Part shown: piece after piece, positions 1-64,000 of the stretch
How positions within the stretch are numbered: position 1 is the stretch's first letter
How the letters are laid out: each line of letters starts with the position of its first letter
Source of the DNA: Microlunatus antarcticus
Lineage (GTDB): Bacteria > Actinomycetota > Actinomycetes > Propionibacteriales > Propionibacteriaceae
Length of the DNA: 64,000 bases
Assembly (NCBI RefSeq): GCF_014193425.1
Contig: NZ_JACHZG010000001.1
Span: 3,224,001-3,288,000 of the forward strand
Direction: 5' to 3'
Notes under the pieces: model-generated
Told to the model about the DNA's origin: nothing
The model's input: only the letters and a program-made list of their open reading frames with translations
The model's database searches: none
Position numbers and translations under genes: made by a program

Positions 1-127
1 CCACGAACATCAGCAGGGCCGGCAGCGCCATCCAGGTGAGCGAACGCTCCCGGATGCCGCTGCCGCCGCCTGCCGACGCGCTGCTGGCCGGCGCCGACTG
101 CAGAGCCGCCGGAGCCAGCGCGGTCAC
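1..127 (-). CDS. Carbohydrate ABC transporter permease, N-terminal part (runs off the window)
   Basis: Only the first 42 codons are present. The GTG start (127-125) overlaps the stop of the upstream binding-protein gene by four bases (GTGA), so the two are translationally coupled. The visible protein has a Gly/Ala/Ser-rich N-terminus, a basic patch (IRERS) and the start of a hydrophobic helix (WMALPALLMF). That layout fits the cytoplasmic tail and first membrane segment of a MalF/UgpA-type sugar permease. The assignment rests mainly on operon position behind a family 1 binding protein. What the permease carries cannot be told. Confidence 0.6.
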   Translation of the reverse strand, partial: MTALAPAALQSAPASSASAGGGSGIRERSLTWMALPALLMFV

Positions 128-1497
128 TGCCCGATGACCTTGTTCATGTTGTCGACCCACTCCTGGGGCGTGATCGAGAGCTGGAACAGCTTCGCGATGT
201 TGTCCAGGAGGGTCTCGGCCGCGTTGGCGGGCAGCGCCTGGTCCCACGACTGCGCGAAGGACTTGGCGTTGCTGGCGGTGTCGTAGATGAAGTTCAGGAA
301 CGGCGCGTCCGCGCCGCTGAACTGGGCGTTCGAGCCCTTGACGATCGCCACGCTGCCGGAGTCGGCCCACGCCTTGATCTCGGTGTCGTCCAGCACGCTG
401 GTCGAGAAGAACTTCTTGGCCGTGTTCTTCTCGGCGTCCGACGCCTTGGCGGAGATCGAGTAGTACTGCGCCGGGTTGCCCACGGTGTTGGTCGGGTCGC
501 CCTTGCCGCCGGTGACGGCCGGGAAGTTCCCGTAGCCGAGGTTGCCGCCGCTGACGAAGTCGCCGCCGTCGGCCTTCATGGTGCCGTAGGTCCAGGCGCC
601 GTGGACCATCATCGCGGCCTTGCCGGTGTAGAGCAGGGCCAGGTCGGCGTTGGAGTCGGCGGTGATCGAGGAGAAGCCCTTGATGAAGCCGTTCGCCTTC
701 ACCAGGTCCTGGATCTTGGTCAGCATGTCGAGCACCGCGGGGTCGGACCACGCGCCGGCCTTGCCGGAGAAGGCGTTCTGGAAGACCTCCGGGCCCGCGA
801 TGCGGTCGAGCAGGAACTCGAGCCACATCATGTTGGTCCAGCGGGACTGGCCGCCGAGGGAGAACGGCGCGATGCCCGCGTCGTTGAACTTCGGGACCAG
901 GGCCATGATGTCGTCCCACGTCTGCGGGGGCTGCACGCCGACCTTGTCGAAGACCTTCTTGTTCCAGTAGAAGACGATCGGGGTGACCGTCTCGGCCGGC
1001 ATCGCGTAGATCTTGCCGTCGACCGAGGCCGCCTCGAAGGCGGACGGGAAGAGCCGGTCCTTGACCGCGGCGTTCTCGGAGAAGAACGACGTCAGGTCCT
1101 CGACCTGGTTGTTCTTCACGTACTCGCGGAGGCCACCGCCGCCCCAGCCCCAGATGATCGACGGGCCCTGGCCCGCGCCGATGGCGGTCTTGATCTTGGT
1201 CTTGTACGCGTCGTTCTGGAACTCGGTGTACTTGATGGCGGCGTCGGGGTTGGCCGTGTTGAAGCGCTTGACCGTGGCCTCACGGATGGCCTGCTGCGGC
1301 TGGCCGCTCAGGAACCAGTAGCTGGCCGCACCGGTGCCGGCGGCCGCGCCGCCACCGCCCGCGCTGCCGCCCGCACCCGGGGTGGTGGGCTGGGTGCCGC
1401 CGCCGCACGCGGCGAGGGTGCCGACCGCCGAGGCGCTCAGACCGGCCAGGCCGGCCAGCTTGAGGAAGCCGCGACGCGAGGTGTTGCTGGGATCCAC
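124..1497 (-). CDS. Extracellular solute-binding protein, family 1 (sugar ABC importer lipoprotein)
   Basis: 457 aa, the usual length for this family. The N-terminus carries a twin-arginine motif (SRRGFLK, residues 7-13), a hydrophobic stretch and a lipobox ending LAAC with the lipidated Cys at residue 31. It is therefore probably exported by Tat and anchored in the membrane. The mature part has the family pattern of an extended periplasmic-binding fold (residues about 58-440), with aromatic residues likely to contact sugar. The GTG start is supported by a GGAG box at about 10 bases. It is the first gene of an importer operon and is coupled to a permease. Divergent from a LacI regulator, which suggests sugar induction. 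The substrate is unknown. Confidence 0.9.
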   Translation of the reverse strand: MDPSNTSRRGFLKLAGLAGLSASAVGTLAACGGGTQPTTPGAGGSAGGGGAAAGTGAASYWFLSGQPQQAIREATVKRFNTANPDAAIKYTEFQNDAYKTKIKTAIGAGQGPSIIWGWGGGGLREYVKNNQVEDLTSFFSENAAVKDRLFPSAFEAASVDGKIYAMPAETVTPIVFYWNKKVFDKVGVQPPQTWDDIMALVPKFNDAGIAPFSLGGQSRWTNMMWLEFLLDRIAGPEVFQNAFSGKAGAWSDPAVLDMLTKIQDLVKANGFIKGFSSITADSNADLALLYTGKAAMMVHGAWTYGTMKADGGDFVSGGNLGYGNFPAVTGGKGDPTNTVGNPAQYYSISAKASDAEKNTAKKFFSTSVLDDTEIKAWADSGSVAIVKGSNAQFSGADAPFLNFIYDTASNAKSFAQSWDQALPANAAETLLDNIAKLFQLSITPQEWVDNMNKVIGQ

Positions 1498-1587
1498 TCT
1501 GATCTCCTAGATGAGCGCGGCCGGTGCCGCGGTGTGAACGATGCGACGGAACACCACAGAGATGTTTCGCTCAATGCTGCTCGATTT

Positions 1588-1617
1588 AACGTAAGTTCGC
1601 GAGACCGAGCCTGTCAA
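1588..1617 (-). promoter_or_regulatory. Candidate sigma-70 promoter of the sugar importer operon
   Basis: Read on the minus strand, a perfect TTGACA (1617-1612) is followed after 18 bases by TACGTT (1593-1588), which fits the actinobacterial TANNNT -10 form. It lies about 90 bases before the binding-protein start. Confidence 0.6.
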
Positions 1618-1671
1618 GGGCGCCCCGCATGTCGTCACCGGAGTGTTGTCACTGCAGCGGTCTGCGCTCGC

Positions 1672-1683
1672 GGGAACGTTCCC
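1672..1683. promoter_or_regulatory. Palindromic candidate LacI operator GGGAACGTTCCC
   Basis: A perfect 12-base palindrome with the central CG step typical of LacI-family operators, between the divergent importer and lacI-type genes. A second, related inverted repeat (GGGGAA, 3 bases, TTCCCC) lies at 1713-1727. Both are upstream of the importer -35 box. Confidence 0.5.
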
Positions 1684-1789
1684 ACGCCCAGTGTGCAACA
1701 TCCGGGGTCCCAGGGGAAGTGTTCCCCGGTCCGCGTGTCCATCCCGGCGTTTTCTGCTCGCGCTCGTGGATCTGAGGCGCTACTGTGAC

Positions 1790-1801
1790 CGAAACTTTTC
1801 G
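1790..1801. promoter_or_regulatory. Candidate autoregulatory operator CGAAACTTTTCG
   Basis: An imperfect palindrome (CGAAA, 2 bases, TTTCG) just downstream of a TANNNT-like box (TACTGT, 1781-1786) and just before the ribosome binding site of the LacI gene. Its position suits autorepression. A matching half-site GTTTCG is at 1564-1569 in the importer leader. Confidence 0.35.
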
Positions 1802-1817
1802 AGCAGAAGGGGTGCCC

Positions 1818-2834
1818 ATGAGTAGCCGCGCCACCCTGGCCGACGTCGCGAGCGCCGTGGGGGTCTCGGTCGCCACCGTGTCCAAGGTCCTCAACGACCA
1901 CGCGGACGTCGCGCCCGGCACCCGTCGTCGCGTGCAGCAGCAGCTGCGGGACTCCTCCTACCGCGTCACCGGCAACGGCCGGCGCCGCTCGCGCCTCGAG
2001 GGCACCATCGAGGTCGAGTTCCCCGGCCTGGAGAACCCGTACGTCGTCGGCGTCCTGGACGGCATCCTGGACGCGGCGCGGGCCGAGCACCTGGACGTCG
2101 CCATCGGGCCGCAGGTGCGCGACAACACCGCCGTCGTCGAGCCGCAGATGATGCGCCGCTCGGGTCGTATCGGCGCCATCTTCATCACCGTCGACGCCGC
2201 GACCCCGCCCGTGGCCACCCTCATCGACGACGGCTTCCCGACCGTCGTCGTCGACCCGGTCCGCGCGGGGTCGGGGGCCACCGTCAGCATCGGCGCCACC
2301 AACTTCAGCGGCGGGCTGTCGGCGACCAAGCACCTGCTCGCGCTCGGTCACCGGCGCATCGCGCACGCCGCCGGGCCGAGCAGCGTCGACTGCAGCCAGG
2401 CCCGGCTCGCCGGCTACCAGTCCGCCCTGGGCGAGGCCGGGCTCCGCGCCGACGACGACCTGATCGTGCCGTCGCCGTTCACGTACGCCGGGGGCCGCGC
2501 GTCGGCCGCCCGACTGCTCGACCTGCCCGAGCGGCCGACCGCGATCTTCGCCGCCGGCGACGAGATCGCCCTCGGGATCATGGAGGAGGCCAGGCTCCGG
2601 TCGATCCGGATCCCGGAGGACCTCAGCATCGTCGGCTTCGACGACACCTACCTCGCGAGCCGCTCCGCTCCCCCGCTCACCACGGTCGCCCAGCCGCTCG
2701 TGGAGATGGGCCGGCTCGCGGTGCGATCGCTGAGCCAGCTGATCACCGGCGACTTCCTCGGGACGTCGCACCTCGAGCTCTCGACCCGCCTGGTCGTCCG
2801 CGAGTCCACCGCCCCCTGCCCGACCGGGCGCTGA
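1818..2834 (+). CDS. LacI-family transcriptional regulator
   Basis: 338 aa from the ATG at 1818, which follows an AGAAGGGG box. An upstream in-frame GTG (1785) would start inside the likely promoter and is not preferred. The N-terminal helix-turn-helix (residues about 6-26, TLADVASAVGVSVATVSKVL) is textbook LacI. A periplasmic-binding-like sensor domain follows (about 60-335, with GFDDTYLASRSAPPLTTV near the end). Its neighbour on the other strand is a sugar ABC importer, so it most likely represses that operon and is released by the sugar or a derivative. The gene ends in a hairpin shared with the convergent gene. Confidence 0.93.
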   Translation: MSSRATLADVASAVGVSVATVSKVLNDHADVAPGTRRRVQQQLRDSSYRVTGNGRRRSRLEGTIEVEFPGLENPYVVGVLDGILDAARAEHLDVAIGPQVRDNTAVVEPQMMRRSGRIGAIFITVDAATPPVATLIDDGFPTVVVDPVRAGSGATVSIGATNFSGGLSATKHLLALGHRRIAHAAGPSSVDCSQARLAGYQSALGEAGLRADDDLIVPSPFTYAGGRASAARLLDLPERPTAIFAAGDEIALGIMEEARLRSIRIPEDLSIVGFDDTYLASRSAPPLTTVAQPLVEMGRLAVRSLSQLITGDFLGTSHLELSTRLVVRESTAPCPTGR

Positions 2835-2847
2835 GCCCTCGGCTCAG
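2831..2847. terminator. Hairpin holding both stop codons of a convergent pair
   Basis: CTGAGCC, 3-base loop, GGCTCAG. The LacI stop (2832-2834) and the stop of the minus-strand gene (2846-2844) lie in opposite arms. No T-run follows, so it is a bidirectional terminator candidate of the actinobacterial type. Confidence 0.45.
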
Positions 2848-3347
2848 GCGGCTTCCAGCGCCAGGTCGGGGACGGGCACGACGGACGGGACGTTCCGGGT
2901 CTCGCGCCGACGCTCGCCCGCCGGCGTGCGCCAGACCAGCGCGTAGTCGAGGGTGCACGCGGCCAGCCAGGGGTCCACGGCGGCGAACCGCACGGTGAAG
3001 CAGGCGCCGGAGGCCACGAACCGGACGGTGTGCGCCGCCGACGCCACGACGCCGGACCGGGACGTGAGGGTCGCTCTCAGCTCCACGTCGCGGGCGCCGC
3101 CGGTGTCGCCGGCGTTCTCGACGAGCATCACGCCCGGCTCGGCCCACAGCAGCCGCCAGCCGGCCGGGTCCTCGCCCTCGCCGCGGGCGGGCGGGCGGGC
3201 CAGCGCCTCCGCAGCCGTGACCGCCTCGGCCGCCGCCGCCAGCGCGACCCGCTGCCGGCGCCCGCGACGGACCAGCAGCCCGACGAAGGCGAGGGTCTTG
3301 AGGCACACCACGCCGCCGACGATCATCAGCAGGGTCGTGGTGCTCAC
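2844..3347 (-). CDS. Small membrane-anchored protein of unknown function
   Basis: 167 aa from a GTG at 3347. One N-terminal membrane helix (about residues 5-25, LLMIVGGVVCLKTLAFVGLL) is followed by an Arg-rich stretch, so the rest is probably cytoplasmic. The C-terminal ~100 residues are rich in short beta-type segments (for example VELRATLTSRSGVV and HTVRFVASGACFTVRF) and look like a small beta-sandwich. No family recognised. Ends convergent with lacI. A second long minus-strand frame over the same bases is very Arg/Gly-rich and looks like a shadow. Confidence 0.6.
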   Translation of the reverse strand: MSTTTLLMIVGGVVCLKTLAFVGLLVRRGRRQRVALAAAAEAVTAAEALARPPARGEGEDPAGWRLLWAEPGVMLVENAGDTGGARDVELRATLTSRSGVVASAAHTVRFVASGACFTVRFAAVDPWLAACTLDYALVWRTPAGERRRETRNVPSVVPVPDLALEAA

Positions 3348-3403
3348 GCGACGATGCTAGGGGAACTCTCAGGATCGCGGGCCGTCCGGACGGAACCCAC
3401 CGG

Positions 3404-4255
3404 TCAGCCGACCGGGACGCTCCCCACGGCGGCCAGGTCGAGCCGTTCGGGGTGGGCGTAGACGTTCATCGTCTCGCCGCGGACGAAGGCGACCAGGGTC
3501 AGACCGGCCTCGTCGGCCAGCTCCACGGCCAGCGAGGTCGGCGCCGACACGGCGACCAGCAGCTCGGCCCCGGCGAGGACGGCCTTCTGCGTCAGCTCGT
3601 ACGACGCCCGGCTCGACACGACCAGGGTGCAGCCGACGAGCGGCAGCCGCCCCTCGCGCAGGGCCCAGCCGATCACCTTGTCGAGGGCGTTGTGCCGTCC
3701 GACGTCCTCGCGCACGCACACCAGCTCACCGTCGGCGTCGATCAGCCCGGCGGCGTGCAGCCCGCCGGTCTTGTCGAAGGCGCGCTGCTGCTCGCGCAGC
3801 AGCTCGGGTGCCGCGAGCACCCGCTCCACCGGCAGCGGCTCCCGGAACGTCGTCGGGTGCCGCCGGGCGGTGACGACCTGGTCGATCGAGGTGCTGCCGC
3901 ACAGCCCGCAGGCGCTGTTCACCAGCACCTGGCGCAGCGGCCCGGTCGGCGCGGCGCCCGGCACGAGGCTGACGTCGAGCACGTTGTACGTCTGCAGCCC
4001 GTCCGCGTCGGTGCCCGCGCAGTAGCGGGCCAGGACGACGTCGGAGGCGGTGGTGATGACGCCCTCGCCGTGCAGCAGGCCGTGCACGAGGTCGATGTCG
4101 TCGCCGGGGGTCCGCATCGTCACCAGGAACGCGGAGCCGTCGAGGCGCACCTCGAGCGGTTCCTCCACGGCTAGCGTGTCGCTGCGGCGCACGACCCGGG
4201 GGTCGTCGCCCACGCGGACCTTGACCACCGGTCGGGTCCGGGTGAGGCGTCCCAT
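3404..4255 (-). CDS. fdhD: Formate dehydrogenase accessory sulfurtransferase FdhD
   Basis: 283 aa, normal for the family. FdhD passes sulfur from the cysteine desulfurase to the molybdenum cofactor of formate dehydrogenases in the cytoplasm. The CxxC persulfide motif is present (SACGLCGS, about residue 114), as are VCVREDVGRHNALDKVIG, SSRASYE and the C-terminal GETMNVYA. The ATG at 4255 fits the conserved start (MGRLTRTRPV). No formate dehydrogenase gene is in the window. The divergent DUF6457 gene is a frequent companion of molybdenum cofactor genes, which supports the assignment. Confidence 0.95.
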   Translation of the reverse strand: MGRLTRTRPVVKVRVGDDPRVVRRSDTLAVEEPLEVRLDGSAFLVTMRTPGDDIDLVHGLLHGEGVITTASDVVLARYCAGTDADGLQTYNVLDVSLVPGAAPTGPLRQVLVNSACGLCGSTSIDQVVTARRHPTTFREPLPVERVLAAPELLREQQRAFDKTGGLHAAGLIDADGELVCVREDVGRHNALDKVIGWALREGRLPLVGCTLVVSSRASYELTQKAVLAGAELLVAVSAPTSLAVELADEAGLTLVAFVRGETMNVYAHPERLDLAAVGSVPVG

Positions 4256-4309
4256 GCCCCCATCCTGGCACCGGGGGCCAACGACCGCACGACGACGGAG
4301 GGCACGACG

Positions 4310-4609
4310 ATGGACCTGACCCAGTGGCTGGCACGGCTCGGCGCCGAGCTCGGGACCGACGACGTCGACCTGGACGAGGCGAGGATCACCGAGCTCCTCG
4401 ACCTGACCCGCGAGGCCGCGCACGGCGTGGAGCGCGTCGCGGGTCCGCTGACCACCTTCCTGGTCGGGGTCGCGGTCGGGCGGGGTGCGGACGTCGCCAC
4501 CGCGACGCAGGCGGCCCAGGCGCTGCTCGAGGAGCCGGCGCCGGGCCCCGACGAAGCGACCGACGGAGCGGCCGGCGGTCCGACCGCCTCCCACGACAAC
4601 GCGGGCTAG
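4310..4609 (+). CDS. DUF6457 domain protein, molybdenum-cofactor associated
   Basis: 99 aa, acidic, mostly helical. The pattern WLARLGAELG, then DEARITELLDLTREAAHGVERVAGPLTTFLVG matches the short DUF6457 domain. In Actinobacteria that domain is often found beside or fused to MobA-type nucleotidyltransferases. It has no known catalytic residues. A GGAGGG box precedes the ATG. Divergent from fdhD and 9 bases before the SURF1 gene, so it may be cotranscribed with the latter. The role is inferred from context only. Confidence 0.7.
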   Translation: MDLTQWLARLGAELGTDDVDLDEARITELLDLTREAAHGVERVAGPLTTFLVGVAVGRGADVATATQAAQALLEEPAPGPDEATDGAAGGPTASHDNAG

Positions 4610-4618
4610 CCTGGAGCG

Positions 4619-5416
4619 GTGCAACGCCTCTGGGTCCGCTGGACTCTGCTGACCGCGTTCGTGCTGGCGTTCGGGACCGCGTGCGCCTTCCTCGGCAACT
4701 GGCAGCTCGACCGGCTCGAGTCGCGCCGCGAGCGGAACGTCTCGACGGTCCGCAACGAGGAGCAGGCCGTCCGCCCGTACACCGACGTCTTCACCCGCAC
4801 GATCGTCGACGCCGACCAGTGGCAGCGCGTCAGCGCGACGGGGACGTTCGACGCGGACCACCAGCTGCTGCTGCGCTACCGCAGCAGCGGCGACACCGAG
4901 GGCTACGAGGTCGTCACCCCGCTGCGCACCGCGACCGGGGCGGTCCTGGTCGACCGCGGCATCGTCTCGCTCGCCAACGGCGCCCCGATCCCGACCGTCG
5001 CCCCCGCCCCGCCGACCGGTGAGGTCACGGTCGTCGGGCACGTCCGCCGCGACGAGCAGGGCAAGCGCTCGGCCATCACCCCGGTCGACGGCGCCGCCCG
5101 GCTGATCAGCTCCGAGGCGTTCGGCGCGACGCTGCCCTACCCGGTCGTCGACGGCTACATCGGCCTGATCACGGTCGACCCGCCACAGACGGGCGGCTTC
5201 GCGCCCGTCGCGCTGCCCGAGATCTCCGACGGCCCCCACTTCTGGTACGCGGTGCAGTGGTTCATGTTCGCCGGCATCGGCGTCGCCGGCATCGTCGTCT
5301 TCATCCGCGGCGACCTGCGCGAGCGGCGCACCGGTCACCGCAAGACGCCCAAGGCGCCGAAGGGTCCGAAGCCGCGCGACCCCGCGCACCCCGAGCTGAC
5401 CTCGAGCGGAGTATGA
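4619..5416 (+). CDS. SURF1 family protein (cytochrome oxidase assembly)
   Basis: 265 aa with the classic SURF1 plan: an N-terminal membrane helix (about 7-28) followed by GNWQLDRLESR, a long extracytoplasmic loop, and a C-terminal helix (about 210-235) preceded by HFWYAVQWFMF. SURF1 helps insert heme a into cytochrome aa3 oxidase. The GTG start directly follows the DUF6457 stop. The C-terminus is a basic Lys/Pro tail. The heme A genes ctaA and ctaB are elsewhere in the window (55.9 and 60.9 kb), so the aerobic oxidase assembly set is well represented. Confidence 0.9.
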   Translation: MQRLWVRWTLLTAFVLAFGTACAFLGNWQLDRLESRRERNVSTVRNEEQAVRPYTDVFTRTIVDADQWQRVSATGTFDADHQLLLRYRSSGDTEGYEVVTPLRTATGAVLVDRGIVSLANGAPIPTVAPAPPTGEVTVVGHVRRDEQGKRSAITPVDGAARLISSEAFGATLPYPVVDGYIGLITVDPPQTGGFAPVALPEISDGPHFWYAVQWFMFAGIGVAGIVVFIRGDLRERRTGHRKTPKAPKGPKPRDPAHPELTSSGV

Positions 5417-5420
5417 GCCG

Positions 5421-6182
5421 GTGGACCTCGGACTGAACGACCGCGTCTTCGTCGTCACCGCCGCCAGCGGCGGTCTGGGCCGGGCCAGCGCAGCCCAGCT
5501 CGTCGCCGAGGGCGCACGCGTCGTCCTCGTCGCGCGGCGGGCGGACGTGCTGGACGAGGCCGTCGAGGAGCTGGGCCCGGACCGTGCGGTCGCCGTGACC
5601 GCCGACCTGACCGACCCGGCGACCGCCGACCTCGCCTGCCTCGTCGCCCTGCACGCCTTCGGCCGGCTCGACGGCGCCCTGGTCAGCGTGGGCGGGCCGC
5701 CGCCCGGCACCGTGCTCGGCACCACCGACGAGCAGTGGTCGACGGCGTTCGACCGCGTCTTCCTCGCCGCGCTGCGGGTGTCGCGCGCGGTCGTGGCGCA
5801 CGCCACCGCGGCCGACCTCAGCCTGGCCTGGGTGCTCTCGACCTCGGTCCGCTCCCCCGTCGGCGGGCTCGCGACCTCGAACGGCCTCCGCCCCGGTCTC
5901 GGGATGTTGATCAAGCAGCTGGCCGACGAGATCGGCCCGACCGGCGGACGTGTCGTCGGGCTGATGCCCGGACGCGTCGAGACCGAGCGGACCCGGGAGC
6001 TCGACGCCGGCGACGCCGACCCGACGGCCGCACGGGCGGCCCGGGAGGCGGCGATCCCGCTGCGCCGCTACGGTCGCCCCGACGAGTTCGGGCGGGTGGC
6101 CGCCTTCGTGCTGTCGCCGGCGGCGTCGTACCTCACCGGGTGCGTGGTCCCGGTCGAGGGCGGCGCGCTCCGCTCCCTGTGA
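5421..6182 (+). CDS. Atypical SDR-family protein with an SNxxR active-site variant
   Basis: 253 aa Rossmann protein. The nucleotide loop is TAASGGLG (about 12-19) rather than a standard TGxxxGxG, and the usual YxxxK is replaced by TSNGLRPG, putting Ser and Arg at the catalytic Tyr and Lys positions. The LMPGRVETER and GGALRSL ends are normal. Proteins of this kind form a bacterial SDR subgroup that lacks a complete catalytic tetrad, so oxidoreductase activity should not be assumed. GTG start 5 bases after the SURF1 gene. A second protein of the same type is at 35330-36097. Confidence 0.8.
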   Translation: MDLGLNDRVFVVTAASGGLGRASAAQLVAEGARVVLVARRADVLDEAVEELGPDRAVAVTADLTDPATADLACLVALHAFGRLDGALVSVGGPPPGTVLGTTDEQWSTAFDRVFLAALRVSRAVVAHATAADLSLAWVLSTSVRSPVGGLATSNGLRPGLGMLIKQLADEIGPTGGRVVGLMPGRVETERTRELDAGDADPTAARAAREAAIPLRRYGRPDEFGRVAAFVLSPAASYLTGCVVPVEGGALRSL

Positions 6183-6198
6183 CCGCCCCGGCGTCCCC

Positions 6199-7044
6199 GT
6201 GAGCCTCGCCGACGTCGCGGACCTGCTCGCCTGCCCCACCTGCGCGGCCCGCGACCTCCCGGACACCCCGCTGGCGCTCGACGCGACGACGCTGCGCTGC
6301 GAGCGCGGCCACGCGTACGACGTCGCCCGTCAGGGGTACGTGAACCTGGTCGGCCGGGCCGTCCCGCGCAACGCCGACGGGCCGGAGATGGTGGCCGCCC
6401 GCGAGAGGTTCCTGGGCGGCGGCGCGTACGACGCGATCGCGGACGCCCTCGCCGACGCGGCCCTGCGGACGCCGTCCTCTGCGCCCGTCGTGCTCGACGT
6501 CGGCGCCGGACCGGGGTGGTACCTCGAGCGCGTGCTGGCCCGGTTCGCGGACGACGGGCGGCCGGGTCGCGGGGTCGCCCTGGACGTGTCCCCCACCGCC
6601 GCGCGGCGGTCCGCCCGGAGCGAGCGGGCCGTCGGCGCCGTCGTGGCCGACGCCTGGGAACGGCTCCCCCTGCGGACGTCCGGCGTCGACGTCGTGCTCA
6701 GCGTCTTCGCGCCGCGTCAGCCCGCCGAGCTGACCCGGGTCCTGGCGCCGGGCGGTCTCGCGGTCGTCGTGAGCCCGCTGCCCGAGCACCTCGCCGGTCT
6801 CCGGGCGGCCTGGGGCCTGCTCGACGTGGAGCCCGGCAAGCAGGAACGGCTGGCGGCCACGTTCGGCGAGCACCTGGAGCCGCTGGACGCGGTCGACGTG
6901 CGCCAAACGGTCCCCCTGGACCGCGCCGCCCTCGACGACCTCGTCGCCATGGGGCCGAACGCGTTCCACGGCACCGACCGTCCGGGCCCGGCACCGAGCG
7001 AGATCGAGCTCGCCGTCCGCGTCAGCACCTGGCGGCGGGGCTAG
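6199..7044 (+). CDS. RlmA-family 23S rRNA (guanine-N1) methyltransferase-like protein
   Basis: 281 aa. An N-terminal zinc finger (CPTC at about 12-15, then CERGHAYD at about 34-41) is followed by RQGYVNL, the hallmark of RlmA proteins. The SAM-binding domain has VLDVGAGPGWYL (about 98-109), and VLSVFAPR follows at about 170. RlmA enzymes methylate G745 or G748 in helix 35 of 23S rRNA; the latter form (TlrB type) can give macrolide resistance. Which position this one modifies cannot be told. 16 bases after the SDR gene, likely the same transcript. Confidence 0.85.
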   Translation: MSLADVADLLACPTCAARDLPDTPLALDATTLRCERGHAYDVARQGYVNLVGRAVPRNADGPEMVAARERFLGGGAYDAIADALADAALRTPSSAPVVLDVGAGPGWYLERVLARFADDGRPGRGVALDVSPTAARRSARSERAVGAVVADAWERLPLRTSGVDVVLSVFAPRQPAELTRVLAPGGLAVVVSPLPEHLAGLRAAWGLLDVEPGKQERLAATFGEHLEPLDAVDVRQTVPLDRAALDDLVAMGPNAFHGTDRPGPAPSEIELAVRVSTWRRG

Positions 7045-7054
7045 CGACTAGCCC
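7038..7054. terminator. Hairpin holding both stop codons of a convergent pair
   Basis: GGGCTAG, 3-base loop, CTAGCCC. The TAG of the methyltransferase (7042-7044) and the TAG of the minus-strand HTH gene (7050-7048) sit in the two arms. Confidence 0.45.
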
Positions 7055-7491
7055 TTCTTGCCCTTCTTGGCGGCCTTCTTCGGCTCGGCCTTCTTCTTGC
7101 CCTTGTCGTCCTTGGCGCTCTTGGACTTGGCCGCCTTCTCGCTGACCTTGTCCGCCGCCTTCTCGACCTTGTCCTTGGCGGCCTTGGCCTTGGTGCGCAC
7201 GGCCGACGCCGGCGTCTCCGTGGCGTTCGCGGCCTGGTCCTCGACGCGGTCGGCCCCCGTGCGCCGCGGACCCCGGGTCGCGCCACCGCGACCGCGCAGG
7301 GTCGCGCCCGACTCCTTGAGGACCCCGTGCACGAACCCGTAGGAACGTCCCGTGTCCTGCGCGATGGAGCGGATGCTCTCCCCGCCCGCGTAGCGCTGGC
7401 CGAAGGTCGTGCCCAGCGACGAGCGCTGGTCCCCGGTGATCCGGGCACCCTTCGTCAGTCCCGTCTGAGTCCCGTCGGCGCTCTCCGCCAT
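7048..7491 (-). CDS. Small HTH protein with a lysine-rich, histone H1-like tail
   Basis: 147 aa from the ATG at 7491, which has a GGGAG box. The N-terminal half holds a conserved actinobacterial helix-turn-helix unit (about residues 13-70: ITGDQRSSLGTTF, then SIRSIAQDTGRSYGFVHGVL, then the basic GATLRGRGGATRG). The C-terminal half is made of Lys/Ala-rich repeats (KAAKDKVEKAADKV, then a run of KK pairs) and is likely disordered. This suggests a DNA-binding, nucleoid-associated role. Further in-frame starts up to 7626 lack a ribosome binding site and give an uncharacteristic Pro-rich leader. Confidence 0.8.
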   Translation of the reverse strand: MAESADGTQTGLTKGARITGDQRSSLGTTFGQRYAGGESIRSIAQDTGRSYGFVHGVLKESGATLRGRGGATRGPRRTGADRVEDQAANATETPASAVRTKAKAAKDKVEKAADKVSEKAAKSKSAKDDKGKKKAEPKKAAKKGKKG

Positions 7492-7663
7492 GCGTGCTCC
7501 CGTGGTCAGGACGCCCGGACGGGCCCCCGTCGTCGGGGCTGGGCTCGGGCATCGCGGCTCCATGATCAACCGATCGCGGACCATGATCGCACCAGCGCGC
7601 GGAGGGCGTCCTCCGGGGGTCGACACGGTCGGTCCCGGTGGGTCGCGCCCACCGGGTCCGGCC

Positions 7664-9262
7664 TCAGGCGAGCGAGATCAGGTCCGCGTACTCCGGGCTC
7701 CAGAGGTCCTCGGTGCCGTCGGGCAGGAGGAGGACACGGTCCGGGTCGAGCGCGTCCACCGCGCCCTCGTCGTGCGTCACCAGGACGACGGCGCCGGCGT
7801 ACGTCTTGATCGCGCCCAGCACCTCGGCGCGCGAGGCGGGGTCGAGGTTGTTGGTGGGCTCGTCGAGGAGCAGGACGTTCGCGCTGGAGACGACCAGGGC
7901 CGCGAGCGCGAGCCGGGTCTTCTCCCCGCCCGACAGCACGGCCGCCGGCTTGTCCACGTCGTCGCCGCTGAACAGGAACGAGCCGAGCACCTTGCGGACG
8001 TCGGTGTCGTTGAGGTCCGGCGCCGCGGTCTTCATGTTCTCCAGCACGCTGCGGTTCGTGTCCAGCGTCTCGTGCTCCTGGGCGTAGTAGCCGAGCCGCA
8101 GCCCGTGCCCGGGCAGCACGTTGCCCGTGTCGGACTGCTCGACCCCAGCCAGGATCCGGAGCAGCGTGGTCTTGCCCGCCCCGTTGAGGCCGAGGATGAC
8201 GACCTGCGAGCCCTTGTCGATCGCGAGGTCGACGCCGGTGAAGATCTCGAGCGAGCCGTACGTCTTGGACAGGCCCTCCGCCATGAGCGGGGTCTTGCCG
8301 CACGCGGCCGGCTCCGGGAAACGGATCTTGGCCACCTTGTCCTGCACGCGCTCGCCCTCGATGCCCGCCCGCAGCTTCTCCGCACGTTTGGCCATGTTCT
8401 GGGCGGCCGTCGCCTTCGTGGCCTTGGCGCGCATCTTGTCGGCCTGCAGCATCAGGGTGTCGGCCTTGCGCTCGGCGTTCTGCCGCTCGCGACGACGCCG
8501 CTTCTCGTCGGTCTCACGCTGCTGGAGGTAGCGCTTCCAGCCCATCGCGTAGACGTCCATCTCGGAGCGGTTGGCGTCGAGGTGGATGACCTTGTTGACC
8601 GTCGCCTCGAGCAGGCCCACGTCGTGGCTGATCACGAGCAGGGCGCCGTTGTGCCCCGCCAGGTACGTGCGGAGCCAGGCGATCGAGTCCGCGTCGAGGT
8701 GGTTGGTGGGCTCGTCCAGCAGCATCGTCTCGGCGCCCGAGAAGAGGATGCGCGCGAGCTCCACCCGCCGGCGCTGCCCGCCCGAGAGGGTGTGCAGCGG
8801 CTGGTCGAGCACGCGCTGCGCCAGGCCCAGGTTGGCGGCGATCCGGGCGGCCTCGGCCTCGGCGGCGTAGCCCCCGCCGGCGGTCAGCTCGGCCTCGGCC
8901 CGCGCGTACGCGGCCATGGCCTTGTCGCGCTCGGCCTCGTCGTCGCTCGCCATGGCCATGCCGGCCTTCTCGAGCCGGATCAGCGCGGTGTCGAGGCCCC
9001 GGGCGGAGAGGATGCGGTTGCGGGCGAGGACCTCGGGGTCCCCCGTACGGGGATCCTGCGCGAGGTAGCCAACGGCGCCGGTGCGGGTGACCGAGCCGGC
9101 GGCGGGTGCGGCCTCGCCGGACAGGATCTTCGTCAGCGTCGTCTTGCCGGCCCCGTTGCGCCCGACCAGACCGACCTTGTCACCAGGGGCGATCTGGAAC
9201 GACGCGCCGTCGATCAGCAGCCGCGCGCCCGCGCGCACCTGGAGATCCTTCGCGACCAGCAT
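7664..9262 (-). CDS. ABC-F family ATP-binding protein (ribosome-associated ATPase)
   Basis: 532 aa with two ABC cassettes and no membrane domain. Cassette 1 has Walker A GRNGAGKT (34-41), LSGGQRRRVELA and LLDEPTNHLD. A charged helical linker (about 240-300, rich in Arg/Lys/Glu) follows, then cassette 2 with GLNGAGKT, LSGGEKTRLALA and LLDEPTNNLD. This is the plan of ABC-F translation factors, which enter the ribosomal E site; some give antibiotic resistance, others tune translation. The ATG at 9262 is the conserved start (MLVAKDLQV). No resistance context is visible. The housekeeping type is more likely. Confidence 0.9.
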   Translation of the reverse strand: MLVAKDLQVRAGARLLIDGASFQIAPGDKVGLVGRNGAGKTTLTKILSGEAAPAAGSVTRTGAVGYLAQDPRTGDPEVLARNRILSARGLDTALIRLEKAGMAMASDDEAERDKAMAAYARAEAELTAGGGYAAEAEAARIAANLGLAQRVLDQPLHTLSGGQRRRVELARILFSGAETMLLDEPTNHLDADSIAWLRTYLAGHNGALLVISHDVGLLEATVNKVIHLDANRSEMDVYAMGWKRYLQQRETDEKRRRRERQNAERKADTLMLQADKMRAKATKATAAQNMAKRAEKLRAGIEGERVQDKVAKIRFPEPAACGKTPLMAEGLSKTYGSLEIFTGVDLAIDKGSQVVILGLNGAGKTTLLRILAGVEQSDTGNVLPGHGLRLGYYAQEHETLDTNRSVLENMKTAAPDLNDTDVRKVLGSFLFSGDDVDKPAAVLSGGEKTRLALAALVVSSANVLLLDEPTNNLDPASRAEVLGAIKTYAGAVVLVTHDEGAVDALDPDRVLLLPDGTEDLWSPEYADLISLA

Positions 9263-9443
9263 GTGTGTACTGCCTGCTTCCTTCGTGACGTGAACCAGCC
9301 AGGTGCAGCGTCGCGGGGCGGCTCGTTGTTCCCCGGCGGAACGCGCCCGGAGCGGCAGCCGTCCGCGGAACGTGGGCACGCTCGCGGCTGCAGGCCTCAT
9401 CCTACGGCCGAGCCGCAGGAGGGACCTCCACGTACGGGCGACG

Positions 9444-10070
9444 TCAGACCGCGTAGCTCCCGATCAGCTCGATCATGGCGTCGAGCGCGGTCTCGAGCGG
9501 CAGCGTGGTGCGGCGGGTCTGGGTGAGCAGCAGCCCGCCCTGCAGCGCGGCGAGCAGGGCCAGTGCGAGGCGGTCCGGGTCGGCGTCGTCCCGCAGCACC
9601 CCGCGGTCGCGCATCGTGGCCAGGCCCGAGCGCAGGGGCGCCTCCCACTGCTCGAAGCCGGCGACGAGGTCGGCCCGGGCCTCGGGGTCGTCGTCGGCGA
9701 TCTCGGCGGCGATAGAGCCGATCGGGCATCCCCCGGCGCAGTGCCGCGACCGCTGCAGGGTGACGAGCCGGTCGCGCCAGCGACCCAGCGCCTCGAAGGT
9801 GTCGAGCGCGTCGAGCTCGGGCTGCTGGGCGGCCAGCACCGCCTCGGTCTGGTGGGCGATGACCGCTCGCATCAGCGTCTGCTTGTCGCCGAAGTAGTGG
9901 TACAGCTGCGACGCGCTGACGCCCGCCTCGCGCTGGACGTCCTCGACACCGGTGCGGGTGACGCCGTGGGCGAAGACCAGGCCGGAGGCGGCCTCGACGA
10001 TCCGCGCGCGGGTGGCCTCCCCCTTGGCGGTCAGCCGACGCGGTGCCGAGGTGCGGGTCGTCGTGGTCAT
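9444..10070 (-). CDS. TetR/AcrR-family regulator
   Basis: 208 aa. The N-terminal HTH (about 18-65) contains RIVEAASGLVFAHGV and the recognition helix region GVSASQLYHYFGDKQTLMRAV. The C-terminal ligand domain has a Cys pair in SRHCAGGCPIGSIA, which is common in one AcrR subgroup and may be redox-sensitive. Divergent from an SDR gene, with two copies of a dyad between them, so it most likely represses both. ATG at 10070. Confidence 0.92.
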   Translation of the reverse strand: MTTTTRTSAPRRLTAKGEATRARIVEAASGLVFAHGVTRTGVEDVQREAGVSASQLYHYFGDKQTLMRAVIAHQTEAVLAAQQPELDALDTFEALGRWRDRLVTLQRSRHCAGGCPIGSIAAEIADDDPEARADLVAGFEQWEAPLRSGLATMRDRGVLRDDADPDRLALALLAALQGGLLLTQTRRTTLPLETALDAMIELIGSYAV

Positions 10071-10091
10071 GACGACGAGCCTAGCTCGTTC

Positions 10092-10142
10092 TGGAGTGGT
10101 GTCTCCAATTTCGAGGAGCCAGAGTGGAGCGATCACTCCACT
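10092..10142. promoter_or_regulatory. Tandem TetR operators TGGAG-N6-CTCCA
   Basis: Two copies of the same dyad lie between the divergent TetR and SDR genes: TGGAG-N6-CTCCA at 10092-10107 and at 10125-10140. The second is part of the 20-base near-palindrome AGTGGAGCGATCACTCCACT (10123-10142). The copies are 33 bases apart, about three helical turns, so two dimers could bind the same face. The second ends just before the SDR ribosome binding site (GGAAGGAA). Confidence 0.65.
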
Positions 10143-10158
10143 AGGGAAGGAACCATCC

Positions 10159-10908
10159 ATGTCCACCGAGCTCCACGGACGTACCGCCCTCGTCACCGGC
10201 GCGACTAGCGGCATCGGCCGCGCCGTCGCCCTCGCGCTCGCCTCCCAGGGGGCCCACGTCGTCGTCTCCGGCCGCGACGCCGCCCGGGGCGACGCCACCG
10301 TGGCGGAGATCCGGGCAGCCGGAGGCACCGCCGACTTCGCCGCCGCCGACCTCGCCGACGCGGGCACCGCCCGCGAGCTCGCCGCTCGCGCCACCGAGCT
10401 GGGTGGGGGCCACGTGGACATCCTCGTCAACAACGCCGGCGTCTTCCCCTTCGGCCCGACCGCCGGCACCACGCCCGCCGACGTCGACCGCGTGCTGGCG
10501 ATCAACGTCACGGCGCCGTACTTCCTGGTCGCCGCCCTGGCTCCCGCCATGGCCGCCCGGGGGCAGGGGGCCGTCGTCAACGTGACGACGATGGTGGCCG
10601 AGTTCGGCGCTGCCGGCATGGGTCTCTACGGGGCGAGCAAGGCCGCGCTGGTGCTGCTCACGAAGTCGTGGGCTGCGGAGTACGGACCCGCCGGCGTGCG
10701 CGTCAACGCCGTCAGCCCCGGCCCCACCCGCACCGAGGGCACCGCCGCGATGGGCGAGGCGCTCGACCAGCTCGCCGCCGCCGGACCGGCCGGGCGTCCC
10801 GGGCTGCCCGAGGAGGTCGCCGAGGCGGTCGTCTTCCTGGCCGGCGACGGCGCCGGCTTCGTGCACGGGGCGGTCCTCCCCGTCGACGGTGGACGCATCG
10901 CCGTCTGA
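10159..10908 (+). CDS. SDR-family NAD(P)-dependent oxidoreductase
   Basis: 249 aa classical SDR. The nucleotide motif is TGATSGIG (about 14-21), followed by NNAG, and the catalytic YGASK. The C-terminal LPVDGG is normal. ATG at 10159 after GGAAGGAA. It is divergent from a TetR regulator and behind its operators, the usual arrangement of an inducible, regulator-linked oxidoreductase. The substrate is unknown; an alcohol, ketone or xenobiotic aldehyde is possible. The stop codon lies in the loop of a small hairpin. Confidence 0.92.
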   Translation: MSTELHGRTALVTGATSGIGRAVALALASQGAHVVVSGRDAARGDATVAEIRAAGGTADFAAADLADAGTARELAARATELGGGHVDILVNNAGVFPFGPTAGTTPADVDRVLAINVTAPYFLVAALAPAMAARGQGAVVNVTTMVAEFGAAGMGLYGASKAALVLLTKSWAAEYGPAGVRVNAVSPGPTRTEGTAAMGEALDQLAAAGPAGRPGLPEEVAEAVVFLAGDGAGFVHGAVLPVDGGRIAV

Positions 10909-10914
10909 CGACGG
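10901..10914 (+). terminator. Short hairpin around the SDR stop codon
   Basis: CCGTC, TGAC loop, GACGG; the TGA stop is in the loop. Weak as a terminator alone. Confidence 0.3.
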
Positions 10915-10955
10915 GGTCCACGAGGGCTCACCCGCCCGCCGGGCCGACTCCGTGA

Positions 10956-11111
10956 TCAGGCGCCGATGAAGGCGGTCCGGGTGAGCCGCTCGGACATCTC
11001 CCAGACGCGCTGGGCCTCCTCGGTGCTGCGGAACGGGGCGTACAGCTTCTGCTCGGCGGGCGGGCCGCCGAGGTCGCCGGGACCGCGCGGTCCGTAGAAG
11101 GTGCCGCCGCG
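10956..11111 (-). pseudogene. C-terminal remnant of a duplicated SDR gene
   Basis: Reading the minus strand from about 11111 to the TGA at 10958-10956 gives about 50 residues ([17 protein letters not shown]..., ending [17 protein letters not shown]). They match the last residues of the intact SDR at 12117-13058 nearly throughout. Similarity stops sharply upstream of 11111, where the promoter of the plus-strand epimerase gene begins, and no start codon or ribosome binding site is left. It is a 5'-truncated duplicate in the same orientation, 1158 bases from the matching part of the intact copy. Confidence 0.8.
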
Positions 11112-11152
11112 GTCGCTCGAGTGGCCAGGGTGTTGCCGGCGAGGGGTTTGCT

Positions 11153-12076
11153 GTGGGTATGCGCATCTTCTTCACCGGCGGCAGCGGCAAGGCGGGGCAT
11201 CACGTCGCGCCCTACCTCGCCTCCCAGGGCCACCAGGTCACCAACGCCGACCTCACCCCGTTGGGCCACCCCGACGTCACCGACCTCCAGGTCGACCTGA
11301 CCGACGCCGGCCAGGTGTACTCGGCGATGGCGGGCATGCCCACCATGGCCGACCTGGACGCCCCGGCTCGCGAGGCGAGCCAGGGGTCGGCGTACGACGC
11401 GGTCGTCCACTTCGCCGCGATCCCCCGGATCCTCCTCGCGCCGGACGCCACGACGTTCGCGAGCAACATCCTGGGGCAGTACCACGTCCTGGAGGCGGCG
11501 ACCCGGCTCGGCATCCGCAAGGTGGTCTTCGCGTCCTCGGAGACCACGTACGGCGTCTGCTTCGGCCAGGGCGAGCGCAAGCCGCTGTACGTGCCCGTCG
11601 ACGAAAACCACCCCGTGGTGCCGGAGGACTCCTACGCCATGTCGAAGGTGGCGGGCGAGGTGGTCGCGCGCTCCTTCCACGCCCGCACCGGCGCGGACAT
11701 CTACGGCCTGCGGATCAACAACGTCATCGAGCCGCACGAGTACGCCGAGATGTTCCCGCCCTTCCTGGCGGACCCGTCGTTGCGACGGCGCAACCTGTTC
11801 GCCTACATCGACACCCGCGACCTGGGCCAGATGACCCTCCGCGCCCTCGAGACCGACGGGCTCGGCTTCGAGATCTTCAACGTCGCCAACGCCGACATGT
11901 CGGTGGCCGCGACCACGACAGAGATCATCGACACCTTCTACGACGGCGTCGAGGTGCGTCGTGAGATGGGCCGCGACGAGACCTTCTACAGCATCGACAA
12001 GGCCCGGAACCTTCTCGGCTACGACCCCCAGCACTCCTGGCGCGACGAGCTGGACGACCCCCGCGGTGAGGCCTGA
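11153..12076 (+). CDS. NAD-dependent epimerase/dehydratase family protein (extended SDR)
   Basis: 307 aa. The nucleotide loop is TGGSGKAG (about 8-15), the catalytic YAMSK is at about 162-166, and RINNVIEPHEY resembles sugar-nucleotide epimerases and uronate dehydrogenases. The GTG at 11153 is 6 bases from a GAGGGG box; the ATG at 11159 would be 12 away. It is flanked by the SDR remnant and the intact SDR, both on the other strand. The substrate is probably a sugar or sugar nucleotide. Confidence 0.85.
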   Translation: MGMRIFFTGGSGKAGHHVAPYLASQGHQVTNADLTPLGHPDVTDLQVDLTDAGQVYSAMAGMPTMADLDAPAREASQGSAYDAVVHFAAIPRILLAPDATTFASNILGQYHVLEAATRLGIRKVVFASSETTYGVCFGQGERKPLYVPVDENHPVVPEDSYAMSKVAGEVVARSFHARTGADIYGLRINNVIEPHEYAEMFPPFLADPSLRRRNLFAYIDTRDLGQMTLRALETDGLGFEIFNVANADMSVAATTTEIIDTFYDGVEVRREMGRDETFYSIDKARNLLGYDPQHSWRDELDDPRGEA

Positions 12077-12103
12077 GCGTCGGGCCCACCGGACGGGCCT
12101 CAC
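12066..12103. terminator. Inverted repeat between convergent epimerase and SDR genes
   Basis: GTGAGGCC (12066-12073) pairs with GGCCTCAC (12096-12103); the epimerase stop follows the left arm directly. Confidence 0.35.
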
Positions 12104-12116
12104 TCAGTCCGCGGCG

Positions 12117-13058
12117 TCAGGCCGCGAACGCGGTCCCGGTGAGCCGCTCGGACATCTCCCAGACGCGCCGGGCCTCCTCGGTGCTGCGCAACGGGGCGTA
12201 GAGCTTCTGCTCGGCGGGCGGACCGCCGAGGCTGCCGGGACCGCGCGGTCCGTAGAAGGCGCCGCCGCGGGCCGCCGGATCGGTCGCCGCCATCAGGGCG
12301 GGGAGCCCGGCGGTCTCGACGGTGCCGAGCAGGATGCCGCGTCGGGAGAGGGCGCGGATAATCTTGCGTCCAGCCGTGTCCTGAGCGCGACCGAGCTCGG
12401 GGCGGGCGGCGAGCAGGTTGGTCGGGGCGACGCCGGGGTGGGCGAGGTTGCTCGTGATGCCCCAGTCCTGCGTCCGGCTGCGGCGGTCCAGCTCCAGCCC
12501 GAAGAGACCGAAGGCGATCTTGGACTGGGCGTAGGCCTTCATGCCGTCGTACGAGCGCTCCCAGCCGAGGTCGTCCCAGTGGATCTGCCCGCTGCGCGCG
12601 GCGACGCTGACCTGCGAGGTCACCCGGGCCTGACCCGCCCGCAGCAGCGGCAGGAGATGGGCGACCAGAGCGAAGTGGCCGAGGTGGTTGGACCCCAGCT
12701 GCAGCTCGAAACCGTCGGCGGTGACCTGCCGCTCGGGCGGGGTCATCACCCCGGCGTTGTTGATCAGGATGTGGACCGGGCGTCCCTCGCGGTCGAGCGT
12801 CTCCCCGAGGGCGGCGACGGAGGCGAGGGACGCGAGGTCGAGGTCGCGGAGCGAGACGTCGGCCCCAGGAGTGCTCCGGCGGATCGTGGCGATCGCGGCC
12901 TCGCCCTTGGTCCGGTTGCGGACGGGCATGACCACCTCCGCCCCGGCGGCGGCCAGGCGGGCGGCGATGCGCAGACCCATCCCGTCGCTGGCTCCGGTGA
13001 CCACGGCGCGCCGGCCGGTGAGGTCGGGGACGGTGATGTCGATGTTCCTGCGGGGCAT
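12117..13058 (-). CDS. SDR-family oxidoreductase (retinol/protochlorophyllide-type)
   Basis: 313 aa. The nucleotide motif is TGASDGMG (about 22-29), followed by NNAGVMTPP, the long insert [16 protein letters not shown], and the catalytic YAQSK. This is the pattern of the atypical light-dependent-reductase/retinol dehydrogenase-like SDR group, which is common in Actinobacteria. ATG at 13058 behind AGGAGTG. Divergent from an XRE/MmyB-type regulator, a frequent pairing, so that regulator probably controls it. Its 3' end exists in a second truncated copy at 10956-11111. Confidence 0.9.
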
Positions 13059-13224
13059 GGTGGCACTCCTGGGTCGTCGCTTCGGTGTCACCACCGTCGC
13101 CCCGTACGCCCGCCCTGTGAAGGGCCCGCTGATCCACGGCTCGTCAGACCCAGGCTGCGGCGGGGCCGGGAGCCAGAGGGGGATCGGCAGGCCGTGGCTG
13201 TACCGACGCACGACCGGTAGACAT

Positions 13225-13237
13225 GGCGTCGTACGCC
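13225..13237. promoter_or_regulatory. Small dyad GGCGT-CGT-ACGCC in the divergent SDR/XRE region
   Basis: A perfect 5-base inverted repeat with a 3-base centre, 24 bases before the regulator start. It is a candidate operator by position only. The rest of 13059-13260 shows no clear promoter boxes. Confidence 0.25.
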
Positions 13238-13260
13238 GGCAGCGACGGAGGGAGAAGCGG

Positions 13261-14103
13261 GTGGTGATCGACCGGGTCGGGCTCGCCGAGTTCCTGCGGC
13301 GGCGGCGGGAGTCCCTGCAGCCCGAGGACGTCGGCCTCCCCCGCGGGCAGCGCCGCCGGACCAGCGGGTTGCGGCGCGAGGAGGTGGCGGCGCTCTGCCA
13401 CATGTCGACCGACTACTACTCCCGGATCGAGCGGGAACGGGGACCGCAGCCCTCGGAGCAGATGATCGCGTCGATCGCGCAGGGCCTGCACCTCTCGCTC
13501 GACGAGCGGGACCACCTGTTCCGGCTCGCCGGGCACCAGCCCCCGCTCCGCGGCACCGCCAGCGAGCACGTCAGCCCCGGCCTGCTGCGCGTCCTCGACC
13601 GGCTCGACGACACCCCGGCCGAGATCGTGACCGAGCTCGGCGAGACGCTGCGCCAGTCGCCCCTCGGCGTCGCGCTGACCGGGGACCTGACCCGCTACAC
13701 CGGGCCCGCCCGCAGCCTCGGCTACCGGTGGTTCACCGATCCGGGCACCCGGGCGCGGTACGCGCCCGAGGACCATGCGTCCCTGAGCCGCCTCTTCGCC
13801 TCCGGTCTGCGCGGGCTGGCCACGCTCCGGGGGCCGGCGTCACGCGCCGCCCACCTGGCCGAGCTGCTCCTCCCGCAGAGCGAGGAGTTCCGGACGCTGT
13901 GGGAGACCCATGAGGTCGGCGTCCGCCCCCAGGAGACGAAGCACTTCGTCCACCCCGAGCTCGGCGTGCTGGAGCTGAGCTGCCAGTCGCTGCTCGACCC
14001 CGACCAGTCCCACCGGCTGCTCGTCTACACCGCCATCCCCGGCAGCGAGAGCCACGAGAAGCTGCAGCTGCTCTCCGTGATCGGGAGCCAGGCCCTGGTG
14101 TAG
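13261..14103 (+). CDS. XRE-family HTH regulator with MmyB-like ligand domain
   Basis: 280 aa. The N-terminal HTH (about 5-80) has [33 protein letters not shown] and [17 protein letters not shown], the signature of the MmyB/HTH_31 group. The C-terminal PAS-like MmyB domain (about 100-275) contains [22 protein letters not shown] and [16 protein letters not shown]. Such proteins often sit beside and regulate an SDR gene, as here. Two GTG codons (13261, 13264) follow a GGAGGGAG box, and either could be the start. Confidence 0.9.
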
Positions 14104-14226
14104 GTCGGCGCTCAGTGGGCCTTGCCGTAGCGCCACCGTCGTGCGGACGCACGCTAGAGCCGGTACTCGGAGGCGCAGGTACAGCCGGCGTTCACGTGTC
14201 CTCCGGGACCTCAGCCGCGTGTTCGT

Positions 14227-14252
14227 AGTAACCCCGGTTACTGGGTCTTTTT
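14227..14252 (+). terminator. Intrinsic terminator
   Basis: AGTAACC, CC loop, GGTTACT (14227-14242), then GGGTC and five T (14248-14252). About 120 bases after the XRE regulator stop and likely its terminator. Confidence 0.55.
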
Positions 14253-14604
14253 GCGGTCGGGTCTTCCGAGAATTCCGCTCAGCGCATGACGACTGCGTGT
14301 CAGGGTGTGCTCGTTCTTCATGGAGGGACGGCTTGCGTGCTGTCAATGTGAGAGTGACAGGGCCGCCGATGCGGTGGTTGGGTCCCGAGCACCGGTCGTC
14401 TGGCTCATTGCTTGCTTGTCGCTCTTCAAAGGTTGGCCTCGTGCGGTGCTGCCGGCGACCGGTGTGAAGGACCGGCCGACGTGACTTGGTAGGAGCGTGG
14501 CACCACCCGCACTGGTATTGAGCACCTGCTGAACCAGCCCCTCGCCACGCTGGCCGAGTTGATTCAGGGCACCGTGGTCGACGTGGCTGGCGGTACGCCT
14601 TGAG

Positions 14605-14635
14605 GCGGTCGGCTTGTGCGCCCTCCGCACGACGG
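14605..14635 (+). repeat. Hairpin repeat, copy A
   Basis: Begins GCGGTCGGCTTG and ends CCGCACGACGG, with an internal hairpin GTGCG, 5-base loop, CGCAC (14616-14630). Related copies at 15802-15830 and 17227-17255 share CGGTCGGC at the left and GCACG(A/T)CGG at the right. All are in the same orientation and lie between the genes of the accessory segment. Confidence 0.6.
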
Positions 14636-14708
14636 CCGCGGCCTGCGACCGGGTCGGCGCTGTGCACCGCGTCGCCGCGGCCTCTGAAGGCTGAAGTTCG
14701 CAGCTCCG

Positions 14709-15626
14709 TCAGATGCGAAGTAGCGCCTTCACAGCCCGGCGCACGGGGCCAAGCTGATCTGCTGCTGTCCCCGCTTCTGCGAGAGCTTGACGCAGCCGTT
14801 CTACAAGGCGGTGCTCAGAGGCCTCAACCTCCTGCGCCTGACGCTCGAGCTCGGAAGCCCTCTCGGACTCGACCTGAGTCAGCTCGGCCTCGAACTTGTT
14901 CAGACGTGCGAGGCGCTGCTTACGCATACGCGGCCATGCGATGTGTACGAGAAGCAGGATTGAGACTTGACCAACCGCGGCGATTGCAACCGCTAGCACC
15001 ACCATGTGAAGCTCGGAACTCGCTAGGAAGTGCTTGAAGTAGAGCAGGCAGACGAACCCTGCTGGCAGTGACTGCAGCAGGAACCAAGCGACGGTGAGGA
15101 TCCTCCCCGGTATGTGAGACCACCGGCGTCCGAACTCGATTTGAGAACGCTCGGTGCGGATCCGCTCGCGGATCCGGTCCCAGCGTCGGTGGTCTGTCAC
15201 CTGTTGACGCAGTTCAAAGAGTTGCTGCGGAAGCGCGCGTTCAGCGTGCCTCCACACCGTGACAAAAGCACCCAAGGTCAGCCCAAGCGCGGTACAAGCT
15301 CCGACCCGCTGCCACAACGACGGGTTCGCCGTGACGTAGAGCGAGACGAACGCGCCGAGGACACCACCTAGGACTGCGCTGAGGAACGGGAGAGCCACCC
15401 GGTCAGTGAAAGTTCCAACTCCATTGGCGAGTACCCCGCGATCGGTGTGAGGCAAGAGGACTAGTACGACCTGATCGAGGACAGCAGAAGCAACCATCCC
15501 GATGACTAGGACCCCGAGCACCTGCGTCATCACGACCAGCGTTGGGCCCATGGCTTGTATAAATTCGAGAATTTCCACTAGCGCACCAGCTCGGCCTCGG
15601 AGAAAGTGAGTTGGAGCACCGACCAC
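14709..15626 (-). CDS. Membrane protein of unknown function with C-terminal coiled coil
   Basis: 305 aa, not recognised. Four or five hydrophobic helices are visible: about 28-58, 78-98, 110-125, and a pair at about 178-235 (TVAWFLLQSLPAGFVCLLYF, then HMVVLAVAIAAVGQVSILLL). A strongly charged helical tail follows (about 245-285, rich in Glu/Arg, ending in heptad-like LVERLRQALAEA). A charged loop (about 130-170, RQQVTDHRRWDRIRERIRTER) separates the helix groups. The start is uncertain: GTG at 15626 or internal GTG/ATG codons. It lies between repeats A and B in the less GC-rich segment. Codon use differs from the core genes around it, which suggests acquisition. Confidence 0.65.
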   Translation of the reverse strand: MVGAPTHFLRGRAGALVEILEFIQAMGPTLVVMTQVLGVLVIGMVASAVLDQVVLVLLPHTDRGVLANGVGTFTDRVALPFLSAVLGGVLGAFVSLYVTANPSLWQRVGACTALGLTLGAFVTVWRHAERALPQQLFELRQQVTDHRRWDRIRERIRTERSQIEFGRRWSHIPGRILTVAWFLLQSLPAGFVCLLYFKHFLASSELHMVVLAVAIAAVGQVSILLLVHIAWPRMRKQRLARLNKFEAELTQVESERASELERQAQEVEASEHRLVERLRQALAEAGTAADQLGPVRRAVKALLRI

Positions 15627-15801
15627 GCCAGTACTGCACCGAGACTCATCCGAGCAACGTACCGGTGCGAGCAGTTACTGACTGTTTCCCCCTGAAGCAG
15701 AGCGGGCCGCAATCGCCGCTTGAGGTAACTCAAGCGCCGACGCCGGGCTGCCCGCGCATGGCGCCATTGACCGTAGGGGGTCGTTCAACGTGCCCCGCAC
15801 G

Positions 15802-15830
15802 ACGGTCGGCATGCATGCTCGGCACGACGG
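15802..15830 (+). repeat. Hairpin repeat, copy B, with a flanking direct repeat
   Basis: Begins ACGGTCGGC and ends GGCACGACGG, like copies A and C. GCACGACGGTCGG occurs twice, at 15797-15809 and 15822-15834. A separate small hairpin (CGTGC, CCC-type loop, GCACG) lies at 15789-15801. The rest of 15627-15907 shows nothing else. Confidence 0.55.
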
Positions 15831-15907
15831 TCGGGGTGTGCGTGCTCTTAGTGTCACGACATCGGCCAGCGAGTAGCGACTGGACTGCGGTGGTCGTGTC
15901 GGCCCGG

Positions 15908-16774
15908 CTAGTTCCGATTGAGCCCGAATTGACGTGTCAGCAGTGCATGCTTGAAGTGCGACTCGGCTTCGTCAACCTCTGCCGCGGGGACGCTGGGGCC
16001 GAAGACGCGCAGGATGCTGAATTGGAAGTGCTCAGCGTGGGCGGAGTCGAGGTCGGCCAGGGCCTGTAGGGCGATGTTGCCGCCGTGTCCGTCCTTCGCG
16101 TAGGTGGACCATCGGCCGAGGATTCGCTCCTGCCCGTCGGCCTTGCCCACGTAGAGCTTCCCGTTGGTCGTGTCTGCAATCAGGTAGACCCCCTGGACTG
16201 CGCCGAGCGCCGTGCGCCAGTCCGAGTAGCGGGAGTCCGTGACCAAAGACTGGAGCTGCAAGTAGGTGAGTAGCACCCGGTCGAAGCCCGGAAACTGGAT
16301 CCGTCCGGGGTCGGCGATCTCGACGATGGGGAAGGCTGCAGCGCTCGTTCCGAGCTTGGCCCAGTTGACCGCGTCTTTAGACCACTCGACAACAAGCCGA
16401 TCGGTGAGCGCGGACAGCGCTTGCGAGGGGCGAAGGTCGAACAGTCGCGACTCCTCGGAGCGCTGCGACGTGAGTTCGCCGTAGTTGTCGTAGGCGGTGA
16501 GGAGGCGTGAACGTCGCTTGCCGTCGGCCATGAAGACGAGCCAGAGCTTCGGGGGGTTCAGTCCGATCTTGTTGCCGATGCCCTGCCAACGTGTGTAGTC
16601 CAGCACTCTCGCTGCCGTGAGGTCGTCCTGGTTGCGCAGACCGTCATCGGTGTACGTGTGGCGAAGGACGATCACGTCAGACAGGGCCAGTCCCGCGGCG
16701 GCTAGGACGTGTCCGAGGGTCAGCTCTCCTTCCAGGGCCGTCGAGTCAGATACCACTTCAAGTGCCTTGCCCAC
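15908..16774 (-). CDS. GIY-YIG nuclease family protein
   Basis: 288 aa. The C-terminal third (about 190-285) is a GIY-YIG domain: GVYLIADTTNGKLYVGKADG gives the paired GVY and YVG strands, followed by the Arg in RILGRW, the Tyr in STYAKDGHGGN, and a later Glu. The N-terminal two-thirds (about 20-180) is a conserved partner domain with no known catalytic motif; it contains TRWQGIGNKIG and the charged FMADGKRRSRLL. Stand-alone GIY-YIG proteins of this length occur in accessory DNA, sometimes with restriction or defence genes; the role here is not known. Six bases after a small gene, so probably an operon. Confidence 0.8.
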   Translation of the reverse strand: MGKALEVVSDSTALEGELTLGHVLAAAGLALSDVIVLRHTYTDDGLRNQDDLTAARVLDYTRWQGIGNKIGLNPPKLWLVFMADGKRRSRLLTAYDNYGELTSQRSEESRLFDLRPSQALSALTDRLVVEWSKDAVNWAKLGTSAAAFPIVEIADPGRIQFPGFDRVLLTYLQLQSLVTDSRYSDWRTALGAVQGVYLIADTTNGKLYVGKADGQERILGRWSTYAKDGHGGNIALQALADLDSAHAEHFQFSILRVFGPSVPAAEVDEAESHFKHALLTRQFGLNRN

Positions 16775-16780
16775 GCTCGG

Positions 16781-16993
16781 CTAGTGCTCGTCCTCGCCTT
16801 CTGCTGATGTCTTCGGCCCGCTATAGCCAACGGCGGCCAGATGGAGCTCGAGCAGGTCGTACAGGCCGTCGCCTTCCTTTGCGAGGAGTCGACGCCGGGT
16901 GCCGTCAGGGCGGATGGCGCGGTAATGGATGCGGCCGGTCTCCCCGGTCTGGCGCCAGGCAACTTCGATAACGGGCTGAGGCAACTTCGGCAT
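16781..16993 (-). CDS. Small hypothetical protein upstream of the GIY-YIG gene
   Basis: 70 aa, ATG start. It begins with a short beta-like part (VIEVAWRQTGETGRIHYRAI), has a central DGTRRRLLAKEGDGLYDLLE segment, and ends acidic (SAEGEDEH). No family recognised. Stop and GIY-YIG start are 6 bases apart, so the two are likely made together; it could be a partner or control protein. Upstream of it no clear promoter is seen. Confidence 0.5.
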   Translation of the reverse strand: MPKLPQPVIEVAWRQTGETGRIHYRAIRPDGTRRRLLAKEGDGLYDLLELHLAAVGYSGPKTSAEGEDEH

Positions 16994-17113
16994 GCCGGCA
17001 GTGTCGCATCGGCGAGGTCCACGTAGGTGCGGTTCCGCCGGGCGACACTAGGGCGCTCCCCTACTCCTTGCCTTCGGGGGTGGCGTTTATCCAGGACGAC
17101 TCGCGCTCCGTCA

Positions 17114-17145
17114 GCCTGAGCGCCAAATCCGCTCAGGCGACTTTT
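17114..17145 (+). terminator. Strong hairpin followed by T-run
   Basis: GCCTGAGCG, 7-base loop, CGCTCAGGC (9 paired bases), then GAC and TTTT. It has the form of a plus-strand intrinsic terminator, yet no plus-strand gene ends upstream; it may be left from a lost gene. Confidence 0.5.
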
Positions 17146-17226
17146 GCCCCACACCTCCAAGACATCTCCACACCATCTAGCGGCCCGAGGGCGGGCTCGT
17201 AGTTCAGTCGACGGATACGACGCTGG

Positions 17227-17268
17227 ACGGTCGGCTTACGTGCTCCGCACGTCGGGGCTACGTCCCCG
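17227..17268 (+). repeat. Hairpin repeat, copy C, with a second adjacent hairpin
   Basis: The 17227-17255 part begins ACGGTCGGCTT and contains ACGTGC, TCC loop, GCACGT. Directly after it is CGGGG, 6-base loop, CCCCG (17253-17268). Same orientation as copies A and B. Confidence 0.6.
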
Positions 17269-17314
17269 CGCGCGAAGGCCTTTCAGACCGCCGATCAGGG
17301 CACTCGCGCCCGCC

Positions 17315-17620
17315 TCAAGGAACCAGCGGGGTGTCAGGCACACCCTCGGGCTCGATCCTCACCTCGTCCCCGCGGCGTCTCAGCGTTGGAGCGGGGCCGC
17401 CCCTGAGCCGCTTCACCCGTGTGGCGCGGAAGCGGAAGCTGTCCTGCTCGACGGCCTCGAAGTCGAATTCGACGACGTCCCCTGCTGCGAGCTCGCGGTA
17501 GCCCGTGCCCTCGATCACGGAGAAGTGGACCCAGGCGTCAGCCGCCGCAGGAAGGGCGTCGGAGGAGATGGCACCCCAGCCCTTCTCGACCTTGTAGAAC
17601 TTCACGACGCCCTTCACCAC
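17315..17620 (-). CDS. Cold-shock-domain protein
   Basis: 101 aa. Residues about 1-70 form a single cold-shock OB fold: the RNP1-like KGWGAIS, an aromatic WVHFSVIEG in place of the usual VFVH RNP2 strand, and GDVVEFDFEAVEQDSFRFRATRV. It is longer than CspA-type proteins because of an Arg/Pro-rich C-terminal tail (about 72-101). The RNP1 Phe of typical CSPs is changed (GWGAI rather than GFGFI), so nucleic-acid binding may be weaker or different. Tandem GTG codons at 17620 and 17617 could both serve as start. It stands alone. Confidence 0.75.
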   Translation of the reverse strand: MVKGVVKFYKVEKGWGAISSDALPAAADAWVHFSVIEGTGYRELAAGDVVEFDFEAVEQDSFRFRATRVKRLRGGPAPTLRRRGDEVRIEPEGVPDTPLVP

Positions 17621-17748
17621 GCGTCGACTCCATCACGTCCTGAGCTGAAGCCGACGGTAGGACAGAAAAACGGCAGGGACCCAGCCGGGCTGCAGTCGTT
17701 GGCAGTCGTGGCCGCTCGTGCTCCACCGTGCCGGTGAAGATGTAGGGC

Positions 17749-18066
17749 GTGAGCCTGCGGAGCCCAGGCGCGATTGCTGTCGGCCTGATGGCCGTTCTGG
17801 GCTTCGGCGCACTCGTGGTCCTCGGCAACACCGACGTCACCCGCCCCGCGTCCCCTCCGTCGGAGACCCCGGAGATCACCTACGTGGGCTGCTGGTACGG
17901 CGTCCCCCACGGGGAGGTGGGCCGCCGCTTCACCGCAGGAGAGGATCCCGCGACTCTTCCTGGGGTCACGGCCGTCTGCACCAGCCCCGGGCCGCTCGAC
18001 CCCTCGCCGCTGAGCAGCAGCGCCGCACCGGAGGGCCACGACAGCCCAGCTCCGACACCTGGCTGA
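17749..18066 (+). CDS. Small secreted or membrane-anchored hypothetical protein
   Basis: 105 aa from a GTG. One N-terminal hydrophobic helix (about 8-27, AIAVGLMAVLGFGALVVLG) could be a signal or anchor. A Pro/Ser/Thr-rich exterior with two Cys (CWYG and AVCTS) follows, and a Pro-rich end. No family recognised and the ribosome binding site is weak, so this is a tentative gene. Confidence 0.45.
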   Translation: MSLRSPGAIAVGLMAVLGFGALVVLGNTDVTRPASPPSETPEITYVGCWYGVPHGEVGRRFTAGEDPATLPGVTAVCTSPGPLDPSPLSSSAAPEGHDSPAPTPG

Positions 18067-18112
18067 CCAGGCGCTCCGCCGAGGCACGGCTCGTGCTCGT
18101 CGCGACGATCCG

Positions 18113-18943
18113 CTACGGAACGGGGCCCGCGGCGACGACCTTCCTGACCGCGTCGAGGTCCATCCGGTAGGGACCGACCCCGGTCAGCACCCAGCTCGCG
18201 CCGGCGTCGGCCCACGCCACGGGGTCGCCGTCGGCCGGCACCTGGACCACCAGCTCGATCGGCTCGTCGGAACCAGCCGCGGCCCGCGCCGCGTCGATCG
18301 CCGTCCGCGCCTCGGCGACGTCGGCGGGCGAGCCGAGGCCGATGACGAAGTAGCCGTCGTACCGCGCGGCGCGCCGCTGCGGCGGCTTGTTGGGCCACCG
18401 TCCGCCGATCCAGATCGGGATGCCGCCCGGACGCGTGGCGGACGGCAGGAACGTGACGCCCGCCGCCCGGTGGTGGGGACCGTCGTGGTCGACCAGCTCC
18501 CCGGACAGCAGCGCGGTCAGCACGTCGAGCCCCTCGTCGAGGAGGGCGGCGCGGACCTTGGGCTCGACCGTCTCGCCGAAGGCGGAGAGCTCGCCGCCGC
18601 GACCGTTCCGCCCGCCGCCGTCGTCACCCAGGCCGAAGCCGAGGATCAGCCGTCCGCCGGACAGGCGGTCGAGCGTCGCCGCCTGGCGGGCCAGGACCTG
18701 CGGACGGCGGCGGGACAGCGGCGTGACCGCGGTCCCGAGCTGGATCCGGGAGGTGGTCATCGCGGCGGCGGCGAGGCAGATCCAGGGGTCGGCGATCTCG
18801 ACGACGGGGTCGGCGTAGAGCAGGTGGTCCCAGATGAAGATCCCGTCCCAGCCCGCCTCCTCCGCCTGCGCGGCGAGATCCGCGAACACGCGCGCGTCGG
18901 CCAGCGGGTCGAAGGCCGGCACGAACAGCCCGCGCCTGCTCAT
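18113..18943 (-). CDS. LLM-class flavin-dependent oxidoreductase
   Basis: 276 aa, slightly short for the luciferase-like TIM barrel. Recognisable parts are WDGIFIWDHLLYADP (about 34-48), AAAAMTTSRIQLGTAVTPLSRRRPQVLARQ, LSGGRLILGFGLGDDG and GIPIWIGGRWPNK. Such enzymes use reduced FMN or F420 to oxidise or monooxygenate substrates; the cofactor cannot be decided here. It is the last gene of the 14-gene minus-strand run and overlaps the preceding oxidoreductase gene by four bases. It is probably part of the same catabolic set. Confidence 0.85.
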   Translation of the reverse strand: MSRRGLFVPAFDPLADARVFADLAAQAEEAGWDGIFIWDHLLYADPVVEIADPWICLAAAAMTTSRIQLGTAVTPLSRRRPQVLARQAATLDRLSGGRLILGFGLGDDGGGRNGRGGELSAFGETVEPKVRAALLDEGLDVLTALLSGELVDHDGPHHRAAGVTFLPSATRPGGIPIWIGGRWPNKPPQRRAARYDGYFVIGLGSPADVAEARTAIDAARAAAGSDEPIELVVQVPADGDPVAWADAGASWVLTGVGPYRMDLDAVRKVVAAGPVP

Positions 18944-19962
18944 CGAACACCTCCCGAGCCCGCGCCAGAGCCAGCCGAGCCGTCGAGCGGCAGCCCGGCC
19001 GCCTCGCGGGCGTGCCCCAGCGCCTGGGCGACGGCCAGCGCGGACGTCGACGCCAGGTGCACCGGCTCGGCCTCCTCGCGGAGCACGGCCCCGATGTGGC
19101 GCAGCGCAGCGGTGAACGAGTGCGCGTCGACCGTGGGGCTCTCGGTCACAGGGTCGCTGCCGCTCCCCCGCACCTCGATCTGCGCGCCCGGCTGCGGGTG
19201 CCACGGGTTGTCGACGCGGATCAGGCCCTCGGTCCCGAGCAGCAGCGCCGTGGTCTCGGGCTGCCTCCGGAACCCGCACGTCAGCATCAGCCGGCGCCCG
19301 TCGTCGTACGTGAGGACACCGGCCGCCTCGACCTCGACCTCCGCGCCGAGCTCGGCGGCGACCTGGGCCTCCGCGACGGGCTGGCCGAACAGCTCGTGCG
19401 CGAGCCGCATCGGGTAGCAGCCGACGTCCGCGAGCGCGCCGCCGAACATGGGCGCCGAGAGGCGGATGTTCTCCGGGCGGGTGACCGGGAAGTGGAACGA
19501 CGCGACGATCTCGCGCAGCTCGCCGATCGCGCCGGAGTCGATCAGCTCGACGAGGCGGAGGTGCTGGGCCTGGAACGGGAAGACGAACGACTCCCACAGC
19601 AACCCGCCGGTGCTCCGGGCGACGTCGAGCAGCGCCCGGGTTGCAGTGGGGTTGGTGGTCAGCGGCTTCTCGCACAGCACGGCCTTGCCGGCCTCGAGCG
19701 CCGCGGTCGCCCACTCCGCGTGCAGCGGGTTGGGCAGCGGGACGTAGACGGCGTCGACCTCGGGGTCCTCGAGCACGGCCCGGTAGCCGTCGGCGGCCCG
19801 GGTGACCCCGTGGTCGCGGGCGAAGGCCTCCGTACGGTCCCGGTCGCGACCGCCGACGACCACGGCCACGTCACCGGACTCGGCCAGGGCGGGCAGCAGC
19901 TGGGCGCGGGCGATGTTCGCGGTGCCGAGGATCCCCCAGCGGACGGGCGGCCGCGGGCTCAC
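18940..19962 (-). CDS. Gfo/Idh/MocA-family oxidoreductase (first of two)
   Basis: 340 aa. The N-terminal Rossmann part has WGILGTANIAR (about 9-19) and the family signature LCEKPLTTNP (about 94-103), followed by the C-terminal alpha/beta domain (about 130-330) with DVGCYPMRLA. These enzymes oxidise or reduce sugars, cyclitols and related hydroxyl compounds with NAD(P). It overlaps both neighbours by four bases. Only distantly like the second family member at 25372-26529, so the two probably act on different intermediates. Confidence 0.9.
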   Translation of the reverse strand: MSPRPPVRWGILGTANIARAQLLPALAESGDVAVVVGGRDRDRTEAFARDHGVTRAADGYRAVLEDPEVDAVYVPLPNPLHAEWATAALEAGKAVLCEKPLTTNPTATRALLDVARSTGGLLWESFVFPFQAQHLRLVELIDSGAIGELREIVASFHFPVTRPENIRLSAPMFGGALADVGCYPMRLAHELFGQPVAEAQVAAELGAEVEVEAAGVLTYDDGRRLMLTCGFRRQPETTALLLGTEGLIRVDNPWHPQPGAQIEVRGSGSDPVTESPTVDAHSFTAALRHIGAVLREEAEPVHLASTSALAVAQALGHAREAAGLPLDGSAGSGAGSGGVR

Positions 19963-20678
19963 GCTGGGGCTCCGTCCGCGAGGGCGAGCACGTGCGCCGG
20001 GACCTTGTCGCGGTCGGTGACGTAGTGGGCGTAGATGGCCTTCTCGATCTGTCGGGCCGTGCCGGAGCGCAACGCCTCACGGACGGGTTCGTGACGGGCG
20101 CGGACGCCCTTGAGGGCGAGGTGCTGACGGTCGATCGAGGCCCGCATCAGCGCGCCGATCTGGCCGTTGACCGTGGACCACAGCTCGACCGCGCGACGGC
20201 GGCCGGACGCGTTGACGATGAGGCCGTGGAAGTGCACGTCGGCCTCGACGATGGCCTGCAGGTCACCCTCCTGGGCCGCGACGTCCATGCGCTCGAGCGC
20301 CTCCGCCAGCGCCTCGTCGAGGCCGACCTTCTCGTCCTTGGTCAACGCCTTGGCGATGCCCGCCTCGAGCACGTAGCGGGCGAAGCAGACGTCGTCGGCG
20401 TCTTCGGTGCTCATCCGGGTCACCACGGTCTGACGGCGCGGCGAGATCTCGATCAGCCCTTCGGCCGACAGCCCGCGCATCGCCTCGCGGACCGTCGCCC
20501 GGCTCACGCCGAGGTCGGCCGCGATCGTGGCCTCGACCAGCCGCTCGCCCGCGGGCAGCTCGTTGTTGAGGATCTGGCGGCGCAGCGCGTTCCGCACCGC
20601 CTCCGGCAGCGACTCGTGCTCGAGCACCGCGCGCACCCCCTGCCTCCCGACCACCTCGGCCAGCGTCTGGGGGCTCAT
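19959..20678 (-). CDS. GntR-family regulator, FadR/FCD type
   Basis: 239 aa. The winged HTH (about 23-90) includes VRNALRRQILNNELPAGERLVEATIAADLGVSRATVREAMRGL. The C-terminal all-helical FCD domain (about 100-225) keeps metal-binding His residues in ADVHFHGLIV and RHEPVREAL. The FCD domain usually senses an organic acid or sugar acid. Encoded inside the operon it presumably controls. The two identical 16-base sites at 33102 and 33249, which contain TTGTCGACAA-type dyads, are the obvious candidate operators. Confidence 0.93.
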   Translation of the reverse strand: MSPQTLAEVVGRQGVRAVLEHESLPEAVRNALRRQILNNELPAGERLVEATIAADLGVSRATVREAMRGLSAEGLIEISPRRQTVVTRMSTEDADDVCFARYVLEAGIAKALTKDEKVGLDEALAEALERMDVAAQEGDLQAIVEADVHFHGLIVNASGRRRAVELWSTVNGQIGALMRASIDRQHLALKGVRARHEPVREALRSGTARQIEKAIYAHYVTDRDKVPAHVLALADGAPA

Positions 20679-21544
20679 CCTGCCCTGCCCTGGGGGGTCG
20701 TTCCCGGTGCGGCGAGCGCGTGCTCGGTGAGCCCGACGTGGCCCTCGGCGTCGGGCGTGGCCCGGAGGAGGTCGGCGGGCCCGCAGAGCAGTGGCACCAG
20801 GCCCGGTCCGTGGCCCGGCATCGGGCTGTCGCCGTGCACGACGAGACCCACCGTCACGTGCCCGCGCCGATAGCCCATGTTGTGCCGGACGTCGAGGTCC
20901 GCGACGGCCAGCAGGTCGCCGAGCCGCAGCGCGGCGAGCACCGGGTCGCCGGCCGGGAAGGCGAGGTCGACGTCCCACTGCTGCGCCGGACGACCGATGC
21001 CGTTGCCGGCCAGCCGGCTGGGGACGACCGCGCGCACGCCGACCTCCACCCCGTCGGGCCCCGCCGTGATGCCGAGCGCGGGAGCGAGCCAGGGGTCGAG
21101 GTTGAGCACCTCGACGCCGGGCGGGAGCCCGGGCAGCGAGGCGCCCTGCCCGTACGCGCGGACGGCGACGCCGTCGCCGGGCCGGAGACGTTCCAGGGCG
21201 TCCTCGGGCAGCCACACGAGCAGCCGGCCGTCCTCGCCGCGCTTGCCGAAGACGCGCCCGGTCGCACCGGCGGCCGCGCCGCTGCGCACGACGACGGGGT
21301 TGCCGACGCAGGCGTACGCCGTCAGTCCGTGCCGGGCGGGTTGGTCGGGGTGGCCGACCGTGGCGCCGGGAGCGACGTGGTCGCCGAGCGCGGCGGACAC
21401 GAGGTCCCCGAGCGCGACGCCCAGCACGATGCCGCCGTCGCCGACCGGGACGTACGGGTGCCCGTCGACGTCGACGCGGTAGGGCGACGGCCCGATCGCC
21501 GGGCTCTCCACGACGCCGGCCAGGTTGACCGCGACGGCTCTCAT
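20675..21544 (-). CDS. DUF4438 protein, paralogue 1
   Basis: 289 aa, cytoplasmic, with no signal or membrane helix. It matches DUF4438 and is a diverged paralogue of the next gene: both share the order CVGN (about 81), SGAAAGATG, VRAYGQGASL, NLDP and a late GHGPG...LFSGP-like block (GHGPGLVPLLCGPADLL here). No function is established for the family. Lies between a TldE gene and a GntR regulator, four-base overlap on both sides. The Gly/Asp/His-rich conserved blocks would suit binding of a small ligand or metal, but that is a guess. Confidence 0.8.
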   Translation of the reverse strand: MRAVAVNLAGVVESPAIGPSPYRVDVDGHPYVPVGDGGIVLGVALGDLVSAALGDHVAPGATVGHPDQPARHGLTAYACVGNPVVVRSGAAAGATGRVFGKRGEDGRLLVWLPEDALERLRPGDGVAVRAYGQGASLPGLPPGVEVLNLDPWLAPALGITAGPDGVEVGVRAVVPSRLAGNGIGRPAQQWDVDLAFPAGDPVLAALRLGDLLAVADLDVRHNMGYRRGHVTVGLVVHGDSPMPGHGPGLVPLLCGPADLLRATPDAEGHVGLTEHALAAPGTTPQGRAG

Positions 21545-22431
21545 GCCAGGACCTCCGTCCGGACCCGGCGTGACTCCCCGACGTAGGCGGAGAGGTTCGC
21601 GTCGGCGTCGATCACGACGTGGAACGCCTCGGCCGGCCCGCTGAAGAGCGTCGTCGGACCGGGCCCGTGGCCGAAGAGCGCGCACTGCCCGGTGGAGATC
21701 GTGCCGACGGTCAGCCAGCCGGGCCGGTAGCCGCGGCCCCAGCTGTGGTCGGTGTCGCGCATGACCACGAGGTCCCCGATCCGCAGGCCCTCCAGCCCCA
21801 GCGACAGGGACGCGTCGAGGCCCGCGTACGCGCCCATCAGGTCGGTGTTGGCGAACTCGGAGGCCATCCCGCCGCCGGCCCCGGCGGCGTCGGCCGGGAC
21901 GTCGACGGCGACGTGCACCTCGAGGCGCCCGTCGGGACGGGTGCCGCCCGGCATCGCGTCGAGGACGGCCGGGTCGAGGTTCTTCACCCGCACCTGCGGG
22001 TGCGCCTTCAGGGCGAGGCCCTGCCCGTGCGCGCGGACCGTCACCCGGTCGCCGACCGTCGCCCCCTCGAGGACGTCGTCGGCCGCGTCGACGAGCACGT
22101 ACGCGTGCTGGCCGATCGCGACCCCGCTCTCACCGGCGGATGCACCCGAGACCAGCGTGACCTCGTTGCCGACGCAGGTCAGGTTCTGCAGGGCGTAGTT
22201 GGCGCCCGGGTCGGCGTGCCGGACGGAGAGCCCCGGCTCGAGGTGGTCGCTGGCCCACCCCGTCGCCGGCTCCCCGAGGTGCCCGGCGAGCGTGACCCCG
22301 CCCATCCCGGGCAGCACGAACGGGCCGCCGTCCGCGTCGACCCGGTAGGCGTGGCGGTCGGCCGTCGCCGGCCACACCTCGCCGGCCAGCAGCTGGGTCA
22401 CCAGCCGGCCGGCGTTGCTCTCGACCTTCAC
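21541..22431 (-). CDS. DUF4438 protein, paralogue 2
   Basis: 296 aa from a GTG that overlaps the upstream tldE-like stop. It has the same blocks as its neighbour: CVGNEVTL, SGASAGESG, VRAHGQGLAL, VKNLDP, and GHGPGPTTLFSGPAEAF. Tandem DUF4438 genes of nearly equal length suggest two subunits of one complex or two linked steps. No catalytic motif can be named. Tight coupling with tldD/tldE points to work on the same substrate. Confidence 0.8.
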   Translation of the reverse strand: MKVESNAGRLVTQLLAGEVWPATADRHAYRVDADGGPFVLPGMGGVTLAGHLGEPATGWASDHLEPGLSVRHADPGANYALQNLTCVGNEVTLVSGASAGESGVAIGQHAYVLVDAADDVLEGATVGDRVTVRAHGQGLALKAHPQVRVKNLDPAVLDAMPGGTRPDGRLEVHVAVDVPADAAGAGGGMASEFANTDLMGAYAGLDASLSLGLEGLRIGDLVVMRDTDHSWGRGYRPGWLTVGTISTGQCALFGHGPGPTTLFSGPAEAFHVVIDADANLSAYVGESRRVRTEVLA

Positions 22432-23876
22432 GCGGTCTCCTCCTCGGGGGTGGTGGGGCTCGTCGGCGAGGCCGCCGAGCCGAAGCGGAAGCCCCGGACC
22501 CGGACGGCGGGCGCGCTGACGGCGCCGTTCCAGACGTTGGCCAGCGGCTGCGCGAGCACGTCGGCCCCGATCGCGTCGACGCGCGACAGCACGCCGAAGA
22601 CCGACTCCGTGAACCGCGCCGGCCGCACCGGGGTGGTGAGACGTCCGTCCTCGATGAGGAAGCAGGCGTCCCGGCTGCCGCCGGTCAGCGTGGTGGCCGC
22701 CGGGTCGACGACCCGGAGGTACCAGAGCCGCTGCACGTAGACGCCGCGCTCGACCCCGGCGACCAGCTCGTCGACGCTCGCGGTGCCGGGCGCCATGGTC
22801 AGGCTGGCCGGCGCCGGGTGCGGCGTCTCCTCGCGGGCGATGTGCGCATGGCCGGTCAGCGGCAGGCCGGCGCGGGAGGCGCTGGCCCGGTCGGTGACCG
22901 CGTCCGCGACGACGCCGTGGTCGAGCAGCGGCACGCGGCTCGCGTCGGTGCCCTCGGGGTCGAACGGGAACGGCAGCCCGCGCACGGCCCGTGGGTCGTC
23001 GGCCACATCGACCGTCTCGGGCGCGACCCGCTCGCCGCGGCGCCGGGCCACGGCACCCACGCCGTCGGCGACCGCGTCGCCGGTGAAGCCGTACGCGTGG
23101 AAGCCCTCCAGCAGCTCGCCGGTCGCGAGCGGGGAGAGGACGACGTCGTACGTGCCGTCGGCCAGGTCCGTCCGGCCGCGAGCGCGGCCGGCCTCCTGCA
23201 CCGTGCGCGCGACGACGGCGTCCAGGTCGAGCACGTCGAGCCGGCGGTCGAGGTCGACCCAGTGCGAGGTGCCGTCGTCGATTCGGACCGTGAACGACCC
23301 GTACGCCTCGGTCGCCGCGGCGTAGCGCTCGACGCCGTCGGCGTCGACCACGGCGAGCTCGGTGACGGCGCGGCCGAGCATGCCGAAGGCCTCGCCCCCG
23401 GCCGCCCGGGACGCGGCCATCAGGCTCCGGACCGCGCCGACGCGCTCGGGCGTGCCCCAGGCCGCCGTGCGCGGGTCCCAGAGCACCTCGGGCGCGAGGC
23501 TGGGCACGGACCGCGCGGGCGCGGGTGCCGGGAGCGCGGCCAGGGGTCCGGCGGCGCGGGCCAGTGCGGCCGCGCGTCCGGTGGCGCGCCGTCCGGCGTC
23601 GGCGGCACCGGCCAGGTCGGTGGTCGCGACGCGGGCCGAGCGGCCCTCGACCACGGCGCGGACCATGAGCTGGCGCTCGTGCACGTCCTGCGGCTGGTGG
23701 ACCCGGTCGACGGCGAAGCGGGTGTAGCCGCCCGCCCGGCCCGACAGGAACGCCTCGGCCTCGTCCGCACCGGCGGCCTTGGCGGCGCGGACCGCCTCGG
23801 CGCAGGCCTGGACCGCGCGGTCGGCGCCGACCGCCGGCTCTGCCTGGTCGGTGCTGATGATCATGGTCGTCGTCAT
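22428..23876 (-). CDS. TldE/PmbA-type metallopeptidase subunit
   Basis: 482 aa. TldE proteins pair with TldD to form a peptidase that degrades unfolded peptides; in E. coli the pair matures microcin B17 and degrades CcdA. TldE lacks the zinc site, and none is seen here. Family features include the N-terminal AEAFLSGRAGGYTRF, a middle domain with LSPLATGELLEGFHAYGF, and GGSRDACFLIEDG near the C-terminus. ATG at 23876 overlaps the tldD stop. The N-terminal 130 residues are unusually Ala/Arg-rich. Confidence 0.87.
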   Translation of the reverse strand: MTTTMIISTDQAEPAVGADRAVQACAEAVRAAKAAGADEAEAFLSGRAGGYTRFAVDRVHQPQDVHERQLMVRAVVEGRSARVATTDLAGAADAGRRATGRAAALARAAGPLAALPAPAPARSVPSLAPEVLWDPRTAAWGTPERVGAVRSLMAASRAAGGEAFGMLGRAVTELAVVDADGVERYAAATEAYGSFTVRIDDGTSHWVDLDRRLDVLDLDAVVARTVQEAGRARGRTDLADGTYDVVLSPLATGELLEGFHAYGFTGDAVADGVGAVARRRGERVAPETVDVADDPRAVRGLPFPFDPEGTDASRVPLLDHGVVADAVTDRASASRAGLPLTGHAHIAREETPHPAPASLTMAPGTASVDELVAGVERGVYVQRLWYLRVVDPAATTLTGGSRDACFLIEDGRLTTPVRPARFTESVFGVLSRVDAIGADVLAQPLANVWNGAVSAPAVRVRGFRFGSAASPTSPTTPEEETA

Positions 23877-25375
23877 CGGGCCACCCCCGTCGAGATCCCA
23901 CGGAACAGCGACGGCGAGGCGCCGTGGCCCAGGAACCCCCACTGCTTGGGCTCCCCCTTGCCGCACGGCATGCCGTACGCCTTGAACTCCTCCGGCCCGG
24001 CGACCGCCTCGAGCGAGCCCCAGAACTGCGGGGTGAGACCGCCGTACGAGAAGCCGCGCAGCAGCCGGCCCCGCTTGCCGTTCTTGACCTCCCAGGCCGC
24101 CTCGGTGCCGAACTGGAACGCCATCCGGCGGTCGTCGATCGACCAGGTGCGGTTGTCGTCGGCGTAGTAGCCGTCGCCCATCCGGTCGAGGAGCTCGTCG
24201 AGCGACCCCTCCCCCGGCTCGAGGTAGACGTTCGTGGCGAAGCAGACCGGCAGCCACGCCCAGCCGTCGGCACGGGCCGCGCCCGTTGTCTCTCCGCCGT
24301 GCCGCGCGACCGCGTCACGGCTGGACAGCACGTCGCGCAGGACACCCTTCTCGATCAGGGCGTGCCGCGTCGCGGGCGTGCCCTCGTCGTCGAAGGCGAA
24401 GCTGCCGCGGGTGCCGGGCACGGTCGGGTCGGCCACGACGTTCATGGCCGGCGAGCCGTACCGCAGGCTGCCGATGTCGTCGGGCTGGACCCAGGAGCGA
24501 CCGGCGAAGTTCGTCTCGTCGCCGAGGATCCGGTCCAGCTCGAGCGCGTGCCCGACCGACTCGTGGATCTGCAGCGCCAGCTGCGCCGGGCCGATGACCA
24601 CGTCGGCGGTCCCGCCGGGGGCCTGCGGCGCGCCGAGCAGCGCGACCGCCTCCTCCCCCACCCGGGTGGCCTCGTCCTCGAGCCCGAGGCCGAGGACGTA
24701 CTCCCAGCCGGCCGCGGCGGTGTTGCCGTGGAACGAGTTCGGAAAGCTGCGCCGCTGCGCCCCGCGCTCGTCGGCCGCGACGGCGAGCAGCATCGCGCCC
24801 GTCTCCACGAGGTGCTGCGACTGCCGCGACCCCTCGGAGTCGGCGTAGTGCTTGTGCTGGCGCTTGGCGTTCAGGCCTGCGGTCACCGACCGCACGAGGC
24901 CCGGCACCGACGCGGCGCGCACGATCCGCTGGAGCAGGTCGTGGCGCTCCCCGGCCGAGACCTCGAACGGGTCGACGTCGACCGGGACCGACCAGGTCCC
25001 GCTCGTCGGCTCGCGCGGGGCGAGGACGACCGGCGCGGTCCCGGCGGCGGCGGCCGCGGCGGCCACCGCCCGACGGGCCACGGCCTGCGCGGTGCCGGGG
25101 CCGTCGAGCGAGGCCGAGGCGAAGCCCCAGACCCCGTCGCGCAGCACCCGGACGCCGAGCCCGGCGTTGTGCTCGCGACGCTCGTCGAGCTCGCCGCGGA
25201 GGTCGGTGTAGAGCCGTTCCTCCTCGGCCTCGACGAGCCGGACGTCGGCGAAGGTCACGCCCTCGCCGGTCGCCGCGGCGAGCGCCTCCTCGAGCACCGC
25301 CCGGGCCGTGCTCTCGTCCAGCCCGCCCCAGGCGTGGGCGTCGGCGGCCGTCACGCGCTCCGTCGTGGTGCTCAC
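23873..25375 (-). CDS. TldD-type zinc metallopeptidase subunit
   Basis: 500 aa. The catalytic zinc motif HESVGHALELD (HExxxH) is at about residue 263, and a Cys in GMPCGKGE near the C-terminus is where TldD has its third ligand, so the enzyme looks active. N-terminal blocks include ERLYTDLRGELDERREHNAGLGVRV. With the following tldE-like gene it should form the TldD/TldE heterodimer, which cleaves flexible peptides that enter a narrow central chamber. It overlaps a Gfo/Idh gene upstream and tldE downstream, inside an operon with an oligopeptide importer. That suggests a catabolic role on imported peptides instead of toxin maturation. Confidence 0.9.
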   Translation of the reverse strand: MSTTTERVTAADAHAWGGLDESTARAVLEEALAAATGEGVTFADVRLVEAEEERLYTDLRGELDERREHNAGLGVRVLRDGVWGFASASLDGPGTAQAVARRAVAAAAAAAGTAPVVLAPREPTSGTWSVPVDVDPFEVSAGERHDLLQRIVRAASVPGLVRSVTAGLNAKRQHKHYADSEGSRQSQHLVETGAMLLAVAADERGAQRRSFPNSFHGNTAAAGWEYVLGLGLEDEATRVGEEAVALLGAPQAPGGTADVVIGPAQLALQIHESVGHALELDRILGDETNFAGRSWVQPDDIGSLRYGSPAMNVVADPTVPGTRGSFAFDDEGTPATRHALIEKGVLRDVLSSRDAVARHGGETTGAARADGWAWLPVCFATNVYLEPGEGSLDELLDRMGDGYYADDNRTWSIDDRRMAFQFGTEAAWEVKNGKRGRLLRGFSYGGLTPQFWGSLEAVAGPEEFKAYGMPCGKGEPKQWGFLGHGASPSLFRGISTGVAR

Positions 25376-26529
25376 GCGGTCTTCAGCGGGAAGTCGACCC
25401 ACGCGCGCTGGCGGTGCGACGCCTCGAAGGCGTTGATCGTGTGCTGCACGAGGGCGCCCTGGCGGAAGTCGCCCTGGTTCTCCGGGCCGCCGGACAGGAT
25501 CTCGGTGGCGAAGTCGGAGACGAGGTTGGAGTAGAAGAGGAACGGCCACGCCTCCAGCGAGGTGCCGCCGGCCGGGAAGAACCGCTCGGGGATCTCCCGC
25601 TCGACGAACTCGACGGCGTCCTTGCTGGCCGTCTTGATCGTCTGGCAGATCCCGTTCTCCTCGACGAGCCGGACGATGATCGCGCCCTCGGAGCCGTAGA
25701 TGCGGACCTCGATGCCGGGGAAGTTGCCGACGGTCACGAAGGAGGACTGGACCGACGCCAGGCCGCCGCCCTCGAACTCGGCGAGGAACATGTCGCCGTC
25801 GTCGATGTTCATGCGCTCCATGCGGCCGGTGTCGCGGACCATCCGCTCGGGGACGAAGTTGCGCATGGTGCCGACGACGGAGGTCAGGGGCGTGCCCATC
25901 CACCAGTGCATGATGTCGATGACCGGCGCCCCGTAGCCCTCGATCGAGGCGACCTGGATGCGGTCGGGGTTGCTCGCGTCGTTCTGCTGGCGCAGCGGGT
26001 TCTGCGGGTCGAGCCACTGGCTGTTCTGCTCGTACGCGTTGAGCATGTACGGCGTGCCGACGAAGCCCTGGCGGATCAGCTCGGCGGCGTACATCGTGGC
26101 CGGCGCGTAGCGGAACGTGAAGCCGAGCTTGGTCTTCAGCCCCTTGCTCGCGGCGAGGTCGGCGGCCCGGACGACCTCGTGGTAGTCGTGGTTGACCGGC
26201 TTCTCGCACAGCACGTGCTTGCCGGCCTCGAGCGCGGCCATGGTCACCTCGAAGTGCATGGCGTCGCCGGTGACGACGTCGATGACGTCGATGTCGGGGT
26301 CCTCGACGAGCTCGCGGTAGTCGTCGGTCACCCGGGCGACGCCGAACTGGTCGCCGGCGGCCTTGACCAGGTCGCCGTCGACGTCGGCGAGACCGACCAC
26401 GCGGCAGCGCGGGTCGCGCTGCCAGCCGGGGATGTGCGAGCGGACGGCCCACCGGCCGGTGCCGACGACGCCGACGTTGAGGGTCTGTTTGCCCGGGTTC
26501 TGACCCTGCTCGGCGCTGGGTGAGGTCAT
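25372..26529 (-). CDS. Gfo/Idh/MocA-family oxidoreductase (second of two)
   Basis: 385 aa. GVVGTGRWAV (about 19-28) is the nucleotide loop, CEKPVNHDYHEVV (about 108-120) the family signature, and IEGYGAPVIDIMHWWMG carries the catalytic-type Asp and His. Longer than the member at 18940, with a C-terminal extension (HQRAWVDF-type end). The ATG follows GGAG and overlaps the ABC ATPase stop by four bases. The substrate is unknown. The presence of two such enzymes hints at a sugar or cyclitol part in the compound being degraded. Confidence 0.9.
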   Translation of the reverse strand: MTSPSAEQGQNPGKQTLNVGVVGTGRWAVRSHIPGWQRDPRCRVVGLADVDGDLVKAAGDQFGVARVTDDYRELVEDPDIDVIDVVTGDAMHFEVTMAALEAGKHVLCEKPVNHDYHEVVRAADLAASKGLKTKLGFTFRYAPATMYAAELIRQGFVGTPYMLNAYEQNSQWLDPQNPLRQQNDASNPDRIQVASIEGYGAPVIDIMHWWMGTPLTSVVGTMRNFVPERMVRDTGRMERMNIDDGDMFLAEFEGGGLASVQSSFVTVGNFPGIEVRIYGSEGAIIVRLVEENGICQTIKTASKDAVEFVEREIPERFFPAGGTSLEAWPFLFYSNLVSDFATEILSGGPENQGDFRQGALVQHTINAFEASHRQRAWVDFPLKTA

Positions 26530-27674
26530 CGTTGTTCTCCTTGGTGCTGGGTGGTCGGGGGTGCTGCGGCGAGCTCGTCGGCTCGTCGGCAGCGGCTCTG
26601 GTGGGAAGCGGTGCCTGTTGCGGGGCCGCCGGCTGAGCCGATCGTGAGCAGCTCGGTGGCCCACGTGTCGCAGGCCTCCTCGTGCAGCTCGCAGCGGGCG
26701 GCGAAGCGGCAGGTCGGGCCGAGCCCGACGAGCGGGGGCGGTGCGCCGGGGATGACGCGGAGCGGCTCGTCGCGGGCGACCGCGCCGGGCAGCGCGCCGA
26801 TGAGGGCACGCGTGTACGGGTGGCGCGGGCTGGAGAGCAGCGTCGCGGTGTCGGCGAGCTCGACGACCTGCCCCGCGTACATGACGGCGACGCGGTCGCA
26901 GACCTGCGACACCACCGACAGGTCGTGGCTGACCAGGACGAGGCTGGTGCCCAGGTCGCGCTGCAGCGACAGCAGCAGCCCGAGGATCTGGTCCTGGATC
27001 AGCACGTCGAGCGCCGTCGTCGGCTCGTCGGCGACGAGCAGCGCCGGGTTCTGCGCGATGGCGATCGCGATCAGCGTGCGCTGCAGCATCCCCCCGCTGA
27101 ACTGGTGCGGGAAGGCGTCGAGCCGCCGTTCGGGGGCCGGCAGACCGACCTGGCGGAGCAGCTCGATGACGCGCTCGCGGCGGGCCGCCTTCCCGTGCAC
27201 CGTGTCCCCCAGCGCCTCCGCGACCTGGTCGCCGATGCGGCGGACCGGGTCCAGCGAGGTCATCGGGTTCTGCGGGATCATCGCGACGTGCCGGCCCCAG
27301 AGGCGCCGCAGCCGCTTCGACGGAAGGACGGTGATGTCCTCCACGCCGATGCTGGGGTAGGCGACCGTTCCCGACACCTCCGTGCGCGGCGTGGGCCGGA
27401 GCCCCAGCAGCGCCCGGCACGTCACGCTCTTGCCGGAGCCGGTCTCCCCGACCACCCCGAGCACCTCGCCCTGGCGCAGGGTCAGCGTGACCCCGTCGGC
27501 GGCATGGACCTGCCCGGCGGCGGTGGGGATGCTGACCCGCAGGTCGCTGACCTGCAGCAGCACGTCGCCGCGCTCGCGCGGGTCCGCCGGCGCGGGCACG
27601 ACCTCGTCGGCGTCCGGCACGCCGACCCGCTCGCCCAGGAGCGGCGCGGAGTCCATCGGGGCCCCCGCGCTCAC
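26526..27674 (-). CDS. Oligopeptide-type ABC importer ATPase (DppD/OppD)
   Basis: 382 aa. Walker A GETGSGKS (about 76-83), QFSGGMLQRTLIA signature, Walker B LLVADEPTTALD, and the H-loop SHDLSVV. The C-terminal oligopeptide/nickel-type domain with a Cys-rich end (CRFAARCELHEEAC) is typical of Opp/Dpp ATPases and may hold an Fe-S cluster. GTG start overlapping the permease stop. Pairs with the second ATPase at 31121. Confidence 0.93.
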   Translation of the reverse strand: MSAGAPMDSAPLLGERVGVPDADEVVPAPADPRERGDVLLQVSDLRVSIPTAAGQVHAADGVTLTLRQGEVLGVVGETGSGKSVTCRALLGLRPTPRTEVSGTVAYPSIGVEDITVLPSKRLRRLWGRHVAMIPQNPMTSLDPVRRIGDQVAEALGDTVHGKAARRERVIELLRQVGLPAPERRLDAFPHQFSGGMLQRTLIAIAIAQNPALLVADEPTTALDVLIQDQILGLLLSLQRDLGTSLVLVSHDLSVVSQVCDRVAVMYAGQVVELADTATLLSSPRHPYTRALIGALPGAVARDEPLRVIPGAPPPLVGLGPTCRFAARCELHEEACDTWATELLTIGSAGGPATGTASHQSRCRRADELAAAPPTTQHQGEQR

Positions 27675-28561
27675 TGCTCGGCCCTCAGGACGTCGGCGAG
27701 CCCGTCGCCGAGGAGGCTGAAGGCCACCCCGAGCACGACCAGCGCGACGCCGGGGACCAGCGACAGCTGCCAGTTGGACAGGATGTAGGCCTGCCCCTCC
27801 GAGATCATGGCGCCCCACTCCGGCGTCGGCTGGCGCACGCCGATCCCGAGGAAGCCCAGCGACGCGCCGAGCAGCACGTTGCCGACGGCGTCGACCATGG
27901 CGAAGACGATCACGAGCGGCGCGACCGACGGCAGCACGTGGCGCAGCAGGACGCGCGGCGTCGAGTAGCCGAGGACGTTGGCCGCCACGACGTAGCCGTA
28001 GCGCCGCGCGGCGAGGGTCTGGCCGTGCGCGATCCGGGCGTAGCCGACCCAGCTCGCCACCCACAGCGCGATGAACATGTTGCGCAGGCTCGGGCCGAGC
28101 GAGGCGACGATCGCGATCACCAGGACGATGAACGGGAAGGCGAAGAACAGGTCGACGACCCGCATGATCACGGCCTCGACCCAGCCGCCGACGTACGCGG
28201 CGAGCATCCCGACCGCGGTGCCCACGACGAGGGTCACGATCGTCGCGCCGAAGGCGATGGCCAGGTCGTAGCGCCCGCCGTAGAGCACGCGGGCCCACAG
28301 GTCGCGGCCGAAGGCGTCCGTCCCGAGCGGGTGCCCGGGCGAGGGTGGCGCGAGCGGGTTCAGCGGGTCGATGTCGAGCGGCGACGCCGAGGTGAAGAGC
28401 GGCGCGCCGAGGCAGAGCACGGCGATGGCCGCCAGCAGCACGAGGCCCGCGATCAGCGAGAACTTCCCGCGCAGCACCTTGGGCAACGGCAGCCGCAGCC
28501 ATCGCGCCCGGCCGAGGCTTCGGACGCTCCCCAGCTGGGCGGGGTCGACGAGCGTCGTCAT
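27671..28561 (-). CDS. Oligopeptide-type ABC permease (DppC/OppC)
   Basis: 296 aa with six membrane helices; the first is at about 37-57. HPLGTDAFGRDLWARVLYGGR is the OppC signature. The cytoplasmic EAA-type loop reads NVLGYSTPRVLLRHVLPSVAPL. The C-terminal SLLGDGLADVLRAEQ is the usual OppC end. Coupled by four-base overlaps to OppB and OppD. Confidence 0.93.
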   Translation of the reverse strand: MTTLVDPAQLGSVRSLGRARWLRLPLPKVLRGKFSLIAGLVLLAAIAVLCLGAPLFTSASPLDIDPLNPLAPPSPGHPLGTDAFGRDLWARVLYGGRYDLAIAFGATIVTLVVGTAVGMLAAYVGGWVEAVIMRVVDLFFAFPFIVLVIAIVASLGPSLRNMFIALWVASWVGYARIAHGQTLAARRYGYVVAANVLGYSTPRVLLRHVLPSVAPLVIVFAMVDAVGNVLLGASLGFLGIGVRQPTPEWGAMISEGQAYILSNWQLSLVPGVALVVLGVAFSLLGDGLADVLRAEQ

Positions 28562-29508
28562 CGGGTCACCGCCACGGCGAGACGGGGGTCGAGGAGCCGG
28601 TGGACGACGTCGGTGAGGACGTTGACCAGGAGCACGAAGACTGCGAGGACGAGGGACACGGCCTGGACGACCGGGTAGTCACGGGTGGCGACCGCCCCGA
28701 CCAGCAGGCTGCCCATGCCGGGGATGGAGAACACGTTCTCGATCACCACCGTGCCGCCCACGAGGAAGGCGAGGTTCACGCCGAAGACGACGGCGACCGG
28801 GGCGATCGCGTTGCGCAGGACGTGCCGGGCCAGGACGGTCCAGCCCGAGATGCCCTTGAGCCGCGCGATGGTGACGAAGTCGGACTCCAGGACGTTGATG
28901 GTGCTCGCCCGCAGCGACCGGACGAGCACGGTCGAGAACGGGATCGCGAGCGTGACCGCCGGCAGCACCAGGTGGTAGAGGTGCTGGCCGAACCCCGTCC
29001 CGTAGCCGCCGATCGGGAACCAGCCCAGCCGGAGCCCGAAGACGAGGATCAGCACGATCCCGATCAGGAAGGCCGGGAGCGCGTAGCCGAGGGTGAAGAA
29101 GATCCGCGTCCCCTGGTCCAGGGCCCCGCCGCGGCGGACCGCCGCCAGCACCCCGAGCGGGAGGCTGATGAGGGTGCAGAGCGCGGCAGTGACCGCGACG
29201 AGCAGCAGGGAGGGCCCCACCCGGTCGACGAGGATCTCGCCGACCGGGCGGTGGTACTGGTACGACTCCCCGAACGACCCCGTGACCGCCGAGCGCAGGA
29301 AGATCCCGTACTGGGTGAGGATCGAGTCGTTCAGGCCGAGGGAGTTCCGGATCTGCTCGGCCGCCTCGGGCGTGTAGCGGTTGCCGAGGATCTGCGTCGC
29401 CGGGTCGCCCGGCACCAGGCGGATGAGCACGAAGCTCACCAGCGTGATGCCGAACAGCACCGGGACCAGGTTCGCCAGCCGGGTCCAGCTCAGGCCGAGC
29501 GCGCGCAT
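28558..29508 (-). CDS. Oligopeptide-type ABC permease (DppB/OppB)
   Basis: 316 aa, six helices. The N-terminus (LANLVPVLFGITLVSFVLIRLVPGDPA) is characteristic of DppB. The EAA loop is ARLKGISGWTVLARHVLRNA, and the end DVVHRLLDPRLA is standard. ATG two bases after the binding-protein stop. Confidence 0.93.
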   Translation of the reverse strand: MRALGLSWTRLANLVPVLFGITLVSFVLIRLVPGDPATQILGNRYTPEAAEQIRNSLGLNDSILTQYGIFLRSAVTGSFGESYQYHRPVGEILVDRVGPSLLLVAVTAALCTLISLPLGVLAAVRRGGALDQGTRIFFTLGYALPAFLIGIVLILVFGLRLGWFPIGGYGTGFGQHLYHLVLPAVTLAIPFSTVLVRSLRASTINVLESDFVTIARLKGISGWTVLARHVLRNAIAPVAVVFGVNLAFLVGGTVVIENVFSIPGMGSLLVGAVATRDYPVVQAVSLVLAVFVLLVNVLTDVVHRLLDPRLAVAVTR

Positions 29509-29510
29509 GC

Positions 29511-31124
29511 TCAGTGCGTCCCGACGGTCAGGCTGAGCAGGGAGTCGTTGTAGTTGCCGAGCGGCGAGACCTGGAACCCGTTGACCCAGGCGCCGGAGGC
29601 GTAGCGGAAGGGGGCGTAGGCCAGCGGGATGAACGGCGCCTGGTCGGCGATCGTCTGCTGCACCTGCGCGTAGAGCTCGCCGCGCTTGGCCTCGTCGGTC
29701 TCCGAGCGGGCGTCGTTGATCGCCTTGCTCGTGGCCTCGTCGCCCCAGTAGGAGCTGAAGCTGTTCGCGCCGCCCTTGATGTCGGCGCCGAAGGTCGCGA
29801 CCTCGTCGGGGTCGATGATGTCGTTGGTCCAGTAGCGAAGACCGAGCCCGTTCGTGCCCGACCGCTCGTTGGTGTACGCGGTGGACTGCTCGTACGACTG
29901 GATCGTCACGTCGATCCCGATCTTGGCCAGGTCGTCCTTGATCACCACGGCCTGCGCCTGGCCGGCCGCGTCACCGCTGACCGTGATCAGGTCGGTCTTG
30001 AAGCCGTTCGGGAAGCCGGCCTCGGTGAGCAGCTGCTTCGCCTTGTCCAGGTCGGGCTTCGGCGTCGGGATGGACTCGGCCCAGTGGAGCATCTTGTAGG
30101 GGAAGAACGTGTTCGCCGGGACCGCGTTGCCCTGGTAGGCCAGCGTGTTCATGGCGTCGAGGTCGAGCGCGGCCTTGACGGCCTGGCGGACCCGGACGTC
30201 CTCGAACGGCTTCGACTTCAGCGGCACCTGCAGGAAGTCGACGCGCGTCGAGGGGAAGAGGTCGACCTTCAGCTTGGGGTTCGCCGAGAGCTGCTTGACC
30301 AGGTTGCCCGGCGGGTTCTCGATCACGTCGACCTGGCCGCCCTGCAGCTGCAGGACGCGGGTGTTGTCGTTCGTGACGACGCTGACCTCGACCGTGCTGA
30401 TCTTGGGCTTCGGGCCCCAGTAGCTGTCGTTGCGCGTCAGCACCAGCTGGCTGTCGGGCTCGAGCTTGGTGACCTTGAACGGGCCTGCGCCGTACGGGGT
30501 CTTGCTGAAGAAGTCCTTGTCGGCCTCGACCGCCTTCTGCGGCAGGATCCCGTACGCGTACATGGCGAGGTCGGCCAGCAGCGGCGCGTGCTTGGTCTTG
30601 AGCTTGATCACCACGGTCTGCGGGTCGGTCGCGGTGATCGAGGTGACGGGCGTGATGAGGAAGCCCCAGCCGCCCTCGAGCGCGCGGGCCCGGTTGATCG
30701 ACCACGCGGCGTCGGCCGCGGTGACCGGCGAGCCGTCCGCGAACTTGGCCGCGGGGTTCAGGTGGAACGTCCAGGTCAGCCCGTCCGCGCTCTGCTCCCA
30801 GGTCGACGCCAGGTCGGGGACGATCTTGGTCCCCGTCGGGTCGGTCTGCACGAGCCGGGCGTAGATGTTCTGGTCGAGCCAGATGCTCTCGTTGGCCGCG
30901 TTCTCGGCCGGGTCGAGCGTGTCGATGGCGACGCCGTTGGCGATCTTGAGGGTGTCGACCTCGCTGGTCGCGGCCGGGGCCGAGGCCTCCGGGGCGGTCG
31001 TGGACGAACCTCCTCCCCCGCAGGCGGCGAGCACGAGGGCGGCGGCGGCGAGGCCGGTGACCCCGGTCAGGCGCAGCCGGCGCAGGACGGAGCCGGGGTC
31101 GTGGGTGTGGGGCACGGGTGTCAT
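29511..31124 (-). CDS. ABC importer substrate-binding lipoprotein, family 5
   Basis: 537 aa. A signal peptide with lipobox LVLAAC (Cys at about 35) shows lipid anchoring after Sec export. The family 5 fold follows, with ASTWEQSADGLTWTFHLNPAAKFADGSPVTAAD (about 107-139) and PYGAGPF. Family 5 proteins bind oligopeptides, but some bind opines, nickel chelates, sugars or glutathione, so peptide uptake is likely rather than certain. The first 12 residues are unusually His/Pro-rich. It overlaps the OppF-type ATPase gene by four bases. Confidence 0.92.
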   Translation of the reverse strand: MTPVPHTHDPGSVLRRLRLTGVTGLAAAALVLAACGGGGSSTTAPEASAPAATSEVDTLKIANGVAIDTLDPAENAANESIWLDQNIYARLVQTDPTGTKIVPDLASTWEQSADGLTWTFHLNPAAKFADGSPVTAADAAWSINRARALEGGWGFLITPVTSITATDPQTVVIKLKTKHAPLLADLAMYAYGILPQKAVEADKDFFSKTPYGAGPFKVTKLEPDSQLVLTRNDSYWGPKPKISTVEVSVVTNDNTRVLQLQGGQVDVIENPPGNLVKQLSANPKLKVDLFPSTRVDFLQVPLKSKPFEDVRVRQAVKAALDLDAMNTLAYQGNAVPANTFFPYKMLHWAESIPTPKPDLDKAKQLLTEAGFPNGFKTDLITVSGDAAGQAQAVVIKDDLAKIGIDVTIQSYEQSTAYTNERSGTNGLGLRYWTNDIIDPDEVATFGADIKGGANSFSSYWGDEATSKAINDARSETDEAKRGELYAQVQQTIADQAPFIPLAYAPFRYASGAWVNGFQVSPLGNYNDSLLSLTVGTH

Positions 31125-32221
31125 CGGGTTCCTCCAGGGGACGGGGTGGGGTGCGCGACGGCAGCGGCGCCGTTGACGAGGTGGGGCTGGCGGGTCGTCG
31201 TGGGCGTCGAGCCCGGGTAGAGGTGGCAGGCCACCTGCTGGCCGGCCGGGGTGGTCGCCATGAGCGGGACGACCTCGCGGCAGACCGCCATGGCGGCCGG
31301 GCACCGCGGGTGGAACGTGCAGCCCGAGGGCGGCGTGATCGGGTTCGGCAGCTCGCCTGCGACCGCGCTGGTCGTCGAGCGGCGGCGGCCGAGCTTGGGG
31401 GCGGCGGCGAGCAGCGCCTGGGTGTACGGGTGGGCGGGGCTGGCGAAGAGCGCCGCGGCGGGCCCGGACTCGACGACGCGACCGAGGTAGAGCACGGCGA
31501 CGTCGTCGGCGATCCGCTCCAGCACGGCCAGGTCGTGGGTGATGAAGAGGTAGGCCAGCCCGAGCTCGGACTGCAGGCGCTGGAAGAGGTTCAGCACCTG
31601 GGCCTGGACGGACACGTCAAGCGCCGACACCGGCTCGTCGGCCACCAGCAGCCGCGGACCGACGGCCAGCGCGCGGGCGATGCTCACGCGCTGGCGCCCG
31701 CCGCCGGAGAGCTGGCCCGGCTTGCGGTCGGCCCAGCCGGAGGGGAAGCCGACCTGGTCGAGCAGCTCCGCCACGCGGCCCGGTCGGTCCGCGGCGGGGA
31801 CGCCGCCGGTGACCTTGAGGACCTCGCCGATGGCGGTGCCGACCGTCTCGTGCGGGTTCAGCGAGGTGTATGGGTCCTGCAGCACGACCTGGACGTCGCG
31901 ACGCAGCCGGTGGCTCATCGCGCCGCCGCCGGAGGCGACGTCCTGGCCGTCGAGCAGCACCTGCCCGCCGCTCGGCCGCTCCAGGCGGAGCACGAGCCGA
32001 CCGAGGGTGCTCTTGCCCGACCCGGTCTCGCCGACGACGCCGAGCGTGCGCCCGGGCATGACCGACAGGCTCACGTCGTCCACGGCGCGCAGGACCTCGC
32101 CGGGCTCGCGGCGGAACCAGGCCCGGGTGCTGCGCTGCAGCGCGTAGTGCTTGCTGAGCCCGCGGGTCTCGAGCAGCGGCGTCCGCATGGTCGCCGCCAG
32201 CTCTTGGGCCAGGGCCGTCAT
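31121..32221 (-). CDS. Oligopeptide-type ABC importer ATPase (DppF/OppF)
   Basis: 366 aa. Walker A GETGSGKS (about 65-72), Q-loop LQDPYTSLNP, Walker B LLVADEPVSALD and ITHDLAVLE are canonical. The signature loop reads LSGGGRQR where LSGGQRQR is usual, a single Gln-to-Gly change in the ABC signature; it may reduce ATP turnover at one site. The C-terminal Cys-containing region (CTFHPRCPAAMAVC) matches OppF. ATG overlaps the SDR stop. Confidence 0.92.
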   Translation of the reverse strand: MTALAQELAATMRTPLLETRGLSKHYALQRSTRAWFRREPGEVLRAVDDVSLSVMPGRTLGVVGETGSGKSTLGRLVLRLERPSGGQVLLDGQDVASGGGAMSHRLRRDVQVVLQDPYTSLNPHETVGTAIGEVLKVTGGVPAADRPGRVAELLDQVGFPSGWADRKPGQLSGGGRQRVSIARALAVGPRLLVADEPVSALDVSVQAQVLNLFQRLQSELGLAYLFITHDLAVLERIADDVAVLYLGRVVESGPAAALFASPAHPYTQALLAAAPKLGRRRSTTSAVAGELPNPITPPSGCTFHPRCPAAMAVCREVVPLMATTPAGQQVACHLYPGSTPTTTRQPHLVNGAAAVAHPTPSPGGTR

Positions 32222-33048
32222 GCGCCCACCACCCCGCTCCCTGAGCCCTTCGACAAGCTCAGGACAGGCTCTGTCGAAGGGCGCTCGCCCGGCATCCGGA
32301 ACCGGCCGGCGCTGGACCCGCCGTCCACCGCGATGACGGCCGCGTTGACGTGGTCGCTCTCGGGGAGGCAGAGGAACCGGACGGCGTTCGCGATGTCGGC
32401 CGGCAGACCAGCGCGTCCGGTGGGGATGGACGCGGTGAGCGAGGCGCGCAGGTCGTCGCTCGCGCGGTCGGGGTTCGCGTCGCTCGCGCCCCGGACGTCG
32501 ATGTAGCCGGGGGCGACCACGTTGCTCGTGATCCCCAGCGGGCCGAGCTCCATGGCGAACGTCGCGGAGATCGTCTCGACGGCGGCCTTGGACGACGCGT
32601 ACGCCGCCCCGCGCGGCCGGGGGCTGCGGGCCGAGCCGGTCGAGATGCTGACGATCCGGCCCGAGGTGAGGCCGGCGTCGACGTAGCGCTGCACGAAGGA
32701 CCGGCAGGCCAGGAACATGCCGGTGACGTTCACGTCGAACACGTGCCGCCACGCGGCCGGCGACATCTCGAGCAGCCCCGCGGTCGGATAGTCGGCGGCG
32801 TCGTTGACGAGGATGGAGGCCGGCCCCCAGCGCTCCTCGAGCGCGGCCAGCGCACCGTCGACCGCGCCCTCGTCGGCGACGTCGGCCACGACGGAGAGCA
32901 CGTCCGGCCGGTCGAGCGGGAAGGGCGACAGGTCGAGCACGCCGACCTTCGCGCCGCTGTCGGCGAGGGCCGTCACGATGGCCCGGCCGAGCCCGTTCGC
33001 GCCGCCGGTGACCAGCGCCACCGTGCCCTCGAGCGCTCCTGCGACCAC
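32218..33048 (-). CDS. SDR-family oxidoreductase, first gene of the 14-gene operon; C-terminus altered by a repeat
   Basis: 276 aa. TGGANGLG (about 14-21) and the catalytic YASSK are present. The usual NNAG is changed to NDAA, which may affect cofactor or substrate binding. A normal SDR would end shortly after VIAVDGGSS; here about 25 more residues (including the tell-tale LSLSKG) come from a palindromic repeat element in the 3' end (32241-32282). The GTG start has a GAGGAGC box. Its promoter region carries one of two identical candidate GntR sites. Confidence 0.88.
   Translation of the reverse strand: MVAGALEGTVALVTGGANGLGRAIVTALADSGAKVGVLDLSPFPLDRPDVLSVVADVADEGAVDGALAALEERWGPASILVNDAADYPTAGLLEMSPAAWRHVFDVNVTGMFLACRSFVQRYVDAGLTSGRIVSISTGSARSPRPRGAAYASSKAAVETISATFAMELGPLGITSNVVAPGYIDVRGASDANPDRASDDLRASLTASIPTGRAGLPADIANAVRFLCLPESDHVNAAVIAVDGGSSAGRFRMPGERPSTEPVLSLSKGSGSGVVGA
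32241..32282. repeat. REP-like palindromic element in coding sequence
   Basis: Arms GCCCTTCGACA (32245-32255) and TGTCGAAGGGC (32272-32282) are a perfect 11-base inverted repeat around a 16-base loop containing GCTCAGGACAGG. The CTGAGC/GCTCAG and CCTTCGACAAGCTCAGG words are those of a dispersed repeat found in many high-GC bacteria. It lies inside the last codons of the SDR gene. Confidence 0.75.
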
Positions 33049-33067
33049 TGCTGCTCCTCGTGTCCCG

Positions 33068-33087
33068 GAGCACCGGATCCGGTGCTC
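33068..33087. repeat. Perfect 20-base palindrome in the operon leader
   Basis: GAGCACCGGATCCGGTGCTC, about 20 bases before the SDR start, so in the untranslated leader of the minus-strand operon. As RNA it could form a hairpin next to the ribosome binding site; as DNA it could bind a dimeric protein. Confidence 0.55.
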
Positions 33088-33101
33088 ACTCCTCGTCGGT
33101 T

Positions 33102-33142
33102 GTCGACAATCGACGATGTTGCACCGACGGCACCACTGTCAA
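33102..33142 (-). promoter_or_regulatory. Promoter of the minus-strand operon with operator copy 1
   Basis: On the minus strand, a perfect TTGACA (33142-33137) is followed 15-18 bases on by a weak -10 (CAACAT or CATCGT, within 33121-33113). GTCGACAATCGACGAT (33102-33117) covers the -10 and start region; with the two bases before it, it contains the palindrome TTGTCGACAA (33100-33109). A repressor here would block transcription. Confidence 0.6.
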
Positions 33143-33216
33143 GACCTCCTGAGGAACGGCCGTGTAACGGTCAGACGACGGTGCCGAGCCGCCGTCCCGG
33201 ACGGGGTGCGCCGCTC

Positions 33217-33264
33217 TGGACGTGGGCCGGTCGGAGGGCTTACGTTCGGTCGACAATCGACGAT
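33217..33264 (+). promoter_or_regulatory. Promoter of the plus-strand catabolic genes with operator copy 2
   Basis: TGGACG (33217-33222), 18 bases, TACGTT (33241-33246). The same 16-base GTCGACAATCGACGAT recurs at 33249-33264, directly downstream of the -10, again over the likely transcription start. Confidence 0.6.
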
Positions 33265-33322
33265 CCGCGTGCCCCGACCGCGGTCCTTCGACCCGATCCA
33301 CGCCCGAAGGAGCATCCAGACC

Positions 33323-34351
33323 GTGCCCGGAACCACCGTGCTCATCGCCTCGCCGCTCGAACCGGAGCTCGTCGAGCGGCTGGCCTCGGCGGTGCCCGAG
33401 GTCGAGGTCCTCTTCGAGCCCGACCTGCTCCCGGTCCCCCGCTACCCCTGCGAGCACGGCGGCACGAAGCCCGAGCTGGACGCGGCGCAGGCGCAGCGCT
33501 GGTCCGACCTGCTGGCCTCCGCCGAGGTCACCTTCGACTTCGACTGGCGCGACCCGGCCGGGACGGCGAGGAACGCCCCGCGGCTGCGCTGGGTGCAGGC
33601 GACCAGCGCCGGGATCGGGGGGTTCGTCGCGCGCACCGGGCTCGACCAGACGCCGATCACCTTCACCACCGCCGCCGGCGTGCACGCCGTGCCGCTCGCC
33701 GAGTTCGCCCTCACGGGCGTGCTCGACCTGGCCAAGGGGATCCCCCACCTGCGCGCCCAGCAGGCGGCCCACCGCTGGGAGCGCTACGCCACCTCCTCCG
33801 TACGCGGCCGCCGCGCCGTGGTCGTGGGGCTGGGGTCCATCGGCCGCGAGACCTGCCGGCTGCTCGACGCCGTGGGCCTGGACGTCGTCGGCGTCGGACG
33901 GCCGGGGCGGACGTACGACGTCCCCGCCGGGGTGCGGGTCGTGAGCACCGACGCCCTGGACGAGGTGCTCCCGAGCGCTGAGGTGGTCGTGCTGGCCACG
34001 CCTCTCACCGACGAGACGACGGGGCTGCTGAGCCGCGCCCGCATCGAGGGCCTGCCCGCCGGCGCGATCGTCGTCAACGTGGCCCGCGGCCAGGTCGTCG
34101 ACGAGGCGGCGCTGATCGAGGCGCTGACCTCCGGCCACCTGGGCGGCGCCGCCCTCGACGTCTTCGAGGTCGAACCGCTGCCGGCGTCGTCACCGCTGTG
34201 GGACCTGCCGAACGTGATCGTCTCCCCGCACTCGGCCTCGACCCTGGTCAGCGAGAACGCGGCGCTGGTCGACCTGTTCGTCGACAACCTGCGGCGCTAC
34301 CTCGACGGGCGACCGCTGCGCAACACCTACGACGCGACGAAGGGCTACTAG
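33323..34351 (+). CDS. D-2-hydroxyacid dehydrogenase
   Basis: 342 aa. NAD-binding loop VVGLGSIGRETCRLL (about 170), then the catalytic triad of the family: Arg in VVNVARGQVVDE, Glu in ALDVFEVEPLP, His in VSPHSAST. These enzymes interconvert D-2-hydroxy acids and 2-oxo acids. The GTG at 33323 is about 11 bases from AAGGAG. It is first in a plus-strand run with an aldolase, an SDR and an aminotransferase, so the 2-oxo acid could feed or come from those steps. Confidence 0.92.
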   Translation: MPGTTVLIASPLEPELVERLASAVPEVEVLFEPDLLPVPRYPCEHGGTKPELDAAQAQRWSDLLASAEVTFDFDWRDPAGTARNAPRLRWVQATSAGIGGFVARTGLDQTPITFTTAAGVHAVPLAEFALTGVLDLAKGIPHLRAQQAAHRWERYATSSVRGRRAVVVGLGSIGRETCRLLDAVGLDVVGVGRPGRTYDVPAGVRVVSTDALDEVLPSAEVVVLATPLTDETTGLLSRARIEGLPAGAIVVNVARGQVVDEAALIEALTSGHLGGAALDVFEVEPLPASSPLWDLPNVIVSPHSASTLVSENAALVDLFVDNLRRYLDGRPLRNTYDATKGY

Positions 34352-34355
34352 AGAC

Positions 34356-35333
34356 ATGACGACGACGACGCACGAGGCACCCGCTCCGGGCCGGCGGGCG
34401 CTGGCCGGCGGGACCTGGTGGATCGCCCCCACGCCCTTCGCGTCGGACGGGTCGGTGGACGGCGACGCGCTCGAGCACGCCGTCCGGACCGCCGTGGGCT
34501 GGGGTGTGGACGGCGTGACCGTGCTCGGCGTGATGGGCGAGGTCACCTCGCTCTCCGACGCCGAGCGGGACGTCGTGCTCGGCGCCGTGTCGCGCGGGGC
34601 CGGCGACGTCCCCTTCGCCGCCGGGTGCAGCGCGGCCTCGGCCCCGCTCGTCGCCGAGCGTGCCGCCCGGGCCCAGGAGCACGGCGCGGTGGCGGCCATG
34701 GTCGCCGCCCCTCCCCTGGTCCGCGACGCGGACACCGTCGTCGCCTTCTTCGGCGCGGTCGGCGAACGTTCCCCGCTGCCGGTGCTGCTGCAGGACGAGC
34801 CCGTCGCGACCGGCGTGCAGCTCGCGGTCTCCACCCTGGTGGCGGCGCTGGGGCGCAGCGGCGCCGTGGCGGTCAAGCTCGAGGACGCCCCCACCCCGCC
34901 CAAGATCACCCGCCTGCTCGCGCAGGTGCCGGACCTGACCGTCTACGGCGGGCTCGGCGGCGTCTCCGCCTTCGCCGAGCTGTCGCGCGGAGCGGCCGGG
35001 ACGATGACCGGCTTCGCCTACCCGGAGGTGCTCCGCGCCGTACGGCTGGCCCTGGCCGCCGGCGACCGGGTCCGGGCCGCGCGGGTGTTCGACGCCTTCC
35101 TGCCCCTCATCGCCTTCGAGGGCCAGCCCGGCTACGGCCTCGCCATCCGCAAGGAGGTCCTCCGCCGCCGCGGGGCCCTCGTCTCGGGGGCGATGCGCGG
35201 GCCGGTGCCGTCCGCCGGGATCGACCCCGTCACCGTCGCCGAGCTCGACGAGGTGCTGCAGCGGGTCGGCCTGGTTCCCGGTCCCGCGGCGCTCGACGTC
35301 GACGTCCACCTCGACGAGAGGACGGCGGCGTGA
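34356..35333 (+). CDS. DapA/DHDPS-superfamily aldolase or lyase, not a true DapA
   Basis: 325 aa TIM barrel. The Schiff-base lysine is in AVKLEDAPTPPK (about residue 168), and TVLGVMGEVTSL is where DapA has the GTTGE block. The active-site Tyr of DapA (YNVP) is missing: the equivalent reads LLQDEPVATG. It therefore cannot use the usual Tyr proton relay, and dihydrodipicolinate synthesis is unlikely; cleavage or dehydration of a 2-oxo acid or sugar acid fits better. The context with a hydroxyacid dehydrogenase and an SDR supports a catabolic role. Confidence 0.85.
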   Translation: MTTTTHEAPAPGRRALAGGTWWIAPTPFASDGSVDGDALEHAVRTAVGWGVDGVTVLGVMGEVTSLSDAERDVVLGAVSRGAGDVPFAAGCSAASAPLVAERAARAQEHGAVAAMVAAPPLVRDADTVVAFFGAVGERSPLPVLLQDEPVATGVQLAVSTLVAALGRSGAVAVKLEDAPTPPKITRLLAQVPDLTVYGGLGGVSAFAELSRGAAGTMTGFAYPEVLRAVRLALAAGDRVRAARVFDAFLPLIAFEGQPGYGLAIRKEVLRRRGALVSGAMRGPVPSAGIDPVTVAELDEVLQRVGLVPGPAALDVDVHLDERTAA

Positions 35334-36097
35334 ACCGCGTCGCCGTGGTCGGCGGGGCGACCTCCGGCCTCGGTGCCGCCTCGGCCCGGGCGCTCGCCGG
35401 GCACGACCTCCTGCTGTGGTCGCGCGACCAGGACCGGCTCGACGCCACCGCGGCCGAGCTCGCCGCACCCGGCCGGCAGGTCCGTACCGTCGTCGCGGAC
35501 GCGGCCGACCCGGGCGCGGCCCAGGTCGTCGGGGACGCGGCGCTGGAGGCGTACGGGCAGGTGGACGTGCTGGTCCTCAACGCGGGCGGCCCGCCGGTGG
35601 CCCGGGCCGACGAGGTCACCGCCGACGGGATGCGGGCGGCCTTTCAGCTGCTCGCCGTCACCCCGGTCGACCTGACGCTGCGGCTGCTGCCGGGCATGCG
35701 GGAGCGCGGCTTCGGCCGGGTCCTCGCGATCCTGTCGTCCGGGGTCCGCGAGCCCATCGACACCCTCGCCTACTCCAACGCCGGCCGGTCGGCGCTGACG
35801 TCGTGGCTCAAGACGCTGGCCCGGACGGTCGCCGGGGACGGCGTCACCGTGAACGGCGTGCTGCCCGGCCGGATCGCCACCCCACGCGTGGCGTCCCTGG
35901 ACCAGGCCGCCGCCACCCGCACCGGCCGCGACGTCGCCGACGTGAGCCGCGACTCGGCCGCCGCCATCCCGGCCGGACGCTACGGCCGGCCGGAGGAGCT
36001 GGCCGCGCTCGTCGGCTTCCTCGCCTCGGACGCCGCGTCGTACGTCACCGGCACGACGATCGCCTGCGACGGCGGCGCCCTGCGGTCGCTGCCGTGA
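35330..36097 (+). CDS. Atypical SDR-family protein with SNxxR variant (second copy)
   Basis: 255 aa. The GGATSGLG loop is intact. The catalytic segment reads AYSNAGRSAL, so Ser and Arg stand at the Tyr and Lys positions, as in the protein at 5421-6182. GRYGRPEELAALVGFLASD and the GGALRSL end are also shared with it. GTG overlaps the preceding stop by four bases and its own stop overlaps the aminotransferase start. Confidence 0.85.
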   Translation: MNRVAVVGGATSGLGAASARALAGHDLLLWSRDQDRLDATAAELAAPGRQVRTVVADAADPGAAQVVGDAALEAYGQVDVLVLNAGGPPVARADEVTADGMRAAFQLLAVTPVDLTLRLLPGMRERGFGRVLAILSSGVREPIDTLAYSNAGRSALTSWLKTLARTVAGDGVTVNGVLPGRIATPRVASLDQAAATRTGRDVADVSRDSAAAIPAGRYGRPEELAALVGFLASDAASYVTGTTIACDGGALRSLP

Positions 36098-37260
36098 CCG
36101 GGTCCCGTACGGCGGCCGCCATCGCGCCGTCGGGGATCCGCGCGATCGCCGACCTGGCCTGGCGGACCCCGGGGACGATTCAGCTGCAGCTGGGCGAGCC
36201 GTCCGCGCCGACGCCGCCGCACGTCGTCGAGGCGATGGCCGCGGCGCTGCGCGACGGGGCCACCCGCTACGGGCCGACCCCCGGGCTGCCGGCGTTCCGG
36301 GAGGCCGCCGCGGCGAAGGTCGAGCGGGTGAACGGGGTGACGACGTCGCCGGACGACGTCACCGTCTGCGCGGGCGGGGTCGAGGGGCTCGGCGCCACCT
36401 ACCGCGCCCTCCTCGACGCCGGTGACGAGGTCCTCGTGCCCGACCCGGGCTGGCCCAACCTGCGGACGCTCGCGGTGGTCTGCGACGCCGTGCCTGTCGG
36501 CTACCCGCTGCTCGGCCCCGACGGAGCCGGGGTCGACCCGGACACCCTCGAGCGCCTCCGCACCCCCCGTACGCGGGTCCTCGTGCTCAACTCCCCGTCC
36601 AACCCCACCGGCTCCGGCCTCGACGCCGCCGTCCTCGAGCGGCTGCTGGGCTGGGCCGCACGTCACGGTCTGTGGGTGGTCTCCGACGAGTGCTACGACG
36701 AGATGTGGCTGGACGCGCCGCAGCCGTGCGTCGCCGCCGTGGCCCAGCGGATGCGCGCGGCCGGGGAGCCGACCCCCGAGGTGGTCAGCGTCTTCTCCCT
36801 GTCGAAGACCCACGCGATGACCGGCTTCCGGCTGGGCTACGTGGTGTCACCGCCCAGCCTGACCCCGCTGGTCCGCCGGGTGCAGGAGACGACGCTGTCC
36901 TGCGTGAGCACGCCGACCCAGTGGGCCGGTGCCGCCGCCCTCGCCGGGACGCAGGACCACGTCGAGGCCATGCGGGTCGACTACCGCGACCGCCGGGACC
37001 GCTGCCTGGCGGTGCTGGCCGGCTCGGCCGCGCTCACGCTCGCCGCTCCCCCGGTCGGCGCCTTCTACCTCTGGCTCGCGCACGCCGACCCGCGTCCCAG
37101 CACCGAGGTCGCGACCGGGCTGGTGCTCGAGCACGGCGTCGCGCTCGCCCCCGGCGACGCCTTCGGCCCGGCCGGTGCGGGGCACCTGCGGGTCTCGTTG
37201 GCGACGGCGACCGACCCCCTGGTCGAGGGGCTCACGCGGGTGGTCGCGGCGCTGGGGTGA
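36094..37260 (+). CDS. Class I/II PLP-dependent aminotransferase
   Basis: 388 aa, fold type I. The PLP lysine is in [16 protein letters not shown] (about 233), with [11 protein letters not shown] and [11 protein letters not shown] before it and an Arg in HLRVSLA near the end. It is close to the aspartate/branched-substrate type. GTG start coupled to the SDR gene. It could supply or remove the amino group of an amino acid released by the peptidase. pdxS-pdxT, which make its cofactor, follow 103 bases downstream. Confidence 0.92.
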
Positions 37261-37363
37261 CGGACCGCCCCGCTCCACCTGTCCGCGTGGGCCGTCCCCC
37301 CGCTCCCGTGCTGGTCCTGCTCCTAGGCTGCTCGGTGAATTCAGCAGCGGCGGAGGCAGGACG

Positions 37364-38269
37364 ATGAGCGACATGCAGGACAACGGCACGGGCACCGGGA
37401 CCAACCGGGTCAAGCGCGGCATGGCGGACATGCTCAAGGGCGGCGTGATCATGGACGTCGTCACCGCCGAGCAGGCGAAGATCGCCGAGGACGCGGGGGC
37501 CGTGGCCGTCATGGCGCTCGAGCGCGTGCCCGCCGACATCCGCGCGCAGGGCGGCGTCGCCCGGATGAGCGACCCCGACATGATCGAGTCGATCATCGGC
37601 GCCGTGTCGATCCCCGTCATGGCCAAGGCCCGGATCGGCCACTTCGTCGAGGCGCAGGTCCTGCAGTCGCTCGGCGTGGACTACATCGACGAGTCCGAGG
37701 TGCTGACCCCGGCCGACTACGTCCACCACATCGACAAGTGGGCCTTCGCGGCCCCGTTCGTGTGCGGCGCGACCAACCTCGGCGAGGCGCTGCGGCGCAT
37801 CAGCGAGGGCGCGGCCATGATCCGCTCCAAGGGCGAGGCCGGCACCGGCGACGTCTCGAACGCCACCACCCACATGCGCACCATCCGCGGCGAGATGCGG
37901 CGCCTGAGCAGCCTGTCCCGCGACGAGCTCTACGTCGCGGCCAAGGAGCTCCAGGCGCCGTACGACCTCGTGGTCGAGGTGGCCGAGGCCGGCAAGCTCC
38001 CCGTCGTGCTCTTCACCGCGGGCGGCATCGCCACCCCGGCCGACGCGGCCATGATGATGCAGCTCGGCGCCGAGGGCGTCTTCGTCGGCTCCGGCATCTT
38101 CAAGTCGGGCAACCCGGCGCAGCGCGCGGCGGCCATCGTCGCCGCGACCACGTTCCACGACGACCCGGGCATGATCGCCAAGGTCTCCCGCGGGCTCGGC
38201 GAGGCGATGGTCGGCATCAACGTCGACGACATCCCCGAGCCGCACCGGCTCGCCCAGCGCGGCTGGTGA
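37364..38269 (+). CDS. pdxS: Pyridoxal 5'-phosphate synthase, PdxS subunit
   Basis: 301 aa. PdxS condenses ribose 5-phosphate, glyceraldehyde 3-phosphate and ammonia to PLP. Both active-site lysine regions are present: [33 protein letters not shown] and the later [29 protein letters not shown] and [11 protein letters not shown] are invariant blocks. ATG at 37364 behind GGAGG. A TANNNT-like box (TAGGCT, 37324-37329) precedes it, so it may have its own promoter. Overlaps pdxT by four bases. Confidence 0.97.
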
Positions 38270-38838
38270 CCCCTCTCGTCGGCGTCCTCGCCCTGCAGGG
38301 CGACGTCGTCGACCACTGCCGGGCGCTCGAGGCCGTCGGTGCCCGGTCCCGGACGGTCCGCCGCCCCGAGGAGCTGACCGGGCTCGACGGCATCGTGCTG
38401 CCCGGCGGGGAGTCGACGACGATCGACAAGCTGTCGCGCCGCTTCGGCCTGCGCGACCCGCTGGTCGACGCGCTCGCGGCCGGCCTGCCGGCGTACGGGT
38501 CCTGCGCCGGGATGATCATGCTCGCCGACGAGCTGCTGGACGGGCTGGGCGATCAGCAGACCTTCGGCGGGCTCGACGTGACCGTCCGCCGTAACGCGTT
38601 CGGCCGGCAGGTCGACTCCTTCGAGACCGACCTCGACGTCGTCGGGATCGAGGGCCCGCTGCACGCCGTCTTCATCCGCGCCCCGTGGGTCGAGCGCGTC
38701 GGCGCCGGCGTCGAGGTGCTGGCGAGCGCGGCGGGGCACCCGGTGGCCGTGCGGCAGGGGCGCCTGCTGGCCACCTCGTTCCACCCGGAGGCCACGGCCG
38801 ACACCCGCGTCCACGCGCTCTTCGTCGCCGGCCTCTGA
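38266..38838 (+). CDS. pdxT: Pyridoxal 5'-phosphate synthase glutaminase, PdxT subunit
   Basis: 190 aa. A glutaminase that feeds ammonia to PdxS. PGGESTT, the nucleophile Cys in [10 protein letters not shown] (about 79) and the His-Glu pair in TSFHPEAT are all present. GTG overlaps pdxS. The stop codon begins a hairpin (TGAGGG, 5-base loop, CCCTCA, 38836-38852), a likely terminator. Confidence 0.97.
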
Positions 38839-38852
38839 GGGTCGGCCCCTCA
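38836..38852 (+). terminator. Hairpin beginning at the pdxT stop codon
   Basis: TGAGGG, TCGGC loop, CCCTCA. The left arm is the stop codon plus three bases. No T-run follows. Confidence 0.4.
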
Positions 38853-38927
38853 CGGGGGTCGGCCTCCGCCGGCGGCACGACCGCGACCGGGGTCGCGCGG
38901 GCGGACCCGCACGACCCCGCGACGGCG

Positions 38928-39101
38928 TCAGTCCTTGACGGCGTCCTTGGCCTTCTCGGTCTCCATGCGCGCCTCGCCCATGGCCTGGTCCTTGTGGCCC
39001 TGGGCGGTGAGCTCGGCGTCGTCGGTGTGCTTCCCGACGGTCTCCTCGGCCTTGCCCGCGGCCTTCTGGACGGCGTCCTTGGCCTTGTCTCCGATCGACA
39101 T
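38928..39101 (-). CDS. CsbD-like small stress protein
   Basis: 57 aa: MSIGDKAKDAVQKAAGKAEE, then TVGKHTDDAELTAQGHKDQ, then an Ala/Lys/Glu-rich end. The GKAEETVG and QGHKDQAMGEA-type pattern is that of the CsbD family, small soluble helical proteins induced by general stress. Excellent GGAGG box 7 bases before the ATG. Single gene; function beyond stress association is unknown. Confidence 0.8.
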   Translation of the reverse strand: MSIGDKAKDAVQKAAGKAEETVGKHTDDAELTAQGHKDQAMGEARMETEKAKDAVKD

Positions 39102-39211
39102 CGTGCCCTCCTTCGTTGGATCGTTCCTGAGGTCCCGACCCTAACCAGCGGGTCCTCGTCAGCTCGAGGCGCCCGGGGCCGGACCCGACGGACGAACTCC
39201 GCGTCAGCGCC

Positions 39212-39934
39212 TCAGGACGAGAGCGCGGCGACCTGCTCGTCCAGCCAGGGGTAGAGCTCCTCGCCCCGGGTGTTGAGGCGGGACTTGAGGTCGCGGGTGA
39301 CCTCGTCGGCCAGGACCTCGAGCGTGCCGTCGCCGACCGCGTCGTACGCCTGCGCGACGACGCTCTCCGGGGTCACCTTGGGGACGTCCCAGCCCGCCGT
39401 CATCGGGGTGTCGATCATGCCGACGAGCAGCCCGACCACGTGGGTCCCCTGCCCGCGCAGCTGGAGCCGCAGCGCGTTGGTGGCCGACCACATCGCGGCC
39501 TTCGAGGCGGCGTAGCCGGTGGGCATGCTGACCCAGGCGGCGGCGGAGAGGATGTTGATCAGGGTACCGCCGCCGTTGGCCGCGAGCACCGGGGCGAACG
39601 CGTTGCTGACGCGCAACGTGCCGAAGAAGTTGGTCTCGAAGATCCGGCGCAGCTCGTCCTCCGGACCGGAGATCGAGTCCCCCGCGGGGGCGATGGCCGC
39701 GTTGTTGATCAGCAGGTCGACGTCGGTCGCGACGGCGGCCGCCCGGGCCGGGGCCTCGGGGTCGTTCAGGTCGAGGTCCAGGGGCTCGACCCGCGGGTCG
39801 CTCCAGGTGCGCGGCGTACGGGCGGCGGCGTAGACCTTCGCCGCACCCCGCTCCAGGGCCTGGGCGACGAACTGCTCGCCGAGCCCGCCGTTGGCTCCGG
39901 TCACGAGGACGTGGCGACCTTCGAGTGCCTTCAT
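39212..39934 (-). CDS. SDR-family oxidoreductase
   Basis: 240 aa. TGANGGLG (about 12-19), NNAA, and the catalytic YAASK. The C-terminal part (DVPKVTPESVVAQAYDAVGDG) resembles the SDR_a6-like group. ATG at 39934 behind AAGGAG, which lies inside the left arm of a large inverted repeat. Divergent from and probably repressed by the TetR regulator next to it. Confidence 0.92.
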   Translation of the reverse strand: MKALEGRHVLVTGANGGLGEQFVAQALERGAAKVYAAARTPRTWSDPRVEPLDLDLNDPEAPARAAAVATDVDLLINNAAIAPAGDSISGPEDELRRIFETNFFGTLRVSNAFAPVLAANGGGTLINILSAAAWVSMPTGYAASKAAMWSATNALRLQLRGQGTHVVGLLVGMIDTPMTAGWDVPKVTPESVVAQAYDAVGDGTLEVLADEVTRDLKSRLNTRGEELYPWLDEQVAALSS

Positions 39935-39939
39935 CTAGA

Positions 39940-40005
39940 CTCCTTGATAAGTGGGGACTTCCCCCGCATCCGAGTATGTGGGGAAGGTCCCCGTTTATCA
40001 AGGAG
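39940..40005. promoter_or_regulatory. Mirror-symmetric divergent control region with paired operators
   Basis: CTCCTTGATAA (39940-39950) is matched by its exact reverse complement at 39995-40005. Inside are GGGGA-CT-TCCCC (39953-39964) and GGGGA-AGG-TCCCC (39980-39992). Each outer arm carries the AAGGAG ribosome binding site of the gene beside it. Likely two TetR operators, one for each promoter. Confidence 0.65.
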
Positions 40006-40012
40006 GTGGCCC

Positions 40013-40603
40013 GTGGCAGCTCGGACGACCGAGGCGGTCCGCCCCCTCCGGGCCGACGCCCGACGCAACCGGGACGCGATCCTCCGCGCGGCGCGGGAGG
40101 CGTTCGAGGACGAGGGCGTCTTCACGTCGCTCGACGGCGTGGCCGCCCGCGCCGGGGTCGGCAACGCCACGCTCTACCGCAACTTCCCCACGCGCGACGA
40201 CCTCCTCTCGGCCGTCATCGAGACCAGCACCGCGGAGGTCCTCGCCGAGGCCGACGAGCTCGCGCGGACGACGGCGCCGCGCGAGGCCCTGAGCGAGTGG
40301 CTCGTGCGCCTGGCCTGGCTGCTGCGGACCTGGCACGACCTGCCGTCCTGCCTGGCCGGCCCCCGTGACGACGACACGGCGACGGTGCAGACGACCTGCA
40401 ACCCGCTGCTGGCCAGGACGGCGACGTTCCTGGACGCCGCGCAGGCGTCCGGGGACGTGGGACCGGACGTCGAGGCCGAGCCGGTGTTCGAGCTGGTCCT
40501 CGCGCTGGCCTGGGCCACCGACCGCTTCCACCACGACGAGGCGACGGCGCGCGGCCGGGTGGCGGTCGCCACCGCGGGCCTCTTCACCCCGGGCGCGTCC
40601 TAG
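40013..40603 (+). CDS. TetR/AcrR-family regulator
   Basis: 196 aa. HTH at about 17-62: AILRAAREAFEDEGV, SLDGVAARAGVGNATLYRNFPTRDDL. The C-terminal domain contains LLRTWHDLPSCLAGP and resembles the TetR group next to SDRs. GTG behind AAGGAGG. Divergent from an SDR, its presumed target. Its stop overlaps the stop of the convergent NUDIX gene within a hairpin (40594-40611). Confidence 0.92.
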   Translation: MAARTTEAVRPLRADARRNRDAILRAAREAFEDEGVFTSLDGVAARAGVGNATLYRNFPTRDDLLSAVIETSTAEVLAEADELARTTAPREALSEWLVRLAWLLRTWHDLPSCLAGPRDDDTATVQTTCNPLLARTATFLDAAQASGDVGPDVEAEPVFELVLALAWATDRFHHDEATARGRVAVATAGLFTPGAS

Positions 40604-40611
40604 CCGACGCG
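40594..40611. terminator. Hairpin holding overlapping stop codons
   Basis: CGCGTC, CTAGCC loop, GACGCG. The loop contains CTAG, which is TAG on both strands and stops both convergent genes. Confidence 0.45.
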
Positions 40612-41136
40612 GCCGAGCGCGACCAAGGCCATCAGCAGCGCCCCGAGCGACTCGTTGTCGGTGATCTCCCCGCGCCCGACCATGGCCACGACCTCGGCGA
40701 GCGGAACGACCTCGACGGCGGCGATGCCCTCGGTCTCGAGCTCGGCCCCGCCGACGAGCGCGAGCTCCCGGGCCAGGAACACGCGCCCACGCGCCGCGGC
40801 CACCCCGTTCAGCGACTGCACCTCGCCCAGCGCCTGCCAGCGCGCGGCCGCGTAGCCCGTCTCCTCCCGGAGCTCGCGCTGCGCCGCGAGCAGCAGGTCC
40901 TCGCCGTCGCTGCCGCCGGCCGGGACCTCGACGCTCGGTCCCCCCGTCGTGTAGTGGTCGACCGTCACGAGCAGGATCTCGGCGGCGGCGGTCACCGCCA
41001 CGACGAAGACGGCCGGGTTACGGACCTCGACCACGCCGTACACGCCCTCCGTCCCGTCGGGCCGGCGCACCTGGTCCTCCCGGACCCGGATCCAGGCGTT
41101 CTCGTACACGTCACGGCTCGCGAGGGTGGACCACAC
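40600..41136 (-). CDS. NUDIX hydrolase (ADP-ribose pyrophosphatase-like)
   Basis: 178 aa from a GTG at 41136 with a GAGGA box. The Nudix box runs from VPAGGSDGEDLLLAAQREL to REETGY, with the REL and EE residues that bind Mg. The N-terminal VYENAWIRVREDQV and the YGVVEVRNPAVFVVA block are typical of ADP-sugar type members. Directly downstream of the pabBC fusion on the same strand, 23 bases apart. Confidence 0.88.
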   Translation of the reverse strand: MWSTLASRDVYENAWIRVREDQVRRPDGTEGVYGVVEVRNPAVFVVAVTAAAEILLVTVDHYTTGGPSVEVPAGGSDGEDLLLAAQRELREETGYAAARWQALGEVQSLNGVAAARGRVFLARELALVGGAELETEGIAAVEVVPLAEVVAMVGRGEITDNESLGALLMALVALGRVG

Positions 41137-41159
41137 GCGGCCATCCTCGTCGGTGCGGC

Positions 41160-42938
41160 TCAGCCGACCAGCTCGGCCCGGCGCCAGCCGCGCACGCTGT
41201 TGAGGAACCACAGCTCCGCCCCGCCCGCCAGGCTCGTCCGCAGGTCGGCGACGGTCAGCAGGCGCTCCTGCACCCGGCCCGCCGCCAGGGCCAGCCCGCG
41301 CTCGACGCCCGGCAGCAGCCCGCAGGAGACCGGTGGGGTCCACCAGCCGTCGGCGTCGTGCAGCGCGACGCTGCCGATCGTGGTCTCGGTGACCTCGCCG
41401 CGCGCGTTCCACAGCAGGACGTCGTCGACGCGCAGCGCCACGGCCCGGGCGCGGTGGGGCGCGTACGGCCCGCGCCACGTCGTCTTGTGGGCGAGGAAGA
41501 CCTCGTCGGGGTCGACGGGCTCGGTCGCGAGCACGAGGGTCAACGGCTCGTCGGACGCCCCGGGCAGCGGCTCGACCGTCGTCGCGGCCGCCCCGTCGCG
41601 AGCGACCGCGAGGCGCACCCGCCACCGGCCCTCCGGGTGCGCGGCGACGACGGCTTCGAGTGCGGCTTGGGCGCTCGGCACGGGGTCGGCCCGGCCGAAG
41701 TAGTCCGCCGACGCGGCCAGCCGGTCCAGGTGCGCCTCCTCCGCCCACCAGCGCCCGTCCTCCAGCCGGAACGTCTCCAGCAGGTCGAACGCCCGCGGCG
41801 CCGGGGCGGTCAGCACGGCGGCCTTGGCCAGGAGCTCGTCGTGCTCGCCGGCCGCGGTCGAGCCCACGGTGACCCCGCTCCCGACCCCGTACGTCGCCGT
41901 GGCCCGCTCGAGGTCGGCCACCACGGTCCGGATGGCCACGCTGAACGTGGCGTCCCCGCCCGGCGCGACGACACCCACGGCACCGCAGTAGAGCCCGCGG
42001 GCGGAGGTCTCGAGCTCGGCGATCAGGGCCATGGACGCGATCTTGGGCGCGCCGGTGATCGAGCCGCACGGGAAGAGGGCGCCGAACAGCTCCGCGAGCC
42101 CGACCTGCGGGCCGACCTCGGCCGTCACCGTCGAGGTGAGCTGCCAGACCGTCGGGTAGCGCTCGGGCACGCAGAGGGTAGGGACGTCGACGCCGCCCGT
42201 CCGTGCGAGTCGACCGAGATCGTTGCGCAGCAGGTCGGTGATCATGACGTTCTCGGCGCGGTCCTTCTCGCTGGCCAGGAGACCCGCGAGCCGCTGCGCG
42301 TCCTCCGCGCTCGAGCGGCCGCGGCGGGCGGTGCCCTTCATCGGCCGGGTCGTCACCGTGGTCCCGCGCCGGGCGAAGAACAGCTCCGGCGACACGGACA
42401 GCACGTGGTGGCGACCGAGGTCGAGGTACGCCCCGAACGCCGGGCCCTGGGCCTCGAGCAGGCGCTCGTACCGGGCCGGGTCGGCGGCGCCGTCGTCCCA
42501 GCCGGCCGTCAGGGGCAGCGTGAGGTTGGTCTGGTAGCTGTCCCCGGCGCGGATGGCGCGCTGCACCACGGCGAAGGCGTCGTCGTACGCGGCCCGGTCC
42601 GTCGAGGGCACCCAGGGTCCGGGGACGGACGCCGGCCCCGGCGGGTCGGCCTCGTCGTCCACCAGCGGCGCGGCGTACAGGCCGAACCAGACGAGCGGCA
42701 GGTCGGCCGGGCCGGAATCCGGACCGGGGACCACGAAGGCGGGGTCGAAGGCCGGGGCGGCGTCGTACGCGACGAAGCCGGCGGCCCACAGCCCGGCCGC
42801 GCAGGCGGCGTCGACCTCGGTCAGCGCCCCGACGACGTCGTTCGGTGTCCGGGCGACGACCGTCCGCAGCGGCTCGCCGAAGCGCAACCGCCCGCCGCCG
42901 GCCCGGGCGTCACCCGGTCGGAAGTCGAAGCGCAGCAC
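41160..42938 (-). CDS. pabB: Aminodeoxychorismate synthase component I fused to aminodeoxychorismate lyase (PabB-PabC)
   Basis: 592 aa. The first ~370 residues are a chorismate-binding PabB domain: SVSPELFF, RPMKGTARRG (about 202-211), LLRNDLGR, and PCGSITGAPK. The rest is a class IV PLP domain of PabC type, with the PLP lysine in LAHKTTWRGP and NARGEVTETTIGSVAL. Together with a separate glutaminase (PabA, not in the window) it makes p-aminobenzoate for folate. The fusion lets aminodeoxychorismate pass between sites. GTG start. Confidence 0.92.
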   Translation of the reverse strand: MLRFDFRPGDARAGGGRLRFGEPLRTVVARTPNDVVGALTEVDAACAAGLWAAGFVAYDAAPAFDPAFVVPGPDSGPADLPLVWFGLYAAPLVDDEADPPGPASVPGPWVPSTDRAAYDDAFAVVQRAIRAGDSYQTNLTLPLTAGWDDGAADPARYERLLEAQGPAFGAYLDLGRHHVLSVSPELFFARRGTTVTTRPMKGTARRGRSSAEDAQRLAGLLASEKDRAENVMITDLLRNDLGRLARTGGVDVPTLCVPERYPTVWQLTSTVTAEVGPQVGLAELFGALFPCGSITGAPKIASMALIAELETSARGLYCGAVGVVAPGGDATFSVAIRTVVADLERATATYGVGSGVTVGSTAAGEHDELLAKAAVLTAPAPRAFDLLETFRLEDGRWWAEEAHLDRLAASADYFGRADPVPSAQAALEAVVAAHPEGRWRVRLAVARDGAAATTVEPLPGASDEPLTLVLATEPVDPDEVFLAHKTTWRGPYAPHRARAVALRVDDVLLWNARGEVTETTIGSVALHDADGWWTPPVSCGLLPGVERGLALAAGRVQERLLTVADLRTSLAGGAELWFLNSVRGWRRAELVG

Positions 42939-42948
42939 CGGTGGGACG

Positions 42949-43455
42949 CTACGGGGACCGGGGGGCGAGGTCGGCGCGCAGGACGGCGTAGAGGTAGCCG
43001 TCGTGGAACGCCCCGTCGCGCCACTGCGCGCCGCGGGTCAGCCCCTCGCGGGTGAAGCCGGCGGCCTCGAGCGCGCGCTGCTCGGCCACGTTCTCGACGT
43101 CGGTGTGGGCCTCGACCCGGTTGGCGCGCGTGTGGGTGAAGAACAGCTCGACCACGCAGCGCTGGGCCAGACGCCCGAGGCCACGGCCCCGGTGCTCGGG
43201 CCGCAGCCAGATGCCGATCATCGGGCAGCGTGACCCGGCGTTGGGGCCCCAGCCGCGCCAGTGCCAGCTGACGTCGCCCGCGACCTGACCCGCCTCGTCG
43301 ACGACGGTCAGCGCCCCGGCGTCGTCCATCCGGGACGGGGCCGGGTGCGACCCGGTGGCGAGCGGGCCGAAGTCGTCGAACGGCGTGTCCCCGCCCACCA
43401 GCAGCGGGAGGTCGGACGGCCGCTGCGGGCGCAGGGTCACCGCGGGTTCTGGCAC
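42949..43455 (-). CDS. GNAT-family N-acetyltransferase
   Basis: 168 aa if started at the GTG at 43455; a GTG at 43440 (VTLRPQRPSDLPLL) is also possible. The acetyl-CoA loop is in IWLRPEHRGRGLGRLAQRCVVELFF (about 80-105), and NRVEAHTDVENVAEQRALEAAGFTREG is the RimJ/RimL-like end. The substrate is unknown. Ten bases before pabBC on the same strand and 16 after sufT. Confidence 0.88.
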   Translation of the reverse strand: MPEPAVTLRPQRPSDLPLLVGGDTPFDDFGPLATGSHPAPSRMDDAGALTVVDEAGQVAGDVSWHWRGWGPNAGSRCPMIGIWLRPEHRGRGLGRLAQRCVVELFFTHTRANRVEAHTDVENVAEQRALEAAGFTREGLTRGAQWRDGAFHDGYLYAVLRADLAPRSP

Positions 43456-43471
43456 AGCCGGCGTCCGAGCC

Positions 43472-43885
43472 TCAGACGTTGAAGCCGAGGGCCCGGAGCT
43501 GCTCACGGCCGTCGGCGGTGATCTTCTCCATGCCCCACGGCGGCATCCAGACCCAGTTGATGACGAAGCGCTCGACGAGGCCCTCGAGCGCGGTGTCGGT
43601 CTGGTCCTCGATCACGTCGGTCAGCGGGCAGGCCGCGGACGTCAGCGTCATGTCGATGGTCAGCGACCCGTCGTCCTCGAGGTTGAGGCCGTAGATGAGG
43701 CCGAGGTCGACGACGTTGATCCCGAGCTCGGGGTCGACGACGTCCTTCAGCGCCTCCTCGATGTCGGCGACCGTCGCCCGGGCGGCCGGGGAGTAGTCAC
43801 CGGCACCGTTCACGTCGGGCAGGTCGTCCTGGACCAGCTCGGACGGGCGCATGCCCTGGGTCTCGGTGGTCAGCTCGCTCGTCAT
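43472..43885 (-). CDS. sufT: SufT-type metal-sulfur cluster assembly factor (MIP18/DUF59)
   Basis: 137 aa. The DUF59 core (about 37-135) contains DVVDPELGINVVDLGLIYG, the conserved Cys in LTSAACPLTDVIEDQ, and WVWMPPWGMEKIT. Such proteins help mature Fe-S enzymes. ATG overlaps the sufU stop by four bases. It is the last gene of the suf operon. Confidence 0.93.
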   Translation of the reverse strand: MTSELTTETQGMRPSELVQDDLPDVNGAGDYSPAARATVADIEEALKDVVDPELGINVVDLGLIYGLNLEDDGSLTIDMTLTSAACPLTDVIEDQTDTALEGLVERFVINWVWMPPWGMEKITADGREQLRALGFNV

Positions 43886-44364
43886 GACGCTCCTTCGGTC
43901 TGGTGCTGCTGGTGCTCGGTCAGCTCTTGCTCGCTCAGGGCCCGGGCGGCCGCGTCCTTGAACGCCGACCAGCCCAGCAGCGCGCACTTCACCCGCGCCG
44001 GGAACTTCGCCACGCCCGCGAAGGCGATCCCGTCCTCGAGGCGGTCCTCGTCGGGCTCGATCGTCCCCCGCCCCTGCATGAGGGCCAGGAACTCGGCGTG
44101 CAGGTCGAGCCCGTCCGTGACGGGCCGACCGATGACGAGGTCGCTCATCACCGAGGTCGAGGCCTGGGAGATCGAGCAGCCCAGGCCCTCGTACGAGACG
44201 TCCGCGACGGTGTCGCCCTCCAGGTGCAGGCGAAGGGTCACCTCGTCGCCGCAGGACGGGTTCACGTGGTGCACCTCGGCCTCGTACGGGTCCCGAAGAC
44301 CGCTGTGGTGCTTCGCCCGGTAGTGGTCCAGGATGATCTCCTGGTAGAGGTCCTCGACGTTCAT
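43882..44364 (-). CDS. sufU: SufU, zinc-dependent sulfurtransferase for Fe-S assembly
   Basis: 160 aa. Accepts persulfide from SufS. Three Cys are in place: NPSCGDEVTL (about 38), GLGCSISQAS (about 63) and RVKCALLGW (about 126), with Asp in GDE as zinc ligand. The GRP insert (VIGRPVTDG) is typical of SufU rather than IscU. ATG overlaps sufS. Confidence 0.95.
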   Translation of the reverse strand: MNVEDLYQEIILDHYRAKHHSGLRDPYEAEVHHVNPSCGDEVTLRLHLEGDTVADVSYEGLGCSISQASTSVMSDLVIGRPVTDGLDLHAEFLALMQGRGTIEPDEDRLEDGIAFAGVAKFPARVKCALLGWSAFKDAAARALSEQELTEHQQHQTEGAS

Positions 44365-45788
44365 CGCGCGCCGCCTTCCGTGGTCGTCCGGCTCGGACGC
44401 GGAGCCCGGGTGCGCGGGGGCCGGCTGAAGAAGCCGACCGTGCGGTTCAGCGCGTCGACGAGCACGTCGATCTCCGAGGTCTTGGTGTAGAGGTAGCTCG
44501 ACGCGCGCGTCGAGGACTGCACCCCGAAGCGCTCGTGCAGCGGCCGGGCGCAGTGGTGCCCGCCGCGGACGGCGATCCCCCGGGCGTCCAGCAGCTGGCT
44601 GACGTCGTGCGGGTGGATCTGCTCGCCGCTCGTGGTCTGCAGGGTGAAGGAGATCGCTCCCCCACGGTCCACGGCCTTGCTCGGGCCGAGGACGCGCAGC
44701 CCCGGCACCGTGGCCAGCCCGTCCAACGCGTACGCGGTGACCAGGTGCTCGTGCGCGGCGACCTGCTCCATACCGAGCGCGGTGAGGTAGCGCGCGGCCG
44801 CGGCCAGGCCGACGGCCTGCGCGATCGGCGGCGTCCCCGCCTCGAAGCGGTGCGGCGGCGGGGCGAAGGTCGAACCGGTCATCCGGACGGTCTCGATCAT
44901 CTCGCCGCCACCGAGGAACGGGGGCAGCGAGGCGAGCAGGTCGTAGCGACCCCAGAGCACGCCGATGCCGGTCGGACCGACCATCTTGTGCCCGGTGAAG
45001 GCGACCAGGTCGGCCCCCAGCGCGTGCACGTCGACCGGCATCTGCGGCACGGACTGGGACGCGTCGACGACGACCGTCGCCCCGTACGCGTGGGCCGCCG
45101 CGGCGACCTGCGCCACCGGGTTGATCGTGCCGAGGACGTTGGAGACGTGGGTGATCGAGACGATCTTGGTGCGCTCGTTGATCAGCCCGGACGCGAGCCC
45201 GCCCTCGACGTCGAGCCGGCCCTCCTCGGTGACGTCGAACCAGCGCAGCACAGCGCCGGTCCGCTCGGCCACGAGCTGCCACGGGACGATGTTCGAGTGG
45301 TGCTCCATCACGGAGACGACGATCTCGTCGCCCGGGCGCAGCGAGGCCCCGAGCGTGTGGGCGCAGAGGTTCAGCGCCTCCGACGCGTTCTTGGTGAAGA
45401 CGATCTCGTCGCTGGACGTGGCCCCGACGAACTCGGCCAGCACGGCCCGGGAGGACTCGAACGCCTCCGTCGCCTCGGCGCCGAGCAGGTGCATGGCCCG
45501 GGCGACGTTGGCGTTGTGACTGAGGTAGTGGTCCTCGATCGCCTCGACGACGCAGCGCGGCTTCTGCGAGGTGTTCGCGCTGTCGAGGTAGACCAGCGGG
45601 ACGGGCCCGTCCGTGCCCGGGGCGGTGCGCTCCAGGATCGGGAAGTCGGCGCGGATCGCGTCGACGTCGAAGGGGATCGGCTCGTCGGTCGGCAGGCCCT
45701 CGGCGAGGGTCAGCTCGGCCGGCTCGATGACGTCGGGGTACTGCGCGCCGCCCGAGAGCGGCGTGCGCCCGTCCAGCTGGGCGGTCAT
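44361..45788 (-). CDS. sufS: SufS cysteine desulfurase
   Basis: 475 aa, PLP fold type I. YLDSANTSQKP, the PLP lysine in FTGHKMVGPTG (about 260) and the persulfide Cys in IAVRGGHHCARPLHERF (about 403) are present. An acidic N-terminal extension (~40 residues) and a C-terminal Arg/Pro/Thr tail are longer than usual. Delivers sulfur to SufU. Two bases after sufC. Confidence 0.96.
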   Translation of the reverse strand: MTAQLDGRTPLSGGAQYPDVIEPAELTLAEGLPTDEPIPFDVDAIRADFPILERTAPGTDGPVPLVYLDSANTSQKPRCVVEAIEDHYLSHNANVARAMHLLGAEATEAFESSRAVLAEFVGATSSDEIVFTKNASEALNLCAHTLGASLRPGDEIVVSVMEHHSNIVPWQLVAERTGAVLRWFDVTEEGRLDVEGGLASGLINERTKIVSITHVSNVLGTINPVAQVAAAAHAYGATVVVDASQSVPQMPVDVHALGADLVAFTGHKMVGPTGIGVLWGRYDLLASLPPFLGGGEMIETVRMTGSTFAPPPHRFEAGTPPIAQAVGLAAAARYLTALGMEQVAAHEHLVTAYALDGLATVPGLRVLGPSKAVDRGGAISFTLQTTSGEQIHPHDVSQLLDARGIAVRGGHHCARPLHERFGVQSSTRASSYLYTKTSEIDVLVDALNRTVGFFSRPPRTRAPRPSRTTTEGGAR

Positions 45789-45790
45789 GG

Positions 45791-46558
45791 TCAGACCGCC
45801 GCCGCGGCCGCGCGCACGTACTTGTCGTAGCCCTCGGCCTCGAGCTGCTCGGCGAGCTCCTGGCCGCCCTGCGCGGCCACGCGGCCAGCGACGAAGACGT
45901 GCACGAAGTCGGGCTTGATGTAGCGCAGGATCCGCGTGTAGTGCGTGATCAGCAGGACGCCGCGGTCACCCTGCGCGGAGAAGCGGTTGACGCCCTCCGA
46001 GACGATCCGCAGCGCGTCGATGTCGAGCCCGGAGTCGGTCTCGTCGAGGATCGCGAACTGCGGGTTGAGCAGCTCGAGCTGGACGATCTCGTGACGCTTC
46101 TTCTCGCCGCCCGAGAAGCCCTCGTTGACGCTGCGGTTGGCGAACTCGCGGTCCATCTGGACGCGGTCCATCGCCTCGTTGACGTCCTTGACCCAGGTGC
46201 GCAGCTTGGGCGCCTCGCCGTCCATGGCGGTCTTGGCCGTCCGCAGGAAGTTCGCGACGCTCACGCCGGGCACCTCGACCGGGTACTGCATGGCGAGGAA
46301 CAGCCCGGCCCGGGCGCGCTCGTCGACGCTCATGGCCAGCAGGTTCTCGCCGTCGAGCGTCACGGTGCCCGAGGTGATCGTGTACTTGGGGTGGCCGGCG
46401 ATCGAGTAGGCCAGCGTGGACTTGCCGGACCCGTTGGGGCCCATGATCGCGTGCACCTCGCCGCTGGCGATGGTGAGGTCGACCCCCTTGAGGATCTCCT
46501 TGGCGCCGGACTCGGTGTTGACCGAGACGTGCAGGTCGCGGATCTCGAGAGTGGACAT
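45791..46558 (-). CDS. sufC: SufC, Fe-S assembly ATPase
   Basis: 255 aa. Walker A GPNGSGKS (about 38-45), SGGEKKRHEI signature and FAILDETDSGLDIDAL Walker B. SufC lacks membrane partners and works with SufB and SufD as the SufBC2D scaffold. Three bases after the Rieske-type gene. Confidence 0.97.
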   Translation of the reverse strand: MSTLEIRDLHVSVNTESGAKEILKGVDLTIASGEVHAIMGPNGSGKSTLAYSIAGHPKYTITSGTVTLDGENLLAMSVDERARAGLFLAMQYPVEVPGVSVANFLRTAKTAMDGEAPKLRTWVKDVNEAMDRVQMDREFANRSVNEGFSGGEKKRHEIVQLELLNPQFAILDETDSGLDIDALRIVSEGVNRFSAQGDRGVLLITHYTRILRYIKPDFVHVFVAGRVAAQGGQELAEQLEAEGYDKYVRAAAAAV

Positions 46559-46561
46559 CTG

Positions 46562-46951
46562 TTACTCCTGGCTGAGGCTGCGGGGAGCGGTCCCCGCCGG
46601 GGCTGAGGTGGTCTGGTCGTCGTCCGGGTCCGGTCGCGCGGCGAGGTCCACGAGGACGTCGTCGCCGTCGACACGGCAGCGGAAGACCGGTACGGGTTCG
46701 GTGGCGGGCAGGCCGAGGGGCTGGCCCGTCCGGAGGTCGAAGGGCGAGCCGTGCAGGTAGCACTCGATCGTGCAGCCGTCGACGTCGCCCTCGGACAGCG
46801 GGACCGACGCGTGCGAGCACTCGTCGGCGATCGCGTAGTAGCGGTCACCGGTGCGCACGATGGCGACCTCGGTGCCGTCGATCTCGACGGCGAGAGCCGA
46901 GCCGGGCGCCACGTCGGCGACGGCGCAGGCCCGGACGAGACCCCCGCTCAC
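46562..46951 (-). CDS. Rieske-type ferredoxin within the suf operon
   Basis: 129 aa. Rieske motifs CSHASV (about 44-49) and CYLHGSPFDL (about 64-73) give the CxH...CxxH ligand set for a [2Fe-2S] cluster. It resembles the ferredoxin subunit of non-heme iron oxygenases, but no oxygenase is present; it may supply electrons for cluster assembly. GTG overlaps the sufD stop. Position between sufD and sufC is common in Actinobacteria. Confidence 0.92.
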   Translation of the reverse strand: MSGGLVRACAVADVAPGSALAVEIDGTEVAIVRTGDRYYAIADECSHASVPLSEGDVDGCTIECYLHGSPFDLRTGQPLGLPATEPVPVFRCRVDGDDVLVDLAARPDPDDDQTTSAPAGTAPRSLSQE

Positions 46952-48327
46952 GACTGCTGCTTCGCGATCACGGCGAGGTCGTCGTCGGCCTCGAAGGCGT
47001 GGTGCCCGGCGTCGTCCGCGTCGCGACCCTCGACGTGCTCGGGCGCGACGATCGGCGCCTCGAGGTCCTCGTCGGCCTCGGTCTCCGACTCCGGCTCGGC
47101 GACCCGACCCGAGGAGGCCGGCGCGCCCACGTTGATGGCGAGCTCCTCCTCGACGGCGGCGAGCAGGCGGTCCTCGACCGACGGCACGCCGATCCGGCGG
47201 ATGATGTCGGCGAAGAAGCCGTGCACGACGAGCCGACGGGCCTCGACCTCGTCGATGCCGCGGCTGCGCAGGTAGAAGAGCTGCTCGTCGTCGAAGCGGC
47301 CGGTCGTCGAGGCGTGGCCGGCCCCGGCGATCTCGCCGGTCTCGATCTCCAGGTTGGGCACGGAGTCGGCGCGGCAGCCGTCGGTGAGCACCAGGTTGCG
47401 GTTGGACTCGTACGTGGTGATGCCCTCGGCGACCTTGCGGATCAGCACGTCGCCCACCCACACGGAGTGGGCACCGGCGCCCTGCAGCGCCCCGCGGTAG
47501 TCGACGTTGCTGGTCGTGCGCGGCGCGTTGTGGTCGACGAACAGCCGGTGCTCCAGGTGCTGGTCGGCGTCGACGAAGTAGAGGCCGAGCTGCTCGATCT
47601 CGCCGCCGGGACCCGCGTACTCCGCCGTCTGCACGAGCCGGACGAGGTCCCCGCCCAGCGAGGCGGTCAGGGTGCGCACGTGCGCGTCCCGACCGACCCG
47701 GATCCCGAGGTGACCCGCGTGCACGGCGTCGTCGTCCCAGAGCTGCAGACCGGCGAGGTCGACGCGCGCGCCGTCGCCGACGAGCAGGACCACGGAGCTC
47801 GCCAGCACGGTGGACCCCAGGTGCTCGAGCACGATCGTCGCCTTCGCGAACGCCCCCACCCTGATGACCAGCGACCGGAACGCGGGCGCGCCCAGCCCCT
47901 CGCCCGTCACCGTGATGGTGACGGGCTCGGTCAGCTCGACCTCGGCCGGCACGTCGACCAGCGTCGCGTCGCCGGCGTTCGCGACGGCGAGCGCCGCGAT
48001 CCGGTCGACCGGCGCCGGTCCCTCGAAGCCCCGGGCCTCGGCCGCACCGACGGTGCGCACCTCGACCTGGTCGGGGGCGTCGACGGCGACCGTGATCTCG
48101 CCCTTCTCCGCACCCTCGGTGTCGAGCAGGCCGCGGAGCCGCTTGATCGGGGTGAACCGCCAGACCTCCTCACGCCCGGTGGGGCGCGGGTGGTCGGCGA
48201 GGTCGTAGGAGGCGACCGGGTGGAGGTGGGACGAGACGGTCTCCACCGCGCCGGCGACCGCCGCGACGGAACCGTCGGGAGCAGCGGCCGGCACGACCTC
48301 GAGGGGCGCGTCGATCTGGACGGACAA
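46948..48327 (-). CDS. sufD: SufD, Fe-S scaffold subunit
   Basis: 459 aa. The beta-helix core (about 110-400) and the end (DEQLFYLRSRGIDEVEARRLVVHGFFADI) match SufD/SufB. The start is a TTG (48327) with AGGAAG 8 bases ahead. The N-terminal Ala/Pro-rich region and an acidic, low-complexity C-terminal tail (~55 residues) are extra. Confidence 0.94.
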   Translation of the reverse strand: MSVQIDAPLEVVPAAAPDGSVAAVAGAVETVSSHLHPVASYDLADHPRPTGREEVWRFTPIKRLRGLLDTEGAEKGEITVAVDAPDQVEVRTVGAAEARGFEGPAPVDRIAALAVANAGDATLVDVPAEVELTEPVTITVTGEGLGAPAFRSLVIRVGAFAKATIVLEHLGSTVLASSVVLLVGDGARVDLAGLQLWDDDAVHAGHLGIRVGRDAHVRTLTASLGGDLVRLVQTAEYAGPGGEIEQLGLYFVDADQHLEHRLFVDHNAPRTTSNVDYRGALQGAGAHSVWVGDVLIRKVAEGITTYESNRNLVLTDGCRADSVPNLEIETGEIAGAGHASTTGRFDDEQLFYLRSRGIDEVEARRLVVHGFFADIIRRIGVPSVEDRLLAAVEEELAINVGAPASSGRVAEPESETEADEDLEAPIVAPEHVEGRDADDAGHHAFEADDDLAVIAKQQS

Positions 48328-48377
48328 GTGAGAGCTTCCTTCGGTGGATCGGTGGATCGGTGGGGTCGGGGCCGGCG

Positions 48378-49856
48378 TCAGCCGACCGCGCCCTCCATCT
48401 GCAGCTCGATCAGGCGGTTGAGCTCGAGGGCGTACTCCATCGGGAGCTCACGGGCGATCGGCTCCACGAAGCCGCGGACGATCATGGCCATCGCCTCGTC
48501 CTCGCCCATCCCGCGGCTCATCAGGTAGAAGAGCTGCTCGTCGCTGACCTTGGAGACCGTGGCCTCGTGCGCCATCGACACGTCGTCCTCGCGGACGTCG
48601 ACGTAGGGGTAGGTGTCGGAGCGGCTGATCGAGTCGACCAGGAGCGCGTCGCACTTGACGATCGAGGCCGAGTGGTGCGCCCCGTCCTGCACCTGCACCA
48701 GACCGCGGTACGAGGTGCGGCCGCCACCACGGGCGACGGACTTGGAGATGATCGAGCTCGACGTGTACGGCGCGCAGTGGACCATCTTGGAGCCCGCGTC
48801 CTGGTGCTGGCCCTCGCCGGCGAAGGCGATGGACAGCGTCTCGCCCCGGGCGTGCTCGCCCATGAGGTAGACGGCCGGGTACTTCATGGTCACCTTGGAG
48901 CCGATGTTGCCGTCGATCCACTCCATCGTGGCGCCCTCCTCGCAGGTGGCGCGCTTGGTGACGAGGTTGTAGACGTTGTTCGACCAGTTCTGGATCGTCG
49001 TGTAGCGGCAGCGGGCGCCCTTCTTCACGACGATCTCGACGACCGCGCTGTGCAGCGAGTCGGACGAGTAGATCGGCGCGGTGCAGCCCTCGACGTAGTG
49101 CACGTACGCGTCCTCGTCGACGATGATCAGCGTGCGCTCGAACTGGCCCATGTTCTCGGTGTTGATCCGGAAGTAGGCCTGCAGCGGGATCTCGACGTGC
49201 ACGCCCTTGGGGACGTAGATGAACGAGCCGCCGGACCACACCGCCGAGTTCAGCGCGGAGAACTTGTTGTCCCCGACCGGGATGACCGTGGCGAAGTACT
49301 CGGCGAAGAGCTCCGGGTACTCCTTCAGCGCGGTGTCGGTGTCGAGGAAGATGACGCCCTGCTTCTCGAGCTCCTCGTTGATCTTGTGGTAGACCACCTC
49401 GGACTCGTACTGGGCGGCCACGCCGGAGACCAGGCGCGCCTTCTCCGCCTCGGGGATGCCGAGCTTGTCGTACGTGTTCTTGATGTCGGCCGGCAGGTCG
49501 TCCCAGGTCGCGGCCTGCTTCTCGGTCGAGCGCACGAAGTACTTGATGTTGTCGAAGTCGATGTCGTTCAGCTCCGCACCCCAGGCCGGCATCGGCTTGC
49601 GGTCGAAGAGCTTGAGGCCCTTGAGGCGCAGGTCGAGCATCCACTGCGGCTCGCTCTTGAGCGCGGAGATGTTCTCCACGACGGCGGTGCTCAGGCCGCG
49701 CTTGGCGATCGAGCCGGCGGCGTCGGAGTCGGACCAGCCGAAGCGGTAACGGCCGAGGGCGTCGAGGTGCTCGTCCTGGCTCTGCCCCGTGCCGGGCGCG
49801 ACCGGACCGGTAGCGGTCCCGGTGGTGACGGCGGTCTCGTCAAGGATGTCGGTCAT
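48378..49856 (-). CDS. sufB: SufB, Fe-S scaffold subunit
   Basis: 492 aa. Conserved blocks: [74 protein letters not shown], and the Cys in [21 protein letters not shown]. With SufC and SufD it forms the scaffold where [Fe-S] clusters are built. ATG overlaps the sufR stop by four bases, so expression is tied to the repressor gene. Confidence 0.97.
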
Positions 49857-50635
49857 GTGTGCTCCTCGTGATCGGGGGCGTGCATCAGGTTCAAGCCCGG
49901 GTCGCGACCGGATGTTCCGGCTGACCCGTGTGACGTCGGTGTGGTCGAAGTGGTTCTCGGGATGTGGGTCGTGCAGACGCCGTCGCCGTGCGCGATCGTG
50001 GCGAGCCGCTGGACGTGGACCCCGAGCTGGCGCGAGAACGCCTCGGTCTCCGCGTCGCACAGCTCGGGGAAGCGCTCGGCCACGTGCGCGACCGGGCAGT
50101 GGTGCTGGCACAGCTGCTCCCCCGCGACGGCTGGCCGCAGAGAAGCGGCGTAGCCCTCGGCCGAGAGCGTCCGCGCGAGGGTCTGCGTCGGGGTCTCGGT
50201 CGCGTCGGCGCCGGCGAGCGCCTGGCGGAAGTGCTCCTCGAGCGGGGCGACCCGCGCCTCGGCGAACCGGCCGACCGCACCCGCCCCGGCCGTCGCGGCC
50301 AGGAACTCCAGCGCCTGGACGGCGAGGTCGTCGTAGCCGGCGCTGAAGCTGTCCCGACCGGCGTCGGTGAGCACGAAGACCCGCGCGGGACGACCCCGGC
50401 CACGCGCGCCGTACACGCGCTGCTCCCGCGAGGTCAGCAGGCCCTGCTCGGCCAGGCCGTCGAGGTGGCGCCGTACGCCCGCCGCGGTCAGGCCCAGGCG
50501 GGTCGCGAGCTCGGCGGCCGTCGACGGTCCGTGCTCGAGGATCGAGCGGGCGACGCGCTGACGCGTCGTGGCGCCGGGATCGGTCTCCGGCTCGTCGCCG
50601 GACACCTCCCGCGTCGCCTCGCCTGCTGAATACAC
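49853..50635 (-). CDS. sufR: SufR-type Fe-S-binding repressor of the suf operon
   Basis: 260 aa. Winged HTH of the DeoR/ArsR-like kind (about 25-95: [31 protein letters not shown]). The C-terminal half has the cluster-ligand Cys of Suf[10 protein letters not shown] (about 175-183), FPELCDAE and a later GDGVCTTH. In other Actinobacteria holo-SufR represses suf and loses its cluster under iron or oxidative stress. The tail after about residue 225 is Thr/Ser/His-rich. GTG start. Confidence 0.92.
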
Positions 50636-50643
50636 AAGGCCAG

Positions 50644-50661
50644 TGTGCTCTTATTCGCACA
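50644..50661. promoter_or_regulatory. Candidate SufR operator
   Basis: TGTGC, 8 bases, GCACA, directly upstream of sufR, the first gene of the suf operon, where autoregulation is expected. Confidence 0.4.
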
Positions 50662-50731
50662 GCGTTCAACCAAGGCGGACCTAAGCCCGGAGCGCGACCC
50701 CGGTCCCCCGGCGAGCCGCGGCTCGGTCACG

Positions 50732-53143
50732 TCAGCGGTCCTGCGGGACCTCCTGCGGGCTCGAGCCCCAGGACTTCTTCGCCTTGGCCCCGACACGGAT
50801 CTCCAGGTCCCCGCCGCGGGTGAGCAGCGAGGCCGGGACCCAGGAACGGTTCCAGGTGCGCCCGTCCAGCTCGGCGCCGCGGACGTAGACGGCCTTGGCC
50901 GAGGCGCCGGGGGCGGTCACGGTCGTGGTGGGCCCGCCGGCCCGCCTGATCCACACCTTGCGGAACGTGGGGCTCGACAGCAGCATCTCGCCCCGGCTGG
51001 GGGTCTGCGGGTACATCCCGAGGGCGCCCCAGACGTACCAGGCCGACATGGTGCCGAGGTCGTCGTTGCCGGGCAGCCCGGCCGGACCGGTGCCGTACAC
51101 CAGGTCCAGGTACGTCCGGACGGTCTGCTGCGTCTTCCACGGCTGGCCGAGGGCGTTGTAGAGCCACGGGACGTGGATGCCCGGCTCGTTGGTCGGGTCG
51201 TAGCCGTCGGGGGTGGGCGTCACGGCCCAGGACCCGTCGTCAAGCCGGAAGAAGTCGTCGAGCCGGGCCGCGGCCACCCGGTCCCCGCCCATCAGTGCCG
51301 ACAGCCGGTGCACGTCGTGCTGGACCATCCAGGTGTAGGTCGCCGAGGTCCCCTGGGCGAAGCCCACCCCGCTGTCGAGGTCGAAGGGCGCCATCCAGGA
51401 GCCGTCCGCGAGCCGGGGCTGCTGGTAGCCGGCCTCCGGGGTGGCCTCGGGGTTGAAGGTGTTCTCCCAGTAGCCGGCGCGGGCGGTGAACAAGCGGGCC
51501 TCGTCGTCCCGGCCGAGCTTCTTCGCCCACTGGGCGAGGGCGTAGTCGGCGGTCGAGTCCTCCAGCGTCTCGCCCGCGCCGCCCCAGCAGTGGCACTCGT
51601 CCTGGGGCGCGTAGTGCAGCCGCTCGTACGCAGCGAGATTGGGCCGCATGCCGGCGCACTGACCGGGGCAGCCGTAGTCGGACAGCCCGGCCGGGTTCGG
51701 CACGGTGGCCTGGCGGACGAGGGAGTCGAAGGCCGCGCCGACCTCGAAGTTGCGGACCCCGAGGGCGTACATCCCGGCCACCGCGACGGCGCTCGGGTCA
51801 CCCGCCATCACCCGGGTCGGGCTGTTGGTCAGGAGCCAGCGGTCCCAGACCCCGCCGTTCTGGCGGGACGCGTTGAGCATCGACTGGACGAAGTCGCCGG
51901 CGAGCTCGGGCTCGAGCAGCGCCAGCAGCTGGGTGTGGGCCCGGTACTGGTCCCAGCCGGAGAAGTTGCCGTACTGAGCCCCCTGGCCCGCCGCCAGCCG
52001 GTGGATCTTCTGGTCCGGTCCGCGGTAGGTCCCCGCGACGTCGCTGTTCACGTTCGGCTGCAGGAAGGCGTGGTACAGCGCGGTGTAGAAGGTCGTGAGC
52101 TTGTCCCGGCGTCCGCCGGCGACGTCGATCCGCCGCAGCTGGGCGTTCCAGATCTTCCGACCCGCGGACGCGGTCTTCTTCACCGTGGCCGTCGGGCGGA
52201 GCTCGGCGGCGAGGTTGTCCTCCGCCGCCTGGCCGCTCGTGTACGACAGGCCGATCCGCATCGTGACCGGACGGTCCGAGGTCGTGTCGAAGCCGACGTA
52301 GCCGCCCGAGCCGCGGCCGGCGCGCGCCGCCCCGGTCTCGTAGCCCTCGCCGCCGGTGGCCGTGGTCGTGCCCGGCCGGACGGTGCCGTCGACCCAGGTG
52401 CCGGTGCGGACGAACGCCTGGTCGAAGTGCGCGGTGAAGTACAACCGGTAGGAGGAGAACTTGTTGCTGCCCCCGCCGTTGGCCCGCCGGCCGCAGAAGC
52501 CGCCGGTGAGGACCGAGCCCGACACCGTACGGGTGGCCGGGTCGATCGTGGTCTCGGCGTCCTCGCTGCCGTTCAGGGAGTTCGACGTGCGGAAGAGCAG
52601 GTTGGCGGTCGAGCCGCGGGGGAAGGCGACGGTACCGACGCCGGCCCGGGTGGTGGCCGCGAAGTCGGTCTTCACCCCGTTGGCCAGGCCCAGGCGGTAG
52701 CGGCCGGGCTCGGCCACCTCGTCGTCGTGGCTGAAGTCGCTGGCGTAGACCTCGTCCTTGGTGTCCGCGCTCGGGGAGGTCGCGACCTCGCCCACGTGCG
52801 GGAAGACCGGCAGGTCCCCGGCGGCCCCGGGGAAGCAGCCCGCACCGTTCACGTGGGTCAGCGAGAAGCCCCGGATCCGGGTGGTGTCGTAGGCGTAGCC
52901 GTTGGACGCCCCGGTGCCGGTCTGGTCACCCGCGGTCGAGGTCGGGGACCAGGAGAGCATCCCGAACGGCCGGACCGCCCCGGGGTAGGTGTTGCCCCCG
53001 TTGGCCGTGCCGATCAGCGGGTCGACGTAGCCGACCACGTCCTGGTGGGGCTTGAGCGCCGCCGCGTCGGCCGGCAGCGCGCCCAGCGGGCCGACCAGCC
53101 CCACGGTCAGGATCCCGGCCAGCAGCCAGCGTCGCATCGACAT
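50732..53143 (-). CDS. Secreted glycoside hydrolase family 92 (alpha-mannosidase)
   Basis: 803 aa. A Sec signal peptide (about 1-28, ending LPADAAA). Next the GH92 N-terminal beta domain with VDPLIGTANGGNTYPGAVRPFGM, then the (alpha/alpha)6 barrel: FSGWDQYRAHTQLLALL, DECHCWGGAGETLEDSTADYALAQ, and TYTWMVQHDV. GH92 enzymes are calcium-dependent, inverting exo-mannosidases, mostly alpha-1,2, acting on mannans or N-glycans. Calcium residues were not assigned. There are no surface-anchor or transporter genes beside it. Confidence 0.93.
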   Translation of the reverse strand: MSMRRWLLAGILTVGLVGPLGALPADAAALKPHQDVVGYVDPLIGTANGGNTYPGAVRPFGMLSWSPTSTAGDQTGTGASNGYAYDTTRIRGFSLTHVNGAGCFPGAAGDLPVFPHVGEVATSPSADTKDEVYASDFSHDDEVAEPGRYRLGLANGVKTDFAATTRAGVGTVAFPRGSTANLLFRTSNSLNGSEDAETTIDPATRTVSGSVLTGGFCGRRANGGGSNKFSSYRLYFTAHFDQAFVRTGTWVDGTVRPGTTTATGGEGYETGAARAGRGSGGYVGFDTTSDRPVTMRIGLSYTSGQAAEDNLAAELRPTATVKKTASAGRKIWNAQLRRIDVAGGRRDKLTTFYTALYHAFLQPNVNSDVAGTYRGPDQKIHRLAAGQGAQYGNFSGWDQYRAHTQLLALLEPELAGDFVQSMLNASRQNGGVWDRWLLTNSPTRVMAGDPSAVAVAGMYALGVRNFEVGAAFDSLVRQATVPNPAGLSDYGCPGQCAGMRPNLAAYERLHYAPQDECHCWGGAGETLEDSTADYALAQWAKKLGRDDEARLFTARAGYWENTFNPEATPEAGYQQPRLADGSWMAPFDLDSGVGFAQGTSATYTWMVQHDVHRLSALMGGDRVAAARLDDFFRLDDGSWAVTPTPDGYDPTNEPGIHVPWLYNALGQPWKTQQTVRTYLDLVYGTGPAGLPGNDDLGTMSAWYVWGALGMYPQTPSRGEMLLSSPTFRKVWIRRAGGPTTTVTAPGASAKAVYVRGAELDGRTWNRSWVPASLLTRGGDLEIRVGAKAKKSWGSSPQEVPQDR

Positions 53144-53244
53144 CGATTCGTCCCCCTAGACCTGCGCCGGCCGGCGCGGACCCGCATTGTGCGCACAGGC
53201 CACTGACAGGTGGACGAACGGGTGGTGAACGAGGAGTGCGGGCG

Positions 53245-54324
53245 TCAGGCGCCGGTCGGCGCCCCCAGGACGTCCGCGAGGTCGTAGCTCACCGGCTCCT
53301 CGAGCTGCTCGTACGTGCACGAGCGCGGGTCGCGGTCGGGGCGCCAGCGGTTGAACTGCGCCATGTGACGGAACCGCTCCCCCTCCATGTGCTCGTAGCG
53401 GACCTCGACCACGAGGTCGGGCCGCAGCGGGGTGAAGGAGAGGTCCTTGCCGTTGTTCCAGCGGCTGCCCTCCGAGGCCCGGGGCGTCCGGGTGCCCTCC
53501 TCCTGCTTGGCCCACGCCCACGGGTGCTCGTCGAAGGTCGTCACCAGCGGCTGCAGCTCGGTGAACAGCTCCTGGCGCCGGGCCGCGGGGAAGGCGCCGA
53601 TGACCCCGACGGAGACGAGCTCGCCCGCGCCGTCGTACAGGCCGAGCAGCAGCGACCCGATGCTGTCCGGGCCGCTCTTGTGCACCCGGTAGCCGGCGAC
53701 CACGCAGTCCGCCGTGCGCTCGTGCTTGATCTTGAACATGACCCGCTTGTCCGGCGCGTAGCGCTGCTGGTTGGGCTTGGCCACGACGCCGTCCAGGCCG
53801 GCGCCCTCGAACTGGGTGAACCACTCCGTCGCCACCGCCGCGTCGTCGGTGACCCGGGTGAGGTGGACCGGGGGCCGGGCCTGCGCGAGGGCCCGCTCGA
53901 GCGCGGCCCGACGCTCGACGAAGGGCCGGGGCGTCCAGTCCTCGTCGCCGAGGGCGAGCAGGTCGAAGGCCACGAAGCTCGCGGGCGTCTCGACCGAGAG
54001 CCGCTTGACCCGGCTGGCGGCGGGGTGGACTCGCTGCTGCAGGGTCTCGAACTCCAGCCGTACGCCGGTGGGGTCGACGACGATGATCTCGCCGTCGACC
54101 ACGCACCGTTCCGGGAAGCTGGCGAGGACGGCCTCCACCACCTCGGGGAAGTAGCGCGTCATCGACTTGCCGTTGCGGCTGCCGATCTCGACCTCGTCCC
54201 CGTCGCGGAAGATGATCGAGCGGAAGCCGTCCCACTTCGGCTCGTAGGTCAGGTCGCCGGTGGGGACGGTCTTGGTCGCCTTGGCCAGCATCGGCGCGAC
54301 CGGCGGCATCACGGGCAGGTCCAT
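53245..54324 (-). CDS. ligC: ATP-dependent DNA ligase, LigC type
   Basis: 359 aa. The nucleotidyl-transfer lysine is in EPKWDGFRSI (motif I, KWDG, about 29), followed by SRNGKSM, VVDGEIIV, LDGVVAKP and VMFKIKHERTADCVV (motif V). The C-terminal OB fold (about 230-355) is present. LigC ligases act in minor repair pathways such as base-excision repair of ribonucleotides in mycobacteria. No polymerase or Ku gene is adjacent. Confidence 0.92.
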   Translation of the reverse strand: MDLPVMPPVAPMLAKATKTVPTGDLTYEPKWDGFRSIIFRDGDEVEIGSRNGKSMTRYFPEVVEAVLASFPERCVVDGEIIVVDPTGVRLEFETLQQRVHPAASRVKRLSVETPASFVAFDLLALGDEDWTPRPFVERRAALERALAQARPPVHLTRVTDDAAVATEWFTQFEGAGLDGVVAKPNQQRYAPDKRVMFKIKHERTADCVVAGYRVHKSGPDSIGSLLLGLYDGAGELVSVGVIGAFPAARRQELFTELQPLVTTFDEHPWAWAKQEEGTRTPRASEGSRWNNGKDLSFTPLRPDLVVEVRYEHMEGERFRHMAQFNRWRPDRDPRSCTYEQLEEPVSYDLADVLGAPTGA

Positions 54325-54412
54325 CGGCCCATTGTGGGCGGCGCCCCGGTCGGCCGTCGTGACGGCCCTCACGCGGCCGTTCCGGCACGCGCCCGCCGCC
54401 TAGACTCACGGC

Positions 54413-55132
54413 GTGCCCAGCCCGTCCGGTCCCGCGCTGGAGGTGCGCGACCTCGCGGTCGACCTCGGCGGCCGGACGGTGCTCGACGGCCTCAGTCTCA
54501 CGGCCAGGACCGGAGCCCTCACCGCGCTCCTCGGTCCCAACGGGGCTGGCAAGACCACCCTGCTGCGGTGCTGCACCGGCCTCGTCACCCCCGACGGCGG
54601 CGAGGTGCGCGTGCTCGGCCGGGCCCCCGGCTCGCCGGAGGTCACGGCGGCCGTCGGCCTCATGCCGCAGAGCACGGGCTCGTGGTCCGGGATCCGCGCG
54701 GTCGAGCTGCTGCGCTACCTCGCCTCGCTCTACGCCCACCCGCTCGACGTCGACGCGCTGGTCGCGCGGCTGGGCATCGGCGCGTACGCCCGCACCCCCT
54801 ACCGTCGGCTGTCCGGCGGTCAGCAGCAGGCCGTCAACCTCGCCGGCGCCCTGGTCGGGCGCCCGGAGCTGGTGTTCCTGGACGAGCCGACGGCCGGCAT
54901 GGACCCGCACGCCCGGCGCGCGACCTGGGAGCTGCTCCGCGAGCTGCGCGCCGCCGGCGTCTCGATCGTGCTGACGACCCACGCGATGGACGAGGCCACG
55001 GCGCTGGCCGACCAGGTCTGGATGATCGACCGCGGCCAGGTCGCCGCGTCCGGCACCGTCGACGAGCTGACGGCCGGCGGCGAGAGCCTGGAGAGCGTGT
55101 TCCTGGCCCGGACGCACGGGGTCGTCGGATGA
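54413..55132 (+). CDS. ABC exporter ATP-binding protein
   Basis: 239 aa. Walker A GPNGAGKT (about 42-49), LSGGQQQAVNLA signature, LVFLDEPTAGMD and TTHAMDEA. GTG start; stop overlaps the permease start. In Actinobacteria this ATPase-permease pair is commonly found with ctaA, as here, so a link to heme or cytochrome biogenesis is plausible, but its substrate is unproven. Confidence 0.92.
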   Translation: MPSPSGPALEVRDLAVDLGGRTVLDGLSLTARTGALTALLGPNGAGKTTLLRCCTGLVTPDGGEVRVLGRAPGSPEVTAAVGLMPQSTGSWSGIRAVELLRYLASLYAHPLDVDALVARLGIGAYARTPYRRLSGGQQQAVNLAGALVGRPELVFLDEPTAGMDPHARRATWELLRELRAAGVSIVLTTHAMDEATALADQVWMIDRGQVAASGTVDELTAGGESLESVFLARTHGVVG

Positions 55133-55908
55133 CCACGCCCCGCCTCCAGCCCGTGCTCGACCTCTCCCCCGCCCCCGGGGCCGCACCGGCCGGACGACGT
55201 GTCGTGCGGCACGCCCTCACCGAGCTCCGGCTGCTGGTCCGCAACGGCGAACAGCTCCTGCTCGCGCTCGTCATCCCGCTGGCGATCCTCGTGCTGGCCG
55301 CGGCGACGCACGGCCGGTTCGTGCCGCTCGCCTCCGCCGCGCCCTCGGTGCTCGGGCTCGCGGTGTGGTCGTCGGCCTTCACGTCCGTCGCCATCGCCAC
55401 CGGCTTCGAGCGGCGCTACGGCGTGCTCGAGCGGCTCGCCGCCACGCCGCTGGGCCGCGGCGGTCTGCTCGCGGGCAAGGCCCTCGCGGTCGGCCTGGTG
55501 CTGCTCGGCCAGCTCGTCGTCCTGGTGACCGCCGCCCTCCTGCTCGGCTGGCGGCCCGCGTACACGGCGGGCTCGTTCCTGGGCAGCGCGGCCCTCGTCG
55601 TCCTCGGGGCGGCCACGTTCGTGGCGCTCGGCCTCCTCCTCGCGGGTCGGCTGCGCGCCGAGGCCACGCTCGCCGTCGCCAACCTGGTCTACGTCGTGCT
55701 GCTCGTCGGCGGCGGCCTGGTCATCGGCGTCTCCCGCTACCCCCGGGCCCTCCAGCCGGTCGTCGAGGCGCTGCCCACGGCCGCCCTGGGCGAGGGCCTG
55801 CGGACGGGCTCGACCGGTCTGCTCCTGGGCTGGCCCTTCGCCGTGCTCGCCGTGTGGCTCGTCGTCGCAGGGCTCCTCGCCCGGCGCTCCTTCCGTTGGA
55901 CCGCATGA
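55129..55908 (+). CDS. ABC-2 type exporter permease
   Basis: 259 aa with six hydrophobic helices; the first is at about 45-62 after a cytoplasmic leader, with ERRYGVLERLAATPLGRGGLLAGKAL as the ABC-2 signature. Overlaps the ATPase gene upstream and ctaA downstream by four bases each, so all three are made together. Confidence 0.9.
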   Translation: MTTPRLQPVLDLSPAPGAAPAGRRVVRHALTELRLLVRNGEQLLLALVIPLAILVLAAATHGRFVPLASAAPSVLGLAVWSSAFTSVAIATGFERRYGVLERLAATPLGRGGLLAGKALAVGLVLLGQLVVLVTAALLLGWRPAYTAGSFLGSAALVVLGAATFVALGLLLAGRLRAEATLAVANLVYVVLLVGGGLVIGVSRYPRALQPVVEALPTAALGEGLRTGSTGLLLGWPFAVLAVWLVVAGLLARRSFRWTA

Positions 55909-56870
55909 TGGGAGGCATGGGGTTGCTGCGCTTGATCACCGGTCCCGTCGCGCTGCGCCGGTGGGCCGTCGCCGCGCTGGCGATCAACATCCTGATCGTG
56001 GTGACGGGCGGGCTCGTACGCCTGACCGCGTCGGGCCTCGGCTGCCCCACCTGGCCCCGCTGCAGCGAGAGCTCCTTCGTCTCCCACCCCGAGCTGGGCG
56101 TGCACGGCGCGATCGAGTTCGGCAACCGGCTGCTCACCTTCGTGCTCATCGCGGTGGTCGCGCTCACCTGGATCACCGCGCTCCGCCTGCGCGACCAGAC
56201 CCGGCTCGAGGTCCGCGGGGGGCGCCGTCGCGACCTGCGCTGGCTGGCGGGTGGCCTGCTGCTCGGCATCCCGGCCCAGATCGTCATCGGCGGCATCAGC
56301 GTCCTCACCCACCTCAACCCCTGGGTCGTGGGGCTCCACTTCGTCGTCTCCATGGCCCTGGTCGGCCTGGCGGTCGGGCTCGTGCGGTCCACCCGCGGAG
56401 CCCGGGTCGTCCGGGTGAGCAGCACCTGGACCCTCGTCCTGGCCCGCGTCGCCTTCGCCGGCATGGTGGCGGCGGTCTGGCTCGGCACCGTCGTGACGGG
56501 CAGCGGCCCGCACGCCGGCGACCTGAACGCCGTGCGCAACGGCCTCGACGGCGTCCTCGTCACGCACCTGCACGCGGCGGCCGTCTGGGTGACGATCGCG
56601 GCCACGCTGGCCCTGCTGGTCGTCTGCCGCGCCCTCCCGGTGGTCCTGCTGATCGCGGTCGAGGTGCTCCAGGCCGCCCTCGGGCTCGCGCAGTACCACC
56701 TCGGTGTCCCGGTCCCGCTCGTCGCGCTGCACCTGCTCGGCGCGTCCCTCTCGGTCGCCGCGGCGACGAACGTGCTGCTCGCCGTCCGCCGCGCGCCTAC
56801 GGCCCGGCCGGCCCCGGGTCCCGACGCCCGGACGGCGGACGTTCGAGCCACGGCCGGAGCCGCGCGGTGA
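55905..56870 (+). CDS. ctaA: Heme A synthase CtaA (COX15 type)
   Basis: 321 aa, eight helices. LTASGLGCPTWPRCSE with the paired Cys, HGAIEFGNRLLTF (catalytic-type Glu and His), THLNPWVVGLHFVVS and THLHAAAVWV show both four-helix heme-binding halves. Oxidises the methyl of heme O to the formyl of heme A for cytochrome aa3. ATG at 55905 overlaps the permease stop; a later ATG (55917) is too close to GGGAGG. Its 3' end overlaps a convergent gene by 74 bases. Confidence 0.94.
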   Translation: MMGGMGLLRLITGPVALRRWAVAALAINILIVVTGGLVRLTASGLGCPTWPRCSESSFVSHPELGVHGAIEFGNRLLTFVLIAVVALTWITALRLRDQTRLEVRGGRRRDLRWLAGGLLLGIPAQIVIGGISVLTHLNPWVVGLHFVVSMALVGLAVGLVRSTRGARVVRVSSTWTLVLARVAFAGMVAAVWLGTVVTGSGPHAGDLNAVRNGLDGVLVTHLHAAAVWVTIAATLALLVVCRALPVVLLIAVEVLQAALGLAQYHLGVPVPLVALHLLGASLSVAAATNVLLAVRRAPTARPAPGPDARTADVRATAGAAR

Positions 56871-57417
56871 CGAAGGGCAGCACGACGTAGGTCATCACCG
56901 GGGTCAGGACGACCGTGGTGATCAGGACGCGCGCCGCGAGGGGCACGACGCCCCAGACCGGCAGCAGCGACACCAGCAGGCTGAAGACGAGGTTCGTCGG
57001 GAAGAAGCCGAGCCAGATGCTGACGGCCTGCTTCCACCGTGGCGGAGCGCTCCGGACCGGGCCCGCCGCCGGTTCGAGGAGCGACGAGGCCGGGACGTCG
57101 AACCAGCCCTCGATGCCCGTACGCCGCTCCACCCGGGCGTCGTGCACGAACTCCTCCCCGCTGCGGAGCCACCAGCGCCGTTCGTCCGAGGACTCCCAGC
57201 CCGCCAGCGAGGCCGCGTCGGCGAACCGGTAGAGGGTGTACCAGAGCGACGACGAGCCGTGGGCGCGCACCCAGCCCGAACCCAGGTAGCCGGGCATCCG
57301 GCTCGCCAGGCTGGTCCCGGTCTGCACCCAGGCCAGCGCCTCCGCCTGATGGTCGGCGTCCACCCGCCGCTCGATCGCGACGGTGATGGGCGTCTCGGCC
57401 TCCTGCTCGTGCTGCAC
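56797..57417 (-). CDS. Antibiotic-biosynthesis-monooxygenase (ABM) domain membrane protein
   Basis: 206 aa. The N-terminal ABM-like ferredoxin fold (about 10-105: TVAIERRVDADHQAEALAWVQTG, LWYTLYRFADAASLAGWESSDER) is followed by two membrane helices (about 130-175, WLGFFPTNLVFSLLVSLLPV and ARVLITTVVLTPVMTYVVLPF). Members of this conserved group have no proven reaction. GTG start. Tail overlaps ctaA. Confidence 0.85.
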   Translation of the reverse strand: MQHEQEAETPITVAIERRVDADHQAEALAWVQTGTSLASRMPGYLGSGWVRAHGSSSLWYTLYRFADAASLAGWESSDERRWWLRSGEEFVHDARVERRTGIEGWFDVPASSLLEPAAGPVRSAPPRWKQAVSIWLGFFPTNLVFSLLVSLLPVWGVVPLAARVLITTVVLTPVMTYVVLPFVTARLRPWLERPPSGRRDPGPAGP

Positions 57418-57529
57418 GCCCCCAGTGAAGCCCGGGCAGATGTCGAACGCGTGACCCCGACGGCGCCGGCGTGACGAGGCGCACGCCCCTCAGGGCGGTG
57501 GTTGTCACTTCAACCTCTCGATGCGGCGC

Positions 57530-57535
57530 TATGAT
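57530..57535 (+). promoter_or_regulatory. -10 box of the helicase gene
   Basis: TATGAT at 57530-57535; the -35 is unclear (TTGTCA at 57502 is 22 bases away, TTCAAC at 57509 is 15). It implies a leader of about 120 bases before the TTG start. Confidence 0.45.
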
Positions 57536-57613
57536 CAGTGCATCAGCTTGCTTTCGCTCCTGCCGCAAGCAGTCCGTACGTCGTAGCCCTCCGTGGCTCC
57601 GTACGAGGCGCCT

Positions 57614-57630
57614 CCCGAGAGAATCTCGGG
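57614..57630 (+). promoter_or_regulatory. Leader hairpin before the helicase gene
   Basis: CCCGAGA, GAA loop, TCTCGGG, 33 bases before the start codon, in the long leader. Could act in cold- or helicase-dependent control. Confidence 0.4.
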
Positions 57631-57663
57631 CCGGTGTCGGCGGGACATCATGGACGGAACTCC

Positions 57664-59184
57664 TTGACCCAGCACGACTTCAGCACGCTCGGCGTGCCCT
57701 CTTCCCTCGTCGACGTCCTCGCCAAGCGGGACATCACCGAGCCCACCCCCATCCAGGCCGCGACGCTGCCCGACTCCCTCGCCGGGCGCGACGTCCTCGG
57801 CCGGGGCCGCACCGGCTCCGGCAAGACCTACGCGTTCCTGCTCCCCCTGGTCGCCCGCCTGTCGGCCACCTCGCCGAAGCGTCGGCCCGGTGCCCCCCGG
57901 GCCCTGATCCTGGCCCCGACGCGTGAGCTCGTCGGTCAGATCGAGGCGGCCCTCGCGCCGCTCGCCGCCACCACCGGCCTCACCTCCCGCACCGTCTTCG
58001 GCGGCGTCGGCCAGGGGCCGCAGGTCGCGGCGCTGCGCAAGGGCGTCGACATCCTCATCGCCTGCCCCGGCCGGCTCGAGGACCTGATCAAGCAGGGCCA
58101 GGGCAACCTCGGCGGCATCGAGATCACGATCATCGACGAGGCCGACCACATGGCCGACCTGGGCTTCCTCCCGGTCGTCCGCCGCCTGCTCGACCAGACC
58201 CCGCGCGACGGTCAGCGGATGCTCTTCTCGGCCACCCTGGACAACCAGGTCGACGTGCTCGTGAAGCGCTTCCTCACCAACGCGGTCGTCCACGAGGCCG
58301 ACTCCGCGCTGTCCCCCGTCTCGACGATGACGCACCACGTGCTGCACGTCGACCGCGACCAGCGCCTGCCCGTCCTCATCGACCTGGCCAGCGCGCCGGG
58401 CCGTACGGTCGTCTTCACCCGCACCAAGCACGGCGCCAAGGCGCTCGCCCGTCAGCTCAACTCCAAGGGCATCCCGACGGTCGACCTGCACGGCAACCTG
58501 AGCCAGGGCGCCCGGACGCGCAACATGGACGCCTTCCACAGCGGCAAGGCCACGACGCTCGTCGCGACCGACATCGCCGCCCGCGGCATCCACGTCGACG
58601 ACGTCGCCCTGGTCGTCCACGCCGACCCGCCGGTCGAGCACAAGGCCTACACGCACCGTTCCGGTCGTACCGCCCGCGCCGGCAGCGACGGCACCGTCGT
58701 CACGCTCGCCACGGGCGAGCAGCTGCGCGAGGTGCGTTCGCTGACCAAGGCGGCGGGCATCAACCCGACCACCACCCGGGTGCAGAGCATGTCCGACCCG
58801 GTCCTCACCACGGTCGCCCCCGGAGCGCGTGCGCTGCCGGGTGGCCTCGAGGTGCCCGCCTCCTCCGACAACGGCGGCGGGGACTCGCGTCCGCGCAACG
58901 CCGGCGCCGGTCGTCGTCGCGGCTCGGGCTCGGGCAGCGCGGCGCCGCAGGGCGAGTCCCGCGGTGGTGCGCGTGGCGCCGGTGGTGGTCGCGGTCGCAG
59001 CGCCCAGGGTCCGGCCAAGACCGGTCGTGGACCTGCGCGTCCGGCCTCCGGCGGTCGTCGTCCGACCGGTGGCGGTGGGGGCGGCAACTCCCTCGCCTAC
59101 TCGACCAGCAGCTCGGGCTCCACGGGTGGCTCGGCCGGCGCCGGCAGCCACTCGGCCGCGAACTTCAGCACCGGTCGCCGCTGA
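57664..59184 (+). CDS. DEAD-box ATP-dependent RNA helicase with RGG-like tail
   Basis: 506 aa. Q motif ITEPTPIQAATL, Walker A GRGRTGSGKT, PTRELV, DEAD in IIDEADHMADLGF, SAT in LFSATLD, and HRSGRTARAG. A long Gly/Ser/Arg-rich tail (about 400-506) with RGG-type repeats follows, likely disordered and RNA-binding. The TTG at 57664 fits the family start; an upstream ATG at 57538 lies three bases after the -10 and cannot be the start. Involved in RNA remodelling, often in the cold. Confidence 0.9.
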   Translation: MTQHDFSTLGVPSSLVDVLAKRDITEPTPIQAATLPDSLAGRDVLGRGRTGSGKTYAFLLPLVARLSATSPKRRPGAPRALILAPTRELVGQIEAALAPLAATTGLTSRTVFGGVGQGPQVAALRKGVDILIACPGRLEDLIKQGQGNLGGIEITIIDEADHMADLGFLPVVRRLLDQTPRDGQRMLFSATLDNQVDVLVKRFLTNAVVHEADSALSPVSTMTHHVLHVDRDQRLPVLIDLASAPGRTVVFTRTKHGAKALARQLNSKGIPTVDLHGNLSQGARTRNMDAFHSGKATTLVATDIAARGIHVDDVALVVHADPPVEHKAYTHRSGRTARAGSDGTVVTLATGEQLREVRSLTKAAGINPTTTRVQSMSDPVLTTVAPGARALPGGLEVPASSDNGGGDSRPRNAGAGRRRGSGSGSAAPQGESRGGARGAGGGRGRSAQGPAKTGRGPARPASGGRRPTGGGGGGNSLAYSTSSSGSTGGSAGAGSHSAANFSTGRR

Positions 59185-59294
59185 CCCCAGCGGTCACCGC
59201 CGCGGCCACAGCCGCGTACCTCGCAGCCAGCCGCACAGGTCCCGACCTGTGCGGCTGACTCGCCGGTACGCGGCTGTGGTCGTTCTCGGGGTCA
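59182..59294. terminator. Nested 113-base inverted repeat joining two stop codons
   Basis: Outer arms TGACCCC (59182-59188) and GGGGTCA (59288-59294) contain the stop codons of the helicase and of the convergent RNA ligase gene. Inside are CCACAGCCGCGTACC (59206-59220) with its exact partner at 59265-59279, and AGCCGCACAGGT (59229-59240) with its partner at 59245-59256, loop CCCG. A very stable bidirectional terminator. Confidence 0.65.
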
Positions 59295-59810
59295 GGTCAG
59301 GTCCCAGGCCACCTTCGCGTCGCCGTCCCAGCGGCGGGCGGTGCGGACGGTCGCCGTGAGGTCGGGCACCTCGCCCAGCACGGCCACGACCTCGCCGAGC
59401 TGCTCCACCCGTACGCGTCGCGCGAGGGTGACGTGCGGGCTCCAGCGACCGGGCGCGAAGTGGCTGTCGGGCTCGACGCCGCACCGTTTCGCGATCTGCG
59501 TCTGCAGGTCCAGCAGCGCGGCGCTCGCCACGACCTGACGCACCAGGACCACCTGCCCCCGCCGCGGTCCGAAGGCGAGCAGCGAGCCGAGCAGCAGCGG
59601 GAGCTCGAGCCCGGCCATCAGGTCGGGCCAGGCGGCGTCGACCTCGGGCGGGATCGACGGGCCCGCCCAGAGCGTCACGTGGGGGCGGTGCGTCGGGCTG
59701 GGCTCCACCCGCTGCTCGGTCGGCAGACCGGCCTCGGCCAGGCGTGCCCACTCCCCCAGCACGACCCCCTCGGACACCGGGTCGAGCAGGAGCTCCACGG
59801 ACTGCGTCAC
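59292..59810 (-). CDS. 2'-5' RNA ligase family / cyclic phosphodiesterase-like protein
   Basis: 172 aa from the GTG at 59810, which has GAGGA nearby. Two HxT motifs, RPHVTLWAG and SPHVTLARR, form the two-His active site of the 2H phosphoesterase superfamily. Such proteins act on 2',3'-cyclic phosphates of RNA or nucleotides; the exact reaction is unknown. A longer start at 59840 would lie inside an inverted repeat and has no ribosome binding site. Confidence 0.85.
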   Translation of the reverse strand: MTQSVELLLDPVSEGVVLGEWARLAEAGLPTEQRVEPSPTHRPHVTLWAGPSIPPEVDAAWPDLMAGLELPLLLGSLLAFGPRRGQVVLVRQVVASAALLDLQTQIAKRCGVEPDSHFAPGRWSPHVTLARRVRVEQLGEVVAVLGEVPDLTATVRTARRWDGDAKVAWDLT

Positions 59811-59833
59811 GGACTCATCCTCGGCCCACTCCG

Positions 59834-59923
59834 CGCTCACTTCTGACTGCTCGTCGGAGCGTCAGCTCGGGATCTGCGCTCAGCACGCGCCGCGAGGCGG
59901 CAACGAGCAGTCAGAAGTGAGCG
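59834..59923. repeat. Perfect 21-base inverted repeat around a 48-base loop
   Basis: The arms are 59834-59854 and 59903-59923, exact reverse complements; the left begins CGCTCACTTCTGACTG. It lies downstream of the ctaB stop (59948) on the minus strand, so it may end ctaB transcription. Confidence 0.6.
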
Positions 59924-59947
59924 AGCAGCGCGCCCAAGGGGCAAGCG

Positions 59948-60910
59948 TCAGCGCAGGAGCGGGTCGACCGCGGCGGCGACGAAGATCAGCGCGAGGTACG
60001 AGTTGGACCAGTGGAACAGCCGCATCGGGCGCAGCGCGGCGTCGACGAGGCCGGCCCGGGCCCGCAGGTAGAGCTGGAAGGCCTCGACAAGGAACACGAG
60101 ACCGGCCACGGCGGCGACCGACGGGTAGAGCCAGCCGGTGTCGGCGATCGGCCAGAGGGACAGCGAGACCAGCACCGTGACCACGCTGTAGATCAGCATC
60201 TGGCGCGCGACGTAGGGCGCGGACCGGACGACGGGGAGCATCGGGACCTCGGCCGCGGCGTAGTCGGCGCGGTAGCGGAACGCGAGCGCCCAGGTGTGCG
60301 GCGGGGTCCAGAAGAAGACGATCGCGAACAGCACGAACGGGGCCAGCGCGATGTGGCCGGTGACGGCCGTCCACCCGATCAGCGGGGGGAAGCAGCCGGC
60401 GATCCCGCCCCAGACGATGTTCTGCGGCGTACGGCGCTTGAGCAGCAGCGTGTAGACGAAGACGTAGAAGGCGTTCGCCCCGAGGGCCAGGAACGCGGAG
60501 AGCCAGTTGACGCCGTAGCCCAGCACCAGCGTCGCGGCGACACCGAGGACGGCGCCGAAGACGGTCGCGGACCGCGGACCGACCATGTGCCGCGGGAGGG
60601 CACGGCGCCGCGTACGCCGCATGCGCTCGTCGATGTCGCGGTCGAGCACGCAGTTGAAGACGTTGGCGCTCGCGGCGGCGAAGCAGCCGCCGAGCATGGT
60701 GAGCAGGACCAGCATCAGCGGCGGGACGCCCCGCGCAGCCAGGAACATGGCCGGCACGGTCGTGACGAGCAGGAGCTCGATGATGCGCGGCTTGGTGAGG
60801 TTGACGTAGGCCGAGACCACGTCCCGGGCCGAGGCCCTCGAACCGGTGCGGTCGGCCACGTCGCCGCGGTCCGCCGCGGCTGCGTCGCCGGTCAGGTCCA
60901 GGGCGGTCAC
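59948..60910 (-). CDS. ctaB: Protoheme IX farnesyltransferase (heme O synthase) CtaB
   Basis: 320 aa, UbiA-type, nine hydrophobic helices. LTKPRIIELLLVTTVPAM, the Asp-rich NVFNCVLDRDIDERMRRT (about 82-99) that binds the prenyl diphosphate and Mg, and YTLLLKRRTPQNIVWGG are conserved. Adds farnesyl to heme b to give heme O, the substrate of CtaA. GTG start; ~35 residues of Ala/Asp-rich leader are extra. Confidence 0.95.
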   Translation of the reverse strand: MTALDLTGDAAAADRGDVADRTGSRASARDVVSAYVNLTKPRIIELLLVTTVPAMFLAARGVPPLMLVLLTMLGGCFAAASANVFNCVLDRDIDERMRRTRRRALPRHMVGPRSATVFGAVLGVAATLVLGYGVNWLSAFLALGANAFYVFVYTLLLKRRTPQNIVWGGIAGCFPPLIGWTAVTGHIALAPFVLFAIVFFWTPPHTWALAFRYRADYAAAEVPMLPVVRSAPYVARQMLIYSVVTVLVSLSLWPIADTGWLYPSVAAVAGLVFLVEAFQLYLRARAGLVDAALRPMRLFHWSNSYLALIFVAAAVDPLLR

Positions 60911-61210
60911 AGGTTGCACTCTTTCACGTCCGGCACCTCGGGCCCAGCCGGCGGGCGGCGGGCGCGCAGCAGGCGCGCGGGGGTGCATCGCCCAGGTTAG
61001 TGCGCGGCCGTCCCGGGACGGCCGTACGACCGCGTGACCCGCGTCCCACGCCGTTCGGACGCACCCGCGCGTGACGTCTGGGTGAATGGTCGGTGCCCAC
61101 CACGGGTAGGCCCTGTCCGTGAGCGCGCTCCGCTGGATAAGGTCAGGGCGTCGGAGTCGTCGGCGCAACCGCGGTCGGCGCTCCTCGCCTGCACCCCGGA
61201 AGGACTGCCT
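60911..61210. other. 300-base divergent region before ctaB and tkt
   Basis: No gene seen. It contains a perfect 20-base palindrome at 61005-61024 and a TANNNT-like box TAAGGT (61138-61143) suited to a tkt promoter. Confidence 0.45.
61005..61024. repeat. Perfect 20-base palindrome
   Basis: CGGCCGTCCCGGGACGGCCG between the divergent ctaB and tkt genes, about 95 bases from the ctaB start. Operator or cruciform candidate. Confidence 0.5.
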
Positions 61211-63424
61211 GTGACCAGCACTGCGACCACCTCCCCCACCGAGGACGACGTCTTCCCCGAAGGGTGGACGGACCTCGACACCAAGGCGGTGGACACGGTC
61301 CGCGTCCTCGCCGCCGACGCGGTGCAGAAGGTGGGCAACGGCCACCCCGGCACCGCGATCAGCCTGGCGCCGGTGGCGTACCTGCTGTTCCAGAAGGTCA
61401 TGCGCCACAACCCGGCCGAGCCGCACTGGCCCGGCCGCGACCGGTTCGTGCTCTCCTGCGGCCACTCGAGCATCTCGCTCTACCTCCAGCTCTACCTCGG
61501 CGGCTGGGGCCTCGAGATCGAGGACATCGGCGCGCTGCGCACCTGGGGCTCCAAGACCCCGGGCCACCCGGAGTACGGCCACACCGACGGCGTCGAGATC
61601 ACCACCGGCCCGCTCGGCCAGGGCATCGCGAACGCGGTCGGCATGGCGATGGCCGCCCGCCGCGAGCGCGGCCTGCTCGACCCGGACGCGCCCCTGGGCG
61701 AGTCGGTCTTCGACCACCACATCTACTGCCTGGCCTCCGACGGCGACATCGAGGAGGGCATCAGCTCCGAGGCGTCCTCGCTCGCCGGCACGCAGCGCCT
61801 GGGCAACCTCACGCTGATCTACGACCGCAACTTCATCTCGATCGAGGGCCACACCGAGATCGCGCTGACCGAGGACACGGCCGCCCGCTACGCCGCGTAC
61901 GGCTGGCACGTCGCGACCGTCGACTGGCTCGAGGGCGGCGAGTACAAGGAGAACGTCAAGGCCCTGCTGGACGCCATCGAGGAGGGCAAGAAGGTCACCG
62001 ACCAGCCCACCTTCATCCAGCTGCGCACGATCATCGCCTGGCCCTCGCCCACCAAGCAGAACACCGAGGGCGCCCACGGCAGCGCGCTCGGCAAGGACGA
62101 GGTGGCGGCCCTCAAGGAGGTGCTCGGCTTCGACCCGGCGAAGAGCTTCGACGTCGACCCCGAGGTCCTGGCCCACACCCGCGGGCTGCGCGACCGCGGT
62201 GAGGCCGCCCAGGCCGAGTGGCAGAAGGGCTTCGACACCTGGGCCGCCACCCGCTCCGACGAGAAGGCGCTCTACGACCGGATGGTCGACGACGAGCTGA
62301 CCCCGGGCTGGGAGGAGGCGCTCCCGACCTGGGACGCCGACCCCAAGGGCGTCGCCACCCGCGCCGCCTCCGGCAGCGTGCTCACCGCGCTCGCTCCCCG
62401 CCTGCCCGAGCTCTGGGGCGGATCAGCCGACCTGGCCGGCTCGAACAACACCACCCCCAAGGGCCAGCCGAGCTTCCTGCCGACCGACCGGCAGACCGAG
62501 GAGTTCCAGGGGAGCCCGTACGGCCGGGTGCTGCACTTCGGCATCCGCGAGCACGCGATGGGCGCCATCCTCAACGGCATCAAGGTCCACGGCGGCACGC
62601 GTCCCTACGGCGGCACCTTCCTCACCTTCTCCGACTACATGCGCGGTGCGGTGCGGCTGTCGGCCCTGATGCGGGTGCCCGTCACCTACGTCTGGACCCA
62701 CGACTCCATCGGCCTGGGCGAGGACGGCCCGACCCACCAGCCGATCGAGCACGTCTCCTCCCTCCGGCTCATCCCGGGGCTCGACGTCGTCCGCCCGGCC
62801 GACGCGAACGAGACGGCGGCCTCCTGGGCGGCGATCCTGCACAACTCCGACCGGCCGGCCGCGCTGATCCTCAGCCGGCAGAACCTGCCGATCGTGCCGC
62901 GCGGGGCCGACGGCTACGCCACCACCGAGGGCGTGGCCAAGGGCGCGTACGTGCTCAAGGAGTTCGGCGACGCCGACGCGGACAAGACCGTGATCATCGT
63001 CGCCACCGGTTCCGAGGTCCCGCTCGCGGTCGCCGCGGCCGAGGTGCTGGCCGGCGAGGGCGTCAAGACCCGCGTGGTCTCGATGCCGTGCCGCGAGTGG
63101 TTCGACGAGCAGGACGACGCCTACCGCGAGTCGGTCATCCCGGCCGCCGTCAAGGCGCGGGTCAGCGTCGAGGCCGGGGTCTCCGGCAGCTGGCGCGACA
63201 TCGTCGGCGACGCCGGCCGGATCGTCAGCATCAACCACTACGGCGCGAGCGCCGACGGTGCGCTGCTGTTCAAGGAGTTCGGGTTCACCCCCGAGACCGT
63301 GGCCGCAGCGGCGCGCGAGAGCCTCGCCCACGCCGACGAGGCGGGAGCCCCGCTGCACGCGGCGGCCTCCGGCCCCAAGAACACCGGCGACCACGAGCCC
63401 GACGCCGGCGCCACGATCAGCTGA
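61211..63424 (+). CDS. tkt: Transketolase
   Basis: 737 aa, slightly longer than usual. [26 protein letters not shown] (thiamine diphosphate/Mg site), [28 protein letters not shown]-like segment ([19 protein letters not shown]), and [11 protein letters not shown] are present. Central to the non-oxidative pentose phosphate pathway. GTG at 61211 behind GGAAGGA; an upstream in-frame start lies in the promoter. 40 bases before tal. Confidence 0.97.
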
Positions 63425-63464
63425 GCACCATCACACCCACCCATCTCGCGAACGAAGGACGACC

Positions 63465-64000
63465 ATGAGCGATCGACTGAAGGGCCTCGCCGACGAAGGC
63501 GTGTCCATCTGGCTGGACGACCTGTCCCGCGAACGCCTGAACACGGGCAACCTCGAGGGCCTGATCAAGAACTCGTCGGTCAGCGGTGTCACCACCAACC
63601 CGACGATCTTCGCCTCGGCGCTCTCCAACGGGGCGGCGTACAACGACCAGGTGCGTGAGCTCGCCGCCCGGGACACCGCCGTGGCGGACGCCATCAAGGC
63701 GCTGACCTCGGACGACGTGCGCCACGCGTGCGACCTGTTCAAGGGCGTGTACGAGGCGACGAACGGGGTCGACGGACGCGTGTCCATCGAGGTCGAGCCC
63801 GGTCTGGCCATGGACACCGAGGGCACCACCGCCCAGGCGTCCGACCTGTGGAAGATCGTCGACCGGCCCAACGTGCTGATCAAGATCCCCGCGACGAAGC
63901 CGGGCCTGCCGGCCATCACCTCGGCCATCGGCGAGGGGATCAGCGTGAACGTGACGCTCATCTTCTCGCTCGAGCGCTACCGCGCGGTGATGGACGCCTA
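63465..64000 (+). CDS. tal: Transaldolase, N-terminal part (runs off the window)
   Basis: 178 residues seen. [46 protein letters not shown] and the Schiff-base lysine in [13 protein letters not shown] (about 141) identify it. Interconverts C7/C3 and C6/C4 sugars with transketolase. ATG behind GAAGGA. Gene cut by the window end. Confidence 0.95.

Follow-up and report, generated by a model that had tools for sequence, protein, structure and literature searches.

An 18-gene block in Microlunatus antarcticus reads, from its gene families and their conservation, as one inducible regulon for breaking down a compound that is peptide-like or amide-linked, an interpretation to which we give an even chance. 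Its 19 kb form a discrete cassette that is inherited as a unit, and two DUF4438 copies and a TldD/TldE pair belong to its recurrent core. What is new here is the set of DUF4438 contexts outside the actinobacteria, the old duplication with residue loss in the second copy and an operator-like element shared between clusters.

Organization of the Block

The window is the whole 64,000-nucleotide stretch that was analyzed. Within it (18113-37260), gene calling places 14 minus-strand genes (18113-33021) opposite four plus-strand genes (33323-37260; Table 1). The preliminary description counted 12 four-base overlaps among the 13 minus-strand junctions, and this figure can be reached: the gene caller gives 10 of 13, and reading the DNA raises the number to as many as 12, with the solute-binding protein (SBP) starting at an ATGA at 31124 preceded by GGAGG. 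TldD may start equally well at an in-frame GTGA at 25375 or at the caller's GTG at 25354, and the latter start lowers the count to 11 of 13. The sole junction without overlap is SBP/OppB (TGAgcATG), and almost no intergenic space is free in the minus-strand operon. The four plus-strand genes are coupled, as had been described, with spacings of +4, -4, and -4. A scan for sigma-70-type promoters and terminators, which fits high-GC actinobacteria poorly, found none (0.2 and 2.1 expected). Pfam agrees with every family that had been named for the 18 genes, including the family-5 importer, TldD/TldE, two DUF4438 and two Gfo/Idh proteins, with the SDR label covering two genes. None of the best 25 NCBIfam models per gene scored over its cut-off, therefore no step carries a named reaction.

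Table 1. Genes and operator-like elements of the block, with positions in the window.
Feature	Position	Strand	Basis and remarks
LLM-class (luciferase-like) oxidoreductase	18113..18943	-	Pfam PF00296, 143.9 bits; periphery
GfoB, Gfo/Idh/MocA oxidoreductase	18940..19962	-	Pfam PF01408/PF22725; periphery
GntR/FCD transcriptional regulator	19959..20678	-	Pfam PF00392 + PF07729
DUF4438b, second copy	20675..21544	-	Pfam PF14505 + PF20999; tree; residue losses
DUF4438a, first copy	21541..22431	-	
TldE-like subunit, without HExxxH	22428..23876	-	Pfam PF19289
TldD-like metalloprotease subunit	23873..25375	-	Pfam PF19289/PF01523/PF19290; ligands; alignment with E. coli TldD
GfoA, Gfo/Idh/MocA oxidoreductase	25372..26529	-	Pfam; core
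OppD-type ATPase	26526..27674	-	Pfam PF00005 + PF08352
OppC-type permease	27671..28561	-	Pfam PF00528
OppB-type permease	28558..29508	-	Pfam PF00528/PF19300
Family-5 solute-binding protein (SBP)	29511..31124	-	Pfam PF00496, 318 bits; lipobox-like LAAC
OppF-type ATPase	31121..32221	-	Pfam
SDR1 dehydrogenase	32218..33021	-	Pfam PF13561
Operator-like element, copy 1	33102..33117	+	GTCGACAATCGACGAT, in TTGTCGACAATCGACGA (33100-33116); only two exact copies genome-wide
Operator-like element, copy 2	33249..33264	+	Ahead of plus-strand operon; 3 mismatches to TTGTCGACAATCGACAA
D-2-hydroxyacid dehydrogenase (HDH)	33323..34351	+	Pfam PF02826
DHDPS-family aldolase/dehydratase	34356..35333	+	Pfam PF00701; periphery
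SDR2 dehydrogenase	35330..36097	+	Pfam PF13561; periphery
Class I/II aminotransferase	36094..37260	+	Pfam PF00155, 198 bits

Conservation of the Block and Its Core

All 18 genes recur, with gene order and divergent arrangement unchanged, in the three of three other congeners with a DUF4438 match over the cut-off (G003, G017, G018). Nucleotide identity inside the block is 79-86%, the flanks are unrelated over the 2-7 kb compared, and pdxS/pdxT are absent from the examined surroundings of these three genomes. In G007, where the DUF4438 match falls below the cut-off, none of the genes lies within the 10 kb examined.

DUF4438 is rare, with a single carrier in a sample of 396 genomes of the phylum. 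Isolates of Microlunatus flavus and Streptosporangium are among those with the cluster. The 34 actinobacterial loci compared here were picked by DUF4438, and the DUF4438 pair itself is therefore no evidence of co-occurrence. Their recurrent core consists of GfoA, TldD, TldE, DUF4438a, DUF4438b, and GntR/FCD, usually with a family-5 importer: Gfo is found in 32 loci, OppB in 30, GntR in 29, and TldD in 24, plus L023, where the examined stretch starts within TldE. A Gfo gene stands immediately before TldD in 21 of the 24 TldD loci. The HDH cluster is present in 21/34 loci, the LLM cluster in 7/34 and GfoB in some loci only; DHDPS, SDR2, LLM, and GfoB are a variable periphery. Nine of the 34 loci have no TldD/E in the examined stretch; each of the nine is labelled a metagenome assembly, and the genomes they belong to yielded either copies of another type or no copy. 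Scattering of the genes, which the preliminary description had named as the outcome that would speak against a cluster, was looked for across genomes and is not what we see: they recur together, as the 18-gene block in three congeners and as the core across the sampled loci.

The importer is complete, with an SBP_bac_5 binding protein, two BPD permeases and two oligo_HPY ATPases (Pfam), and no NCBIfam equivalog for its specificity (dipeptide, nickel, opine, etc.) scored over cut-off among the best 25 models per gene. It does not vary in step with the core (Spearman 0.17-0.56), and different loci may therefore take up different substrates. The family-5 importer has been exchanged between lineages.

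The DUF4438 Pair Across Phyla

The two DUF4438 copies are adjacent and on the same strand in 66/66 tandem loci. All first copies form one group in the tree and all second copies another, and the pair fits a single old duplication. The second copy has lost residues that are invariant in the first; from this pattern DUF4438a is probably catalytic and DUF4438b its non-catalytic partner, and part of our best reading is that together they would make an uncharacterised heteromeric enzyme. Membership of the family is supported by PF14505 and PF20999 and by the TM1086 fold, with Foldseek returning no match other than TM1086 under an E-value of 0.001. Structures of DUF4438 have been solved, but Pfam gives the family no named function, and within the literature collection searched in full text no paper with the word DUF4438 was found.

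In the 32 non-actinobacterial tandem loci, the DUF4438 pair lies with aminotransferases, family-5 importers, and peptidases or amidohydrolases. TldD/E occurs in none of the 32, and named peptidase or amidohydrolase clusters, including Xaa-Pro-dipeptidase-like and carboxypeptidase families, occur in 28/32 vs. 0/34 of the actinobacterial loci. GntR is found in 21/32. These clusters provide DUF4438 with partners, a likely catalytic copy and residues for mutation, in copy a D62, H63, E65, H109, R233, and H255.

TldD/TldE and the Regulator

Many bacteria and archaea have TldD/E. It processes a modified peptide and matures microcin B17, and its gene function "remains elusive," according to PMC5810440, which also gives HExxxH and a distant Cys as the TldD metal ligands. 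The intact HExxxH claimed for this pair is present as HESVGH at TldD 264-269 (numbered from GTG 25354), and the ligands H264, H269, and C464, which align to 5nj5, are kept in 25/25 cluster TldDs. The same-family partner TldE is without the metal site: HExxxH is absent from 25/25 sequences, 12 of which have another HxxxxH. Cluster TldD forms a single clade (support 100/99) separate from housekeeping TldD. The suggestion that TldD/TldE is a catabolic peptidase is favored because the clade is dedicated, the locus carries an importer and the DUF4438-pair clusters of other phyla have different peptidases or amidohydrolases, and TldD/E is probably the hydrolase; however, since 9/34 actinobacterial loci are without it in the examined stretch, the defining step may be a different one. 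With a TldD/E paralogue fixed in an import locus, the inducer, once found, should lead to the natural substrate.

The GntR/FCD regulator was also correctly recognized, with PF00392 and PF07729 both over cut-off, and a conserved operator-like site lies in front. The element TTGTCGACAATCGACAA precedes many DUF4438 clusters in several phyla, and two variants of it stand between the divergent operons of the window. Such sites were found at 21/34 actinobacterial loci, vs. 0.6 expected, and before DUF4438a in 14/32 other tandem loci; 13/34 and 18/32, respectively, have no upstream site. By sequence match, TTGTCGACAA at 33100-33109 fits NyGTM-N0-1-KACNy, the FCD-GntR operator consensus given in PMC4494728. 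The putative operator offers a route to the inducer via metabolites that release the regulator.

Proposed Pathway and Alternatives

In the reading we prefer, GntR/FCD would repress both operons via TTGTCGACAATCGACAA-type sites and release DNA once an intermediate of organic-acid type binds to it. Import of a compound that is peptide-like or amide-linked would fall to OppBCDF with its binding protein. GfoA would oxidise the alcohol or sugar-like part of this compound, and TldD/E, a paralogue of the housekeeping protease that is dedicated to this route, would cleave amide or peptide bonds. DUF4438a and DUF4438b would act as a heteromer on an intermediate, the first copy as the catalytic one and the second as its degenerate partner, with the 2-hydroxyacid dehydrogenase and aminotransferase feeding fragments into central metabolism. 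In other phyla, M32, M24, M20, M14, amidohydrolase or AstE-type enzymes may replace the TldD/E step. The dedicated uptake and breakdown route put forward in the preliminary description stands as far as block inheritance, recurrence and a regulator with a putative operator go, but its "modified or sugar-linked peptide" corresponds to family-level similarity only. More tentatively, and with the balance somewhat against it, this could be a previously unnamed cross-phylum catabolic regulon, with DUF4438a/b as a new heteromeric enzyme of a TM1086-only fold at its indispensable centre, TldD/E as a dedicated nutritional peptidase replaced elsewhere by unrelated peptidases, and one regulator type with one ancient operator sequence.

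The block could instead serve the catabolism of a small compound other than a peptide, either a sugar acid or an amide of amino-alcohol-like type; TldD/E would then be an accessory amidase and the specificity of the Opp importer simply broad. We consider this rather unlikely. The Gfo/Idh, SDR, DHDPS, and 2-hydroxyacid dehydrogenase families resemble sugar-acid chemistry. Against levoglucosan dehydrogenase GfoA reaches 115 bits (cut-off 650), and DgpA is among its PDB relatives; the nearest PDB entry to DHDPS is 3dz1, followed by L-2-keto-3-deoxyarabonate dehydratase. The structure closest to the SBP is AapF (7kz8), whose ligand is presumably an ethanolamine-derived amide, and the nine loci without TldD/E in the examined stretch also suit such a role. 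However, DHDPS and SDR2 are not in the conserved core, and the other phyla's clusters carry the dipeptidase-like and carboxypeptidase families. A protective rather than nutritional role, in which a peptide antibiotic or other toxic amide is taken up and destroyed, is improbable: the cassette is rare and patchy and TldD/E processes a modified peptide (PMC5810440), but toxin import is costly, and the aminotransferase, hydroxyacid dehydrogenase and FCD regulator suit carbon and nitrogen use.

We hold the uptake and recycling of a metal or of a metallophore or opine to be just as improbable as protection. Although nickel-type models rank first in NCBIfam for the SBP and for both permeases, each of them scores under cut-off; the regulator is an FCD-GntR and no metal sensor, and no SIS or FAD opine-oxidase family is among the Pfam matches of the 18 genes. 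Least probable is the biosynthesis of a RiPP or other natural product with TldD/E removing a leader, for which the maturation of microcin B17 is the precedent (PMC5810440). Peptide-modifying enzymes and an exporter, as in microcin-type systems, are not among the Pfam matches of the 18 genes (no YcaO, radical SAM, lanthipeptide or exporter family); an importer stands in place of an exporter, and the minus-strand operon leaves nearly no intergenic space.

Two further pathways find no support in the Pfam matches. Opine oxidase (DAO) and SIS-type deglycase are the marker enzymes of opine/Amadori catabolism, and the 18 genes have no DAO or SIS-type Pfam match. HypD of hydroxyproline catabolism is a DHDPS homologue, but the proline-racemase-type epimerase expected in such a locus is not among the same Pfam matches.

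Comparison With Known Systems

E. coli TldD/TldE (PmbA) shares with the cluster pair HExxxH with a distant Cys and a partner without HExxxH, and cluster E272, D274, and K466 stand at the positions of Glu270, Asp272, and Lys456. In contrast, Arg362 of E. coli TldD aligns with Phe372 (numbering derived from H262), the NCBIfam scores lie well under the TldD equivalog cut-offs (124/635 and 93/513 bits), and cluster TldD is a separate clade in an import/catabolic locus. Levoglucosan dehydrogenase and DgpA are both among the recognisable relatives of GfoA; its nearest PDB entries are 4h3v, 4fb5, and 6a3f, with DgpA (7xr9) lower in the list. The scores are weak, however (6a3f 96 bits, DgpA 81 bits, LevoglcsnDh well under its cut-off), and no C-deglycosidase family is among the Pfam matches of the 18 genes. 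With FCD-type (FadR-subfamily) GntR regulators the cluster regulator shares HTH and FCD domains and the consensus-fitting TTGTCGACAA, whereas the conserved element extends beyond this consensus by a second half that overlaps, and no model is over cut-off.

As in DppABCDF/OppABCDF, all five importer subunits are in the cluster, and the SBP keeps an Asp that aligns with DppA chain position 408, a residue that binds the peptide's amine in DppA; this counts towards the preferred reading. However, the cluster importer is under every cut-off among the best 25 NCBIfam models per gene, and at least two dissimilar family-5 importers fill this position in different lineages. TM1086 of Thermotoga maritima (PDB 3dcl, 3n99) is likewise DUF4438; in the cluster, two unequal neighbouring copies make up a pair.

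Gene Content and Distribution of the Cluster

The cluster proves to be real and forms a discrete unit. The observations cover its gene content, its inheritance as a block, a dedicated TldD/E paralogue, intact metal ligands and conserved regulatory-looking elements. A codon-usage gene caller bears out the layout given in the preliminary description, with 14 minus-strand genes divergent from four on the plus strand, and Pfam backs every family assignment made there. The four-base overlaps claimed at 12 of the 13 minus-strand junctions were upheld on reading the junction DNA, with the reservation that the TldD start has two options. None of the 18 genes passed an NCBIfam cut-off (best 25 models shown per gene), unlike the neighbouring pdxS and pdxT. 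Apart from DUF4438, the cluster puts together known protein kinds. A description of it was not found in the literature searched, and its interest lies in giving TldD/E and DUF4438 a testable role.

This 18-gene block is a cassette. The window's genome and G017 belong to one genus, in which DUF4438 exceeded the cut-off in four of 20 genomes searched (the window's own, G003, G017 and G018) and matched below it in G007; among 396 genomes sampled from the phylum, the window's own was the only one over the cut-off. G003, G017 and G018 carry all 18 genes in the window's colinear, divergent arrangement, at 79–86% aligned nucleotide identity within the block, while the flanks (2 to 7 kb per side compared) have nothing in common except for two short matches, 119 and 60 bases long. 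pdxS/pdxT were not found in the fetched surroundings of the cluster in these three genomes and are probably chance neighbours. A stretch of lower G+C directly adjoining the cassette is possibly an insertion scar or remnant.

Coordinates of features in the window and in related loci
Locus	Position	Strand	Feature
Window	14104-18112		Lower G+C (0.64-0.66); six ORFs scanned
Window	17315-17620		Cold-shock domain protein, sole ORF of the six recognised
Window	18113-33021	minus	14 cluster genes
Window	33022-33322		Divergent region
Window	33102-33117		Operator-like element, copy 1
Window	33249-33264		Operator-like element, copy 2
Window	33323-37260	plus	Four cluster genes
Window	37364-38838		pdxS/pdxT (PLP synthase), starting 103 bases past the aminotransferase
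L163	8430-15359		TldD/E pair of related type with family-5 importer
L181	8448-18283		TldD/E pair of related type with family-5 importer
L158 (G048)	1245-15478		Different import-type cluster: TldD/E pair (44% to the window's TldD), FecCD importer, PALP enzyme, metallo-beta-lactamase-fold proteins, class-III aminotransferase fused to APH domain; RpiR/SIS regulator nearby
L043	12895-15186		Large N,N-dimethylformamidase-like protein in TldD/E-free DUF4438 cluster
L036	11605-11967		RidA-like protein (PF01042) past the aminotransferase, TldD/E-free cluster; same sequence cluster in L040, L041
L097	16368-17792		474-aa protein, no Pfam or NCBIfam match at thresholds used; family in 17/32 non-actinobacterial tandem loci

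The DUF4438 Family and the Conserved Core

A contig scan with an alignment of the DUF4438 copies and TM1086 returned at least 422 relatives. Of the best 80 loci among these, a sample ranked by similarity, 66 hold a tandem pair, 34 of them in Actinomycetota and 32 elsewhere (Gemmatimonadota, Acidobacteriota, Chloroflexota and Alphaproteobacteria included); the fetched stretch of the other 14 contains one copy. The two copies are adjacent on the same strand in all 66, with a four-base overlap at their junction in 26 of the 34 actinobacterial and 21 of the 32 other loci. In a tree built by a quick method, which carries a long-branch warning, three branches separate out the first, the second and the single copies (SH-aLRT 81, 83 and 94, none of them starred).

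The neighbourhood search across genomes that had been proposed as a check finds the tldD-tldE-DUF4438 order recurring among the 34 actinobacterial loci, as GfoA, TldD, TldE, DUF4438a, DUF4438b, GntR. Counted by sequence cluster, Gfo occurs in 32 of these, OppB in 30, GntR in 29, TldD in 24, the D-2-hydroxyacid dehydrogenase HDH in 21 and an aminotransferase in 19, and the presence of LLM, GfoB, the SDRs and DHDPS varies. Identity matrices of the six core proteins correlate mutually at Spearman 0.57–0.83 vs 0.17–0.56 for SBP and OppB against the core, 0.90 for SBP against OppB and an intermediate 0.42–0.76 for HDH against the core; these values were computed among related genomes, so the contrast alone is informative. 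Importer gene order also comes in two types, OppF-SBP-B-C-D and SBP-D-F-C-B, and the importer is exchangeable between lineages.

TldD/E and Its Counterparts

On phylogeny and copy number, the cluster TldD/E is a dedicated paralogue. PF19289 has four matches (two pairs) in the cluster genomes G000, G003, G017 and G018; among 53 other relatives searched, four occur in G048 only and at most two in the rest. Cluster TldDs (24 rows) form one clade apart from other TldDs (ultrafast bootstrap/SH-aLRT 100/99) in a tree that leaves out the short L038 copy and other TldDs aligned over <400 residues. At least part of TldD/E lies in 25 of 34 actinobacterial loci (the L023 stretch opens within TldE), comprising 21/21 not marked as metagenome assemblies and 4/13 marked ones; in L038 it sits downstream, with TldD split in two pieces. 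It is not in the fetched stretch of nine loci (L021, L024, L025, L036, L039–L043), some cut by contig ends, nor was cluster-type TldD found in their genomes, L021 and L036 having no family match and the rest other types only. A class-wide search at E 1e-100, in which three candidates were scored for each genome, gave cluster-type TldD (>60% identity) in 3 of 394 genomes: the window's own, G018 and G514. Upstream of TldD, G514 has SBP, OppB, OppC, OppD, GfoB, OppF, SDR1, HDH and GfoA in that order, and its contig stops within TldE, before any place where DUF4438 could be visible.

A related TldD/E type, its TldD about 42–46% identical, lies beside other family-5 importers in L163 and L181 (DUF4438 not seen among their labelled genes), near one in L179 and beside a FecCD importer in L158; no importer is among the labelled genes beside it in L162 and L180.

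TldD/E occurs in 0/32 non-actinobacterial tandem loci. One or more of M32, M24, M20, M14, an AstE-like protein and two kinds of amidohydrolase (families assigned from one representative each) are encoded in all of these except L081, L086, L092 and L095 (28/32); members of the same sequence clusters occur in 0/34 actinobacterial loci. The M24 protein and one amidohydrolase kind resemble Xaa-Pro dipeptidases, the other kind allantoinases/hydantoinases, and the AstE-like protein N-acetyl-diaminobutyrate deacetylase; one of ten proteins scanned passed the cut-off (M20, as DapE-ArgE subfamily). Ldh_2-type dehydrogenases are found in 29/32, at the place often taken by HDH in actinobacteria (21/34). 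Ten actinobacterial genes scanned included an alpha/beta hydrolase in L034 and the dimethylformamidase-like protein of L043, a possible alternative amidase. We read TldD/E and the other peptidases as a non-orthologous replacement, and the same pattern also fits different pathways with DUF4438 in common.

The Operator-Like Element

GTCGACAATCGACGAT occurs twice as an exact match in the 4.37-Mb genome, both times in the divergent region; two mismatches add two places, one overlapping copy 1, and a reversed control pattern has 0 matches in the genome. With up to three mismatches the window gives 3 matches vs 0.66 expected (as many in 2/100 shuffles), so what carries weight is the pair of exact copies, together with conservation. 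G003 and G017 retain both sites, and in G018 the second differs. When up to three mismatches are allowed, the longer element TTGTCGACAATCGACAA is intergenic in 21/34 actinobacterial loci vs 0.6 loci expected (from five first-order Markov sequences for each locus) and has no match in the other 13, of which the L018 stretch stops short of the divergent region. It is also intergenic, just upstream of DUF4438a, in 14/32 non-actinobacterial tandem loci (L057, L058, L061, L064, L069, L070, L072, L075, L078, L080, L082, L086, L093, L095), where the expectation for each single locus is 0 to 0.2. Four three-mismatch matches are intragenic (L065, L075, L079, L093), and no single-copy locus is listed with a site.

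Comparison With Known Systems

We infer the steps of an inducible catabolic regulon for a peptide-like or amide-linked compound from protein families and context. The nearest solved relative of SBP is AapF. An SBP Asp aligns with DppA position 408, a residue that binds the peptide's amine, and its retention would make a ligand bearing a free amino group more likely. Common DNA recognition alone is no proof of a common inducer; at the level of a sequence match, TTGTCGACAA agrees with the FadR-subfamily operator consensus quoted in PMC4494728, making it a candidate operator. In the alignment, H264, H269 and C464 of the cluster TldD match the metal ligands named in PMC5810440 and are kept in 25/25 sequences.
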